Shown here piece after piece: positions 1-64,000 of a stretch of DNA of 64,000 nt. This stretch comes from Ancylostoma caninum (taxonomy: Eukaryota > Nematoda > Chromadorea > Rhabditida > Ancylostomatidae). Within the stretch, counting starts at the first letter, position 1. Each line of letters begins with the position of its first letter. Under the pieces are notes generated by a model. The model saw only the letters and a program-made list of their open reading frames with translations, made no database searches and had not been told where the DNA came from. Made by a program: the position numbers and the translations under genes. Where the stretch lies: positions 1,240,001 to 1,304,000 of the forward strand of contig JBAJFG010000347.1 in NCBI GenBank assembly GCA_037903475.1. The letters are read 5' to 3'.

Positions 1-368
1 TAATCAGCGGAAAATTCTGAGGCGTGCATTGTTCTCGAGATTCAATTTAACGGTTTGTTACTGCCCCTGGCTCCTACTCTGGGATGGAGAGTACGCTAAT
101 AGCTTTCATGGCAAAAGGTTGAGGAGAGAAGTGCTGTATGCATTATAAATCACCACTCCACTTTTCTCCATGAGTAGATACAAAGTTGTTACACTTAATT
201 TGAGAAAACCGACGAATTCTTTCAATTCAGCTCCTAGTGAACTTATGCCCGTGTTGAGCAACAGGAAGCGAGCCCTCATCGATTCCAACACACATTCTAG
301 TGCTGAAATATGCAAAAAATTCTGTGGGGCAAAATCTAGGGTGTGCTAAATATGTGGCCGCCACTGTA
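1..368 (-). mobile_element. Partial DNA transposon end (Tc1/mariner-superfamily-like)
   Basis: On the minus strand a TA-started end reading TACAGTGGCGGCCACATATT begins at about 368 and runs out of the window to the left. Nearly the same end sequence occurs in the same orientation at 5,575-5,602, so it marks a repeat family. The TA start and CAGTGG opening resemble Tc1-type inverted repeats. No transposase reading frame is recognisable between 1 and 340. The other end lies outside the window, so this stays a tentative call. Confidence 0.4.
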
Positions 369-1026
369 TGCCGAATTCTTGGTGTTAACGAATAGTGTGG
401 AAATTTTATGTCCACGCTTTTTTTTAATTCAAGTTCGATACGATGTTGTGCCTCAACTGCTGGAAATTTTACAATCTCAGCTTCGCATATTGTACATACA
501 ATATCAGTTGTAAATGCTGAAGCTTCAACATGGCTACGTCTTAGTCGCAGTAACAAGTAACAGTTTCTCGGGTGCTAGCAGTCTTGAATGAGAATATGGG
601 TCTCGCCAACATGCAAGAAAGAACACACTTCTGCCATCTATGTAGGCGAATGCTATCCATTTTCCGTGCCATTTTTTGCCACCCTGATGTAGTTGGTTCG
701 TGTCTTTCTCCATTGCGAAGTTCTTCTAACTGCTGCTACATAAAATGGAGATTGGCTGGGTGTTCAAATTCCTATAAAATATCAAGCCAATACGAAAATT
801 GCGGTTGAATGTGTATCCATTCCAGCGTGGGCTCCTACTTTCTTGAAATGGCCTTCTTTGAATGAAATTTCATTCTAGGAAAACAGGACAAAACCGCTGC
901 GGTGTTTTTCGGCCATCTGAAGAGGAGCCATGCCGGAGACTAGTTTTCATTTTGCCCGAGAAGCCATCTGAACCGCATCTCCTTTACAGCTAGCACTGTA
1001 ATCTTACAACTATTTTATGGAAACCA

Positions 1027-1650
1027 GAGAGATCGATTTATTACGAGTGTTGAAGATAGTCGTGAGATAAGATTACATCACGGCACAAATCAAACAGTTT
1101 AAGCGAAATTCAGTGGATACTAAACGATCATCTTAGGGTATAGTACACAGTAATTTAATTCTCTAGGGAGGCACGTACAGCGAGTGGTTTAAACGATGCG
1201 AAATTCTATCAGTACCAGGGTGTCGAACCTTTCCTCGAACATTGCAGAAATGCGGACAATGCACGAGCAGTAAATGCCTGCTGACTTATTGTCCTTTTTG
1301 GTTTCGGATTTGAGATACTAAAGAGAAACCCTTTTCTTGATGGCGAAAGCTTGTAAAAATTTGTCAGTCGGGTTTTATCAGTCAAATGCTGGAAATCTCT
1401 TGAACATAAAACATTCATCAAACAACGTTCTCCGAGGACATACCTTTTTATTGTGGATATAAAGGATATCTCTAATAGAACGGTCGACGGCTAATAGATT
1501 TGCCTTTCTTCTCGTATAACTCCGAATTGGGCTTAAGTTTTCAAACATCTATTCGAAAACTTATACAAGCTTTGTCTTTGACCCAATAAAATTACTTTGA
1601 CCTCCAGTGACGACATTTAATAAGGACTAATAAGGCAGAGCTCGACATTT
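1027..1650. other. About 620 bp present in copy A only
   Basis: Relative to the copy B path near 46,035-46,070, copy A has an extra block here. No inverted ends, coding frame or known family is visible. It may be an old insertion in A or a deletion in B. Confidence 0.4.
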
Positions 1651-1670
1651 GATGGGCACGCAGACGGAGA

Positions 1671-1899
1671 AAAGTTATTCATGCTTGCGGCGCGTCAAAG
1701 TTTACGCGCCGATACACAGTGCAAAGGAGAGAAGTGGAAGACAAATCCTGGCAGATCAGCAATGTTCCTAGTTTCGCCGTTGCGACTGTCGCGCGAACGA
1801 ACCGCGTTTCCATTTTCGCCGCTTTGGGTCGGCGCGAAAACTTTGTGGAGTTTTGTCTAGGCACGTAAACTTTGACGCGCCGCAAGCATGAATAACTTT
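1671..1899. mobile_element. MITE with 40-bp terminal inverted repeats
   Basis: The left end (1,671-1,710) and the reverse complement of the right end (1,860-1,899) match over about 40 bases with one difference. Both start AAAGTTATTCATGCTTGCGG. The 229-bp element has no coding capacity. The flanks share AGA on both sides, a possible 3-bp target duplication. Copy B of the duplication (near 46,075) reads through without the element, giving a paralogous empty site. Family not recognised. Confidence 0.8.
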
Positions 1900-2678
1900 A
1901 GAGTGAGTGTCGTACACCTTGATGGGGAGACAATCGCGGAGGAATTGCTACATTCTTCGCACACGCGATAAATATTTATTGTTTATCAAGAAAATTTTAT
2001 TTTGCATAAAAACCCATAAATGGCTGTGGAATACATTGTGGCGCATCCACACATCCAGGCGTAAACAGTGGCTCTCAAACTTTCAGATCTATTCTTGTTC
2101 ACTACGACGATTACATGTGCACTAGAGAGAGAGAGAACGCAAGAAAAGATTTTCCGAACTCAAGCAGAGCACCTCTACACTCCCTCTCGTTAATTTTTGA
2201 AAGATCGCTTGTAAATACATAGGCTTAATAAATGACTCGCTTTGATTTTACTGCAGCAACACATGTTGCTGTTAGTTCGATCAATTTGAAACGATTCAGC
2301 TCAATTACGGCTGCAAGGAAAAAAAAAAAGGATGTTGAAAAGCAGCATTCTTCTGACTCTAACAGAAATCCTTCTTGAAGTGCTTATGCGTGCATATTAT
2401 GTAATTAAGCCACTGGTCCGCCCAATTGCAGGGGATTTTGCTTTCTCTAGACTGTGTACTCGTGTTTTGCTTTATATAGAGACCTTCACTAGCCGGACCC
2501 ACTCGCAAGCAATGCACCATCCGCGCATTGGCACACTGTCTGCTCATCCGCACACATTTTATAGATAACACCAAATTAATTCCATTCGGTACCTGAGCAA
2601 AAGGAAAAACGAAAAGCGGCAGAACTTCTTCATTCTCCTCTGACCAGGATTAAAATTATTAGCTCGGCAATTGTACAA

Positions 2679-2870
2679 AAGGTACACTTCTTCTCGAAAA
2701 GATAGACGGATTCCGTGAATGCAGAATCGTGACGGGACCTGGACGAGGGATACGGAGAAAGCATGCTCCAGGTGAGAGGGTCGACTAGGTCCCGCCACGA
2801 TATCGCGACCCCTACGCTAAGAAACCGCACGAACAATCCGTCTATCTTTTCGACAAGGAGTGTACACTGG
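2679..2870. repeat. Foldback repeat next to a MITE
   Basis: The stretch at 2,680-2,715 reappears inverted at about 2,835-2,868; the shared core is CGAAAAGATAGACGGATT. A second inner pair (GACGGGACCTGG and CTAGGTCCCGCC) lies inside. The structure is absent from copy B. Its right arm abuts, and slightly overlaps, the MITE starting at 2,863. Confidence 0.6.
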
Positions 2871-3129
2871 ACGCCAATGGCGGTGACCCATCACCGGCCT
2901 CGAGAAGTACGCTGTGCAACCGCACTGCACGCGTCATAAACGATGTTTTCTGCTGCTGTTTGTTATATCTAGTTGCTTTCTACCCGATTTTAAGGATTTT
3001 TGATCAAATCGACAAGAAAGCGACTAAAAATAGCATTCCGGCAGCAGACGACACCGATCGTGTGCGATGCGGTCGCGCTGCGTCCTTCTCGAGGCCGTGG
3101 ATGGGCCACCGCTATTGACGTCCACTGTA
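2863..3129. mobile_element. MITE family M, copy 1 (TA-flanked, partner 24,174-24,447)
   Basis: Both ends carry TACASTGGACG followed by CAATGGCGG, or slightly diverged versions, as inverted repeats of about 30 bp extending into a longer GC-rich arm. The interior of this 267-bp element matches the interior of the element at 24,174-24,447 in opposite orientation, including the shared CAGCAGCAGAAAAC and AAATCGGGTAGAAA segments. The TA at the ends suggests a Tc1/mariner-type target. No coding frame. Confidence 0.75.
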
Positions 3130-3529
3130 GATAAGTCACTGCTTGTCTTCGCATTACGGGTAAGGACGTCGACTTTGTGGACGTTATTGCTACATAGTAG
3201 TGTTAATTCCATAGTTTAATTTCATTGGACTTCCGTCCCACTCATCCCACTCATCGTCTCTTATCTGTCTTTTTGATGTGGACACTTAGGTCATGCATTC
3301 GTTGATTTCGCGCTAAGAAACCAGTTCTCTCCTAGAGGAAAAAAATACTGCTGCGGTAAGACGAAGACTAATGATATCTGACGCTCGTTTATGTCCTGGC
3401 AATTAAACTTCGAACGGGGCCTTGGCGAAGCTGGAAAAAATGGTTTCGCGGAAAAAGTAGTCTAATTGGAACAAAAGGTGAGAAAGTAAAGTGGTTCGAG
3501 AGCTCTTGAAGCAACTGAATAGTTAAAGA

Positions 3530-4570
3530 ATATGGAATTTGACGCTCTGGAAGTTTCGAACTTTACGTGGAAGACAAATAATAGGATTCGCAGAGTGGGT
3601 ATTGCGGACTTCTTCCTGCAATTCAGAATTATCGCAGGATATGCGGGAAGGCAGCGGGGTAAAAGTCTGGAAAAACTGAAACGTTATGGATTCTTAGATG
3701 AAAAATTCAACTTCATCGCCCGTCCACAAAAAAACATCTCTGACAGAACTAGTCTCCATCTGCTCCGGGCCTATAAACATGGTCATAGTATATGACAAAG
3801 TTTATTTTATATACTCCTGCTCCAAACACCTTTCCAAATGGAATTTATTGTTTCGGTCTGACGCTTTGACAAGAACGTCTTTAGAGAACTGGGAGTGATT
3901 CAGACATAGTATTCGTTTCAGCTCCGCCAAAAGTCTCATCCCTCTCTGCTAACCTGTCACCCCAATCTCGCCGAAATGTCAGGCCGCCAACAACAAGGTC
4001 TAATCTCCAACCCCGGTCAGCGCAGAATTATATAAAATAAATCTCTAACAGAATTGCGGACTGTCGTCCGGAGCATGACCTGAAATTAGATTGATTTATA
4101 AGAACAATTTGCTGAGCACATTCGGAAAACAACATAGTGAGTGATTGAACATAGTGCACACACCATCCTTCACCTCAAAATTCTTTCAGGAAACTTCCAT
4201 TTGACGAGATTTTTTCTGAGTTAATGAAGACTTACTCTTCTTCTTAATCCCACCCACTTCTTCACGAAACTTGGTAATGTGTTGGTAAGCTTTGTCTTTC
4301 TTTCCTCTTCCGCTGTCATATATCCAGTATTTGTCAGTGTTGTTTTCTCGTCCTTTGTCAACCTCATCAAAGGAATCTTAGCTAAATCTCCTGGACACAA
4401 AAGCGAAAACCAAAGGTGTACAATCGCGATTGAACGCATTCGTCTAATGAGATTGTTTGCGATCGTGTTCCAGTTTGTTAAACTTGATTTCTTCCTATCA
4501 GCTGCTTTTTTCATTTGTTATTCACTTCGATCATTGCATACGCTCTTGAGTACGTAATCAACTTCAGGTC
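3530..4570. other. Stretch with nothing recognisable
   Basis: Short open frames occur on both strands (for example 3,532-3,795 plus and 4,221-4,514 minus). None has a recognisable domain, splice context or match to the duplicated partner region. I treat them as chance frames. Confidence 0.5.
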
Positions 4571-5210
4571 TTTTCAGCTCATAGCAGTCCTGTGATTCTT
4601 TTTTTGTGGTTTGATAAGTTGCCACGCCCACTCTGACCACCAATAACAGTTCATCCGCCTTTACGTGTGCAAATGGCATAAAAGCCTTTCGTTTTTGTTT
4701 AAACTTTTTTTTCCGAACTCGTCTTTTTTCCTGGATGGTTCCGCATGTCCACCTTACTAAGTTATCTCCGCTCCACTTCAGTACTCCTCCGGTAGGCCGT
4801 GAACACACAAGGTGCGACACCATGTTCAGACGTCTCTCTGAGCTCAGGACGGCACCAGACGTCTTCTATTTTTGCACAGGTTGTTTCAGCTCAAATTAGA
4901 TGTTCACTTAACCACGCTACTGTGTAGAAACAGCATATTGGAGAAGGTTGGAACATTTTGCCTTAGGTATCGTAACTACTTCCACTTTATTCTCATTTTA
5001 TTATTGCTTACACGTCGTCTATTTCATGATTAGGCAGAGTACAATCTCTTGAATAACACGGAACCACGGAACGACTCAAATCATGTTCCCTTTTCCATCT
5101 CCTTATGCTTCTCATGATTCTGGGAGTCACAGAGGAAAGCACATAGTGGGAAGTGAACAACGAGTCATAATAGTCATTATTGCATTTTCTTTTCTTTTTG
5201 CTGACTGTTC
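4570..5210 (+). repeat. Repeat family R, copy 1 (others 10,378-11,045 and 51,180-52,265)
   Basis: The stretch contains markers shared with 51,180-51,890, such as CAGTCCTGTGATTC, GTTCATCCG, CTCTGAGCTCAGGAC/CTCTGAACTCAGGAC and the final GAACAACGAG block. Its inner section (AATAACACGGAAC) also matches 10,378-10,450. No coding signal. Confidence 0.65.
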
Positions 5211-5570
5211 TCGCCAGATTGACAATTTTAGGCCATGTTGACGATCCTTGTTCTTCCTTCTGGTGAAAGAATGCTCTTCAATAATACCATGGGAAAATTC
5301 GCACTAATATCAAGAATAAAATCACATTTTTCCTCGATTAGATGAAATGAAATAAGAGAGAGAATGAAACTATTCCTGAAAGTACTGCGTTTTCAGCTCT
5401 AAATTCAAAGAAAGGGTGCAATTCCGTCTAGAAACAATTTCTTGAGGAATAGAGTAGAGGCAAGAAAGAGAACACTATGCCTCATCACATTCTCGAGTAT
5501 TATCTTGATAGCTCATTCCAAGCTTGAAATACATATTTTATATTTTCATCAGTTGAACGCCCGAAATTGG
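5210..5570. other. Unassigned stretch
   Basis: AT-rich sequence with no frame, inverted ends or tandem structure that I can see. It may be the interior of the repeat whose end lies at 5,575-5,602. Confidence 0.4.
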
Positions 5571-5574
5571 CAGC

Positions 5575-5602
5575 GTGCTAAATATGTGGCCGCCACTATA
5601 TG
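5575..5602 (-). mobile_element. Transposon end, second copy of the 343-368 end
   Basis: The plus strand reads GTGCTAAATATGTGGCCGCC followed by ACTATATG, almost identical to 343-370. On the minus strand this is a CAGTGG-type terminal repeat. Sequence to its left is loosely similar to the sequence left of the first copy. No full element can be delimited. Confidence 0.45.
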
Positions 5603-5624
5603 ATCTGCTCTTTCAAATCTTATT

Positions 5625-5690
5625 ATACTAGCGCCCCTTCGGGAGACTAGAAATTGGGCTGGGGCAGCCACTTGGGCCATTTGCAAAAGA
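5625..5690 (+). repeat. Short dispersed repeat (inverted partner 32,795-32,855)
   Basis: CTAGCGCCCCTTCGGGA, a GGGGCAGCCACTTGGG block and the bases between them recur as the reverse complement at about 32,797-32,850. No coding capacity. Confidence 0.6.
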
Positions 5691-6290
5691 TTCGCACTTG
5701 CCAAACCATTGGGAAATTGACGGGCTCAAATATGAAATTCTTGTTATGTGTTGAGTATGAGTATGAAACGTCCGTTCTCCATCGTAGGACTTATTCGTGC
5801 GTTTTCCTCACTCCGCGGTCAGCCCACCGAAACGATGTCGTGGCGTGCTGATAACGGCAGCAGTAGTTACTGATGATGTGTAGATGACATTTTTGCGATG
5901 AAATCTATCATCAGACAAAAAATGTCCCCTTTCACCGTTGGAAATTGCACAGTACACACAGTTTTTGAAAATAAAAAGGCCAAAATCGCCAGGATTCATT
6001 CATATTCTTCAGATTATGTGCTTAAAGGTATTTTCTTCTGTCGCTGTCCACAAATTGCATAATATTAATGGCACACTCTCTTAATGAGAGCTTCACTCCA
6101 AAAATATAAAGAATGCCTCCACCCCCGGAAATTGGGGAGTGGTCCCACTGCTTCAGCAAAAAATGGATACGAAATACCTCTTTAATCTCCTCACCATCGT
6201 CAGAGAAAGACGGTCATTTCATATACATCCTATTCATCACTGCCACTATGTTCACAAAGGTTGTATCGTACATTGTGCGGGTCCCACGGG
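5690..6290. other. Unassigned stretch
   Basis: Short frames on both strands (5,654-5,851 plus, 5,808-5,999 minus, 6,113-6,304 plus) have no recognisable motif. No repeat structure was found. Confidence 0.4.
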
Positions 6291-6295
6291 CCGAA

Positions 6296-6475
6296 TTTAG
6301 CTGACCGCGGACAGTACCGCGGTCGGCCAAACTTTCAAGAAAGGACCGCGGTCAGCCAAACTTTTGGCTGAGGACCGCGGTCAGGCAGTTTTCTGTCCGC
6401 GGTCAGCCCGTTCCGCATCTCATGGTACCGCGGTCAGCCCGCGGAACACACTTTGGTACCGCGGTCAGCCCGCTC
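6296..6475 (+). repeat. Interspersed CCGCGGTCAGCC motif cluster
   Basis: The word ACCGCGGTCAGCC, or a one-base variant, recurs about seven times at irregular spacing of 20-35 bases, often followed by AAACTTT or CGTTCC/CGCTCC. The core CCGCGG is a palindrome. It looks like a short, degenerate tandem array joined on its right to a minisatellite-2 unit. Confidence 0.7.
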
Positions 6476-6482
6476 CATTGTC

Positions 6483-6575
6483 TGAGCTGCTGCTCTCCAC
6501 GCTAACTCGTATCCTGGCGTCCCCCACACCATTGGGTCACGGTGGGCCATTTCTCCATCGGAGGACCTAGATATC
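6483..6575 (-). repeat. Minisatellite-2 fragment (about 1.5 units)
   Basis: The plus strand carries CGTATCCTGGCGTCCCCCAC, then ACCATTGGGTCACGGTGGGCC and CTCCATCGGAGGACC in pieces. This is the reverse complement of the 59-60 bp unit that forms the array at 32,004-32,620. Confidence 0.65.
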
Positions 6576-6661
6576 CTAACGAGATAGAGATATCCCGACG
6601 TGTTCCACATTTGGCAAACTTATTAACCGAACAGGAGGTTAATAATCTTACTTCTTCCTAA

Positions 6662-6910
6662 AGGGCAATTTATACTGGATGCGTGCGACTGACGCGCGTG
6701 CGTCTATATGATGGAGAATAGGGCCCAGTCACATAGCAGTCGCATCGCAGTCGCAGCTCAGACGCACGCGTTTACGGCCTGGCGGCGGCCGCGCGTTCTT
6801 TTCATTGAGGATGTATATGTCGTGCTGACCGGTCTTCATTGAAAATTCCTTGCAAATGAATGCGTGCGACTGATGCGCGACTGACGCACGCAGCTAGTAT
6901 AAATTGCCCT
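6662..6910. mobile_element. MITE, PIF/Harbinger-like (TAA target duplication)
   Basis: The ends are AGGGCAATTTATACT in inverted orientation, 15 bases perfect and then partly matching GCGTGCG-rich arms. TAA stands on both sides (6,659-6,661 and 6,911-6,913), the 3-bp TWA-type duplication typical of PIF/Harbinger. The 249-bp interior is GC-rich, holds repeated GCGTGCGACTG and CAGTCGCA words, and encodes nothing. Confidence 0.75.
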
Positions 6911-7014
6911 TAATTGGCAGTTCATGTGTGTGTGCACACGAGAACCAGCCATCGAAAACGGAAAATACCTACACCATTGTGTTAGCGCGTCGAGTTATGT
7001 ACGAAAACGTGGTA

Positions 7015-7275
7015 AATTTTGATTTTTACCTTGAATTACAGGTGTTTCGGGCCATGTTGGCCATGGGCCTTCAGTCATGTTCAGACATGTTAATGGCCGA
7101 CAGTTGTTTTCACCACAGTTGGAATGAATGAGATAGGCCTGTGTTTACAGACCCGTATAAATGGAATGAGATGGAATGAAAAATGATTGAAAAGGAATGA
7201 AACGGACAGAGTGCCTTTATAACAAAGAGGAGGAACCAGGCGAACGAGAGATGACACGGATGAGGGTTGCGCCAT
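7015..7275 (+). repeat. Flanking module of minisatellite-1, copy 1
   Basis: This matches 7,675-7,890 in the same orientation. Shared segments include GTGTTTCGGGCCA, ACATGTTAATGG, CGACAGTTGTTTTCA and AACGAGAG/AACGAGGG followed by GATG. Each copy is followed by minisatellite-1 units, so module plus array is duplicated in tandem about 660 bp apart. Confidence 0.75.
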
Positions 7276-7329
7276 AATGTGTGTTAGAGGTGGGGCCGGC
7301 GGCATGATAAGGATGCTTCGGCGCCTAGA

Positions 7330-7510
7330 AGCGGGGAAACGCATGGAGTCGGGTCCAACAGCGTGATAATGGTGCGCCGGCGTCTAAAAGCGGGGAAACG
7401 CCTAGAGTCGGATCCAAAGGTGTGATATGGGTGCGGCGGCGTCCAAAAGCGGGAAAACGGCTGGAATCGGGTTCAACGGCGTGATAAGGGTGCCCGGTGT
7501 TCAGGTCCAA
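7330..7510 (+). repeat. Minisatellite-1, array 1 (about three 59-bp units)
   Basis: Units run GGTCCAAC, GTGATAAGGG, TGCGCCGGCGTC, AAAAGCGGGGAAACG, CTGGAGTCGG. They are more diverged than in the 54-kb array. Short minus-strand frames here are by-products of the repeat. Confidence 0.85.
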
Positions 7511-7674
7511 TCCCATTTTGCAAACTACTCGGTCAATTTTTTCTATTTACGTCCACCACAGCGAATCGAAATGCGTTACCACAAATTGTTGAAAACGAGC
7601 TGCCCATAGTGGGTCAATGGTTCCATGAACCGCGGTAAAGAATACTTCTCTGTGGATACATACAAAAAGTGTGC

Positions 7675-7892
7675 AAATTTTGATTTTTACTTTGATTTAA
7701 GGGTGTTTCGGGCCACATTTGTCCTGTTCAAACATGTTAATGGTCGACAGTTGTTTTCAACACGGTTGGAATGAGTGAGATAGGCCCATGATTACATGAC
7801 CGTATAAAAGGAAATATACGGTTGGGATACGTTCATAACGAAGAGGAGCAACCAGACGAACGAGGGATGGCACTGATGAGGCTTGCGCCGGC
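7675..7892 (+). repeat. Flanking module of minisatellite-1, copy 2
   Basis: Diverged direct copy of 7,015-7,275, lying immediately before array 2. See that entry for the shared words. Confidence 0.75.
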
Positions 7893-7929
7893 TCGGGCGT
7901 TGGGGACATGGAGTGATAGGCGCTCACCG

Positions 7930-8172
7930 GCGCTCATAGGTGGGTGAAACGGGTCTAACGATGTGATAAGGGCGCGCCGGTGTCCAAAACGGGGAAATCT
8001 CCTAGAGTCGGGTCCAACGCTGTAATAAGGGTGCGCCGGCGTCGAAAAGTGGGGAAACGCCTGGAGTCGGATCCAACGGTGTGGTAAGGGTGCGCCGGCG
8101 TCGAAAAGTGGAGAAACGCCTGGAGTCGGGTCCAACGGTGTGATAAGGGTGCGCCGGCGTCGAAAATGTGGA
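7930..8172 (+). repeat. Minisatellite-1, array 2 (about four 59-bp units)
   Basis: The unit length is 59: consecutive GTGCGCCGGCGTCGAAAA starts shift by one base per 60. Units differ by a few substitutions. The array ends at GTCGAAAATGTGG, where Penelope-derived sequence begins. Confidence 0.9.
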
Positions 8173-8270
8173 AGAGGTCACCCACGGGTCCACACCTGCG
8201 AGAGTAGTATGCCAGCGCTCAGTGGAGGGGAACACACACGTATGCGAGGCGAGCGAAGCGAGTCCAAAAA

Positions 8271-8306
8271 AGCCTGAGAGTCCGGCGTCAGCCGGACGAT
8301 CAGGCT
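8271..8306 (-). ncRNA. Stem-loop PL36, copy 1, in Penelope-like 3' region
   Basis: A 36-nt two-tier hairpin: outer arm AGCCTGA with TCAGGCT, a 2x2 internal loop, inner arm GTCCGGC with GCCGGAC, and a 4-nt loop. On the element's sense (minus) strand it lies just past the expected end of the endonuclease frame and is followed by the GC-rich word CTCGCTTCGCTCGC. Two further copies (11,072-11,107 and 55,132-55,167) keep the same geometry with different bases. Confidence 0.6.
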
Positions 8307-8309
8307 GGT

Positions 8310-8762
8310 ATAACATAATTCGAGATATGGAAGTAGTTCATTGGTTACGGTGGGGCACTCCTCCTTGCGGTTCATTTTTGGATATTGGGCGGGAATCCAA
8401 AACGCTCCAGAAGCTTAGCGCGCGGAAATCTCAGTTACGAATTCAATGATTGTGGTTTCTACTTCATAATCGACACAGTCGTGCACTCGCATTCGATGAC
8501 AACCTAGAGGAGTAGATGTACGAGAACTCGATTTCCCCCCAAGGTGCTCCTTGATTGGAACACAGAGTGACCGTGCAGTTCCACCAATGTGTTCGTCACC
8601 GCATTTCCTACATATGATCATGTATATGACACACGAATAGGTGTTATGCAGAGGCGGTCGTAAATACGGTTTTGGACTAATTGGTGTTTCAGGTTCCTCG
8701 GTGGTATTTCCACGATCATGACCAAATCTGACTACTACGCCGAGGTTCAATGACGACCGTAC
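8310..8762 (-). pseudogene. Penelope-like element, GIY-YIG endonuclease C-terminal fragment
   Basis: The minus strand encodes a region matching the C-terminal nuclease of hookworm-type Penelope-like elements: VIYMIICRKCGDEHIGG carries the GIY-like (VIY) and YIG-like (HIG) halves with the CxxC spacing between them, followed by the IKEHL and RTSTPLG-H blocks and an ISAR segment. An in-frame stop at 8,412-8,414 falls right after ISAR. The frame resumes with AFWIPAQYPKMNRKEEC, the usual end of this protein. The reverse transcriptase half is missing: upstream the frame meets minisatellite-2 at about 8,765. Such proteins nick target DNA to prime reverse transcription. This is a 5'-truncated, dead copy. 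The family call rests on remembered sequence patterns. Confidence 0.8.
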
Positions 8763-8775
8763 TTGGAAACTGTTT

Positions 8776-9210
8776 CGAAATGTTTCCCACACCATTGGAC
8801 CACGGTGAACACGTTTTCCATGGGCAGACTCGCATCTCTGCATTCTCCACACTATCGGACCGGAGCGAACCCGTATCCTGGCGTTCTCCACACCATCGGG
8901 CTACGGCGGGTCTTTTCTTCATCGGTGGACGAGCATTCTGTTGTTTTCCTGACTGTTGAGTCCCACAGGATTCTTACTCCATCGATGGACCCATATTCTA
9001 GCGTTATTGAGCCAGAACCGATCCCATAATGGCGGACCGGTATGCTGGTGTGCTCCACAAGAGTGGGCCACAACGGGCCCTTCTGCCGTCGGTCAACCCT
9101 TATTCTGGTGTTATTCCTCGTAATTAGGCCAAACCTGACACGCTTTCCATCGGCGAAGCCTTATCCTAGCGTTTTCACCACGGCACACCTGCTTTCTATG
9201 GGTGCACCGG
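8776..9210 (-). repeat. Minisatellite-2, array 1 (about seven diverged units)
   Basis: Read on the minus strand, units follow the pattern GGGTCCACCGATGGA, AAAGGGCCCGCCG, TGTGG, GAACGCCAGGATAC at about 60 bp. They are much more diverged than minisatellite-1. The array separates the Penelope fragment on the left from repeat module K on the right. Confidence 0.75.
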
Positions 9211-9309
9211 TACCCTTTTTAAATGTCGAAAGTTATGGTAAAGGCTTGGGATCTATTCAGGAATTTTGACTAACTATTTGTTGATTTTGATCAACTATTG
9301 GCTGATTGG

Positions 9310-9790
9310 TTACACAATGTCATGCCTTGCTATATCGAAGCGGTTACTAAGTATGTTAATACGCAACATTTCTCGAGATGGACTGACATCATGACTGCAC
9401 AATCGCATGGAGACCTCAGCGGGGGATGCCGCAAAACAAATCACCATATGAGCCATCCGCGTAGGTCCAACCATCCCCCAGCTGTCGAGACGCTATGGGG
9501 TTCTGAGAGGACCAGCCCATCCTTTACGTGGAGGTGCCTGCAACAGTGGAAGGGTAGTTTTGTTGTTGCGCACCTTGCGCAGCCAGAAAGCTTGTGAACA
9601 CTCCCTCATCCCTATGCTACGAGACCAGCGAACATGATGAAATTATCATCCCGTGCATGCGGAAGAGCCAGGAGCGACGTGACTGGCGAGTCCCGAAACG
9701 AACTTGTCTGAGTTCCTGAAAAAGGGCCATTTCGCCTCACGATTACCGGTGTCTATGAGTGCCGCCGCGTTATTGGCACAATATTTCTCG
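9310..9790 (+). repeat. Repeat module K, copy 1 (inverted partner 31,430-31,990)
   Basis: Shared blocks with the reverse complement of 31,430-31,990 include CACAATGTCATGCCTT, CCGCGTAGGTCCA, GAAAGCTTGTGAACACTCCC/GAAAGCTCGTAAACACTCCC, GTCCCGAAACGAAC and GGTGTCTATGAGTGCCGCC. In both places the module sits on the same side of a minisatellite-2 array, so array and module travel together. No coding frame is conserved. Confidence 0.75.
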
Positions 9791-10378
9791 CGCCCCTGCT
9801 TTACTTCCCGTCATGGTCCATTTTGAGCCCTTGATTTGCTCTTTGCACTCATTGTAACCTCATTTTTCAATTCTCGCTTTACCTTGTTTTCTACAACATG
9901 GACTGTGACCATCCAAGTCAAGAAAATTGAACCTTCCCGCAATCTACTGTCGTTCGACTCCAATCGTGGATCAGACGTATCTCAATTGGCTAAGGATATC
10001 AACCACGCCTGGAGAGGAACTTTTACTCCTGAATAGACAGCAGAAGTGGTTAACCCATTTCAGGCACCACAAATTTGGCTTCGAAGTTGCTTTTCATTCT
10101 GGACGCTCAGTTTGTGGGACATAAAGGCGATTATCCGCTGAGGTTGCTTTAGATGTAAGGAATAATCACTACTGATGCTAACTCTCAACAATGTGTAAGT
10201 TTAGCTAACGCATTCCCCAAAATGCTCGATGAGAGATGGGTCACATTGGGTATGCTCGACTTCTTTGTACAAATTTCACCAAAATGACTAGAAAGAAACT
10301 CATGTGTAGGGGTCTTTCACTACTACCGACTCTACAGGTTCCACAAAAATTCCGATATTAACGTTAAATGTTTCACGA
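9790..10378. other. Unassigned stretch
   Basis: Short plus frames at 9,836-10,036 and 9,927-10,124 overlap in different phases and have no recognisable motif. No repeat partner was noticed. Confidence 0.4.
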
Positions 10379-11045
10379 TTAGGAAGTGTACAACTCTTAA
10401 TAACACGAAAACAAAAAAAACTCATTCCATGATTCCTCCGTTCTTGTGCGTTTACGTGGTCCAACAATTCTTCGGTGTCTTCTTTATGGGCAGTTCGAAA
10501 ATTGCGGCTACTGTAGTTGCCTAACAGCCACTACATGTGACCTCTCATTATGAAGATTCATCTTATAAAAGCTCCTCGGCTGTCCCCGGCTCATTGGTGG
10601 CAGCATGTAGCCTGAAATGACCCAACAGTAGCACATCGTAGTCGTTATCGCAGTAGTTTTTTTTTCGTATCTTAATCTTTCAGGACGTCCTTGATGCATG
10701 CGAAAGCATTGGAATAAGGACGTCATGAACCTAATGCGCTCCTGCGTTTTCTCTATCCTTCCCTTCTCACTCCACTTTCCATCAATCATCGCCCCGACCC
10801 CATCGCCCACAAATTACTGGACTGGCTCCTCCCCTCATCAGATGGAAATTGCTACCTTTTTGCGGAAGAAGTCCGTTCTCTACGACGTCGTGAATTGATT
10901 CGGTTTCTGCACTGTAGCTTTTGCATTTGCCCTTGATGGGTGACTGGGAGTTCCACCGCAAACAAGTCAGGATTGTTTGCTGATGGGGTTTATTTTATCA
11001 CGCCTTCTTGTTTCATCCAAGTGTATATGCTTCACAATTGGAAGT
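10378..11045 (+). repeat. Repeat family R, copy 2
   Basis: The part at 10,600-11,045 matches 51,850-52,262: GTCGTTATCGCA, CATCATCG-CCCG, CCCACAAATTACTGGA, GCTCCTCCC, AATTGCTACCTT, CCTTCTTGTTTCAT. The part at 10,378-10,450 also matches 5,030-5,110. It is a non-coding diverged repeat. Short frames such as 10,508-10,810 minus are not conserved between copies. Confidence 0.7.
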
Positions 11046-11071
11046 GAGCGGTCCCCTTCCTGTTATGTACC

Positions 11072-11107
11072 AGCTTGGTCGCCCGGCTAACACCGCGCTC
11101 TCAGGCT
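11072..11107 (+). ncRNA. Stem-loop PL36, copy 2
   Basis: Same 36-nt geometry as 8,271-8,306, here in sense on the plus strand. Outer arm AGCTTGG pairs with TCAGGCT, all seven positions with two G-T wobbles. Inner arm GCCCGGC with ACCGCGC keeps five of seven pairs. It is followed by CTCGCTCCGCTCGC as in the other copies. The Penelope coding part is not recognisable upstream. Confidence 0.5.
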
Positions 11108-11166
11108 TCTGTTCATGCTCGCTCCGCTCGCATTGCTTTAGTCTGTCATCTTCCCACGGTTATTTA

Positions 11167-12442
11167 TTAGGTTGGTGCAAAAATAATGCGCGTTTGCATG
11201 CCTTTGGTTCCAAACCTCATAACTCCATTCAAAATCGATCTTTTTCAAAAGGCTTAGAACCGTTTTAATCCGCAAATCTTTAGCAATAAGGCAGACGTTC
11301 TCCGACTACCGTGCAATTCTGACAGGACCTTCTAGGATCGACGAACTTCCGGAGGGCAGTTTTGGTATAACTTTAGTCTTCGAGAAAACTCTCGTGGAAG
11401 AGGTCGCCCAGGTTCTCAAGGAAGTGGTAGTCGATGAGCGAGAAGCTTGCTGATTATGATGTAGGACTCCGAGCTTCTTAGCTCAGATACTCCAAGCTGT
11501 GAAGAATCTGTCGTGCAGGGTGTGCCTGGACGGTGCCGTATAGGAGTGAAGAATCCATTTTATTGAGCAATGCTGGGGCCACACAGTAAAGTTTCTAATT
11601 TATTTCATTTACGTCTTAAAGCCACTTACCAGATTAGGAAGAATGAATGAGCTGCAGTGAGCAATTCTTGCAGCAGGTCACCACAAATTCGCCGTGACCT
11701 TATTTTGGTGTTCCTTCGGTTTCTGGGAGTGTTTCGGTGCATCTACCTCGTCCAACTATTCAGCGAGGCACCTCATTTTGTCGAAGAGGGTCTATTCTTC
11801 ACATTTAATTACTAAGCGACCAACTGTTTGGTTGCAATTCTTTCACTGCAAAGGCGCGAAGCAGACCTCTCAACGAGGATCAATGTGGTACTCGTTCTGC
11901 ATGCGCGACTTCAACTCGTCGAGCGTTTTCATCCTCCCATTTTCACTGAAGGGAGGGGTGGTCTGACATCAGTCACCGGCAATGTTCTGCCAAACCAAAT
12001 ATGTTGTTTTGGATGGGTGCTCTTTGATAGTTGTCATCAATTGGGGATCGCAAACCCCAGGAAGATCTATGCGACATTCCTTAATTTCGAAGCAAGGCAC
12101 ACCAAGCCGAAAAATCCGGAAGCAGCTCGGCGGAACGCATTCGCTCACACTCCCTTCGCCAAAACTATGGTAGTATTCCGAGCGGTTCCTGCTGGGATGC
12201 TGGCGAGTTTTAGCTCGCTGAAGTGAGTTTGGCAAAAAACTTGTTTTGGCGCCTTTCCTTCCACAACTAAAAATTCACAGAAAACATGAACTTCGCTCAA
12301 AATGCATGAGCTATTTGAAAAGGCCATGAAATTTGCTACAAAACCATGTGCAACTTCCCATACCTATAATAAGAAACACCGGAAGTTTTCTGCACCGAAG
12401 ATGAAGCAACGAAAAACGCGCATTATTTTTGCACCAACCTAA
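11167..12442 (-). mobile_element. Mariner element, full length, 29-bp terminal inverted repeats
   Basis: The ends are TTAGGTTGGTGCAAAAATAA plus TGCGCGTTT, 29 bases identical in inverted orientation, with TA on both sides (11,165-11,166 and 12,443-12,444). The 1,276-bp length and TTAGGTTGGTGCAAAA start are those of mariner elements of the cecropia/Hsmar1 type. The transposase remnant lies on the minus strand. The element landed about 60 bp after the PL36 stem-loop. Confidence 0.95.
11280..12240 (-). pseudogene. Mariner transposase pseudogene
   Basis: Minus-strand pieces in several frames follow the mariner order. A DNA-binding segment lies at about 12,110-12,190 (YYHSFGEGSVSE, then CFRIFRLG). 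A WLD-like stretch EVDAPKHSQKPKEHQNKV lies at about 11,690-11,750, a degraded catalytic-loop remnant TAPSRHTLHDRFF at about 11,510-11,550, and SLIDYHFLENL near 11,430, where mariners have SPxDYHFF. Frameshifts and stops separate the pieces, so no functional D,D34D enzyme can be made. In living elements this protein cuts and pastes at TA sites. Confidence 0.85.
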
Positions 12443-12479
12443 TAGTTCTCATTTATGAAAAGTATCGTTTCCTCTTATT

Positions 12480-12920
12480 TTCCGGCTCTGAAGTGCCCTT
12501 TCCAGAGCTGTACAACAGCGGGGTGACGTCTTTCCACCTTGTATAGGACCCGGCCCACTCTTCCCTCAGTCGTGAATCGTTTCCACAGCGTCATTTTCAT
12601 TATGGGACGTCGCCGCCCCCTCCACCGTCAGTGAATCCGTTCCTCAGCATCTTCCACACTACGGAGTTCGGGCGACCCCCCCTCCTCTCACCTCAACGGT
12701 GGACCTCGCGATTGACGTTTCCGCAATACAAAGCGCCGGCGCACCTTTCACATATCGATGCATCTTTTTCTCAGCATCTTCACCATACCCCGACTCAAGC
12801 ACCTCCCATATCACTGTGTCGTGCCGGCTTACCCCATCACTGACCTACTGACTACTGCACGTCCTCACACGCTATGGATCAGTTTCCCGCACCCTCTTCC
12901 GAACTGCGCCGTTGACGTTC
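12480..12920 (-). repeat. Strongly decayed minisatellite-2-like tract
   Basis: Repeating words such as CAGCATCTTCCACACTACGG, CAGCATCTTCACCATACC and AACGGTGGACC recur about every 60-130 bases. They resemble the reverse complement of minisatellite-2 (CTCCACACCATCGG, ATCGGTGGAC). The tract is C-rich and non-coding. Confidence 0.4.
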
Positions 12921-13106
12921 CTTACATCCTTGTTGTTTCCCGTCTATCTGGCTCTCCTCTTCTCCCTTCTCCTCCCACTCGCGTGTTATCTTTTATATGA
13001 CTTGATAAACACAGACCAATAAACTCCGAAATTCATCCATTCTCACTGTGCTGTAAACAACAGTAGGTCTTCCAAGCGACGAAAAGTGGGCCAAAACAAC
13101 TGTCCA

Positions 13107-13950
13107 TTAAAGGCAGTGTCTCAGCTCATGATGAGCATCGAGATATCAATGTAATCTGGTCCTACTCAACGTGCTGATTCCAATAATGTGCTTGAGATGT
13201 GAAAAAACGGTCAAAAACCCTTCGCTGGTTTCCTTGCTAGGAAACTAGCAAAAGTGGAGCTGAGAAGTTAAAAGCAGTGTCTCAGCTCATTGACCGCATT
13301 CAAGGTTACCACGTCGGTCGAACATATGCGAGCCGCTGAGCACAAAGATGTACTTTCACGGGAACAAAATTCCAGAAGTTACGCCTTTCCTTGCGAAATG
13401 TTCTTCCGACACAGAAGTGCTTGATCAGTTAATAATAGCCACTGCTTAGGAGTTCATTTTTATGTGCAACATTAACTCCTCAGTTCCGCTCTTTCAAGCT
13501 TCACAGCAAGGAAACTTCCGCTCCAACATTGAATTTGGCTTCCAAAATAGGGTTTTCTTGACCGTTTTTTTTTCACATTTCGAGCACATTATTGGAATCA
13601 GCACGTGGAGTGGGACCAGATTCCATTGAAATCTCGATACCCATCACGGGCGAGACACTGCCTTTAAGGTTGCACAAAAAAATGAACTTCTAAGCAGTGG
13701 CTATTATCAACTGATCAAGTACTGCAGTATCGGAAAAACATGCCGCACTCTCAGCTAGCTCTTGCTGCGGAATGAAGTCTCACATCCACTGGCCGAGAAT
13801 TTTAAAATTTTAGGCCAAAAAAACCGTAACTTATAGGGTATTCGACGTTTCCGCGAAACTTAAAGTACATCTTTGTGCTTAGCGGCTCGCATATGTTCGA
13901 TCAACGTGGAAATCTCGAACGCAGTCAATGAGCTGAGACCCTGCCTTCAA
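13107..13950. repeat. Four-module inverted repeat array A-B-A'-B'
   Basis: Modules meet at TTAA (or TCAA) words: A 13,107-13,267, B 13,268-13,473, A' (inverted A) 13,474-13,667, B' (inverted B) 13,668-13,950. A and B both start TTAAA(A/G)GCAGTGTCTC followed by AGCTCAT. B with B' shares CGAACATATGCGAGCCGCT and TAATAGCCACTGCTTAG. A with A' shares GATTCCAATAATGTGC and AACGGTCAA. It belongs to an AAGGCAGTGT-ended palindromic repeat family (see 49,135-49,539). No coding frame. Confidence 0.75.
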
Positions 13951-15949
13951 GGTGAAAATGAAAATTTGCAGACTTTTCATAAATAACTTGATATGCTGAA
14001 CATCGTGATAAACTTAGATCTTCCCGGTAGCGGCTGGTTCCGTTGCACGCACACGCACATAAAATGCCAATTGATATTAACTATGATTTTCCATTTACAT
14101 GATTCATACCCATCTAGTTCAGCAAAGAATGCCAGCCAAGCCATCCTCTCTCTTCTCCCAATTCAGTATTATTTTTTCAACTGCATTCTTCACGTTTATG
14201 TTTCTGCTACTTTCTTTTTGAATGACTGGGTTGACGTTGTAGTAAGTGTACTAAGTGCTCCGACCCAGGTTGCCAACATTGTTCCGAAAATTCCTGGAGC
14301 TTGGGCTACGGGATTACAGTATACAAGGTCGTAGAAACAGAAAAAAATTTCTTGTTCATTTTAAAAACATAGTTTTTACAATTGAACTTATATCTTCCTG
14401 ATTCAAAATCCCTAGAACAACTTGCCAACAAGTTTTCGATGAGCATGTTTCTGACGTCCTTGTTGCTTTGGGTCCTAAACACTTGCATCGTATACATTAA
14501 ATAACATAGATGAAGGATCTTAACTCTCTCTCTCTAGTCGACGAGTAGTTTGGCTAAACGGCTGTTGACAACTTATGGAAGGCTTGCTGACTACTTGTTC
14601 TTGAAAGAAAGCGGTCGACAACATGTTTGGCTCTTTCTTGTCGACAAGTTGTTGTGAGAAAAGGTTGCTGACAATTTTTTCGGATGGCATGATGACATAG
14701 ATCTTGTCAACAACGAAATGTTAGTTAAAATGTCGTGTGCAAGTGCTTTTGGAGCAATGGGCCAATAACATGTTCTTGAGGTTCTGAGGATAACCCTAGC
14801 CCGATCAATCATAGTGACTTCACGCAATCATGTATTTGTTCTCTTAAGTAGAAGATGTGTTAAATTACAAATGGCGATGAATGGGGGCAAATTGGTGTGG
14901 CACCCACGTTCTAGCCACAAACAACATCGCGAGTAAAATTCACCCGTTAAATGGAGTTTGTTCCTATTTCGTGTTCACAGTTCCCACACCCATTTACTTA
15001 CATTACTTCCAATTTTTCCCCTCTTCTTATGAATTCTTAAATCTATAATTATTCTTATTTTCTTCTCATAAATTTCTGTTCAACACACGAATTCTTCAAT
15101 GAGGCTCCTAACAACTGCTTCACAACTTCACGCTTTAACTGCCACAGATCTCATGATTTATCCTATTGAATGTCCTGTAATTTTATTGGATGTCGACAGA
15201 ATGATTAGCCGAGTTAGAGTTGAGCCTTATTGTACACTTGTGATTGAAATTGAATGTGCATGGTGTGCATAAAACGTAACTGAACGAAATACAAAGTAAA
15301 TAACAGAGTAGAAAGTAGAACTCAGGCTGCTACACGAATGTTCAGAATTTTGCATGTTTTGGCTACTTTGTGGAAGAACCTTCCATACATTTTGGATTTC
15401 CGATCAGGAGGATTTCCTAACTCTCTAGAGCTGCGCAGCTCGTGAAGTGTCGACGACCTGGTTAATTCTAAAGTTATATGGAAATTTTTTAATAATACTA
15501 TTGCTTGTTCAGTTTTCGTTTCGTGCATGAACCTCATACGAAAACCAAACACAGAAGTAGGTTTCCTCCTGCACTCATCAGTAAGGTGAAGGAAACCTAC
15601 TACATTTTGTCTCTAAGCCTATGCTTAATATGTGCACATAGATTTCTGAAAGATGTCTACTGATGTTCAGGCTTGAACCTTACAATTAGTCTTCGATTGA
15701 TATAACATCCCTGCACATGTACGAATAATGTATTAAAAATGAGAAGTACCAAGTGGGATATAATCAACCAGAAGACGTTGACTATATGGAAATGAGTCCA
15801 TTGAATACAATTGTTTATTTGTGGGTGACGATGATCAAATGGATGTATTGAAGGGATGGAATAGGTGGACGCATCTATTGATTACAGATATCTATGATCT
15901 ATGATGGTATATTGAGTATTAAATCAGCATCTTTTTAGCAATCTTTAGC
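13950..15949. other. Unassigned 2-kb stretch
   Basis: Several short frames (13,993-14,334 plus, 14,591-14,827 minus, 15,322-15,552 minus) lack recognisable motifs. The only structure seen is the hairpin at 15,556-15,601. Composition becomes AT-rich to the right. Confidence 0.4.
15556..15601. repeat. Hairpin, 12-bp perfect stem
   Basis: AGTAGGTTTCCT and AGGAAACCTACT form a perfect 12-bp stem with a 22-nt loop. No run of T follows that would suggest a terminator. Function unknown. Confidence 0.6.
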
Positions 15950-17400
15950 TAAGCCATATTGTAATCAGAATATTTTTTTATAAAAGCTTGAGTTCTAGAG
16001 GTATGTATGTCGAATTTATGTAAAATATATTTATTTTCGAACAAACAACGAATGTATGAACTTTCAATTACAAATTGACTGTAGTCCATGGTTAAGAGAA
16101 TGTTTTTTGTTTGTGTCAATCTCGTTACAAAGTCTTTTCTCGTAGAAGTCTTTTCTCGTAGAATGGGCGATTCGCAACACTTCAGTATAAATGGTAGCTT
16201 TTTTAAATCCAATTGAAATATTAGTGGAAAAGTGTGGGAATCGTTCAATAGCAAAGCCGAAAGGATCAGTCTTATCATACATTTTTGTTATTATATATAT
16301 TATATATGTTGTTATGTATATTAATTTCCAAATCTAAATAGTTACATTTATTATTGGATTCATGCGTAGTTTCCAACGATAGTACTCTATGATAGACTTT
16401 ATCTAGAAAAAGTGAGGACTGCTAAGAGGGGGCTGAAATTGCCACCCTGAGGTACGCCTGTAATCTGTTTAAATACAAGTGGGCCAAATGAACAAAAACT
16501 ATCATTGAGAAGATAGACCACTAAGAAAAGAACATCTGTAATTGTGTATTGTCTGCAATACTGGTCATAATTTTCTGAATAAAAAACTTTGTTATACTCA
16601 GTACAAATTAATTTCTGCTTATTAGTATTGTTAAAATATAATTTAAGAATTTCTTTAATGTTTGTAAGGATTGTGATGTGTGGGAGATTTGTGAACATAT
16701 CTGTAAAGTCTGCAGAGAAAAGGTAGTCTTATGTCTATTTAGATGTTCACTGATATTTCTATTATTTATCGACCAGTAACCATGAAATAAATGATTAAGT
16801 GTTGTGACAGACTGTACATATTTTTTGAAGGGGTTTTTAATAAAAGTAAATATTCTTGTAAGTTCTAGAGCCAAAGATTTTATGCTGCTGTTAAAAGCTT
16901 CCGTAATATAACGGAATTTTGTTGGAGTTTTGTGTAGTTTTGGTAACGCATATAATGTAGGTATATCCGGATTATCGAGTGGTTTTGAATGATTATTTGT
17001 GAGAAATGTTTGGTGTCTGAGAATGACTTCTTCCCTGGTTTCCCTATCATAATACTCGTAGGTATTTTCAAACCAAACGGACAGAATTTCACTCCACTTT
17101 GAGAGGGAGTGAAATTCTGTCCGTTGCAACTGACGCCCATTTCGTTTATAATTTGTGTGAGATAAAATTTTTACAGATAATTCCATAGTTCCCTTTGGCT
17201 TTATCCAATGGGCAAAAAATGAAATTGTGCTGTAACTTTTTTATTTTCAAAATTCTTTCGTGGTAACGTGTTTCTTTGTGCAAGTATTCCTTGGTAGGAT
17301 TTTGGTTTTAACTTAGATTTTAGTTTTAAAATTAGTCTCCTACCAATCTTTGATAGTTCTGGTAAAGCTGCAGAGCCATCATAACCACGTTCCGGAGCGC
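15949..17400 (-). pseudogene. AT-rich reverse transcriptase pseudogene (Penelope-like, second clade)
   Basis: Broken minus-strand frames follow the order of a reverse transcriptase family that I associate with cnidarian and other invertebrate elements. In order they are FCPLDKAKGN (about 17,200), TLYALPKLHKTPTKFRYIT (about 16,920), QITGVPQGGNFSPLLA (about 16,440, the GxPxG motif), NKCNYLDLEI (about 16,340), and YDKTDPFGFAIERFPHF (about 16,230). The segment that should hold the catalytic YxDD is not found. At least three frameshifts and several stops are present. The region is visibly more AT-rich than its surroundings. No nuclease domain is seen. An exact family name would need a tree. Confidence 0.75.
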
Positions 17401-17990
17401 TGTCGTACTCTAACAGTAATCGTCATCGAAGCTTGAAGGTATATGTTAATTCGTAGGCAAATTTATTCTAAAGAGAGCTCTGGTTCGCTGCATTGGCTCA
17501 TTTATGCCGTCTATGATACGTATCAAGCAATCGTTTTCAAATGATAGTCAGGGAAAGATCGCAATTCTGAGTGCATAGGTGATTCGAATTAGTTTATGAT
17601 TGAGCTTTGTTATAGTAGATTCCTCTGGTGGAATACATTCAAGTTATTTCGTGCACTTATTCATCCAACTAACCAGAGCAGATACAAGTGGTGTGCCAAA
17701 TCACAAACACTTTGTAGAAAATACATACAGCGCAACAGTGCCGCGGAATTCCAACTTCATAGGATTTCTGAGAGGGTTCCTCGTGCTTCTCGTGGTGGAA
17801 GAGCAGAAAGCTTATGACCTGACCATGATTTGAACAGTATCATTCTTCGGGGAGCCAATTTCCCGCTCTGCTTTGTTCCCTCCATCTCACGAAAAGTTTT
17901 CCCATCTTCAGCGAATAATTTGGAGAAAAATAAGAAAAGATATTTTCGTACCTGGTAAATGATAGACTCCCGTGATACCGATTTTCTTCG
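17400..17990. other. Unassigned stretch
   Basis: Two overlapping plus frames (17,596-17,817 and 17,600-17,833) have no recognisable motif and no match in the duplicated partner near 55.4 kb. Confidence 0.4.
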
Positions 17991-18710
17991 CGCTCCTTCG
18001 ATATTGGGAACAACCAGTCATCAGAGATGACGTTGCACTCCCATAACTTTGTGTACGCCCGAAACACAACTGGCTGCGCGACTAATCCGCTATTACTTCA
18101 CTACATCCACTCCTCGTTGCGTACCTTTCACTATACTGACGACCGGTATGTTACTAGAAATGTCCATGAACGCTGGGCTTCCTCAATGAAATACGGCCAG
18201 ACCCTTGCCTTCTGAATTAGAGGACTATTTCAAACTTGTGCAGCTCTTTACCCATTTACCAGCGAAACTAGTGAGTGATTCCTCTTACCACCATTCTCAA
18301 CACCTGCCGAAGCGGCAGCAATCCTCTGGAAGGTAAAACCCTGGCCCGTGGAGTAGACAATGAAGCGGTAAACAGCGCCCTCCAAAAATTACATGAGGAT
18401 GTAGGGCTACGGATGGAGCATGGGGGAAAATACTACTTTCGTGTCTCGTCTTCTTTTGTCTAAAAAATCAATTTTTACATAGAGGGTGAACTCTGCCTGC
18501 AAGTTCAGGTTTCTTCCACTAATTCGATTGTAACACCATTGACTGGGTCGTTGTAATTTGAAAAATTATAACAGGGAACATTGATTAGGGTTTTCAGTAT
18601 GAGTTGACAACCCTGCTCAATGAGGGAGGTTTTAGCAAAGAGACTTAAGTTTATTTCCTGCCGAAGACCAATCTTGTGTGTCTCACAGGAAAACCACGGC
18701 TGCTGCAATG
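17990..18710. repeat. Duplication D, copy 1 (partner 55,440-56,245)
   Basis: Shared blocks in order include CCGAAACACAACTGGCTG, GCGACTAATCCGC, CAGCGAAACTAGTG/CAGCAAAACTAGTG, CAAAAAATTAC/CCAAAAATTAC and CCACTAATTCGATT, then GATTAGGGTTTTC. The direct repeat is diverged. A minus-strand frame at 18,505-18,708 has a counterpart in the partner. Confidence 0.75.
18505..18708 (-). CDS. Conserved minus-strand frame in duplication D, unknown
   Basis: A 67-residue frame aligns without gaps to the frame at 56,043-56,243 over about 42 residues. KTSLI, then KTLI-VP-YN and PVN---IELV are shared. Neither has a signal peptide, membrane segment or known domain that I recognise. It could be an exon of an unknown gene, or an open frame kept by chance in a young duplication. 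Upstream on the minus strand another frame (18,748-18,969) has six cysteines and no known match. No splice model could be made. Confidence 0.25.
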   Translation of the reverse strand: MQQPWFSCETHKIGLRQEINLSLFAKTSLIEQGCQLILKTLINVPCYNFSNYNDPVNGVTIELVEET

Positions 18711-19873
18711 CAGTACATGTAGATGATTATCGATATTTACTACGGGCTTAATCGAAATCTATTACACGGCGTGAGTGGCTTACGTAGAGGCTTGAAATTA
18801 AGCTATACATGTTGATGGTTGCTATATTAGAGTTAGCTTCACCAGCTTTACGGTCGGGACAGGAACTGCATACATCGAAATAGGCAGGAGAATCTCCATC
18901 AAATGTTCCAGCGCTTCGTTCAAACGAGCTGTTAGGTCCAAGATATGTGCAGCATAGATGAATGATCACTATACATTTTCTTAGTAATGGTAACTGCTCA
19001 CTCAGAACTTGTATTCTATCTGAATTGTGTATCCAAAGCGTTGTAAATAAGACACAATAAATTAATCAGAATTTCCTCCTTTAGATGAACGCGTTCAAGA
19101 ACACGAGGTAAAATTCTTATTCTTTTTGAGGAAGTGTCTTTCTTTTAAAATAAACAAGAAGACGGAGGATACAACTACTTCCTTTTTTGCTTCATAGAAA
19201 AAAATGATTAGGATTTGCACATTCCCATGGGAACCGCAGTTCTTTGGTAATTGTTTATGTCTTTGCTTCATTTTACCTCTCCTCGAGTCTTTCGGGTTTA
19301 CTTCTTTTGTTTTAAGGCCTTATTTGATAATAGATAAGAAGACGACATCAGTTTCATTATATTTATTAGTGAATTTATTAGTATGTTATTATTTCGAAGT
19401 GCCATCACCTCACCCTCTCTTTATTCACTAGAACGATGTTTGCTTTTCGTTTGTTTCTCTGGTGGTCTGTGCATCCTCACATTTCATCGTCGTCATCGCC
19501 CTTGTTCTCGCCCAAACCTTTCTTTGGTTACAACGAGGGTAGGAACTGTACATACTCATCCTTCTCACACACTGCGCAGCTTATTCATTGAAGCGATCGT
19601 ACCGCACAAAAGTTGCACCTAAACATTAGGTCTTTTGATCCTCTCGAATTTTTTTCCAAAAATACATCGGATAAGAACTTAAAAATAACATCTTATAACA
19701 ACTCCATGCTGAAAGACTGTTCCCCTTTCTATACCATCTGTTAGAAATTCACTAGAGCTCCTTTCATGTAAAGACTGCACGTTCTTCAGTTCATTTTCCG
19801 TCCTTGCTCAGTTCGCTCAATTGCTAGTTTACTAACGAAACCAACAGTATTGTGCTGATTACAAACGTGCTGA
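18710..19873. other. Stretch upstream of the chemoreceptor gene
   Basis: Nothing coding is supported. A minus frame at 18,748-18,969 and hydrophobic plus frames at 19,204-19,431 and 19,383-19,622 have no domain. The part next to 19,873 may hold the chemoreceptor promoter, but no TATA box or other element stands out. Confidence 0.35.
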
Positions 19874-19896
19874 TTTCAGAACATCTCAAAACTTGA
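19871..19896 (+). promoter_or_regulatory. Possible spliced-leader acceptor and 5' UTR
   Basis: TGATTTCAG ending at 19,879 lies 17 bases before the chosen ATG. In nematodes such an acceptor with no upstream exon is often used for trans-splicing of a spliced leader. An ordinary upstream exon would look the same, so this is an inference. Confidence 0.45.
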
Positions 19897-20044
19897 ATGA
19901 GTTCCCAATCGCTGAAAAAGCTCATCGATCTCGCACCTACGTTAGTTCCTATAATTATAGCTTATTTTGAAGTGGTGGGACTTTTCGGAAATATTAATCT
20001 GATTGTGGCTACCGTAAAAAGGAAATATCTTCGAACTAAACACG
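19897..20044 (+). CDS. Chemoreceptor exon 1 (N-terminus, TM1)
   Basis: Starts at ATG 19,897 and ends G|GTGAGT, phase 1. It encodes about 16 extracellular residues, then TM1 with GLFGNINLIVATVKRKYL and RTKHG. The GN pair in TM1 followed by a basic loop is the family signature. Confidence 0.85.
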
Positions 20045-23000
20045 GTGAGTTACCTTTGGTGTATTCTGTTTCTTCGACTTCTTTTTCGTTCGAAATTCGC
20101 CCGATAATGTGACTTGTGGCCATACACTGCTTCCCTTCATGAACGATTATCGGACACTCACCACCCGCGCATATAAGGCCGCGGTGATGTGACGCGTTGA
20201 AGACCCTGGAGCTCCCATTTTTCCTGGGAGGAACAGTACACAGTTGATCTATAGTAGTCGAAAAGCTCTAGTATGACCGGTGGTAACTTGGCTTAATAAG
20301 CTCGGTCCTTCTTATTAAAGTTCTGGAAAGGCGCACTCTGATACTCAGGAACGATACATTTGGCTGAAAATTAGAATAGATAACAACGAGAATAACATGT
20401 ACATTTCATCCTCACAAGAGTGCGATGCTCGGTAATTGTGGTGTCCCATAACAGAGCGTACACTGCCTTGCATATCTTGTGACGCTCATTCTCGAATCTG
20501 CTCTCTGATAAGTCATGCCCATTGTTAGTAGTGGCGTGCAAACGCCGAACTTGCCGCAACAGGAACAGTCTACCTTGCCCACCCACGCCAAGAAAGGTTA
20601 GAATTTTTACAAGAGCTCTGAAAAGTGTGCATAGCTCGCTGCAGAGAGGAGATTGGACTTCGGTGACAGAAATGATTCTCGGAAACTGTGTAAGGCAATG
20701 TGCGAGTAGCTTTTAATCAAAATCTCTAATGAATAAACCTTCACTTGTTGCTTTGGGGTTAAGCCAACGCCAAAGAGTTCACTTATCACTACCATCATCA
20801 TTGTTAGAATAAAGCCTCTCAGCACTGATTGTCTTGCAATTGTCATCATCATTGAGAACTATTGGGTTCTGTACAAAAAATTGCGTTTCCGGACATCAAT
20901 TTTATTTTGCTGTTTTTCTGTGTAATGTTCATCCAATATGCGCATTGTTGTATACCTTTTTGAACCTTATCCAATCGTCGTTCGTTTTTTCATTTCCATT
21001 TGTCTCAAATCCCATCCTTGGTAAATTCCTGAGAAAATTTCTGAGATGCTTTCCCAGGAGATATTCTTGGACCTTAGTAATTGCGCCAGAACCGACGGTT
21101 ATAGAGAATGTTGTGCCCTCAGACAACTGTCAGCTGCCTAGATTAACCGACTCAAAGCCAAGATATGACCACATTTCAGCCATCATTCGAACTACATTCT
21201 TGTGATTCCCACTTATTTGCAAAAGCCGGCCTCAGAGAGGAGACGCCAGTCATCGCAGTTTACCACAAAGTTCGTGATTGTACGGCTTCTAAAACCAGGC
21301 GATGACAAACGAATCCAACGCTGTATTCTTCGCCGCTGTCATTACGTGTTTCTTCTACGATCAGTCCGTGTTCTGTTTGAAAAGTCTATATTTCACAACC
21401 ATTCTAATTCAATACTGTATCGGAACTGAAATACATTCCACATACAGCAAGTATCTCGTGGCTGGTGCAGAAGTGCGCGCATAAATCATGTGTTCAAACC
21501 TTTTTCACTAGTTTAATTGGGAATAAAGGCATAAATACAGAAATGCAAAATGCGGGACTCGAACTCTGCTCCCTCTACCCCATACCCTATCTCCTTATCC
21601 ACTTCGCCACACAGCAAATGTGTCATATCTGACGGGAGGTGCCTCATAGACGTACGGTATAATATCGGCTGACCAATTACTGGTATTCTTGCTGTAAAAC
21701 CTTGTTAGTGAACGCTCCATGTGAACCATGTAGGTTTCATTTCAATCTTTTCATTAACCTCTTAGAGAGTTAGTCTTTTGTTTTGGAGGCAAAAAGAATA
21801 ATTTGAAACGGAAAGAAATCACTTCCTTAGATATTTGAAGTATCAGCTCTACAGTTACAATGCGCAGGGAAAAAAGCCCGAATTTTAACGCAAAATTATG
21901 CTGCAATACCACTTACGCCTTTGTTTAACCGGGATCAAAAGCCCTCTCGAGGACTTTTTAAACCGGGATTTCCCCTTCTCTGCGTCTAAGACATTTGCGC
22001 TCTCTTAGCGCGCTCTCTACCAATATCGATATGGCAGTGCCTGGGCCATCCAACAAAGCGACGGTTCTGCAGCGCCCAAGACCGGCATACAAACTGTGCC
22101 ATAACCTGAGGGTTATATCACGGTTGTTGAAACCAAGTCGAAATTCAGTTCTTTAAGACCATTTTGAGATCATAGTGGTTCCTGGTTATAAAGTGTACAA
22201 CTGCCGGTTTACCCTGCTGGTCATCCGGTAGTTATAGCACAGTTACTACGCCCGTTATCATTCTGCTTCATGAGTTCAAACTTGAACAGAAGGGAGTAGA
22301 GGCATATAATAATATTGTAAAAGCATGGTGACTAGATGTCATTTTAATTCGCATTACTCAACTCTGGTTCCGCAAATTCTCGTCAGGGGACATGTGCCTC
22401 AAAGTTGACCCAGGTCGAGGACGAATCATTGAACGAGGACAACTGCCCGAATCACCGGTGGAGTTGGATTCACGGGAAACTACTTTTATTTAGCGAAAGA
22501 AGTTCAAGTGTCATAAATAACCGTCAACAAGCATTTGGGAAAATTTATAGAGGTGAACGACTTGGATCAGTGGGTGCCCCATGAATTGAACGCTGAACAG
22601 AGGCTCAAGCGCTATCAGACCTCATCGGACCTGCTTTTGCGGAGCAGGAACAAGCTTTTCCTCGGAATGTTTGTGGCCTGCGATGAGAATTGGATCCTGT
22701 TCAATAACTGCAGAAATTCTTTGCAGTGGTCGAACAAAGATGAGCACCCGAAACTTTTTCCGAAACAGAAGCTGCGCGAAAGGAAGAACTGTTTGCTGGA
22801 TTTCTGCAGGAATTTTATGTTATGAATTCCTGAAACCTGGCGAAATTATCAATTACTGACTACTGTAATCAATTCGACAAAATGCAAGAAAAACAGGCGC
22901 ATGTAAGGCCAGCAGTGATTAACAGAAAAGGTTAACAGACCCTATTCCGCGGTAATGCCAGACATCACGTTTCACGAAAACGCTCCAGAGGTTGAACGAT

Positions 23001-26000
23001 CTTCACTATGGAAAACTGCCTTATCCGGCATACTCGTCAGGTCTTTCGCCAACGGATTAGCCTTTTTCCAGCCCTTCGAGGACTCCATCAGGACAGAGTG
23101 TTCAAGAATCAGACCGATGCTGAAAATGCATCTAACGAATTAACTGCGTCCATATGCTTGGATTTCTACCACAAATATTTTTGGATTTCTGAAACGTTTG
23201 CGGAGATGTGGCGATTCTAATGGTGCTGACAATATATATTGAAGTTTCGATTGAGCTGAGTTATGAATGTTAGAAGTTACGCATAAAAACGCAAATTATT
23301 TGTACAGAACCTAATACATAGTATCAATGAACCGCGTGTCGAGGTACTGTTACGTTTTCTCCATACTCTGACGTTCAGCGACAATATATTTCGCGAAAGA
23401 TTACAGTGCCGTTGCCTACACCCTTGTCTGGAGAAGAGTAACTAGGAGAAACCTCTAAGGAAATCAGTGGTGACGCTATCTGGGTATACAAAAGGCGAGA
23501 GGACAAAGCTGGCGAGACATAATTTGGATGTGCAGCAATGCAAAGAGGCAGGGTGTGTATGCCCATACATTATATGGGACGAAATGTCCATTCAATTGTT
23601 GGTTGAAGGTTAAGCCATAGCGAGCGGCGACACGGTTGGAGCATTTGCTGGGACGGCGGACCCCGATAACTAGAATTAGCGAAGCTAGTCGTATCATGAT
23701 ACGATTCTCGGTGATGTCGAAATTTTTTGTGCAGTTGATATCCCTTTTGGTTGACTATAAACCTTTATCGGGGATTCACTATGTAGTAGAACATCACTAT
23801 GTAGTAGAACTCATCTGGTTGTGTGTACGTTGGTAATCGCTTATATCTCACGATCCAAACGTATTGCTTAATTTGTTCGCTCTTTTTCCTCCATCACGGA
23901 AAAGAGGCTGAAATTGCGCCTAATGCTTCAAGTCTCAGGTATCTCTCGATGGTCAATAAAGTATTTTGAGAGGGTCAGTTTTATCCGAAATGCTCCAGTT
24001 ATCGAGGTTAGACCGACGCAGTACACCGTCGGCGCTCGGATAGCAGGAAGAAACGGTGTAGGGAGAGTCAAGGTGCAGCACTACAAAGCGTACAATGCGA
24101 TCCTTGACATCTGAATTTCCAAGTATTTCTATCTGAAGATGAAGCAGCTAAGTAGTGGCACACCATGCACGCATACAGTGGACGGCAATGGCGGTGGTCC
24201 ATCTGCGGCCCCGAGAAGGACGCAGCGCGACCGCGCCGCCCGTGCCGGGATCGGTGTCATCTGCAGCCGGAATGATACTTCTAGGTTCTTTCCTTGCCAA
24301 TTTAGTCGAAAGTACTTAGAATCGGGTAGAAAAGCCGCTAGAAATGGTATAACAGCAGCAGAAAACTTGGTTACTGGGCGCGCGGCGCGGTTGCGCGACC
24401 TCTTTCTCGAGCCCGCGGATGGGCCAACGCCATTGACGTCCACTATACATACATCTACGCAACAAATAATTCTATATAAGAGAGAAGTGGCAAGTGCCCC
24501 GACTCGCACCTGGCAAGACTTACAACTGTCTGCTTCAATCACATTCGCTGTAAACTGAATACCAAGGTCCCACGAAGCGGGCAAGTGCGAGTGCGCTTCT
24601 GCTTGGTAATATTGTACAATTGGCGAACTTCGCTTGCCTAGCAAGAGTACAATCTCGTTTACTAGACCGGCACCGATACGGGTTCAAGTGTTGGTGAACG
24701 TTCGATGCTTTTAGCTTCGGGTCAAGGTAGATCAATGGAAAAACATTGGCTGAATAAGTGCAGTGCTCCACTCCTAGAAATTTCCTCACACCAGGAGCAG
24801 AACTCACTATTAATTAATTTCATTGTAAAGAAAATCTGGTCTAATACTACTTTTTATGAGCAGAAGAAGAAGTGAGTGGCTTAGTGTTAAACAGTAGATT
24901 TGCTGCGCAAACTTTGGCTTCCGGGCTAGGGGCTAGCGCGTGATGGGTCCGCGGAGCGGATTTTAAACGTTCAATGTACTGCTTATGGTTGTTCTCTGCC
25001 CCACCTCGTGTTCCACCTTCCGGTGCATGACGTGTCCTGTTCACTTGTGAAGCCGTGTATTCTGAGGAGTCTGATTTTTGACTGTTTCCTCAAATCGTTG
25101 CTCTTGAGAGCTTATTTCCACTACTTATATATGTGCGACAAGACATACTAATTGTAATTATTTGTACTGTTTTGTACTACTGTACTTATTTGTTCAACAA
25201 AAATAAGGGCGAAGCTTCTAACGATTCATGTAGCGGGTGTTGTGCATCTATGTAAGTTTCTAAAGCCGTGCATTAAAATAAAGTGCTAGTTAAGATACTT
25301 TGGGATCCAGCGTCAATGTCTTATGTTTTCGTTAGTGCTTGTCCAATGTGAGCTTGGACAAGAGCGGTTACTTCCTTGAATGCGGCGGAAAAGAAGGAGA
25401 AAGAAGAATTCCGAGGAAATAAAACCAAGTATGGCTCACCTGTGTGCATACCCCAGTCAAAGTAGTACAGTTACATAGCCTCCTTACAGTTACATAGCCG
25501 CAGAAACAACTTAATCCGATAGTTTCTTGCGCTATTTTCTTTCATAGCGGTAAACAAGACAAACTCTCAACAAGGAGAGTTCCCGTGGGTACTGAGTTTA
25601 CTTGAATTTTTCGTCTATTCCAGAGACAATTTAATTTTCTAAGATCATTTCTTTGCTTGAACAGCAACTTAAAGTTAACAAACACTATTGTTTAGGAGTT
25701 TTATTGGCACTGACGACGTTCTACCAAACTCTGTGCTTGTTGGGAGAATTGGTTAACTTTGGTACCGCTCTCTATGGCGGCCCTCATAAACGAAATCTCT
25801 GTTTCCTGATGATGATGCCGTATATTTGGTTTTGGTAGCTTTTATCTATTTCCTGTTGAGTTTTAACGCCGCGAACTATTCTATGCTTGTTGACCTCTAT
25901 CGTTTGTAGTATTCTATGTGATAGGGGAACTCTTTTTGTTTCAGCTGTATGCAGTCAACTATGTTCTTGGTTCTTTCGCTGGATACCCTCTTCTCCGTGT

Positions 26001-29000
26001 TATGTCCACTAAAGTGAGTACTTTATGAATTCCACAATGTTTCCCACTTTTCATGGAAAGTTGTTTGCATTTGATTACAAAGGAAGGCAAAGGCATACGA
26101 GACAATATTTCAAATCAGTCTTACCAGTAAGCTCTGGATAAGAGCTTCTGTTTCTGTTCGGATGTTCGAAGAATCAAGCATAATCTTATGGTCTGCAAAA
26201 TTATGTGCTGCAGTTTTCCAGTAGATAAGTATTATAGGTTATACCGTTTTGCTCAAGAGATGACCCTTTTAACTCAGAATTTTCCACGGCAGCTTACAGT
26301 TTAACTTTCTTACACGGTGAGCTGAGCCGAGTTCTTTGAGATTCCCCAAGAAATCTAATCTGCCATGTTCGCTAAGAAAATACATATAAGAGACCGTTAG
26401 ACAAGTATCTGAGCAATTCGACTTGTTGACTTATCGTATATGTATTGCAACTTGTATTCCTAGGATTGTACCTACAAATAAGCCTGGTATAACCAGTAGA
26501 GAAGTAGATACAATCCTAAGAATACAAGTTGCAATACATATACGATATAACCAGGTACAGATAAATGAATATAGGTTTATCAGTGATGTGAAAAAAGCGT
26601 TATTCCTAATTGTTTACCTCAATGAGGTTTTACAGGATTTTTTAAAGGAAACTAAGCCTAATGAATATTCACAAAAGCTCCTAGAATGTCGCCAGATGTA
26701 GAGTTACGCGATAAATTTATCCTTACGCTATGGGGGACATAATGTGGGTGATGTGCGGACCTGTGCACATGTTCTGAAGCAGGTCCCTTTGGTGAGGGAT
26801 AACTGACACTCTACTACCCTAGTGAACTGGATGGACTAGTGGCAATACGAACCTTGAGCAAACTTCATAGATTGTTTTGTCACCCGCTGATAATTTGATC
26901 TGCCAAGTATGGTATATGAGTAATGTGGTTGACTGGTGTACTCATAAAAAGCAAACCTTTAGGTCTGATATAGTCGGAATATAGTAGTCAAACCTTGAAC
27001 TTGCAGCAGAAAAGGTGCCAGAATGGCTAGCAAAGACGATTAAAAAAACTCAAAAAAAAAACATCTGCCACTGATGGCTTGAAATGACTACGGAACCATA
27101 TGAAATTTCGTAGTCTAAACTTAGGCACTGTACTACAATTTTAGCATCACATGCTTGAATAACCTTTCATTATGTGAAAAAGTCCGTTTAGGCACAAGGT
27201 TACTCGTCTTTGGTTATATGTGTCCATACTTTCGATTCCACCCATCGCCTACGCTGCATTAATTGTTTCTTTGAATTCAGTGGAACTCTTGTACAAGGAG
27301 TTAGATATCAACAACACGTATGTTATTATGTTAGGTTTTTGGAGGAATGCGGTGTATTGTAGGAGACAGATAGGCGCACGCCGTTGTTTTGCGATTAATG
27401 CAACATGCTTCTGTTTCCCCATGCAGTGTCAGCTTGTTCCGTGCTCCAAATACATACATACATCACATGTTACTATCATATATATGAACTTAAAGATCGG
27501 ACGAGTTCAATTCGAGATTGGACGAGTTGACTTTCAAACATGAGGGGATGTGCGGAGAGTGGGCGAATGAGCTTTTAGTCGTAAGACATCGACATCACCC
27601 TTTCCTTGCGTTGCAATACACCTCCGCGAAATGAGTACATATCCTGCTGTCGTTGCGTATTTTTCTAATGGATAATGCTGTTTTAGTGTAATTATATGTA
27701 ATCCACCCCTCTCAATGGATCCTCAAATAGCATACTTTTGGATTAACTGGAACGGGTTTTCGAATCTAGGCGTGCTCTGCGTTCACTTCACTATTTATTT
27801 GATAGTCACGAAGAAAGGTGAGTGATGATGTTGTTCTTTTTGCGGAAGTAATATTTAATAGATAGAGAGGAAACTAATACTCCGAGTTCTTTTCTCCTCG
27901 TTGAAATTGGCGTTGAAGTTTTTAGAAAAGGAAAACATCCAGCTTGGAAGAGTTGTAAAAGACACGACTGACAAACATGTGAGTGAATTCGCAAGAACCC
28001 CACCTCATTTTCTGTGTTCGTAATCCCTAATTCGTCAGAATCGTGATACGCTAGCAACAACAATATGAGAACTGCTAGATTAAAAAAACGCTGAAAAGCA
28101 CACTTTGCATAAGGTGAAACGTCCAACATTGCAGAAAACAGACAGAAAGGAAAATCAGCAAAAATGCTTGTTAAGGGTGATCTCTCCGCAGGGTTGTTTG
28201 CTCCAATTAATTAGGGGAAAGCCCAATGCAGATCTCACATGGGGTGCGTTCTCCTGTGCCTCAATCCATAGAGAACTCAAGGTATCGGGAGATAAGGATG
28301 CTGTTTTCTCAGAAATGTGTTAGTTGGCATTGTTGTTTGCGTGCGTGTCAGGATTGTCCAGAAATTCAGAAGTGAAAATGAGGAGGGACCGCCGTCCAAC
28401 TAACATAACTTATTTCGCTAACAAACTGATTAAACTCCAATTATGCTATCCTATTCTCTTTTCTGTGTTTGCTTTCATAATGAAGTCACTGCGCACAGTA
28501 GAGGTCAACGACTTTTTCGAGCTTCCGTTTAGTTCAGTTAACATGTCCGAGAAATGACGATTTTTGACCTAATGCCTACCAGGAATGGTCAAGGTATTCC
28601 GCTTTTGTTGGAATATTCTCGACAGTTCTTTTTTTCCTAGGCACAATCATTGTCTTGCATTTTCGTCATAATCTAGCCATTTTTCTTCCGTTGAAAAAAA
28701 TTCAGGAGTGCCCCAAATTTGTTGCTGTCTCCTACGTCTGCAAAAAGAAGGGTATCATAGATACGTGGACGACAGGAACAGACAGAACACGTTTCTTCAA
28801 CAGTCACACCATGAGGACAAAGCTTATTTCATTTCTATGTGCTGCGATGATTCTCCCGAAGGATGCTATTCGTGGATCTGGTTTCCATTTCATAAACTCG
28901 TGTTTATGAAATGTTGGATGAAATGAAAAATGGAAAGGCGGTTTATCTTGAACGCGAAGCAAATCTACCTATGGTTGTTGCAAAGTTGTGTAAGCTTATG

Positions 29001-32000
29001 CTTATCCACCCTCATCTAAATATGATTGGCTGTTTCTGCAACATCGGACGCAGGGCTGTCGTGGGGGACCCTCACATCTTCGACGCATCCAAATTTGCCC
29101 GTACCCTACGCATTTAGTTACCCATTGTTGGACTGCACCGCGGTTTCACCGACATCGGGCTGGCCAAACTAGGCGGGCACCCCCAGGTGAGTCTTGCAGG
29201 CTCACCAGGCTCAATTGATCTTCGCCTATGCTGACGCTCTTCAACCGGCTTCACACATTTACAAGAAGGGGGGGGGGGGGAAGGGGTGATCGTCACGTGG
29301 CAACTGGGGACTGGAACGGAAGACGTGAGAGAGACAACGTAGGTTAAATCTGCAGTTGATAGGGTCAGCAGTTACCCTCCAATCCCCTTCCCTAATCACA
29401 TCCGAAACACAAGACGTTCTGTTCCCAGCACATGGGACCCCGCGGTTCACCGCTGTCGCAGCAAGGACTGGTCCACATTTTTCATGGCATGTCTGTTTTA
29501 TGCGGCCATCGGTGATAAATTGAAAAGGGTATACATGCTAAGACCAGTGGCGGACGCAGAAAGTGGGCGGGAGGGGGGGCGTGGGAAGAAAAGTGGGGTC
29601 TCCGCCGTTTTGGGGACCCAGACGGAAAATAAAATCAATAATAATATTAATTATAATAATAAACAATAAATAAAAAATATATTAAAAATAATAATAAAAA
29701 TAAACAATTAAAAATAAACTAACACAAGATTTTTATTTGTATTGTAAAGTAATTTCGAAAATTTGGCGACCCATTCTCGGGGGGGGGGCGCCCCCCCCCG
29801 CCCCCCCCCTGCGTCCGCCACTGGCTAAGACTATCGTCTTTTTGCTCATCACACTCTGCCTATCCTCGTCCAGTAAGTGTGCCATGTTTAATCAAAAAAA
29901 TTTCCACAATATACAGCATGAGAACATGCTTGCTGTGCTGTGTAATACCACTGACAAAATTCTAAACTCGAAATTATAGTAAATGACGCGCTGCTTAGAA
30001 AAAATCGGAGATGAAATAAGCGAAACAGAGATTCTCTACATCACCCTTGAAAAAAGTAGATTACTGAGTTGATTTTGTTATTCTAACTCTTTTGGTTTGT
30101 GGCGACTAACTTCTAACTATTCTAATATAACAAAGCGCAGACCCTCCATGCCACGTGAGTGAACGCGTCGCGGTAAATGTATCTGTGTTTCAGTAACCGC
30201 GCGGCACTGCAGCCCTTTCACCCATATCAACGGAAATTCTGAGGTTGATGAAGGTAGCGAAGTGGAGGAGAGGTGGAGGAAGATGTGATACCGCAAACGG
30301 CATGAACTCAGTCAACGCCTCGGGCGTCCCAGGGGAATCTTCGCTGTTGTCCTCTAACAGTCCAAAACGAAGTTGTATTTTAAAAACTCGCGCCACGCTC
30401 CAGCATTCTCGCCAAGATCAACGGGAAATCTTGGCGAGAATGCTTTCTGAAGGCAGCAACGCGGAGAAAAGGTGGAGGAGGGTGTGATTTCGCAAGACGA
30501 CAAATGACCGACCCAATGGATTAGGTGTTGAGAGGGAATTCGAAACAGCTACTTATTCCGTAGCGGCATGTTTATAAAAAGAGGAACTCATGGAACTTTC
30601 TCTGAACTACATAAGAGGGATCTACTTCAAGGTAGCAGTGCTTGGCACAAAGGCATATTTGGAATGAAGACATTTTGGAGTGTATTCGCAGGAAATCACT
30701 GTCATCCGCGAAGCGCGGTAAAGCTACGCTTTGTGGGATGACAATGATCTTCTTTCCATGCTTTTTTTGAGTTGAGTAGGACCGAAAGGAAAGTGGCTCA
30801 CTGTTACGACTCGTAGTGCCGCGAAGCGGCGCCTCCAATTAATTTTGAATAGTCAAACTAACCGTATGCTTTGAATGCTTTTCTTTCTAGCGTCTAACAA
30901 CTCTTGTTCGAAGCTATGAGTCCATTGCCGCAGCAGCTCCGTACGATTCGTTTGTTCTTGGTCGTCCAATGTTCTCCAATCAATATCTCGAAACATCTAA
31001 AGGCACACCAACGGTTCTACAGCACTTGCAAAAAATTCGTCATAGTATCAGCTGTTCACATTCAGCAAGAACCTTCGTTCTTTTCTTCGATGAGTTTACT
31101 GCGCGCTAATTAGCGTGAGCGCCTGTCATAGCATAAGGCGTGTTACGACCAGTTTTTTTTGCAGCGTTAGTGAAATACATGTAATGTATGACAATGTATG
31201 ACTTGTTTATTCTATTTTTACGTTATTCTGCTCTGATTGCTGTGAGATCTAACTTTTTTTCAAGGTTTCTTTTCTCTTTAATTTTCCATCCTTTACCGTA
31301 TTTCTATTAGTTTGGCAGAAGTTGCGCACTTCTTCAGAACCGTGTAATTTTATATGTAGTATGTAGGTGACATGTAGTATGACATCCGGACGTGGATACA
31401 CATTAGTGCCACAAAGCAATCTTATTCGCTGTGTGTGGGAGATGTCAGCTGGAGTTAGAAGTCATGAAATCTATTAAACAAAGCGCCGTAAGGGGGCTAG
31501 AGCGGTTAGAGATACGAGGCGGCACTCATAGACACCGCAATCTTGAGGCGCAGACTGTGGGGCGGAATGGCCGATTTCCATGGACGCAGACACGTTCGTT
31601 TCGGGACTCGCAATTACGTCACTGCTGGCTCTCCCGCATGCACGAGGTAGTGGTTTCATCACCTTCGCTGGCGGTCTCGCAGCATAGGGATGAGGGAGTG
31701 TTTACGAGCTTTCAGGCTGCACAATGTACGCAGCAGGAAAACCAGCCTTCCACTGGTGCGACGATGTGTGCACTTGCAGGAAGAAATGGACGGGTGTTAT
31801 GAGAGCTGCAGCGTCTCGGAAGCTTTGGTGTGGCTGGACCTACGCGGTCGCCTTATTTGGTGGAAGCTATTGTCGCATCCCCTGCTGAACTCTCGCAGCG
31901 ATTGTGTAGTCGCGACATCGTTTCGAGAAAGCTTCTGCACTAGCAACGAGTAAAAGCCTTTGAATATGAAGGCATGACATTGTGTATTCAATCAACTATA

Positions 32001-35000
32001 TACGGATACGGGTCCAGCGATGGAGAAAGGGCCCACTGTGGCCTAGTGGTTTGGGGGACGCCCCAGGATACGGGTCCACCTATGAAGAAAGGGCCCGCCG
32101 TGACCCAGTTGTGTGAAGGACGTCAGGATACGGGTCCACCGATAGAGAAAGGGCCCCCGTGGCCCAGTGGTTTGGGGGACGCCAGGATACGTACCCACCG
32201 ATGGAGGAAGGACCCGTCGTAGCATAATGGTGTGGAGAACGTCAGGATACGGGTTCACTTTAGTCCGATAGTGTTGAGAATGCCAGGATGCGAACCCGCC
32301 CCTGGAGAACGGATCCGGCTCGCCTTAACTATGAGGAAGGCGCCAGAATACGGGCGCTCTGATGGAGAAAGGGCTCGCCGTGGCCCAGTAGTATGGATAA
32401 CACCAGAATACGGGTCCGCCAATATAGGATTGGTCCGCTGTGACTCAGTAAAGCGGAGAATACCAAGATATGGTTCTGGCCTAATAGTGAAGATGCCGCC
32501 AGAATACGGGTCCACCGATGGAGGAAAGCCCGCTGCGGCCCAGTAATCTGGGAAACACTCGGATACAATTTCGCCTTGTTCAATAGTGTGGAGAACGGCA
32601 GGCTACAGTTCCGCCGATGGAGAACGCGTCTGCGTTAGCCCGGTAGTGAGGAATACGCACGAATACGATGGAGAACGAACTTCTCATGCTCATGCTCAAC
32701 TCATAAGAAGGACTTCATGTTTGGGCCCACTGGAAAATTGGTTCTGCTTCTTTATAAATTTTCTAGATATTTGGCAAGTGTGAAGCGTTAGCGCATGTCC
32801 CAAGTGGCTGCCCCACCCCACTTTCTAGCGTCCCGAAGGGGCGCTAGTAATAGAAAGTTTCAAAAAATTGCTTTTTCAGTTTTCTGAATTTAGAGAATTT
32901 TTCTGTAACACACCGAACATTACAGCAAAAAAAAACACTTTCTTTTTATTAGACTTATTTTATATTCCAAACTTGAGCATGGGTGACGTCTTTGCCGTTA
33001 GGGGAACGTAGATGAGCACATTTTGAAGAATTTTTAGAATTTTCAGGATTCTGGATAGGTGATTCTTTCAGAGCCGCTTAAGGGAAAAAGCACCTTCAGC
33101 AGTCCTGTTACGTTAAGTGTTTGTGGCTCGCGATCTGCTAGAAAACCCTAGAGATGCTCAAAAGTGCATTTTCTGCATCACGCAGTTTTCCTAAAGTTTG
33201 CTCCCAAGAGCTGGCAAGACGTTTGATAACTTCACTGGGTGACTGCTATGTAGTCATCACAATCACAGTCACACATCACATCTCAGGAAAATTGTCGTAT
33301 TTCTGCCAATTTGAGCAGATTCGGAATCCTTTACCTCGCAGGGAAAACTGTCGAACATGACGACCAGAGAACGGGATTTTCCCCCTTCTAGCTATTTGTG
33401 GAGAACCTCGTGGAAGATTCCGTATAAAAAGCAATGGTCCTGCTAAGCAAAGGAGTTATATCGTTCGGAGATCTTACAGCTAATTCAAGTTGACGGAAGA
33501 TGAGAATCAACACTAAAACGCGCTATTTCAGCCGCACAATCTGATGGTTGTTCTATTTTCTTACCAACGACTCTACTAATTCACAAAAGTTGCTTGTTTT
33601 AGTGAGCTGCATCAAAGCTGTAGGTTAGAGGAAACAGCCGAGTGATCAATGTGCTATCCAGTGAAAATGCAGCACTATCGGCTTTTTGGTTTTGGTCTTT
33701 ACCCTTTGTTGCGACACTCGTTTACTTCTCTCACACAATACTAAACTTTGGGTTATCAAAAGAAGATATCTTGGGAATCTTCAAATTGACCTATTTCACT
33801 GAAAATAAACCTATTTCACTGAAAAGCAGCTCGTTGGACAACCTAGGACAAGAGAATCTCTGTTCACTACCATCAGAATATAGAATACTTCTATTACTAG
33901 GAGCAGATGCAAGACCGGAAACCTCCTCCAATGCGAAAGACACTCTCAATGTCTTCCCTCAGTGCTCAAGTCAAGAAGGCGGTGGAACGAAGAAGGGTAA
34001 TCTTGATTTTTCTTTTCTTCTTTCAGCAGTTATGCCGCAATACAGAATCTGTTCTCCAATTAGATATAGCCAATCATTCATGCTATTCGAATCCGAATTC
34101 CGAACTCTCTAATAGATCTGTGCACAAATATTCACTTAATTTTGCTTTTGATCCTTTTCGCGACGTGAAGAAATCACATGTGCTGGTCTAAATTCTGTAG
34201 GAAAAATTCGTGACATTTCTTAAGGCCGAAGGAAGCTGTTTAACACATTCGCGACCATACGCTTTTGGCATGGTGTGTCACATGGGACACACGCGCTTCT
34301 GCACAAGTGGGACCCGTGCTCAACCACTTGAGCACGTGATCCCACGTGGTAGGAATTTTTCCTCCACCGCAGAATACCCCGAATTTACGCAAATCTGAAC
34401 ACGATTTTTTTTCTTTTTCGTGATCGTCAAGAGTGTTTCCAAATGTTCGTCGTCCATTCACTTGATTCTGATTGTAGTTTCTCTTTGATACGTATCGTTC
34501 TCTCTGGTGTATGTTTCAACCACATATTACAAAGAGGTTAAGTGAAGATCTGCTCTGCCCAGTGCATGCATAGAAAGCTTGAATATTTGTTAGTATAACA
34601 CTACGTAGAAGTTTGCTAATTATGACTGCTTCACAGAAATACAGCTCTGAAAAGATCGTGCTCACCCGGTCGAGCACGCGGTCCCACGCGTCGCACCATT
34701 CGTGTCAGCCGGTGGAGCACATTGTTGCGAAGGTGTTACACCTCACACAAGCGGTCCTCTTTGTAGTAGCTTCGCCTGTATGGTATCAGTTACGGCATTA
34801 GGTTAATATGCAAATCGTCCGAAACGACGTTGTGCTTTTCTGAGATTTTTGATAAGGTGGGTTTATAAGCTTCCATTCTGCTGTTGTAAAACAAACCTTT
34901 TATATGTACTTATTCTTATCAAAACTACTTCTGGATCCATTTGCGTTCACATGTCTTTCCCTCGATGTCGACATATTCTTGTAAACACGCCATTGGTTCT

Positions 35001-36783
35001 TACAAGGAAGACCAAGCTCGAGCTTGTTCTTATGAGGAAATTTTCTCTCATCCTATCATCTAGAGGAAAAACTAAAACAACACCTATCAGAAAAAATCCT
35101 CTGAGGTCACCGTCTGTACTTGCCTCTGGTTTTACTTTTACGTGGTGCTATTGCGCGGTATTCAGTGGCGGACGCAGGGGGGGGGGAGGTGTGCGGAGGA
35201 GGGGCGCCCCCCCCCCCCTCCGAGAATGGGTCGCCCGATTTTCGAAGTTGCTTTACAATACAAATTAAATTCTTGTATTAGTTTATTTTTAATTGTTTAT
35301 TTTTGTTATTATTTTTAATATAATTTTTGTTTATTATTTATCATTACAATTATAATTTCTACAAATTTTATTTTCCATCTGGGTCCCCAAAGCGGCTGCG
35401 ACCCCCTTTCTCTCCCATGCCCTCCCTCCCGCCCACTTTCTGCGTCCACCACTGGCGTATTCGAGGTAAGCGGGAATTTAACAATGCCATACGGATATAC
35501 AGAACCGGGACCAGCACAACACTGACATCTATAGCACAATCTTTTCACTTTCTGCAGGGTTCATGTTGTTTATCACAATGGCAAATTACTCAGCGAAGTT
35601 GACCATACACAGATATCAAAACTAGTGGTGTTCAGTTCTGAGAATCGACATAGTAAACGACCAAGTCTCCGATTTTATATGGACAGGGCGAATGATTTGC
35701 AAAGCTGAGAAAAACGGTATAGACACAATAAGAGTTGAAAGAACGCTGTCATTCAACATAATGGAAAGATTGATTATTTCCGCCTTGATGTTTACATCCT
35801 AAAAGTTGCATCAGCAGCGTGACAAATCGGTGGTTATCGAAAGAATCGTTGGGAGAGCGGCAATAGGATCTATATCTCAGCCGTCAAGTCCGGAAAGGAA
35901 TCAGCGCTAAGTCCTACCAGTTTCAGAGGTACAAGGTCTGGGAGACCGCTGCCTCTGGGTTAATGTTTCAGTGTCTGCAACCGTGCTACACCGAGGGCAA
36001 TGAGAGACTGAGGTTTTTTTTTGCTGTCCTAAAAAAGAAACCAATGTCACATTCTTTGAAGAAATTAGAATTGGGAGCAGACGTGTGTAATATAAGCCCC
36101 TTCGAGCGCGTGCAAGTATAACTATCTATTCTAACTTCTGCACGACTTCTAGGTTCTTATGTCGCTCATGTGGTTGGTAGCGATATTTTCGTGTACATGG
36201 TGCACCTGCATGTTATCACAAGTGATTGTCTCGTGGATGCCACCATCTGATATTACAATAGTTGTGGAAACTTATGCCGTGAGTTCCAATTTCCTGAAAA
36301 AAAATTTTAGGGGGTTTTATCAAAAGGTCTAAAATGTGGTGGTTTCTACGAAGTACAGGTTATCACGGCATTCCAAAAGAAATGTCGGGAGATCATGAAG
36401 AAAGAGAAAAAAAAACTTTTACATATCCAGTGCAGGATGTACATTCTTCTTCAGGTAATATTCGCAATGATGGCGTACTCTGCCAACTACTACGTCTACT
36501 TTGCAAGAAACCAAACATATCGCAAGGTGTTTCTCGAGCAACTCGGTTGTCTACTGCCAGAGAGGTGTGCAATATTTTCTCGTTGCTAACTCGCATACAT
36601 TTTGATCTATTATTCACTTATAGATTCCGAAATGTAACCGCCTGGAATGCCAGTCAGAGCAACGGGAGCATGCGTACACTTACACCACACTCAAGGGTTC
36701 ATACATTACCCAGCTCACGTCATCAAAGCATACATGGAGCAGCACGGCAAAATAGCAGCAGAATAGAGCCCAGAGGCTTTTGA
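19897..36783 (+). CDS. Seven-transmembrane chemoreceptor gene, Srsx-like
   Basis: Eight exons join in phase, plus a probable ninth (33,901-33,996 or slightly shorter), to encode about 367 residues. In order: TM1 with FGNINLI; TM2; TM3 with VLSLDTLFSVLCPLK, in place of the usual LDRL; TM4; TM5 led by CNPPLS; TM6 with FSCTW; TM7 with SANYYVYF; then a Ser/Asn-rich cytoplasmic tail. This order and these motifs are those of nematode Srsx serpentine receptors, which sense chemicals at the membrane of sensory neurons. Splice sites are GT-AG with TTTCAG/TTTAG acceptors. Introns 1 and 5 are about 5.7 and 6.1 kb and carry transposons. No frame-breaking change is seen in the eight exons. Family-level confidence is high; the choice of Srsx over a sister family is less sure. 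Confidence 0.8.
21546..21617 (-). repeat. tRNA-like sequence (SINE head or tRNA pseudogene)
   Basis: On the minus strand an A box (TGGCGAAGTGGATAAGG) and a B box (GAGTTCGAGTCCCGC) stand at tRNA spacing. The sequences that should form the acceptor stem do not pair, and the anticodon arm is poor. It is more likely a tRNA-derived SINE or pseudogene than a working tRNA. Confidence 0.55.
22180..23314 (+). mobile_element. Mariner relic, Hsmar1/cecropia type
   Basis: The right end at 23,290-23,314 is a decayed inverted repeat reading, on the minus strand, TTAGGTTCTGTACAAATAAT, followed by TA. The left end is uncertain; a weak match to GGTT-GTGTACAA-TGCCGGTTT lies near 22,185-22,212. The terminal repeats are clearly more decayed than those of the 11-kb mariner, so this is an older insertion. 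It sits in intron 1 in the same orientation as the gene. Confidence 0.85.
22259..23218 (+). pseudogene. Mariner transposase pseudogene
   Basis: The transposase can be followed almost end to end: ILLHEFKLEQKGVEA (22,259), LWFRKFSSGDMCLK in the DNA-binding part (about 22,365), LDQWVPHEL (linker, about 22,565), VACDENWILFNN with the first catalytic Asp, LFPKQKL, YEFLKPGE, then NARHH in place of DNARPH with the second Asp changed to Gly, SSGLSPTD with the third Asp kept, and a C-terminal QTDAENA segment. Frameshifts near 22,490, 22,810 and 23,030 and stops, one just after the third Asp, make it inactive. Confidence 0.9.
24174..24447. mobile_element. MITE family M, copy 2
   Basis: The 274-bp element has inverted ends TACAGTGGACGGCAATGGCG (left) and its near-complement at 24,425-24,447. 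GC-rich arms extend inward. It is opposite in orientation to copy 1 at 2,863-3,129. Because both strands of the arms lack stops, long frames appear here (24,129-24,644 minus, 24,139-24,558 plus); they are not genes. It lies inside intron 1 of the chemoreceptor. Confidence 0.8.
25696..25834 (+). CDS. Chemoreceptor exon 2 (TM2)
   Basis: The acceptor is TTGTTTAG and the phase-1 join completes GGA. It encodes GVLLALTTFYQTLCLLGEL, then a short loop with a Cys and MMMPYIWF. The donor GTAGCT at 25,835 gives phase 2. Using a donor six bases earlier would also keep the frame. Confidence 0.8.
25945..26013 (+). CDS. Chemoreceptor exon 3 (TM3)
   Basis: The acceptor is TTTGTTTCAG, entered in phase 2. It encodes CMQSTMFLVLSLDTLFSVLC plus PL and ends AA|GTGAGT, phase 2. 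The SLDTL motif stands where the family has LDRL; Thr replaces the usual Arg. Confidence 0.85.
26432..26547. repeat. Long hairpin, 39-bp arms (38 matching)
   Basis: The left arm (26,432-26,470) and right arm (26,509-26,547) are inverted copies with one mismatch, separated by 38 bases. It lies in intron 3 of the chemoreceptor. No target duplication is evident. It could be a foldback transposon or a structured RNA in the pre-mRNA. Confidence 0.85.
27192..27329 (+). CDS. Chemoreceptor exon 4 (TM4)
   Basis: The acceptor is CCGTTTAG; the one-base entry completes AAG (Lys). It encodes HKVTRLWLYVSILSIPPIAY, AALIVSL and an extracellular loop with a possible N-glycosylation site (NNT). The donor is AT|GTTAGG, phase 2. 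Confidence 0.8.
27687..27817 (+). CDS. Chemoreceptor exon 5 (TM5)
   Basis: The acceptor is GCTGTTTTAG, entered in phase 2. It encodes VIICNPPLSMDPQIAYFWIN, then a membrane segment ending YLIVTKK. CNPP before TM5 is typical of the family. It ends G|GTGAGT, phase 1. Confidence 0.85.
29545..29823. mobile_element. hAT-type MITE, copy 1, with perfect 8-bp target duplication
   Basis: The ends are CAGTGGCGGACGCAG in inverted orientation. GCTAAGAC stands on both sides (29,537-29,544 and 29,824-29,831), an exact 8-bp duplication typical of hAT. The interior has a G-rich left part, an AT-rich middle (AATAATAAT runs) and a right part with runs of G and C. No coding frame. Confidence 0.9.
30246..30500. 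repeat. Short direct repeat around a perfect hairpin
   Basis: GAAGGTAGCGAAGTGGAGGA at 30,250 and GAAGGCAGCAACGCGGAGAA at 30,449 begin two copies of a roughly 45-bp segment ending CGCAA. Between them lies the hairpin at 30,402-30,444. Confidence 0.6.
30402..30444. repeat. Perfect 17-bp stem, 9-nt loop
   Basis: AGCATTCTCGCCAAGAT and ATCTTGGCGAGAATGCT are exact reverse complements. No poly-T or flanking duplication is seen. Confidence 0.85.
30891..31109 (+). CDS. Possible exon, unknown protein
   Basis: A 72-codon frame opens right after a strong acceptor (TTCTTTCTAG) and ends at TAA 31,107-31,109. The middle reads APYDSFVLGRPMFSNQYL. I do not recognise it. It lies inside intron 5 of the chemoreceptor on the same strand, so it could be a chance frame, an alternative terminal exon or a retained piece of another gene. 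No partner exon was found. Confidence 0.25.
   Translation, partial: RLTTLVRSYESIAAAAPYDSFVLGRPMFSNQYLETSKGTPTVLQHLQKIRHSISCSHSARTFVLFFDEFTAR
31430..31990 (-). repeat. Repeat module K, copy 2
   Basis: Reverse-complement match to 9,310-9,790 (see there). The plus-strand frame 31,431-31,802 and minus frame 31,474-31,662 are not conserved in the partner, so they are not genes. Confidence 0.75.
32004..32620 (+). repeat. Minisatellite-2, array 2 (about ten units)
   Basis: Successive GGATACGGGTCC starts at 32,004, 32,066, 32,126, 32,185 and 32,245 give a 59-62 bp period. Later units are more diverged, and one is shortened to 41 bp (32,245-32,285). The consensus holds CCACCGATGGAGAAAGGGCC, CGCCGTGGCCCAG and GGGGGACGCCA. 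Frames across it (32,232-32,546 and others) are artefacts of the repeat. Confidence 0.85.
32795..32855 (-). repeat. Short dispersed repeat (partner 5,625-5,690)
   Basis: Reverse complement of the repeat at 5,625-5,690, sharing the GGGGCAGCCACTTGGG and TAGCGCCCCTTCGGGA blocks. Confidence 0.6.
33901..33996 (+). CDS. Probable chemoreceptor exon 6 (intracellular loop 3)
   Basis: A frame from the ATTACTAG acceptor encodes a basic, Ser-rich stretch (MRKTLSMSSLSAQVKKAVER, then RR) and ends AGG|GTAATC in phase 0. This joins in phase to the TM6 exon and puts basic residues just before TM6, as expected for loop 3. Exon 5 ends in phase 1, so either an AAG acceptor at 33,913 is used or a small exon is missing between them. 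Confidence 0.45.
34307..34345. repeat. Near-perfect palindrome
   Basis: GTGGGACCCGTGCTCAA and TTGAGCACGTGATCCCAC form an imperfect stem of about 16-17 bp around a 4-nt loop. It lies in intron 6 of the chemoreceptor. Similar words (GAGCACGCGGTCCCAC) occur at 34,672-34,690. Confidence 0.6.
35163..35454. mobile_element. hAT-type MITE, copy 2
   Basis: Same ends as 29,545-29,823 (CAGTGGCGGACGCAG, right end with one change) and the same AT-rich middle, but inverted relative to copy 1. Flanks are GCGGTATT on the left and GCGTATTC on the right, a duplication blurred by a one-base indel. It lies in intron 6 of the chemoreceptor. Confidence 0.85.
36153..36278 (+). CDS. Chemoreceptor exon 7 (TM6)
   Basis: The acceptor is CGACTTCTAG and the exon is 42 codons in phase 0. 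It encodes VLMSLMWLVAIFSCTW, further hydrophobic residues, then VETYA. FSCTW in TM6 fits the family. The donor is GCC|GTGAGT. Confidence 0.85.
36455..36564 (+). CDS. Chemoreceptor exon 8 (TM7)
   Basis: The acceptor is CTTCTTCAG, phase 0. It encodes VIFAMMAYSANYYVYFARNQ, then TYRKVFLEQLGCLLPE. SANYYVYF followed by YRKVFLEQL is the most diagnostic piece of the family. The donor is AGAG|GTGTGC, phase 2. Without splicing, the frame would end 12 codons later. Confidence 0.9.
36624..36783 (+). CDS. Chemoreceptor exon 9 (cytoplasmic tail, stop)
   Basis: A 59-bp intron ends TTCACTTATAG. The exon is entered in phase 2 and gives FRNVTAWNASQSNGSMRTLT and a further 30 or so Ser/His/Arg-rich residues to TGA at 36,781-36,783. 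The hydrophilic composition suits a tail. The phase-0 alternative also stays open for a while, so this join is the less certain one. Confidence 0.65.
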
Positions 36784-38526
36784 AACTAGTTTCTTCTATT
36801 GCGTCTCAGACTGAAAAGGATTCTGAGAGGTAGCTAGCATTATTTGGCCCTTGTCGGTTAACAGTACCTACCATGATATATATTCTCTCTCAGATCAGAC
36901 AGACGTGTGCGGAAAAAGGGTCTGCACTCATGGTTGTGTACCAACTACTCATTGGTTTCAAAGTAATGACGAGTGGTAAAGGAGTTCGCTAAAATTATGG
37001 TGGAAACCGAGAGCCTCATTATCCACCACGCCATGAAATTGTGGATATGGAATCGGCAGGAACTGCGCATTCTTCGCGACCAGCTTTCATACATTACTGC
37101 ACAGATTTATAACATAGAACTCTTAGTGCTCGTAACCTTATTCAAATTTGTTCATGAATGCTCATGAACGATGTCTGAGAAGTGAGGAACTTCCTCAGGA
37201 TAACGTAGAATTCTTCATTAATATGTTCAACATAGTGCAGAGCATTATCATTCCTAGTCTCTGGTGCCTCTCTGAAGCAATTGTTTGATCTGATTTGCTA
37301 ACGTGTTATCATGTTGTTTTTGTTAGATTTCCACATGAATCAGTTCATTTTTGACTAAACTATCCATAGATAAAGAAGTTAAGGCTAAAATACCACTATT
37401 AACCTTGTGGATTATCGCACATGATTTTTTTAGGGAATGCCTGTAGTGAAGTTAGAGAGAAGTGATGACAAGTGTTTCAAAAGAATTTTGGATGCATGCG
37501 AACACCTTTTCCGAATGGTCAAGCCGACGCATGACGTTCTCCAAGCCGTTGGGCGATATATCCACATCTTGGTGTTTTCCACAATGCTCAACACCGGCAG
37601 ATCTATCATCCATCGCTCTTATTCCGGCGTTTCCCACCAACACGCATGGCGAACCACAATGCCGAAGGTAGAAGTGTTTAGTTAGGAGTGGGGTGGGGGG
37701 TAACCTGGCACGTAGCAGGGCATTGCAAAAGTATGGAAAGTTCTCAACCGAAAAAGTCCTCCTCACCAGCACAACTACCAAAGCGGTACGTTACTCCTCA
37801 CCTAGTCCGTCGTTCCACATGCGATAGCCGGCGCCATCGACAAAACGCTTCCTTCTTTGCAAGTCTCGCACTTCAGAAAAATTACAAACTAGCTTACAGT
37901 CTGTTCATTGCACTACAGAGATCCTAGTGCAACCTATAAAAAAGGTATAGAAAAAAACATCATCTCTAAGGACAAATAATGAAATGGTGGCAGAAAAACT
38001 GCAAGCTCTAACACATAATGGAAAAAAGAGCGTGAAACAGTTATTGTGTAGTACACAGAACGCAGTATATCATCAAGGGCCAACAGCACTTCCCTGGCAG
38101 GTGCTGCTTCAGAGCAAAGTGAGATAAATGCCGGCTACCATGCTAACCTTGAGCGCTTACTAGCTATCTATGGAATGCAGGATATCAAATAAGGATAACA
38201 AATTATTCTCTGACGTTTCTTCAATCTATCTTTCCATCTCTGTTTCTTGGCGGACCGCGGATGCATTGAGTAAATAAATAAAATATCAAGAGTTCAATCT
38301 GTAGAGATAAAAATGTCAACTAATGATGTGGGTGGGAAGTTTGTGGTCATCCCTTACGAGATGGATGTCGCTTTAAGACAAGGACTTCTTCAAGATTTCT
38401 TTTTGTATCGTTCATTTTCAGCAGTGGATTCCTCAGCCAGTACCGCAAACTAAACAGAGAATGGGCTAGTGAGGCAAAATCAGCTCGACCTCATCCAACT
38501 GCCTCAAAATAGATCTGCATAGTTGT
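36784..38526. other. Unassigned stretch 3' of the chemoreceptor gene
   Basis: Overlapping frames at 37,437-37,685 (plus, three phases) and 37,452-37,781 (minus) have no domain that I recognise. A polyadenylation signal for the receptor was not clearly located. Part of 37,480-37,680 may be a repeat, but no partner was found in the window. Confidence 0.4.
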
Positions 38527-39850
38527 CCTGTTCTATACCTCCCTATCAAAACTCACAAGTTCCAGGCCAGCGATGATCTCAAGTCCAAGGACCCTTCCGC
38601 TTTCAGAGTGAGATCCATCGTCAGCTACGTGAGAGGGCCAACGGATAGGATAGGGTGGTTCTTGAACATCATATTCGGACAGATATCAAAACACATACCT
38701 GCCCACTTGGCCAACACCCACATGCGTCTCATTCGTCTGCGCACAACAAATATTACAGAGGTTTGTATCATGGAATCCTTTGATGTCAATGCGCTATATA
38801 CTAATGTTTCTAACGATCCTGCGATGCAAGCAGTTTTTGAGCTGCTATCTGAACACGTCGAAACCATTAACCTTTATGGTTTTCCAGTTTTGATGCTACT
38901 TTTGAAACATGTCTCAACTTCGATGTATTTCTTTAGTACGGAAAGTGTTTTGCGCACATTAGAGGCAACGGGACCGAGTTTGGCTCCTAACCTATCCATA
39001 GCCTCAGTGACCAAAATTGAACTATCAACATCAGAGTGTCATTCACTGCACTACGTTACATCGACGATCGCTCCGCCATCTGTGTTACCCAAGCCGAGAT
39101 GAACAAATGCTTCGAACTGGTCGAGCAGTCCGAGCACATAAAGCTCATAAGAAACAATCCAACTGATGGCTGGCTTCCCTCTCTGAACGTCAGGTCAAAA
39201 TTACTAAAGGTGTTTACTGGACGAAATGATACCGCACGCCTAGCAGCAAAAACATCTTTGTTCACTTCCTCTCTGCCCGTCCCACTCATATGAAAAGAGT
39301 TGTCATTTTAAACATGTTTCTCACAACAACAAAACCTGTAGTAGACAGGCAGACAAGGAAGGGTCGCTCGTACTAATTCGGCAGATTGCGATGTGTGGCA
39401 GAACTGTAGATGATTATTTCAAAAAAAAACGTAAACGTAAACTAGTTACTGTACGTGCTGCAGCAAATGACGCGAAAGAGAGGCGGGAGGAGGGAGGTTC
39501 TTCCAACTTTTTTGACGCAACACGTCATCATCTCGCAATGCTGCGATTCCTTGTGGCATGTGACTGAAACAAGGCGAATGGTGGACTCTGCTCCAGGTGC
39601 GAAGCCTCCAAAATCTCGCTGAAAAATGCAAAAAGTCTACAAACGCTCTCCGGCCCTATCCTCTACACCTTCACCGTTTCCTTCGGCCTTACCGTGTTGT
39701 TGCGCATCGTTCTTCTGATTTCACTGGGAGGGTTGGCTAGAAACCACTACAGTCGCCTAGTCAAAAAGCCAAACTTGATAGCACTTGGCAGTCTTCTGGC
39801 AACAACATATGATTGTCGCCTACTTCTGCTATGACTTCCGCTTTCTGTTG
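38527..39850 (+). pseudogene. Penelope-like element, reverse transcriptase pseudogene
   Basis: The plus strand follows the hookworm Penelope-like protein: LYLPIKTHKF (38,545), KDPSAFRVRSIVSYVRGPTD, IPAHLANTH, MESFDVNALYTNVSNDPAMQ with the first catalytic Asp (motif A), a degraded GLAMGQRLAP region reading TGPSLAPNLSIA (motif B), YIDD at about 39,065 (motif C), EHIKLIR, then LVKKPNLIAL and LLATTYDC (about 39,750-39,810) from the linker before the nuclease. At least four frameshifts separate these pieces. The GIY-YIG nuclease is not found. It is inactive. Confidence 0.85.
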
Positions 39851-40237
39851 GAGCTGCATTGAAAATCAGTGGAGCTATCTGTCAGTACCTTGTTGCTTGG
39901 GCTTCCCAAACACCTTATTATTCTGGTGTTTGGGTTTATTCGCTGTGTTCACTTTGTGGAAAAATAGGAAGCATATCAGACCTACTCCATACTAACTAAA
40001 TGCCTCAGTAAAACAGAAAATAAAAATTCAGTAGAAGCTGGATCAGAGAATGATCAAGAAACGCACGAAGTACGAGAAAGAAAAAAGTTTGGGAAGAAAC
40101 TGTAGAACAAACTTGAAAACACTCTCAATCTTCTAGCGGATATTCAGAAACAGAAATATTTGTTCAGGAGGAACAGTGCTGAAAACTGTTAACTCCGTCC
40201 TCCTTTTTTTTGAAATAATCATCTACAGTTCTGCCAC
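39394..40237. repeat. 34-bp inverted repeat pair, 0.78 kb apart
   Basis: GTGGCAGAACTGTAGATGAT followed by TATTTCAAAAAAAA at 39,394-39,428 occurs inverted at 40,204-40,237, nearly perfectly. The left copy lies within the Penelope coding relic, so the right arm may be an inverted fragment of the same element. No target duplication was found. The bases between 39,850 and 40,204 show nothing else. Confidence 0.7.
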
Positions 40238-41884
40238 AGCTTCCTCGAACCTCATCAAAAATCTTTCTAGGCTTTCTGCAAACTCGATTACCGCCTCAAG
40301 AGCCCTTGGTCGAGTTAATGACGCTCCAGATATGAGAGATGAATTGGTCTAAGTTCGGTGATTCCGATTCCGGACCATCTTGTTTTGCGAAGCGATGCCT
40401 TGTTCTCGAGATGGGAGAAAGAGTGGAAAGTGGGAACATATCGGAGTGGTAGTGGAAGACCACCTATTACCATGACTATGAGATCCAAATTCAGGTAAGT
40501 ATACGAAGAAATTCACCACGACTTCAGCGTGTATATCGAAACTAATCAACGGTTCGGCGTCATCAATTGCACATAACGCAAGGGAAATTGATGTTAGAAA
40601 TCCAAGGTCAGAAGTCTCCAAAACAGTGAGCTTCACTACCTCACATGAACACTGGAAAAGAACCAGAAAATCCTTAGCGGCAGTATTTACACTCTGGTGT
40701 TGCGCCGAAAGCCGACTCTCCCATGTTGATTCCTTGTTATGGCATTTATTCAGCAACAAAACTCACTTTTGCTCGCATAGAATTGTTTAATCTTCAAAAC
40801 AAATGCTTGCAGAAACGTGGAATTATCTGAGAGAGAATACCTGCCCTCCATAGACGCCAACTTCGAATTCTTCACTTCTTTTCTCAGCGGTCGTAGGAGT
40901 ATCCTTGAAATATGTATGCTGGTAGATTCTTTACATTTTTGAGTAAAACAGAGCAAAAATAGTTACAAGCGCAGAATTATCAAATTACTCTGTTATGATA
41001 TAAATGATTTTTTGGCTAGTTTCCGTAATTTTGGACCACCCTGCTTCAGGCAAAGCAGATGATGAGGCGGAAAAATTTTGATGAAAAGTCGGTATTATAT
41101 TTTCCCGTCATCCCGCAATGGAACCAAGAATATACATAGAGCGATACAGGATGAGGTTATTACATTATGAGTTCACCCGTTGTGATGATGCTCTTATGCT
41201 TTTTGTCCGTTTCCGAACCAAATTCCCTAAATGCTATTACTCACACATGTGTGGGGTTTACAATGGCAAGCAATCGAGAAAACAAGTGATTTTTCTAATA
41301 AACCACTCAGAAGTAATAACATAAGAGTGCACGTACACAAATGAACTTTTGCACCATAATGCAATTACTCAATTGGTGATAGGTAGTCTTAACGTTGAGC
41401 GTACACTGAGCGCTCTCTGCGGTTTCTGGACCAATTTCGTTTACCGAATCATAGCTGCCCTGACGGCAACACTGACCTGACAAGAATATCAGTGATGTTG
41501 TCTTATTCTGCATTCTCCTAAACTTACAAAAGAGGACCTAGCTCTGTGTTTTCGCTGCAGATTCGTTGAGATGAGGCTAATTGCCTCAGGCGTGTTCTCT
41601 GCTTTTTTCACTGATAGCAAGCGCATTCTGTTCCAACCTCCCATTCAAGCATTTTATTGTGCGCGGGCTCCTGCGTATTACCAGGCGTTGCAGTACATTC
41701 CGGCATTTTCCCTCTGTTAGCGTCTAATAGTTCCTATAGACCTTACAAGTGCATGATGTAATAGATACAGTATACGTATTAAATTTGAATGCTATAAATT
41801 TTGTACTCATATACCAATTGAAATATGTTGGTACTGCAAACTTAACGAACTATTGGAGCTATTACTTTTACTATTGGAGCCCGA
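40237..41884. other. Unassigned stretch
   Basis: The longest frame (40,349-40,759, minus, 136 residues) has no recognisable domain and no splice context. Frames at 40,750-40,956, 41,118-41,324 and 41,307-41,513 are short and unsupported. Confidence 0.4.
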
Positions 41885-42366
41885 ATTTCGGAACTTCCGC
41901 AGAAATATGACGTCACTCGTCGGTTTTTTCGATAGTTCTGTCAGGAGATGGGTCGTACGCTCCCATTCCTGCTCTAACCCATGGGGTTATTACTTCTGTG
42001 AGAACTCTTCAATATATACATTTATTAGTCTATCTAAGTATTACATGACAAGGGGGGGGGGGGGTGTGTGGGATGGATGGAGCCTGGAGGCAACTGGCTG
42101 GCGTGGCTGCTGCTCCGCGGACTGCGCATGGCGGCTGATCCGCCTCTTCGCTTGTTCGCATGAATCGGGCTCCTCCCGACATCTCCATTCCTTCGAGAAG
42201 CTCGTCCTCGAGCTTGTATGTTCGCGATTGATGTTGAAGTAGCGGTGGAAGTCAGTGGAAGTTGTACACGGCAAGAAATCATTCTTCACGAGGGAGACGC
42301 AGAGAAAAAAAGTAGCTTCGGAACTTCCGCCCAGCCTGACACTTTTCGGAACTTCCGCGGAGCTTC
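41885..42366. repeat. Dispersed CGGAACTTCCGC motifs
   Basis: TTTCGGAACTTCCGC occurs at 41,887, CTTCGGAACTTCCGCCCAGC at 42,317 and TTTCGGAACTTCCGCGGAGC at about 42,352. They share their core with the foldback at 42,845-42,930. A poly-G run (42,051-42,064) lies between them. The frames at 42,034-42,289 are not supported. Confidence 0.55.
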
Positions 42367-42844
42367 GAGACAGATAGAATGATCCAAGAAACTAACATAT
42401 CAAATGGCATGTTTTCGTCCAATTTTATAGTGGTATGTTCTTGCTTGACTTCAGCTAGCCACATAAGAAGCCGCGATAGAATACGAAATTTTTTCCGCTA
42501 TTTGTTCTTTGAAATTTAGTTCGAAATGCCCAATAATGACGTCGGCAATGTCGAATTTCGGGTGAAGCTCGTATCACATAATTGTACTCCTAGGATTATT
42601 CCCGTAAGATTATTCCCATAAGCAGGAAAATTTGACAGATTTCTACCAAAAAGGAATTTTTCCATGTTATCATTAAAGTTGGAACCCGAGTGGTGGAACA
42701 CCTTTTGGTGGGATTGATGATTCTACGATTTCTGGTATCGGGACGCGTGGAGGTGTTCATCACTCCACTTTGGTCGATTTTACCCTATTATTCGAGTTAT
42801 GTTTGAGTCCATAATGCGGATGAATTACGTCACTCTTGTTCCAT

Positions 42845-42930
42845 TTCGGAACTTCCGCGGAGCTTATTCGGAACTGCCGTTGGGTCATCCGCGGAAGTTC
42901 CGAGCAAGCTCCGCGGAGGTTCCGAAAGTT
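42845..42930. repeat. Foldback built of CGGAACTTCCGCGGAGCT words
   Basis: TTCGGAACTTCCGCGGAGCT on the left pairs with AGCTCCGCGGAGGTTCCGAA on the right, 19 of 20 matching. Between them is a third partial copy in each orientation. The short element may be a foldback MITE. Confidence 0.7.
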
Positions 42931-43264
42931 TGTCTGGGTCAGCAATCTTCTCGAGAGAACTGAAAAGGCTCTAGGAATAATCGAATAATAATGATTGATC
43001 TCACTCGTCTGGTCATTTAACTAACTACAATGTCACAGAGTGTTGCATATGTCCTTGTCAAATAAGTTTCTTCCTACCTCAGTTAGAAACTATCCGTCAG
43101 AACTTAAGTAAATCAAAATGAGAAAGAACATACCATGACTAATCCCCAGAATGAGAGATTTCTACGTCCTCACATCCTTCACACGGTACACAAGCTTTCC
43201 TGAACCTCCCGTGATCCGTATAATGATGTACTCTTACAATAACCCATCACCATCCAAAAATGTT

Positions 43265-43267
<3 letters not shown>

Positions 43268-43306
<39 letters not shown>
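43268..43306 (+). repeat. Microsatellite (GA)n
   Basis: About 19 uninterrupted GA dinucleotides. The frame at 43,151-43,426 that runs through it (an RE repeat) is an artefact. Confidence 0.95.
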
Positions 43307-43311
<5 letters not shown>

Positions 43312-43989
43312 TTGGACGGCTACACGTTGCGCCAGCAAATACCTCCTTGCAGATGGTCAAAATGGTTTTGATGCTGTTGTCCTCCGTCTCGTTACCTCAA
43401 AATACAATCAATTCGATCGCAGTTAGAGATACGGTTCGAAGATAAAGACTTCGCGTTCCATCGGCGAGTCAAAAATGTCAAGTCAGCATTAAAAAAAGAA
43501 ATATAAGCCGGAAATCTGAGGTGGTAGTCATTTGGCCGAAATTGTCACCTTCATCAAAGGTGTAAGTCCCGATTAAGTGCCAATTGACTGCCAGTGATGA
43601 CTTCTAGAAATATGTTGTTCTCGATGTGGTATAACCAGTAATCAAGCACGGATTGAATATTGGCACCTAAGCTGGAGCGAATTTCGAGCTTTCATCGACA
43701 TCTCAAGCCTGAGCTCGCATGACGCTGACTTAGCGCTAAGCCCGAACTCGGCAATAATTGGTCAGCGTGCGTGAAAGATCGCGTAATAAAGCGAGACGCA
43801 GATATCTTGCGAAATCGACAGCAAAATGTGCTCAAAGATACATTTTACTGCAAATTTCGCTGGCAATTTCGCCGACAAGACCGCGCTCCGAGCACACATG
43901 TCCACATACTGACCTTCATTCATGATCAGGTACAGGAAATGCAAATAAAATCAATATCCATACTACATTCTTGACCGGAAACCATTAAT

Positions 43990-44225
43990 CACGGATTGTT
44001 GGCAATGGCGTAGTGGTCAAGAGGCTCGTTCATCGTGAAATTGGTCGATGGTTCGACTCCGCTGCAATGGCACAGCTTTGCATACGGTTTTTCATATGCT
44101 TCCTGATAGAAAGCAGCTTCATTCATTCCGGCTAGTTTCCAGGTACTGGCTTCAACCATCAAGCGAGAGGATTCTTCACCGCTGATTGGTGACAAATTCT
44201 TCATTTGATTACAAAGGTCAGAATT
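43990..44225 (+). repeat. tRNA-derived SINE-like unit 1
   Basis: An A box (TGGCGTAGTGG, 44,006-44,016) and a B box (GGTTCGACTCC, 44,050-44,060) fit the RNA polymerase III internal promoter. The rest does not fold as a tRNA, and a tail of about 160 bp follows. The tail shares words with unit 2. Confidence 0.6.
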
Positions 44226-44229
44226 TTCG

Positions 44230-44560
44230 GTGGTGGGTGGTGTAATGGTTAGGAGGTTTCATCACAGCGAGGTTGGTCGGAGGATCAGCACTTCACCAAG
44301 ACAAGCGTTCTGCAAAGGATTTTTGGGATGCTTCGTACACGGTAACTATGTTGCAATCGCTCTCTTTCTCAAACTAACAGCTGAGCGGTGAATCGCCCTC
44401 GTTGATTCAGTAATATGCACAACTCGAAGCTTGGATCCTTGAACAATTTCCTCACGATTGGCTTTTCGTACCACTGCTAAGTGGAATGTCAAGTGTGGAG
44501 CAGTTAGTGTGTACTCTAATCGCTGGTTGGCTTCGAGCATGGTCTCAGTTCTGTTTGCAA
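44230..44560 (+). repeat. tRNA-derived SINE-like unit 2
   Basis: An A-box-like word (TGGTGTAATGGTTAGGAGG, about 44,239) and a decayed B box (GGTCGGAGGATCAGC) are followed by a tail resembling that of unit 1 (GCGTTCTGCAAAGGATTTTT compared with GCTTTGCATACGGTTTTTC). Confidence 0.5.
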
Positions 44561-44774
44561 TGGCTGAGAGGGAGGAGTATTCACGATCCTATGTGAAGTC
44601 CAAAAAGGAGCCATTCTTGGAGAGCCGATTTGGGAGGCTTGATGAGTATCTTTTGGCAAGATCACCTAAGAATCACATGAGTAAAGGCCGAAATGTGCGA
44701 AAAGTCACACATTTTCCAGAAATCCGCAATCGAATTCATGTTGTAGATGCCAATTCCTTGTGCGGATAGGTTTT

Positions 44775-45005
44775 GCATCTACCGTGGCGCAGTGGAATGT
44801 GTGCACACACCTACGAAGATGCTATGGGGTTCAATTCTCAGCGTCAAGGTGATTCGCAACGTCTCACTCACGAGCTGTAGTTTATGGCTGATAGTACCCA
44901 CTGCCAAAAACAGGTGGAATGTGGTGCTGAGGTAGTGCTGCCCATCCAGAGGTATTTGGTCGAGTGATCGGTTCCCCTCAACGCCAGTGTTTTGTATTAG
45001 AAATC
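44775..45005 (+). repeat. tRNA-derived SINE-like unit 3
   Basis: An A box (GTGGCGCAGTGGAATG, 44,784) and a B box (GGTTCAATTCTC, 44,828) at tRNA-like spacing. The head is followed by a tail with words such as GGTGGAATGTGG that partly recall the end of unit 2. Confidence 0.55.
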
Positions 45006-47639
45006 CCAATTGACATGTGGCGAGTAGATAAAAATTTCCTCCCTGTTGGCAGCCGTAATTCGCACTTAGCTATTGTCTGAAGTTGTCCATTAAGTGCCAA
45101 CTTCGATCAAATTGCTACCACCTCTGGTATTCACTAATAGAACGAGGAATATTTGACAAGGCTTTTTTTAGTAATTCAACGTAGAGACGACGTTGTGCCT
45201 TTAATGGCGCAAATCTCAGCTTGTCCATGGTATACTCTCATAGCTAAACCTTCAGTTCACTTGCAGCTCAGAGGAAGTTGCAGCCAAGTCACAATTTCTT
45301 GGACAATAGCAATGCCAGATAAGGAGAATGATCCTGCCAGCATACAAAAAAAACATACTTATCTTAGCAAATGTTATCCATCTTGCATGCCATTTTTTTG
45401 CTTCCAAACAGAATTGGCTCATGTCTTTCTGCAATCCACAAGGAGTGAGCTCAATTGCTGCTACATATATCCCAGTTTAGCTGGCTGTTCACGTTTTCTA
45501 TGAAATATTAAATCAATATGAAAAATGCGGACGTATACTTTCCCCAGAATGGAATTCCATCTCCTGATAATTTTGCTATCCCTTATGAGCCTGTGGGGCA
45601 AATAATATTTCCGTTCGTCAGCGTTATAGCTGCATAGGCAAAAAAAAACTAGTGGTAGATGTGCCCTTTCCGGGAAGGTTATACCCCCTAGTTCTGCGGT
45701 TCGATATCACCACAAATCTGCTGTAATCCAAACCGAACTCTCATATAACTGCGCCTTCCGCTATGGCATTCACGGATCGAATATATTGAAAGGTTCCGAA
45801 ACTGTTCTGGCCTATCGTTTGTAGGACGCTTCGTTCTCCCGAAGAAATTTCTTGTTCACTGATGTAGTTTATCTAGCATTCACCACTAGAAGGATCTGAA
45901 AACAGCGCAAAGCCAAGCGCAGTGTTTTCTTTTCGTCATGGGAAGGAGGAGGCATGCATTGCCGATAACTAATTTTCATCTTGCCTCGGAAGCCGTCCTC
46001 TAGGGTATTTTTTTAACCCATAGCACTGCATTCTGATAACTCTTTCATGAGAACTTGGCAACTAATGAGCACGCAGAGGGAGAGCGAGTGCTTTGCAGCT
46101 TGGTGAAGAAAATAAGCATGCGAGTGCTGCCACCCTTTTCGCATACTTGGGACTCTACCATATTTTTGGCAAGGCGATGTTGTTCTGCAGTAACCTGTCC
46201 ATTAGTGGTTGTAGAGTGCAATGTGGAGCAGAACCCTAAAATTTACGCATATTTGAGCATATGAAATATTAATTGTAACGCATTCTAGTCATGCGGGTCT
46301 GCAGCATCATCTGCTTTTCATCACTCTGTCTGCGCATACACTCATTTCATTTATACCACCGCTTTGAGTTTCTGCGGATAATAGCGCAACTCGGCCAGCG
46401 GATCCGACTCCTCGTAGTCTCACGTGCAGGGGAAGCACCTGGAGCACATCTGAAGGTCAACCTCGGCTCCACATTTTTTTTTCAGATCTATTTATGTTTA
46501 TGATAACAAAAATACGTACGTATACGTGGAGAGAGCACCGTGGCAATCATTTGGAGCTTCACCGGAGCATCCCCCACTCCCTCCCACACGGAGTGCCGAA
46601 GCTCAACATTCATCCTACTCTAGAGGCTAAGCACTAATCCACACTTCGCATGTTTATTCAGTCAATTTAAAACGATTAGGCTTAATTGCGGCTTGGCTGT
46701 AAGGGAAAAGATGTATAAACACAACAACTTCCTTGGCTTCTAACTAGCATCTTTCTCGGAGTACTTTTCTTTGCCTACTTGGGTCACTACACTCCTCACT
46801 GGCAGAGGATTTTGCTTTTATCACAGGTGCACGCTTTTGTATTGTATTGTATTGCTCTACTTGAAATACTCCACTGGACCCGTGTCCGCTCGCTGCAATG
46901 CATCATCTGCGTGTTGGCACTTTCATTGTCTGCGCATCCACACATCTCATTGACAACACCGTTCTCATCCCGCTCAACACACCTATTTACCCATTTTCTA
47001 ATCCACTTCATGCATCACCTTGTACGTATGTACGAGAATCATATTGAATGATGGTGGATAAACGATGGGAATGCAAACATTTTCTCAGTGCCTGTGAGCC
47101 GACGCGAGAGAAAAAGCTACCGGAGGCGAACGGAAAGAGCCATATTCTTCTCTGAAGAGGATTAAAATCTTTAAAATCTCCGAGCACAAGCTCAGGCACG
47201 AGAGCAAAAAAGGCGGCTGCTTGCCTGTGCACTGAGGAGAAGTACACTGACTTTGTGGACGTTACTGCTGCTGTTGTTCATGCTTCGACTTCATTGAACT
47301 TCCTTCTCACTTACCTGGTCTTACCTTATCTATCCTCGAAAAACGTATATTTTGATCATGCATTCTGTGAGTTCGCACTAACGAACCAGTTCTCTCTTTC
47401 CACCAGCAAAAAAAAACTGCTGCGGTAAGGTGAAGATTGATGATGACTGACGTCCATCTATTGGCTGGCAGTTCAACTCCAAAGTGGTGGCAGTGAAAAA
47501 AAAATGATCCTGCGAGAAAAATACTTTGGTAGAGTGGAACGAAAGGGGAGAAACTAAACAAAATCAAGAGCCTCTGAGAGAGCTGAGCAATCTGGATAGG
47601 AAACACCTCCCCCACCCCGAGCCAAGTAGGTAGTAGAAT

Positions 47640-49134
47640 CTCGCAGAATTTAAATTGCAGCCGTCGCACAGCAATTTCGAATTATTATAGGACATTCGAG
47701 AAGCCAGAGGTAGGCGACTCTGAAGAATTGAAATATTAGGAATCCTTAAATGACGAATGAGACTTCACGTCATCATCCATTCCTATATATTAAAAAGTCT
47801 AGTCTATATATTAAAAAGTCTGTGATAGAATTGCTAATGATATCATCTGAAGCATGCATGTACATCCAGCCTTCCTCCTTTGTATAGCCTTTGAACCCTG
47901 CCAAGACCATTTTTGTCCTACAGCAGTTATGAACAATAGGTCATAAACGATAGCTCTCTCACGAGGATTTCCTTAGCCATAAAATTTTAGATTCCCACAG
48001 TGATGGTCAGCTATTTCCAGCCAAGATATCTCTCCATTTTTCTATTTGCTCGACGTCTGTACACTACTTGTGCTTGGTTGGGTTTGCTTAATCTCTGGTT
48101 ACTCTGAGAAACTTTGAACTCCATTAAATGGGTTGTGACATAAGATTCCGCTGTTCTGAAATTTTCGATGAAAAAAAAATTTAAAAAATCACAACAGTCG
48201 CTGCATTTCTGCCGTTTTTGCAGCAGGAGCTCTTCTCCTGCTTCAAAAATTCATGAACGGCCAGGCAAAGAACCGAGTCGAGCAGTGCTGGAGGTCTCTG
48301 ATTTTAGCAGATCGGTTTTAGCACAGTAGATGGTTAGAGCTAGATTTATGCTACATAATGCACAGTTAAAAATTCCTCTGCGATTCCTCCGCTTTTCCAG
48401 AGAGCTCGACCAACCAAATTAGTGCGCCCTTTGCGGTGTGGCAAAGTGGTGTGATTTCCACAGAGCTCATGGAACTTGTCCTTAAATTCAATCAGTGTAC
48501 GCAAAATTTTGGTGCTTGTAGTCAAAATGGAAGAAATCCCACTTTAATTCGCTTCAAATCCAAAGAGAAAAACGGCATAATCAAAAATTTGGGTTACTCC
48601 GCCCAAATTTGGTCAGTCTCATGCAGCGTCATGGTAGAATTATTATTCGTGCAAATGCAGTTACCGAATTTGCATTCTTGAAGGGTTTACTCCGAAATTA
48701 ATTACATTTCCAAAAAAAAATGCTCACTTCACTTCAAAACAGTGTCTAGACATGGGCGCAATCTAATCCGTGTTCATTTATTAGAAGCTTTTGAAAATAA
48801 CCATGCAAAACAGCGGAAACTTATCTTACAACCTAATAAAATACTTTTTGATCGAAATGTTAAAAAAATGAAATGTTACTGCGGTGAACAACATAAATTT
48901 GATACCATCTTCAAACCCCATGTGATGCAAGAAATCTACGAACTTTTGCTGATATTTGATCTGTTTCAACCATATCACTTCTCTACTCTATACGTTTTTA
49001 ATCTTTTTCCCAAGTACATAGGAAGGTTCCTTATAAAGCACCAGGGGCGTGAGTTTCTTCTTCTCTCTTCTTTTCCTTTTGCTCTACTTTTTTCATTTCC
49101 AATGCTAAGCATTGCTGCTAAAGCTTAAAGGCAG
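47640..49134. other. Unassigned stretch within copy B
   Basis: A 128-residue plus frame (48,742-49,128) and an 81-residue frame (48,436-48,681) have no recognisable motif. CTATATATTAAAAAGTC is repeated directly at about 47,786-47,820. Nothing else is visible. Confidence 0.4.
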
Positions 49135-49539
49135 AGTGTCACATCGTTTCTTGGGTTGTAGATATCAACATTCTCTAGACCTGTTCGTTACGCTGATTCC
49201 AATGATGTACGTCAAAGCACATAGAAGTGACGAGAACCCCGTTTTCGGAGGGTCCGAAAAAGGAGTTCACGGACTACTTGGGCGGAGCGGTCCGTGATTG
49301 TGCTGGTTGCCCGCCACGACTGCGGCGTTGGCCAAGAAGCCTAGACGTGTCCGATCGACAAGATCAACGGCTTCACGCGTTCACTCTGCTCGACAAACTG
49401 TTCCAAATCCGGTCCCGAAAAACGTTTAAAAACGGACTTAAAAATGATATGTATGTACGCCGCTGGATTCAACGTGTTGAGGAGATTCAGAATCCGCTGA
49501 AATTTCGAACACGAAAACGAGTTGATACACTGCCTTCAA
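49135..49539. mobile_element. AAGGCAGTG-ended palindromic repeat
   Basis: The left end TTAAAGGCAGAGTGTCACATCG (in two parts: TTAAAGGCAG, AGTGTCACATCG) pairs with the right end read inverted, TTGAAGGCAGTGTATCAACTC. The left half shares ACGCTGATTCCAATGATGT with module A of the 13-kb array (GTGCTGATTCCAATAATGT). Non-coding; the frame at 49,227-49,589 is incidental. Confidence 0.65.
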
Positions 49540-50446
49540 GTTCTGCTCACATAGTTCCTAAGAAGTTTAGAGGAATGAGCGAGAACTAGTTCAAAAAAAA
49601 AACTTCTGCATAATTTTCCAAGTCTATGAAGATTTACAGGTGTTCTAGCCATTGTGCGTCTTCCAAAACTCTGCTTCCTTTTTCTCGAATTTCGGCAATA
49701 CTTCAGTCAAATTTTTCGCATTATTTTCCTACCTTTTCCCGAAACTTTTTCAAGGAAGTCTTGCAAAATTCCCCACATGCAGAGGAGAAAACCAAAGGTG
49801 TAGAATTACCATCGGTAAATTTGTCTAGCAAGATTGCATGTGATCGAATACCACTTTCTTCCATAACCTGGGATGGTAGTAAACCTACCGAAACTGTCAG
49901 TTAATGATAAACGTTAACTGGCAGCTAAATTACACCTTACGGGGAACTTCGGGAGAGGTAATGTAGGCTTCATTGGACCGAGCATGGTTCTCTAAGTGAA
50001 GCACTTGAAAACTATGACGAAATGGGGACCAAACTTGCAGATAAACTCACAATAGAAAACGAACTGTGAGCTCACTGTCACGCTGACGTTGCTGCCAGTA
50101 TGAAACGACGAGGACACGGGAAGCGAAAGAGTGTGCGGCGCGCGAGACGCAGACGGCGATCTCATTGTTTCGTGAAGAAGTCCTCCAGAGGACTTTTTGC
50201 TCATGGTTCGGGTTCATCTTTGCAGCCAGTCGAGCGTGCACTGATTCCTTTTCGGTGAAGACACATTTCCGGGTACACCCAACTGACCGATGTTCCACTA
50301 TCTCTATCATCATGACCTGCAGCAGGATATCATCGATGATTCAGATTTCCTGGTGGCTGATTTTGACAGCTGCCCCTTTCCAGATTGAATCCCACATATT
50401 TGTATGCTTCTGTTAGCGACGCACGAGGTTGTCAAACTTCTTTATT

Positions 50447-50480
50447 GGCCGACGTTTCGGCGACTTCGCCTTCGTCAGAG
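50447..50480 (-). ncRNA. Hammerhead-ribozyme-like core in the Penelope 5' region
   Basis: The minus strand reads CTGACGA, then A, GGCGA, AG, TCGCC, then GAAAC. This is the order CUGANGA, stem II, GAAA of a hammerhead core, with one extra A at the base of stem II. Partners for stems I and III could not be fixed by eye. Penelope-like elements are known to carry hammerhead motifs, but the same bases also encode a conserved protein motif, so this may be coincidence. Confidence 0.35.
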
Positions 50481-50700
50481 CCTGAAAGAGTCGAGTCGAT
50501 CCGTTAAAGTACTCGGACAAACACCTCCTCAATCCAACTTCGATCCGGATTATACCCGAGAATCACGAATAACCCCAGCGGTAACCCACTCACCTCTTCA
50601 CAAGTCCGCCAACCGGGTGATGTTTTGGACGACCGGCCGAACACGCAGAACTTGGAAACAGTATGAGACGTTCTGCCATTAGTCATATCTCGCGTCATAT

Positions 50701-50733
50701 TAGTATAGTATAGTATAGTATAGTATAGTATAG
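50701..50733 (+). repeat. Microsatellite (TAGTA)n
   Basis: Six to seven tandem TAGTA pentamers, continued by imperfect AT-rich copies to about 50,762. Confidence 0.9.
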
Positions 50734-51179
50734 TCATATTAGTATATTAATATTAGAATATTATGCCGAGGTTTAAAGAAGACCGGACTTGGGATCTGAA
50801 TCCCACATATTTTGTGAGCTGGGAATCATATTTTTGAGCTGAACACATCAATGGTAGGTTATGTGGGAAGAGATTCACTGGCCGACTATGATTCAGAGGT
50901 ATGTCAGCATACTTCGAGAACAGCGAGTGTTCAATGTGTGAAGGTTCTAAACCTCGAAGGGTCGAAAGGTTCCGCAAAACCCTCACCATTCAGAGACGAT
51001 TGTTGTCAGTTAGCTCGTGGCTTATTCGTGGTTCCAAATCAGAGCTGACAGTTCACCGCGACCTTCTGCTCATCGTTTCGTCGTCGTTCCAAGAGGTTGA
51101 CCACCACCCCTGATTTCCTCGTATGAGCTGTTTTTTCTTCATCTGCTGTTGTCCATTTAGTCACGTATTAAGTTCACGT

Positions 51180-52265
51180 TTTTGTAGCTCATATCAGTCC
51201 TGTGATTCCTTTTTGTGGTTTCAGAACTTGCCACGCCTACCTTGACCACTAACACCAGTTCATCCGTCGTTATGCCTGCAAATGTCAAGAATGCCTCCCG
51301 GTTCTTCAAACTTCTTTTCCAAAGCCATCTTCTTTTCCTGGATTCTTCCACATGTTCATCTTATGAAATTACTTCCGCTCCTCTTCAAGTAATCTTCCGG
51401 TAGAGCGTAAACAAGCAAAATTGCGAAAGCATATCCAGACATCTCTCTGAACTCAGGACAGAGCCGGTCGTCTGTTCTATTTTTGCATAGGTTCTTTCAG
51501 ATTAGATTAGTTTGTTAAAATTAGATGTTCAATTGACCACATTGGCTTGTGGAAATAGCACTTTGGAGAAGGCTAGCGCATATTGTCTCGGTTATTGTGA
51601 CCTATTCCACTTTATTTTCATTTTTGCATTATTTAAATGTCGACTGTATCATGACTAGTTTTACAACTCCTTGAATAACATGGAACTCACTTCATGCTTC
51701 AACCGTTCTTCTCTCCGTCCATGAATTTGTCGGTGTGTAGGTTTTTCCTACTATTTATCTCTGGCTCCTTTATCAACACCCTAGTGGATACATGTACGTG
51801 TATAAATAACCTTTCAGACTTCTGAGACTCAAAGATGAAAGCACGTAGTGGGAATTGAACAACGAGGCACAGTCGTTATCGCATTTTCTGTTTTTTTTTT
51901 TGCTGATTGTCGTCTCCACAACGTCCCTTACTGCATGTGGAAGCGTTGCACTCCGTTACTGCCCCTGTTTCTTTAAGTTTCCCATCTCATCGCATTTTTC
52001 ATCCATCATCGTCCCGTCCACTGCCCACAAATTACTGGATTCGCTCCTCCCTCCAGCAAATGGAATTTGCTACCTTCTCCCCGGAGAAACTCCGTCGTTC
52101 TCGATGACGTAAAGAATTGACCCAGTTCCTGCACTTAAGCTTCGCATGAGCCTTACGTCCGAGTGGGCGTTGCCTAGAATTCCACTACAATCGAATCAGG
52201 ATGTTTGTTAGTGGAGTTCATTTCGTTACCCCTTCTTGTTTCATTTACGTGTGTATCCTTCACCA
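51180..52265 (+). repeat. Repeat family R, copy 3 (long version)
   Basis: The left part matches 4,570-5,210 and the right part (51,850-52,262) matches 10,600-11,045, so this copy joins the two parts that lie 5.4 kb apart on the left side of the window. The 5.4-kb interval there is therefore likely inserted material. Non-coding. Confidence 0.7.
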
Positions 52266-54150
52266 GACAAATGACTGATTGCGTATAAATTTTATTGCTC
52301 ATTGATATGATTTATACATAAATGTAGTCTAGCGACACGGAGGCAGTCAGCCCATTCTCTCTTCGTCACTACTCTCGCAATACTTTGCCTACTTTAACTA
52401 CTGTTCCCCAAGTAGCTTCCAGTATTCATCGAGGCATTCCGCTTTTCGTCAAACGAGTTGGTATTTCAAAGAAAGCTCCATTCCATAAGTTCTCTTAATC
52501 ATTTCATTCCGGTTTACGATTTGCAACGGACTATGTAGCTCCTTTCATCTTGATTCTTTTGATAGCCACTACCTCTATGATATCAGTGAGTGAGTCCAAA
52601 TATCACACATTTGTTCTCTTCTCCATGAGATGTCTTAACATAGGCAAGCTTTTTTCCCAAATGGTTCTGTCACTATCCACCTCTCGACTCCATGACAGAT
52701 TAGAGAAAAAAGAATAGTGCTCGTTTACGCAACTTCCTCCTCTGCCGTTCTGGAATTCTAAGAAGTTTCGTATTTGTATGGAGCTGAGCATTTGGATATT
52801 CCCAGTTGGTTCCAGAATTTACGTTTGTTACTCGTTTACGGACATCTGATACCCAGCCTCATTCCTGGTCAGTCACGGCGATCTGTAGAATGGTCTTTCT
52901 CAGCACACTGTGTGTGCAGTAAGTGTGGAAATTGATCCAATTGCTCCGTCCACGGGTTTCAGGCTAAGAGGGAGTCTCAGGCGAGTTACATAGATACCCC
53001 TAAACTGCAGAGGAGTTGTAATCTTACCCAGACAGACTCATTTACTGAAGGAATCGTGTCTTAGTCCAATTGTCCGCCGCTCCAATCTAGCCGAGCACGC
53101 TCCGCGGCAGGTTGGGTATTAGATATCAAGCAACCAAAATCACTGGTCAACATATGATTCCTCCAAAAATAGACCCCTGTCAATTTTTGACGTCTTTATC
53201 GCTTAAGCTGTGCATTCTAATGTCATATTGAACGTCAGCAAAGTGAAAACAAAAAGCGGAAAGGGTAGCGCCGTGCTTGTATTCATGCTTGAAATTAGAA
53301 GACGCTTCACAATTGCCCGACATGTAAACGAAACAACATTAAAAAATGCTCCACGCGGATGAAGATTGAAGATTTTAGAGTGCTTTAGCTGGTTTGTGAG
53401 CAAGTGTATATAGCTGCTTATTCTCTTTTGCCTTACGTGCGCCATAAAGCACCTCGCTGACCCTCCTTCACCATTTATCTAGCGAACAGCAGAATTCCTT
53501 GGAAGTCTGGAGTACCCATTATGACCAAGTTCCGAATCCGAATCTGAAACGAATCTGAGTGTAATCGTCAGACCTGACTAGCTGGTGCGGTTATATTTGA
53601 TGTTCTAGTTTGAATTCATTTAAAGAAACCTCTGGTTTGTTACTTTGACATATTTTTTACTTTAGTCAACCGATACTGTTCTGGCATTCAAGCTACATAG
53701 ATAGGGTGTTCGCAATACGAACGGTACGAAATAGTGAGAAGATAGAGATGACTTTTACTATGTACAACATGTCTGAGGTTTATAAGCATGTTCGCAGCTG
53801 TCGAGACTTCAATAATAGCCATTCGGCGGCAAACTTCCGACGTCATAACGCCATTCTCAAACCTAAAAAAAACTACCATAACTACCATATCAATACTAGC
53901 ATGTCCGGATTACTTGTTTATTTAGTAGCTCATTCACTTATTCACTGCACCAGCACGTAGGTACTGCCCAAACACAGCTATATAAAATCATGATCATGAC
54001 TTATAATAACGGGCTTACTTCGTCTGTCACGTGTGTGTGTGTCAGAAACGAAATTCCCTGATTGGCCAGTGATGGTGATTACGAGGTCAACAAGATGATA
54101 GGGACGGGTATGGTGAGGTTCAAAGAATGAAGAGAAGCTCTAAAGGATGG
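52265..54150. other. Unassigned 1.9-kb stretch
   Basis: Short frames only (52,603-52,791 minus, 53,203-53,445 minus, 53,688-53,888 minus, 53,706-53,960 plus), none with a known motif. No repeat partner was noticed. Confidence 0.4.
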
Positions 54151-54175
54151 GGAAGTGGAGAGCGGTGAGTGCACC

Positions 54176-54675
54176 GCGGTGTGGAGGGTGCGCCGGCGTC
54201 GAAAAGTGGGGAAACGCCTGGAGTCGCGTCCGACGGTGTGATAAGGGTGCACCGGCGTCCAAAAGTGGGGAAACGCCTGGAGTCGGGTCCAACGGTATGA
54301 TAAGGGTGCGCCGGCGTCCAAAAGTGGGGAAACGTCTGGAGTCGGGTCCACCGGTGTGATAAGGGTGCGCCGGCGTCCAAAAGTGGGGAAACCCCTGCAG
54401 TCGGGTCCAACGGTGTGATAAGGGTGCGCCGGCGTCCAAAAGTGGGGAAACGCCTGGAGTCGCGTCCGACGGTGTGATAAGGGTGCACCGGCGTCCAAAA
54501 GTGGGGAAACGCCTGGAGTCGGGTCCAACGGTGTGATAAGGGTGCACCGGCGTCCAAAAGTGGGGAAACGCCTGGAGTCGGGTCCAACGGTGTGATAAGG
54601 GTGCGCCGGCGTCCAAAAGTGGGGAAACGCCTGGAGTCGGGTCCAACGGTGTGATAAGGGTGCGCCGGCTTCCAT
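54176..54675 (+). repeat. Minisatellite-1, array 3 (about eight units of 59 bp)
   Basis: Highly uniform units hold AAAAGTGGGGAAACGCCTGG, AGTCGGGTCCAACGGTGTGA and TAAGGGTGCGCCGGCGTCC. Variants (GCGTCCGACGG with GTGCACC) recur in two units, suggesting copying of multi-unit blocks. All three minus-strand frames are open across the array because the unit lacks stops and 59 is not a multiple of three. These frames (198, 168 and 155 residues) are not genes. Confidence 0.95.
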
Positions 54676-55090
54676 AAGTAATAGGAATTCGCTAGGCGGG
54701 TCTATTCCTGCATGAGGGGTACGCTTATCCTGTTTCGGCAGACCTTCCTATCTAAATCGCCTAGATGTACATTGTTTCCTTTCGTACGGTGTTCTCTTCC
54801 CATTCCATTGGAGAATAACCACTCCTTCCTTTCCATTTATATACACCGGTGGACCCTTATCACTTGAATTACCACGCAACCAGTTGAGCCTGAATCATTT
54901 CAACATAACATTTGCACTGAATTGGTTACACTCAGTTCTTCACGGCCATATACTTCGCTCATATGGAAGAGCATAACTTCGTTCATATGGGGGAAAGCTA
55001 CCACTTACGGGATCAAGGGTTTCTCAGGAGAGCGATCGAACTGCGTGGAAGGATGCAGATTTCATCAATCCATCAACACTATCGTGTTTG
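54676..55090. other. Unassigned stretch
   Basis: No structure beyond two copies of an ACTTCG(C/T)TCATATGG word at about 54,952 and 54,978. Confidence 0.4.
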
Positions 55091-55131
55091 CTTTCAACGT
55101 GCAGTATGCGAGCGAAGCGAGCATCATTAGA

Positions 55132-55167
55132 AGTCTGGAAGTCCGGCGTTAGCCGGATGGCCAGACT
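55132..55167 (-). ncRNA. Stem-loop PL36, copy 3, in Penelope 3' remnant
   Basis: Outer arm AGTCTGG with CCAGACT, a 2x2 internal loop, inner arm GTCCGGC with GCCGGAT (one wobble), and a 4-nt loop. On the minus strand it follows the phrase YTSLAIRLTPDFQ, matching YTSLIVRLTPDSQ of the 8.3-kb copy, and precedes GCTCGCTTCGCTCGC. Relative to copy 1 the outer arms differ at two positions on each side, and pairing is kept. Confidence 0.6.
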
Positions 55168-55439
55168 GGTATAGTATAACACAGCTGTGCTGCAGTGTTC
55201 CAATTTCACTAGCCTTCTGAGAAGGTTTGCCCTATTTTTTCTGGCAGGAACTTGCAACGCTGATAGCCTGATTACAATTTAAACCATTTCATTTCCTGAA
55301 TAACCGATTTTTCCGCCCTCTTTGCTCTCGCCATTTTAGCTCATCCATTCCTGATGATTGAAACGGAAGTAAAATTTAAAAAAGAAATTGCATTTCTACT
55401 CAATGTCGTGCTCCTATTCAATGGATTTTCTCCGTTGAA

Positions 55440-56245
55440 CTTCCGTATTGGAGCCAACTAGTCATCAATGACGTTGCATACTCATGGACTTTCTGTGCGC
55501 CCGAAACACAACTGGCTGAGCGACTAATCCGCCATTACTGGACGTTGATACATCCATTATTCGTTGCGTTCCTTTTACTATGTTACGCTGAGCTCCCATG
55601 ATGAAAGGCAGCAGGCTTTCTGGCTTGGGTTACTAATTCAAAACTAGGTAACTCTTCAACCAGTTGGCAGCAAAACTAGTGTTTCGCCTTACTATTGGTC
55701 CTAACATGTGTCCTGCTGACAGTGGTCCTCTAGAAGGACTAGTCCGGGTAGTTAGCATGTCAGGGGAGCATTCTCGCACTGAGCCACCGATATGACGTTT
55801 GTATAGGTTGGTTAACTAGAGGGGAACTCGGCAATCACATTTGGCCCCGTTCAACAAGCTGGACCCTACAGGTGGTAATTTTTTTACACACGATCGAACA
55901 ACAAGGTTGTGAACACAGCTCTCAAAAAATTACTTTTAAAAGTACGTCTATGGACGGAACAGGAGGATTCAGTGTACTATTGCTTGTCTTAAGAAGTATC
56001 AATAACAGCAGTCAATAACGAGCATGAAATCTGCCTGAAAGTTCAGGGTTCTCCCACTAATTCGATTATAGCTCTATTGACTGGCTCGTTGCAACCGGAC
56101 GAATTGTAATAAGGAACAGTGATTAGGGTTTTCGGAAGTAGTAGACAATCCAACACAATTAGGGAAGTTTTTGGGTAGCAAAGAGGAGAGTTCTGTCCAC
56201 TTTGAACTAAAATTAAATAATGTGCACTTCCCAGGAAAGTCATAG
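55440..56245. repeat. Duplication D, copy 2 (partner 17,990-18,710)
   Basis: See copy 1 for matching words. Between 55,740 and 55,890 this copy has extra sequence. Confidence 0.75.
56043..56243 (-). CDS. Partner of the conserved frame at 18,505-18,708, unknown
   Basis: A 66-residue minus frame aligning to 18,505-18,708 through KTSLI, KTLITVPYYN, EPVNRAIIELV. It has no known domain. See that entry for the competing readings. Confidence 0.25.
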   Translation of the reverse strand: MTFLGSAHYLILVQSGQNSPLCYPKTSLIVLDCLLLPKTLITVPYYNSSGCNEPVNRAIIELVGEP

Positions 56246-58948
56246 ATGTTGCAGATGACCTTGCTCATAGCCAGCTTTCGTAGTACTATGAATATTTTGC
56301 CTGATATATTGTTTCAGTTGCAGATGTTGGGTGAAATATACTACTCATCAATTTATGCCAGATCTTGTTCAAGTGGTACGGATTTTAACTTTGTGGTTCG
56401 CCTCAAGGTAACAATAAAAAGTTTTGTCCTTGTATTTCTGGAGCAAGATTCCGCACGTGAAGATGTTCTTCCTGCTAAAAAGCAAAGGTGCTCAAAAGTC
56501 TTCGAAGGCACCGCTTCATTTGTGAGCAATTCTCGTAAGACGCCACCTGGCACATGTGATTCCTGTATTTTTCCAGATGTTCTCGTATTTCTAGTTCACG
56601 CTGCTTTCTCACAGCATTCGTATCAACTCAAACTCTGAGTAGAATCCTTCTTTGTTCGTCCTACTTGTCAATCACGACCTGCATTGCACAAATTGTTCCC
56701 GGATATTCGAAAACTTGTTGGCTATGGGCGCTTTTCAAAATTTGGACGTAATTAAAAGTTAAACACAAAGCCAGAAATCATCGCTATGTCATCTTGGTTC
56801 AAGAGCTGCTCTCGATTTTCCGTCCATTTTCTTTTTCGGTATCGTTTACTTATTGTGATTAATCAACTACACATTGAAAATGCCACGGTATCCAGCTTTT
56901 TTCCTTGATGTCCCATGATCGTGAGCAAGAATATATTAGGAACAAGAAAAAAAGCCATCATTTCGGAATTCCGCGTTCCTGAATTTTATCAGTTGATATC
57001 AGTTGACTACTTAATGTGAGTGTCCCCCATGAAAGCGCTTTTTCATTCGCGTAGTCTCTTTCTGAAAAAAGAGCATCTAGACGCTTCCATAATGTCGGCC
57101 TGCACAGACGGATGGGTGGAAAACTTGTTCGCGGATCGTTTTATGTCCAGTTCAGGACAAAACATTGTTATTCCGGATAAATAGCCGTTTTAACATCTGA
57201 CACGCGGAAGTCGTGGAAGTTTTCGAGTTCAAAAGAAAGCTCAGGTATAGTAGAAGAATTTCCTTCGCATTTTACGATGATTACGTCGCTCTCTACCCTT
57301 GCATTTTATGTTTACGACCAATTTTGTGCTTCCATTCCGCGTTTTAATTTTCCGGAATTGGAAATTTATTCTTGCTCTGCTCGAGTCAGCTGTGGAATCC
57401 GTGTTGAGTGAATACAAAGATTCAAGCAAGCAACGCTTCGACCATGCGTAGATGGTTCACTTGTAGATTTGGAGCTAAGCTTCACATCTCGATCATAACA
57501 TCGCTGCTCTATCCGACTGCGGTGCTAGGGGAAAGTCGTTTAGAACATGAGGATGAATAGCTGCTCCATAAGAAATAGATCATAAATATCTAATCAAACA
57601 CATCAAAAGATAGGAATGCATCTGTAAGCAAACTAGCGAAGAAGGGGGCAAAGAAACATGGGACGCCACCCAAATAGGGTGGAGGGCCTGGGACACTGCT
57701 CAACGGATAGTATCGATCCTGATATCGAGTTATCGATCCATTTTATCGATTTTCCTTAGCTCCAATCCGAATCGAAATGGGCATACAGCGGTTTCTCACC
57801 ACGCTGATCACGAATCTGACGGCCACTTTGCACGGCATGATTTATTTATTTATTTATTTATTTATCTAATACACCAAGAAAAAGGTGCACCACAATATAA
57901 CAGTTTGTGCGTACTCGCAAATGGGTATACAGTAAGTGTATGCTATATGTACGTGGGTAAAAATCAAACCTAGCTGGTTAACATTTTAAATATGGGCATT
58001 CTTACTCCACTTAATGGCACTAAAGAACGGGAATTTTCATAGAGAAACAAGACACCCCAATGTACACAAACCACCCCTAGATGACCAAAGTAGCACTACT
58101 ACCAGTTGGCAGATGCTGTAAGGAACTGGAAGAGGATAGCCAGATATACCCGTACCAGCCAGCCACGTACCATCCAGCAATTTGCTTTCCGAACATGATG
58201 GAACTTCGGCACGCAGGTATACTGACTGAAACCCCCTGCGGAACCATGATTGTAAATTTATTGATTTTTCGCAAGTTATGCTCAGGCGTAGTGGAAAAAA
58301 TGTCCATAGGGGGTATTTAGCATGCCGAACATGGATAATAAGCACAGAAATCATTCTGGAAACTGTATTGAAAATCAGTGAATCGATACCTGCGCGCGAA
58401 GTGCTCTTTATTTGCGCCAATTACATTAGCGTTGAAGGCAGTTCTTGTACAGAAATTGTCGTGGGGTGAACCAAGATATAAGTTTGGTATCTTGTCGGTT
58501 TCAAGCCTACTTTTTATTCGGTTTCACAATCCAGTTTTAATATCAAGCAACTAGTGCTTTGAAATAACAGAAGGTAAAGGTGGTATTGATGCATGTTACA
58601 ACTTCTTACCCATTTCTTGCTTGCCAAACATCTGCTGAGACGCTTACCGCTAGCCTCGACCATTGCAATTTCCTGTACAAAAGTAGTACAAATCGGTAGA
58701 TGAATGACAACCTAGGCGGTGAAGAAATCTTCGTGGTGTGGGTCAAGCATAGCCAGAAATAACTTCTATCCATAATTTAATCAAAGAACATGCTCATATT
58801 ACGTGAGTTTAACAAAAAATGCTTCATTGCCCTTACTGTTAATAATAATAAATTTTGTTGCCTAGGGAAACGCCAGTAGTTTCCATTTATGGGATAACAG
58901 CTCAGTATTCTCATCCTGGGGAACAGCAGTCTCAGTGTACATGCTAAC
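56246..58948. other. Unassigned 2.7-kb stretch
   Basis: The 130-residue plus frame at 56,246-56,638 and frames on both strands at 58,037-58,420 have no recognisable motif. The only structures seen are an (ATTT)n microsatellite at 57,839-57,865 and a short ATCGAT-rich patch at 57,708-57,755. Confidence 0.4.
57839..57865 (+). repeat. Microsatellite (TTTA)n
   Basis: Six to seven tandem tetramers. Confidence 0.9.
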
Positions 58949-59068
58949 CAGGGCTGTGCGTTAGAAAAATTTCAAATTTCGTGAAGTCGTTAATTCGTTA
59001 CGTTAGGCTAAAAATAGCCGTTACGCGTTAATGCGTTAGTTTTTTCACGTTAATAACGCACAGCCCTG
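58949..59068. mobile_element. Small hAT-type MITE with perfect 8-bp target duplication
   Basis: The ends CAGGGCTGTGCGTTA are perfect inverted repeats. ATGCTAAC stands on both sides (58,941-58,948 and 59,069-59,076). The 120-bp interior carries further inverted GTTAATTCGTTACG/CGTTACGCGTTAATGCG words, so most of it can fold back. The exact duplication suggests a young insertion. Confidence 0.9.
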
Positions 59069-59076
59069 ATGCTAAC

Positions 59077-60030
59077 CCACCTTCTCTCCTGGGTAAACAA
59101 TGTCATGGGCTCAGGCGCCTGGTCGGGTTGGGATCGGTTTCGAGTGCTGACTGTGCACAATGTTTTAAAATGCAGTTTGACTTGTTTCGCTTTGTTCAAA
59201 CTTAAATTCTCGCTGTTCGCGTAATTCTGTGATTAAAACAATTGATATCCTCGCTGTTATTGCTTCAACCTACCCACCCTCCGGCTGTACATGGCCTACT
59301 AAGCGTTTCAACCAAATCCGCAAAAATGCGCATCACGCCAGAAATTTTATCTATTTTATTCTTCGTCGCAATCCTAGGATGCAGAGCTCCGTATGTTCAG
59401 AGTAAATGATGTCAGAGCTTGCTGTTCAGGATTATTTCCTACAGTAACTTGTTTTTCAATATTATTTTTTTCGCTTTGCGTCAGAGACTATAATTTCGCA
59501 TACATACATGTGTTTAACGTAATTGCATAGCAAAAACACATTTTATCTTCTTTGTAATTATTGCCTATCCTCTGTTCACCTGCAGACATGCTACGGGAGG
59601 CAAGTGTAAGTTTAAATAAAGTAGGAAAAAGATTGCAAAAAGCAGTATGGCAATAGTTTAGAGAAAAAAGTGGTATAAATCAAGGTGAGAGGTGAAACTG
59701 TCAGTGGTTGCGTTCGAGAAATTAATGCTGTGTGAAGCAATAAAGCCATGGAGGTAAAAACTGTTATAGCGACGTAAGAAATGGGTGACGTAAGATAAGT
59801 TTTATTCCTCTCAATAGCTTAGGTAGACAAGGGAGACAAATAAAAAAAGCTAGATTCTACCGCCTACATTTCATATATCAAGTTTTTTCTGTGTTTCTGC
59901 ACTGATGTCATCATAAACTGTTAGACTATTGGGAGCATTTCCCCCTATTTACTATTTTAGTTTCCTAGCGTTTTCGAAATTCACTTGTAGTCTTGCATAA
60001 CCGGTGCGAGATTGATACAGTATTTTATTA
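59077..60030. other. Unassigned stretch
   Basis: No coding or repeat structure is recognised. Confidence 0.4.
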
Positions 60031-60070
60031 CGTCTACGCGATTCGGCGATGTCGTCGTTTTCAGAGCCTG
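60031..60070 (-). mobile_element. Decayed second copy of the Penelope 5' motif
   Basis: The minus strand reads CCAGGCTCTGAAAACGACGA followed by CATCGCCGAATCGCG, a decayed match to CAGGCTCTGACGAAGGCGAA followed by GTCGCCGAAACGTCG at 50,447-50,485. The translated frame GSENDDIAESRRRNK parallels GSDEGEVAETSANKE. The hammerhead-like core is destroyed here (CTGAAAA). Confidence 0.45.
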
Positions 60071-61324
60071 GAAGTGCAATATCCAGCAAACTACACTCAC
60101 AGCTGTGGAATCTTGAAAATTTCGCGGGCTTCGCAGGATGTCCGGGCTTTTTCATTAACTCACTTCAAAACAAACCTTTTTGAAAAACTCTTGCACAATC
60201 GAGTAGGACAGACCTTAGTGCATGGACCTTCTACGCCGGTAAGCAGTATTTTAACAAGTTCACTAAGTACCTCGGGCCGGACAGTATCAGACAGATCAGG
60301 CGTCCCAACAACTCTGAACAAAATCCCGAGCGCTTTCATATTAGCATTGCTGCATAGTCGATGAAGTACGAAATACTATTCCTAAACAACGATCAACTTA
60401 GTGCAGATGGTGATCGTAAGCATAATGAATCAGCAAGGGCACTAATGTGGGGTTCAATATTCATCACCGCACTTCCTGCAGGTGATGAAGTAGACCAATC
60501 GAGCGCTCATACAGTCCATTTGCCTTTATTTCTAGGTAAATTACACAGTTCTGTATCATTCAAAGACCGTCATGGAGACAATACTGGACCAGTGCGCTCT
60601 TTGTGGAGGTTGTACTGGGCTGCCATACAACTGGCTACTTGTTTCCGAAATTCTTGTCATGTTTTTTATCCAGATCATGTATAAAGATTGGGCAACAGTC
60701 TATGCACTAATATCAAATTCCCTCAAGATCCAATTATGGATATGCCTCAGGAGTTCGCGGTGATCGTCCTTGACCCTATCCAGGATCGTCTGCTTCAGCC
60801 TTAGGAGGTTACAAAACAACAAAAAATTCAATGCTAGTAATGGGAGTGCGAATTTGAAAGAAGTCCTTGAAACGTCTAAAAAGGTTTACTAGGCGAGCAA
60901 CATTCACAATTTCCTTGATTTGAGGAAACTCGGAGGAAATGGTGGTTTTGATAAGAGATCTGGAGTTTTTCGACAACCTAGAAGGTATTTTCTTTAGTGG
61001 AGAGCGGATTTGTAGCAAACTGATATTTCTGAGCATTCATTTTTTTCCTTCTTTTTCGCTATTATTTCCCCCGGATTCAAAGTCATCGTTCCTTCAAGTC
61101 GCATTTGCGCCAGACAACTCAGATCAGATGCTACTAAGTATGTTTGAATCTTCGTACTTCCGGCTTACAAGCTCAAATTAGAGCCAGTCATAGGACTGCA
61201 TATATCTTTCCACTTTAATTTGATTAGTCGAGTTTTGCTCTTCGTCCTCTTGGAATTAGATTCCTATTATTGATGCGGCTTTTCCATTTTCCTAATGATT
61301 TCTTGGAATACCCTAATGATTGAT
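60070..61324. other. Unassigned stretch
   Basis: Frames at 60,361-60,684 (plus) and 60,809-61,036 (minus, basic, Ile/Phe-rich) have no domain that I recognise. Confidence 0.4.
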
Positions 61325-61430
61325 TGATTGAATTCTTTTCTTTTGCAGTGCTGATTTTCCTGAGAGTAGACTTACTTCCTTTTCGAGTGAGTCTCTTCAA
61401 AATAATCCAGGGTCAAACTGTGACGCCGAT
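61325..61430 (+). repeat. Local duplication E, copy 1
   Basis: About 105 bp match 62,218-62,320: TTGAATTCTTTTCTTT, GCAGTG, TGATTTT, GACTTACTTCCTTTT, AATAATCCAGGGTCAA. Each copy begins with an acceptor-like TTTTGCAG/TTTGGCAG, and the frame behind it (VLIF-RVDLLPF compared with VLIL-GVDLLPF) is conserved, so it may derive from a duplicated exon. Confidence 0.6.
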
Positions 61431-62214
61431 GAATAACGATAATGATAATTGTGTGCCAAAAGCAAACATTTTAAAAGAAGACTGGGCATGTTTTCAACGC
61501 CACCTACCCTTCACAATGGTGTCGTCAATTTTTATTCCCTACTTGGTTCTTATTTGGAACTGGTCTAACCTAGCAAAGCACGTGATGCACATGGTGCATC
61601 ACGACCATGACATTTTACATTACGCTATGCCTTCATGCTAAAATTTGCTCTTTTCCTACATCCCTTTTCCACGGCCACACTATAAAATTAAAAAAAAACA
61701 ACGAATCAGATTAGCCCTTCAAGATCTCAAACATTATTCAGCGACACATGGAAAAATGTGCTCAGTCCACATTGTGTTAATAGAACCAAATGAATTTTCA
61801 TCGTACCATTACAGATATAAGCCATATCTATGTACGTACAGTGGCCTCGTTACATCTACTCTTCCACAATTCAAGGCGATCACGTCCGAATTTGTATTGT
61901 TCTCGATGTAATTCGTCTTAAGTTCCTCAGTACAAAATTATGTACTGGGAACATCCCCGGAATTAGGGAGTGGGAATGTGAAGCATAATCGCGCTGATTG
62001 TGCTTTCTTCATTCAGCTTTGAAATCTGAGCAAAATATTTTCTCGTAAAAGGATATTATCTACATAAAGTCCGTTGCCCGGCTTCATGAATTACGAAAAT
62101 ATGAGCTCTCTCATGTTGTGAAGCGGTTAATCAAGCACTTATATGCAGCTGTGACAGCACGTTTTCAAAAACAGCCCTTATTCTGACACTTTCTATCTAT
62201 GTGTAAGCAGCACG
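61430..62214. other. Unassigned stretch between the E copies
   Basis: Plus frames 61,324-61,641 and 61,645-61,911 lack known motifs. Confidence 0.4.
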
Positions 62215-62217
62215 CCT

Positions 62218-62320
62218 GATTGAATTCTTTTCTTTGGCAGTGTTGATTTTGCCAGGAGTGGACTTACTTCCTTTTCAAGTGAGCCTCTTGAAAATAATCC
62301 AGGGTCAAGCTATGACGACG
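62218..62320 (+). repeat. Local duplication E, copy 2
   Basis: Direct partner of 61,325-61,430, about 0.89 kb further on. Confidence 0.6.
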
Positions 62321-64000
62321 ATGAAAAATCGGCACCCTTACGTCAGTTCCTTAATTTTGTACAGGTTTCCAGGTTCCACGTACATATGTACAAGGTCTAA
62401 ATTCACTGTAGTGACTCCCTTCATGCTGGTAAAAGAGCTACCCTCACAATGACACTCATCGTTCTCTCATGCGACCCTGGTGTCTTCTTCAGTCGGTAAA
62501 AATAGGTATAATCCCTATTTCTCTGCTTCGGATTTCCTACTTTCCAAAACGACTGCGCCTTGCCTCCTATCTCATTTGACATTCCTTGACAGTTTGTTGA
62601 CACACGCTTGACTCTGAATGGACCTAATTTTTTGCCGAAACGCTTGGGAGCGATTCTGCACGTGCCATGGCCTTATCTATAGAAAATAGTAAATCCTTGG
62701 AATACCGTTGCATTATGGCGCTCACTTGTTTTGCAGTACTGGTAGCCCTTGTCTTGTGGATTTGCCAGTTTTCTTCAGTACTTTTCAGCGTGGTCTCTAG
62801 TTTCGTTCATATTGTCTCTGTCCACATCTGCCTACTTGAAATTAGTAGGGCGGGTAAATTATTGCACATATGTACATATTCCATCAACTTATTCCAGTGG
62901 TTTGGTCGGGCTTCTGACATTCATTCATTACTGCTATCTTTGCGGAACACCTTCACTACTAATAGTTGCAAATCGAAGCTTAACTTGCTCTAAGATTTCC
63001 TTGTGATTTCCGGAAGCACCTGCTTATAGTGTTTATTCCGAAATTTCTGTTTTAACAGAAACATCTGCTGGAAACGGAAATTAAATGACAATTGCATGTC
63101 TGCTCCCCTGATCGCTGTTCCTCTGGAGATACACATTTGTCATTGCGGTGTTTATCCTCAGCTGATACTCAATGTACTCCAAAACATTTCATTGATTCAG
63201 AGTGTCTAGTGTTAATACTTACAATTAGTTCCAGTAACAATGTGTAGTACGAGGACATAATGTCGTGTACTTAGCAACTGCGAGAGCGATGTAGCTGCTT
63301 GGACCATCTAATTTATATGCTACTCATGTCAATAGCTCAGCTGGGCAAGATGATTACATGTATTCTTCTAATAGAGCCTGAACACGTACAATTTCCGTGA
63401 AATCCATTTCTTCTGCACATTTCTTAAGGATTCCACGCTGAGGAACACAGCGTAGATATAGCAATTATATACATTTGTTTTCCTAATCCTGTTTGTATGT
63501 GCATCCCTTCTATTACGCTGAAAATTGATCCTCCAGCAAATATCAATTATGATGAATCTACATCGAATCCGGAAGTCCATAAGTCACTTCAGATCCAGAA
63601 GTCCATAAGCCACTTCAGATCCGGATCCATTTCCGGATTGCCAACTTTTCCGGCTGCCATTTTTGGATGTTTGATCTTTTGCTTCTGTTTTGTTTTTTGT
63701 TTAATACACTCCCTCGAAATCTCAGAAATAAATGAGTCATTAGCGTACTATACACGCATGCATGCGTACGTACATGAGTGTGTACTTTCTTCAGTCGAGT
63801 TTATTAATATTTCAAAAAATAGACACTCGCTCGATTCACTTCACACTTGAATTGCTCATAAGAACACATGACTTATCGTGAAATTCCAACTCTAGAGAAA
63901 TACGGAAGTTCAGTACTAAGCAGCCATTCCCCAACCCTTCCAGAGCGTTTGACGGCACTCTAACGCTAGCACTTAATCGTTTCACTTTTTTTCCTGTTCT
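62320..64000. other. Unassigned terminal stretch
   Basis: Hydrophobic plus frames at 62,667-62,993 and 62,749-63,006 overlap in two phases. An acceptor-like TTGTTTTGCAG lies at 62,737. They could hold exons of a membrane protein, but no family motif was found and no splice model could be made. CATAAGCCACTTCAGATCCG is a partial direct repeat at 63,575-63,620. Confidence 0.35.

What the first reader, a model, noticed from the sequence alone, without database searches (positions are those of the whole stretch)
8271..55167. A 36-nt stem-loop with compensatory base changes at three Penelope-like 3' ends
Copies at 8,271-8,306, 11,072-11,107 and 55,132-55,167 all have the same geometry: 7-bp outer stem, 2x2 internal loop, 7-bp inner stem, 4-nt loop. 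Outer arms are AGCCTGA/TCAGGCT, AGCTTGG/TCAGGCT (two wobbles) and AGTCTGG/CCAGACT. Pairing is kept while bases change, so the fold rather than the sequence seems to be selected. Each is followed by a CTCGCT(T/C)CGCTCGC word in element sense. A 3' RNA structure could be what the element's reverse transcriptase recognises.
Basis: partly seen in the sequence, partly recalled or inferred. Interest (0 to 1): 0.75.

Follow-up and report, generated by a model that had tools for sequence, protein, structure and literature searches.

The report
Palindrome at a Penelope retroelement's end
Three worn copies of a short hairpin, one of them right where the coding part of a nematode Penelope retrotransposon stops, resemble palindromes reported at that spot in rotifer Penelope elements; pairing seems to have been kept, but three copies cannot show which strand folds or what the fold does.

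Summary
The hairpin is real but unevenly preserved. Copies 1 and 3 fold far better than shuffled sequence; copy 2 does not. In element sense 14, 12 and 13 of 14 pairs form, so "7+7 bp in all" is wrong. Only copy 1 follows a GIY-YIG endonuclease frame, starting where most close relatives' proteins end; copies 2 and 3 have none, but all three are followed by related 59-bp-unit arrays. I read it as the 5' edge of a strongylid Penelope pLTR, where Adineta vaga pLTRs carry 18- and 38-bp palindromes (PMC3846280). Recognition by the reverse transcriptase is disfavoured: the purified anole Penelope protein needs the first 172 nt of its ORF, not the full pLTR (PMC11167929). G.A mismatches on the antisense strand hint that this strand folds. 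The own-genome search did not complete (17 tries), so no larger alignment could be built.

The parts
8271..8306 (-). Copy 1 of the 36-nt palindrome, element sense on minus; 14 of 14 pairs on either strand
11072..11107 (+). Copy 2, element sense on plus; 12 of 14 pairs in sense, 11 of 14 on the other strand; decayed, not clearly more stable than shuffles
55132..55167 (-). Copy 3, element sense on minus; 13 of 14 pairs in sense, 14 of 14 on the other strand
8249..8262 (-). CTCGCTTCGCTCGC word after copy 1; the small second hairpin does not form here
11118..11131 (+). CTCGCTCCGCTCGC word after copy 2, centre of a possible small second hairpin (weak, not better than shuffles)
55108..55121 (-). CTCGCTTCGCTCGC word after copy 3, centre of the same possible second hairpin (weak, not better than shuffles)
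8313..8728 (-). Penelope-like GIY-YIG endonuclease remnant in two frames with one in-frame stop in the 8636-8313 match; the match ends 6 nt before the hairpin
   Evidence: tblastn with P0014, 69% identity, 8636-8313, E 1e-47; P0016 extends it to 8728; Pfam PF01541 in P0014 and P0016
7950..8171 (-). 59-bp-unit array after copy 1, 99 nt beyond the hairpin (a second block at 7300-7497 belongs to a 660-bp direct duplication)
12546..12760 (+). Degraded stretch related to the 59-bp arrays, after copy 2 and beyond the mariner-like insertion, same orientation relative to the hairpin
   Evidence: 62% over 222 aligned nt to the copy 3 array, E 1.2e-5 in the whole-window comparison, E 3e-9 in the pairwise one
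54185..54679 (-). 59-bp-unit array (8.4 copies) after copy 3, 452 nt beyond the hairpin
11165..12444 (.). Mariner-like insertion (31-bp perfect terminal inverted repeats) between copy 2 and its array-like stretch; the mariner label is recalled from the terminal sequence
   Evidence: 11165-11195 matches 12444-12414, 100%

Best explanation
The 36-nt hairpin is an interrupted palindrome at the ORF/3'-repeat (pLTR) junction of a family of strongylid-nematode Penelope-like retrotransposons. Copy 1 is a 5'-truncated element that keeps the endonuclease end; copies 2 and 3 keep only the sequence from about the stop codon onward (solo-pLTR-like). In living ancestors the palindrome most likely worked as a fold-back structure near the 3' end of the antisense strand (antisense transcript or first-strand cDNA), helping to prime or join strands during Penelope replication; this would give the head-to-head inverted structures known from Penelope elements. 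Shown: the palindrome, its placement after the endonuclease frame in copy 1, the related arrays, three compensated pairs. Inferred: that the sequence is a pLTR, the Penelope origin of copies 2 and 3, which strand folds, and self-priming.
For: Copy 1 placement: the tblastn match to GIY-YIG protein P0014 ends at 8313, 6 nt before the hairpin. Of the five relatives with at least 74% identity (P0014, P0016, P0017, P0062; P0015) four end in C-N/D-I at that point and one, P0017, ends a few residues earlier. Homology between copies begins 4-12 nt before the hairpin in the three pairwise comparisons. All three are followed, in the same orientation, by arrays related to one 59-bp unit. Copy 3 interrupts repeat X: 55175-56253 matches 17726-18707 in two pieces and a match resumes at 53498-53655 with 17359-17503, E 3e-6. 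Three Watson-Crick covarying pairs; P 0.0014-0.010 in a star-tree neutral simulation. On the antisense strand the 2x2 loop holds two G.A mismatches in 3 of 3 copies, 8-29 switching from G.A to A.G in copy 3, and the tetraloop is bounded G...A in 3 of 3. Antisense energy is lower in 3 of 3, as RNA (-28.8/-25.8, -14.0/-13.2, -27.2/-21.6) and as DNA (-16.1/-15.3, -6.3/-3.8, -13.8/-12.5). Literature: A. vaga Pen2 pLTR with an 18-bp and Pen3a with a nearly perfect 38-bp palindrome at the pLTR 5' end; the authors infer self-priming from palindromes at inverted junctions, which 'would have to occur on an antisense template' (PMC3846280, passages and Discussion).
Against: Only three sequences. The shuffle control reaches the observed covariation in 39 of 500, and 10 variable positions placed at random give three or more two-sided pairs with P 0.16. 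Counting G.A as a pair type, four covarying pairs have P 0.005-0.054. No strand preference in paired cells (39 of 42 each). No complete element with two pLTRs was seen in the window, so 'pLTR' is inferred. No endonuclease match at copies 2 and 3. In the five listed hits between copies 1 and 3 the four array hits are 77-93% identical and the hairpin module 78%, so the module is not exceptionally conserved. No inverted pair of hairpins was found. The copy 2 array is weakly supported. The anole element's 126-nt UTR, as printed in the passage seen, shows no such palindrome by eye.
Confidence: 0.5

Rival explanations
1. Sense 3'-UTR RNA structure bound by the element's own reverse transcriptase.
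For: Position at the 3' end of the coding frame in copy 1; outer stem kept 7/7 in sense through two wobbles in copy 2.
Against: The anole Penelope needs the first 172 nt of the ORF, not the full pLTR, and starts reverse transcription inside the ORF (PMC11167929). Element-sense 2x2 loops are pyrimidine-pyrimidine and the sense fold is the weaker one in 3 of 3 copies.
Confidence: 0.12
2. DNA palindrome that extrudes or is recognised as DNA at the ORF/pLTR junction, where the Penelope endonuclease cuts and tandem copies are built.
For: On a DNA target made of its own ORF-pLTR junction the anole protein most often cleaves an ATT motif just downstream of the junction (PMC11167929; other targets were not compared in what I read, beyond genomic reads showing AT-rich sites). 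An AT-rich lead directly precedes the hairpin; pairing is equal on both strands, 39 of 42.
Against: No cut-site data for this family; 7+7 bp with mismatches is short for cruciform extrusion (inference).
Confidence: 0.17
3. No function now or recently: an ancestral palindrome inherited by decaying copies; paired changes are chance transitions or arm-to-arm correction during replication.
For: Stems vary as much as loops (10/28 against 3/8) and 12 of 13 variable hairpin columns are transitions only; copy 2 no longer folds clearly better than shuffles; a random-position test gives P 0.16.
Against: Neutral simulation of three covarying pairs P 0.0014-0.010; G.A loop mismatches kept in 3 of 3 copies.
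Confidence: 0.21

Closest known systems
Adineta vaga Penelope pLTR palindromes (Pen2_Av 18 bp; Pen3a_Av 38 bp), PMC3846280 (passages and Discussion seen)
   Same: Palindrome of similar length at the 5' end of the repeat of an endonuclease-bearing Penelope family; solo pLTRs also occur there.
   Different: Different host; here the palindrome has a 2x2 mismatch and a loop and is followed by a GCGAG-type word and a 59-bp array; no pLTR pair shown. Sequences were not compared.
Hammerhead ribozymes of Penelope-like elements (PMC11167929; Cervera and De la Pena 2014 seen only as a reference in it and not held)
   Same: Structured RNA at a pLTR/ORF boundary of Penelope elements.
   Different: No Rfam match at gathering threshold in the window and no hammerhead up to E 10 in the two stretches around the copies; no CUGANGA...GAAA core in the hairpins; the anole ribozyme spans the start of the ORF, not its end.
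Anolis Penelope (PAc) AC-rich stem loop where reverse transcription initiates, PMC11167929 (main-text section read)
   Same: A stem loop in a Penelope RNA.
   Different: Located 111-118 bp inside the ORF start.

Membership tests
Canonical (EN+) Penelope-like element | C-terminal GIY-YIG endonuclease next to the feature | tested here: inconclusive
   Met for copy 1 (E 1e-47; PF01541 in the relative). Not met for copies 2 and 3: best of 81 relatives E 0.60 and 2.8 in the upstream stretches
Canonical (EN+) Penelope-like element | Telomerase-like RT in the same ORF | tested here: inconclusive
   No RT match upstream of copy 1, but copy 1 is 5'-truncated, so absence says little; an RT remnant at 38292-39203 is not joined to a hairpin
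Canonical (EN+) Penelope-like element | pLTRs on both sides | not testable with these tools
   No full element in the window; own-genome search did not complete (17 calls)
Penelope pLTR 5'-end palindrome | Palindrome starts directly after the ORF | tested here: met
   Copy 1 only: hairpin starts 6 nt after the codon aligned to the relatives' conserved cysteine near the protein end; copy 1's own stop is not preserved
Penelope pLTR 5'-end palindrome | Palindrome lies inside a repeat present at both element ends | not testable with these tools
   No 5' pLTR seen
Hammerhead ribozyme | Core CUGANGA / GAAA | tested here: not met
3' recognition structure for reverse transcriptase | Protein binds it or needs it for priming | not testable with these tools
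   Biochemistry seen only for the anole element (PMC11167929), where the full pLTR is not needed

The most novel reading that the evidence does not exclude
A module of about 70-85 nt (AT-rich lead, 36-nt hairpin, GCGAGCGAAGCGAGC word) is shared by diverged strongylid Penelope families and folds on the antisense strand into two hairpins of one plan: Watson-Crick helix, two G.A mismatches, Watson-Crick helix, G...A-bounded loop (the second one matching the recalled d(GCGAAGC) mini-hairpin). It acts as a snap-back primer at the 3' end of antisense RNA or cDNA, which would explain the inverted structures of Penelope insertions.
Probability: 0.17. Interest if true: 0.7.

Novelty: new variant of a known kind. 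Interest (0 to 1): 0.4.

Why it matters
How Penelope elements make their second strand and their inverted and tandem copies is not settled (PMC3846280 and PMC11167929 both leave steps open). A conserved palindrome at the ORF/pLTR junction in nematodes as well as rotifers would point to a shared step and gives a concrete, testable cis-element, including which strand folds.

Tried and rejected
Known RNA family: Rfam at gathering threshold over the whole window gave 0 matches; up to E 10 over 7800-11400 and 54700-56300 it gave two weak, unrelated matches each, none at a hairpin. Hammerhead core pattern: 11 matches in the window against 6.5 expected, none in a hairpin.

Coding explanation: of 81 endonuclease relatives, 53 show the end motif used; 33 of these end 18-25 residues from the motif's first residue, i.e. 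about where copy 1's match ends, 3 end sooner and 17 run longer, so the hairpin is probably not conserved protein sequence, though some predicted proteins extend.

Shared 3' tail of three different mobile bodies: considered because copy 3 abuts repeat X and copy 2 abuts repeat Y; for copy 3 a weak match to X resumes beyond the array, so insertion into X is preferred; for copy 2 no resumption was found. By eye I thought I saw an endonuclease-like stretch upstream of copy 3; tblastn with 81 relatives does not support it.

Second hairpin around the word: predicted by RNAalifold, but as DNA it is not better than shuffles and copy 1 lacks it.

Outside copies: one exact pattern in viral contigs and genome contigs, 0 hits each; P0014 scans of the same two collections, 35 and 583 pattern stretches, none a relative. 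These collections are of viruses and of bacteria and archaea, so the absence says nothing about nematodes. Literature on the word: one paper holds the exact letters, on swine Torque teno virus detection (listing only; not followed). For a hookworm or nematode Penelope hairpin, the listings (the last three capped at 15 of 16, 15 of 79 and 10 of 94) show no paper that by title or start of abstract describes one; the library is open-access only. Not used: structure prediction, fold search, similarity search in phages, plasmids or E. coli, metagenome scans.
Full report
OBSERVATION. Copies 1 and 3 lie in element sense on the minus strand, copy 2 on plus. Copies 1 and 3 fold far better than shuffled sequence on both strands (RNA z -5.1 to -7.3, 0 of 200 shuffles as good); copy 2 does not (z -1.4 on both strands, 22 and 21 of 200 as good; as DNA 153 and 51 of 200). 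In element sense the pairs formed are 14, 12 and 13 of 14; on the other strand 14, 11 and 14. The common geometry is exact for copy 1, nearly so for copy 3, and partly lost in copy 2. A sequence profile and a covariance model of the three find no fourth copy in the window.

COVARIATION. Three pairs change on both sides and still pair: 3-34 (C-G, C-G, T-A), 7-30 (A-T, G-T, G-C) and 11-26 (T-A, C-G, T-A); the last was not in the finding. A neutral star-tree simulation from a perfect hairpin, restricted to runs with 9-11 variable stem sites, reaches three Watson-Crick covarying pairs with P 0.0014-0.010 and 39 of 42 paired cells with P 0.02-0.14. A shuffle control reaches the covariation in 39 of 500, and sliding the partner by 1-3 columns gives at most one two-sided pair. 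Placing 10 variable positions at random among 28 gives three two-sided pairs with P 0.16. Twelve of 13 variable hairpin columns are transitions only, against 6 of 11 in the lead, spacer and word columns (Fisher P 0.06). Verdict: suggestive, underpowered, not proof.

SURROUNDINGS. Copy 1 follows a Penelope-like GIY-YIG endonuclease remnant (8636-8313 minus, 69% identity to P0014, E 1e-47; extended to 8728 by P0016). P0014 (unnamed ENA contig) and P0016 (Ancylostoma ceylanicum) carry Pfam GIY-YIG; the window's own frame gave no Pfam match. Of the five relatives with at least 74% identity, four end in C-N/D-I just there and P0017 ends a few residues sooner. Copy 1's own stop is not preserved, so the stop is inferred. 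The named relatives are strongylid nematodes, the nearest named ones Ancylostoma, which is the basis for calling the host hookworm-like. Copies 2 and 3 have no endonuclease match beside them (81 relatives, best E 0.60 and 2.8). All three are followed in element sense by 59-bp-unit arrays: copy 1 after 99 nt, copy 3 after 452 nt, and copy 2, beyond a mariner-like insertion at 11165-12444, by a degraded stretch at 12546-12760 (62%, E 1.2e-5 in the whole-window comparison). Homology between the copies begins 4-12 nt before the hairpin and ends 22-39 nt after it, in alignments of 86, 72 and 66 columns. The four array hits listed between copies 1 and 3 are 77-93% identical, the module 78%, so the module is not unusually conserved. 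Copy 3 sits inside a diverged repeat X with matches on both sides; copy 2 abuts a repeat Y without a found resumption.

WHICH STRAND. On the antisense strand the 2x2 internal loop consists of two G.A mismatches in 3 of 3 copies, with positions 8-29 changing from G.A to A.G in copy 3, and the tetraloop begins G and ends A in 3 of 3. The sense strand has pyrimidine mismatches there. Predicted energies are lower for antisense in 3 of 3, as RNA and as DNA; in copy 2 the RNA difference is only 0.8 kcal/mol. The downstream word also reads, on the antisense strand, as a possible small hairpin with the same G.A plan (copies 2 and 3; broken in copy 1), but its predicted stability is not above shuffles. 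That tandem G.A pairs are unusually stable, and that d(GCGAAGC) is a stable mini-hairpin, is recalled; PMC10527192 passages describe such mini-hairpins in general. Paired cells give no strand preference, and allowing G.A as a pair type weakens the simulation result to P 0.005-0.054.

COMPARISON. The nearest published thing found is in the bdelloid rotifer Adineta vaga: an 18-bp palindrome at the 5' end of the Pen2 pLTR and a nearly perfect 38-bp one at that of Pen3a; the authors read palindromes at inverted junctions as self-priming, on an antisense template (PMC3846280; passages and Discussion). The anole PAc study, by its own account the first purified active full-length Penelope protein (PMC11167929; main-text section read), places the needed RNA within the first 172 nt of the ORF and the start of reverse transcription 111-118 bp into it, with the full pLTR dispensable; this argues against a 3' hairpin as the enzyme's recognition site, for that element in vitro. 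[quoted passage not shown]

CONCLUSION. Best reading: a palindrome at the 5' edge of a strongylid Penelope pLTR, of a kind known in rotifers, probably once used as a fold-back structure of the antisense strand; identity fairly likely, mechanism open. The larger alignment that would decide it could not be made because the genome search did not answer in 17 attempts.

Noticed in passing
38292-39203 (+): Remnant of a Penelope-type reverse transcriptase in three frames (to P0010 of Ancylostoma duodenale, 81% over 59 aa); no hairpin copy nearby.
   Followed up: partly
16608-17240 (-): 210-aa open frame with a Penelope-RT-like stretch by eye (recalled motif); no Pfam match.
   Followed up: no
60457-60601 (-): Short endonuclease-start remnant in two frames (best E 8e-7 with P0090); no hairpin copy found near it.
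   Followed up: partly
31514-32669 and 8782-9770: A 60-bp-unit array with flank, related to the 59-bp arrays. The copy upstream of the copy 1 endonuclease lies inverted to the 3' arrays, as an inverted pLTR would, but matches the copy 3 array (67%) and not its own 3' array at E 0.1.
   Followed up: partly
54079-54747 (-): The 59-bp array is open in all three minus frames for 183-222 codons.
   Followed up: no
7004-7500 and 7664-8160: Direct duplication at 660-bp spacing (71%) of array plus following sequence after copy 1.
   Followed up: partly
11165-12444: 1.28-kb mariner-like element with perfect 31-bp inverted ends next to copy 2.
   Followed up: no
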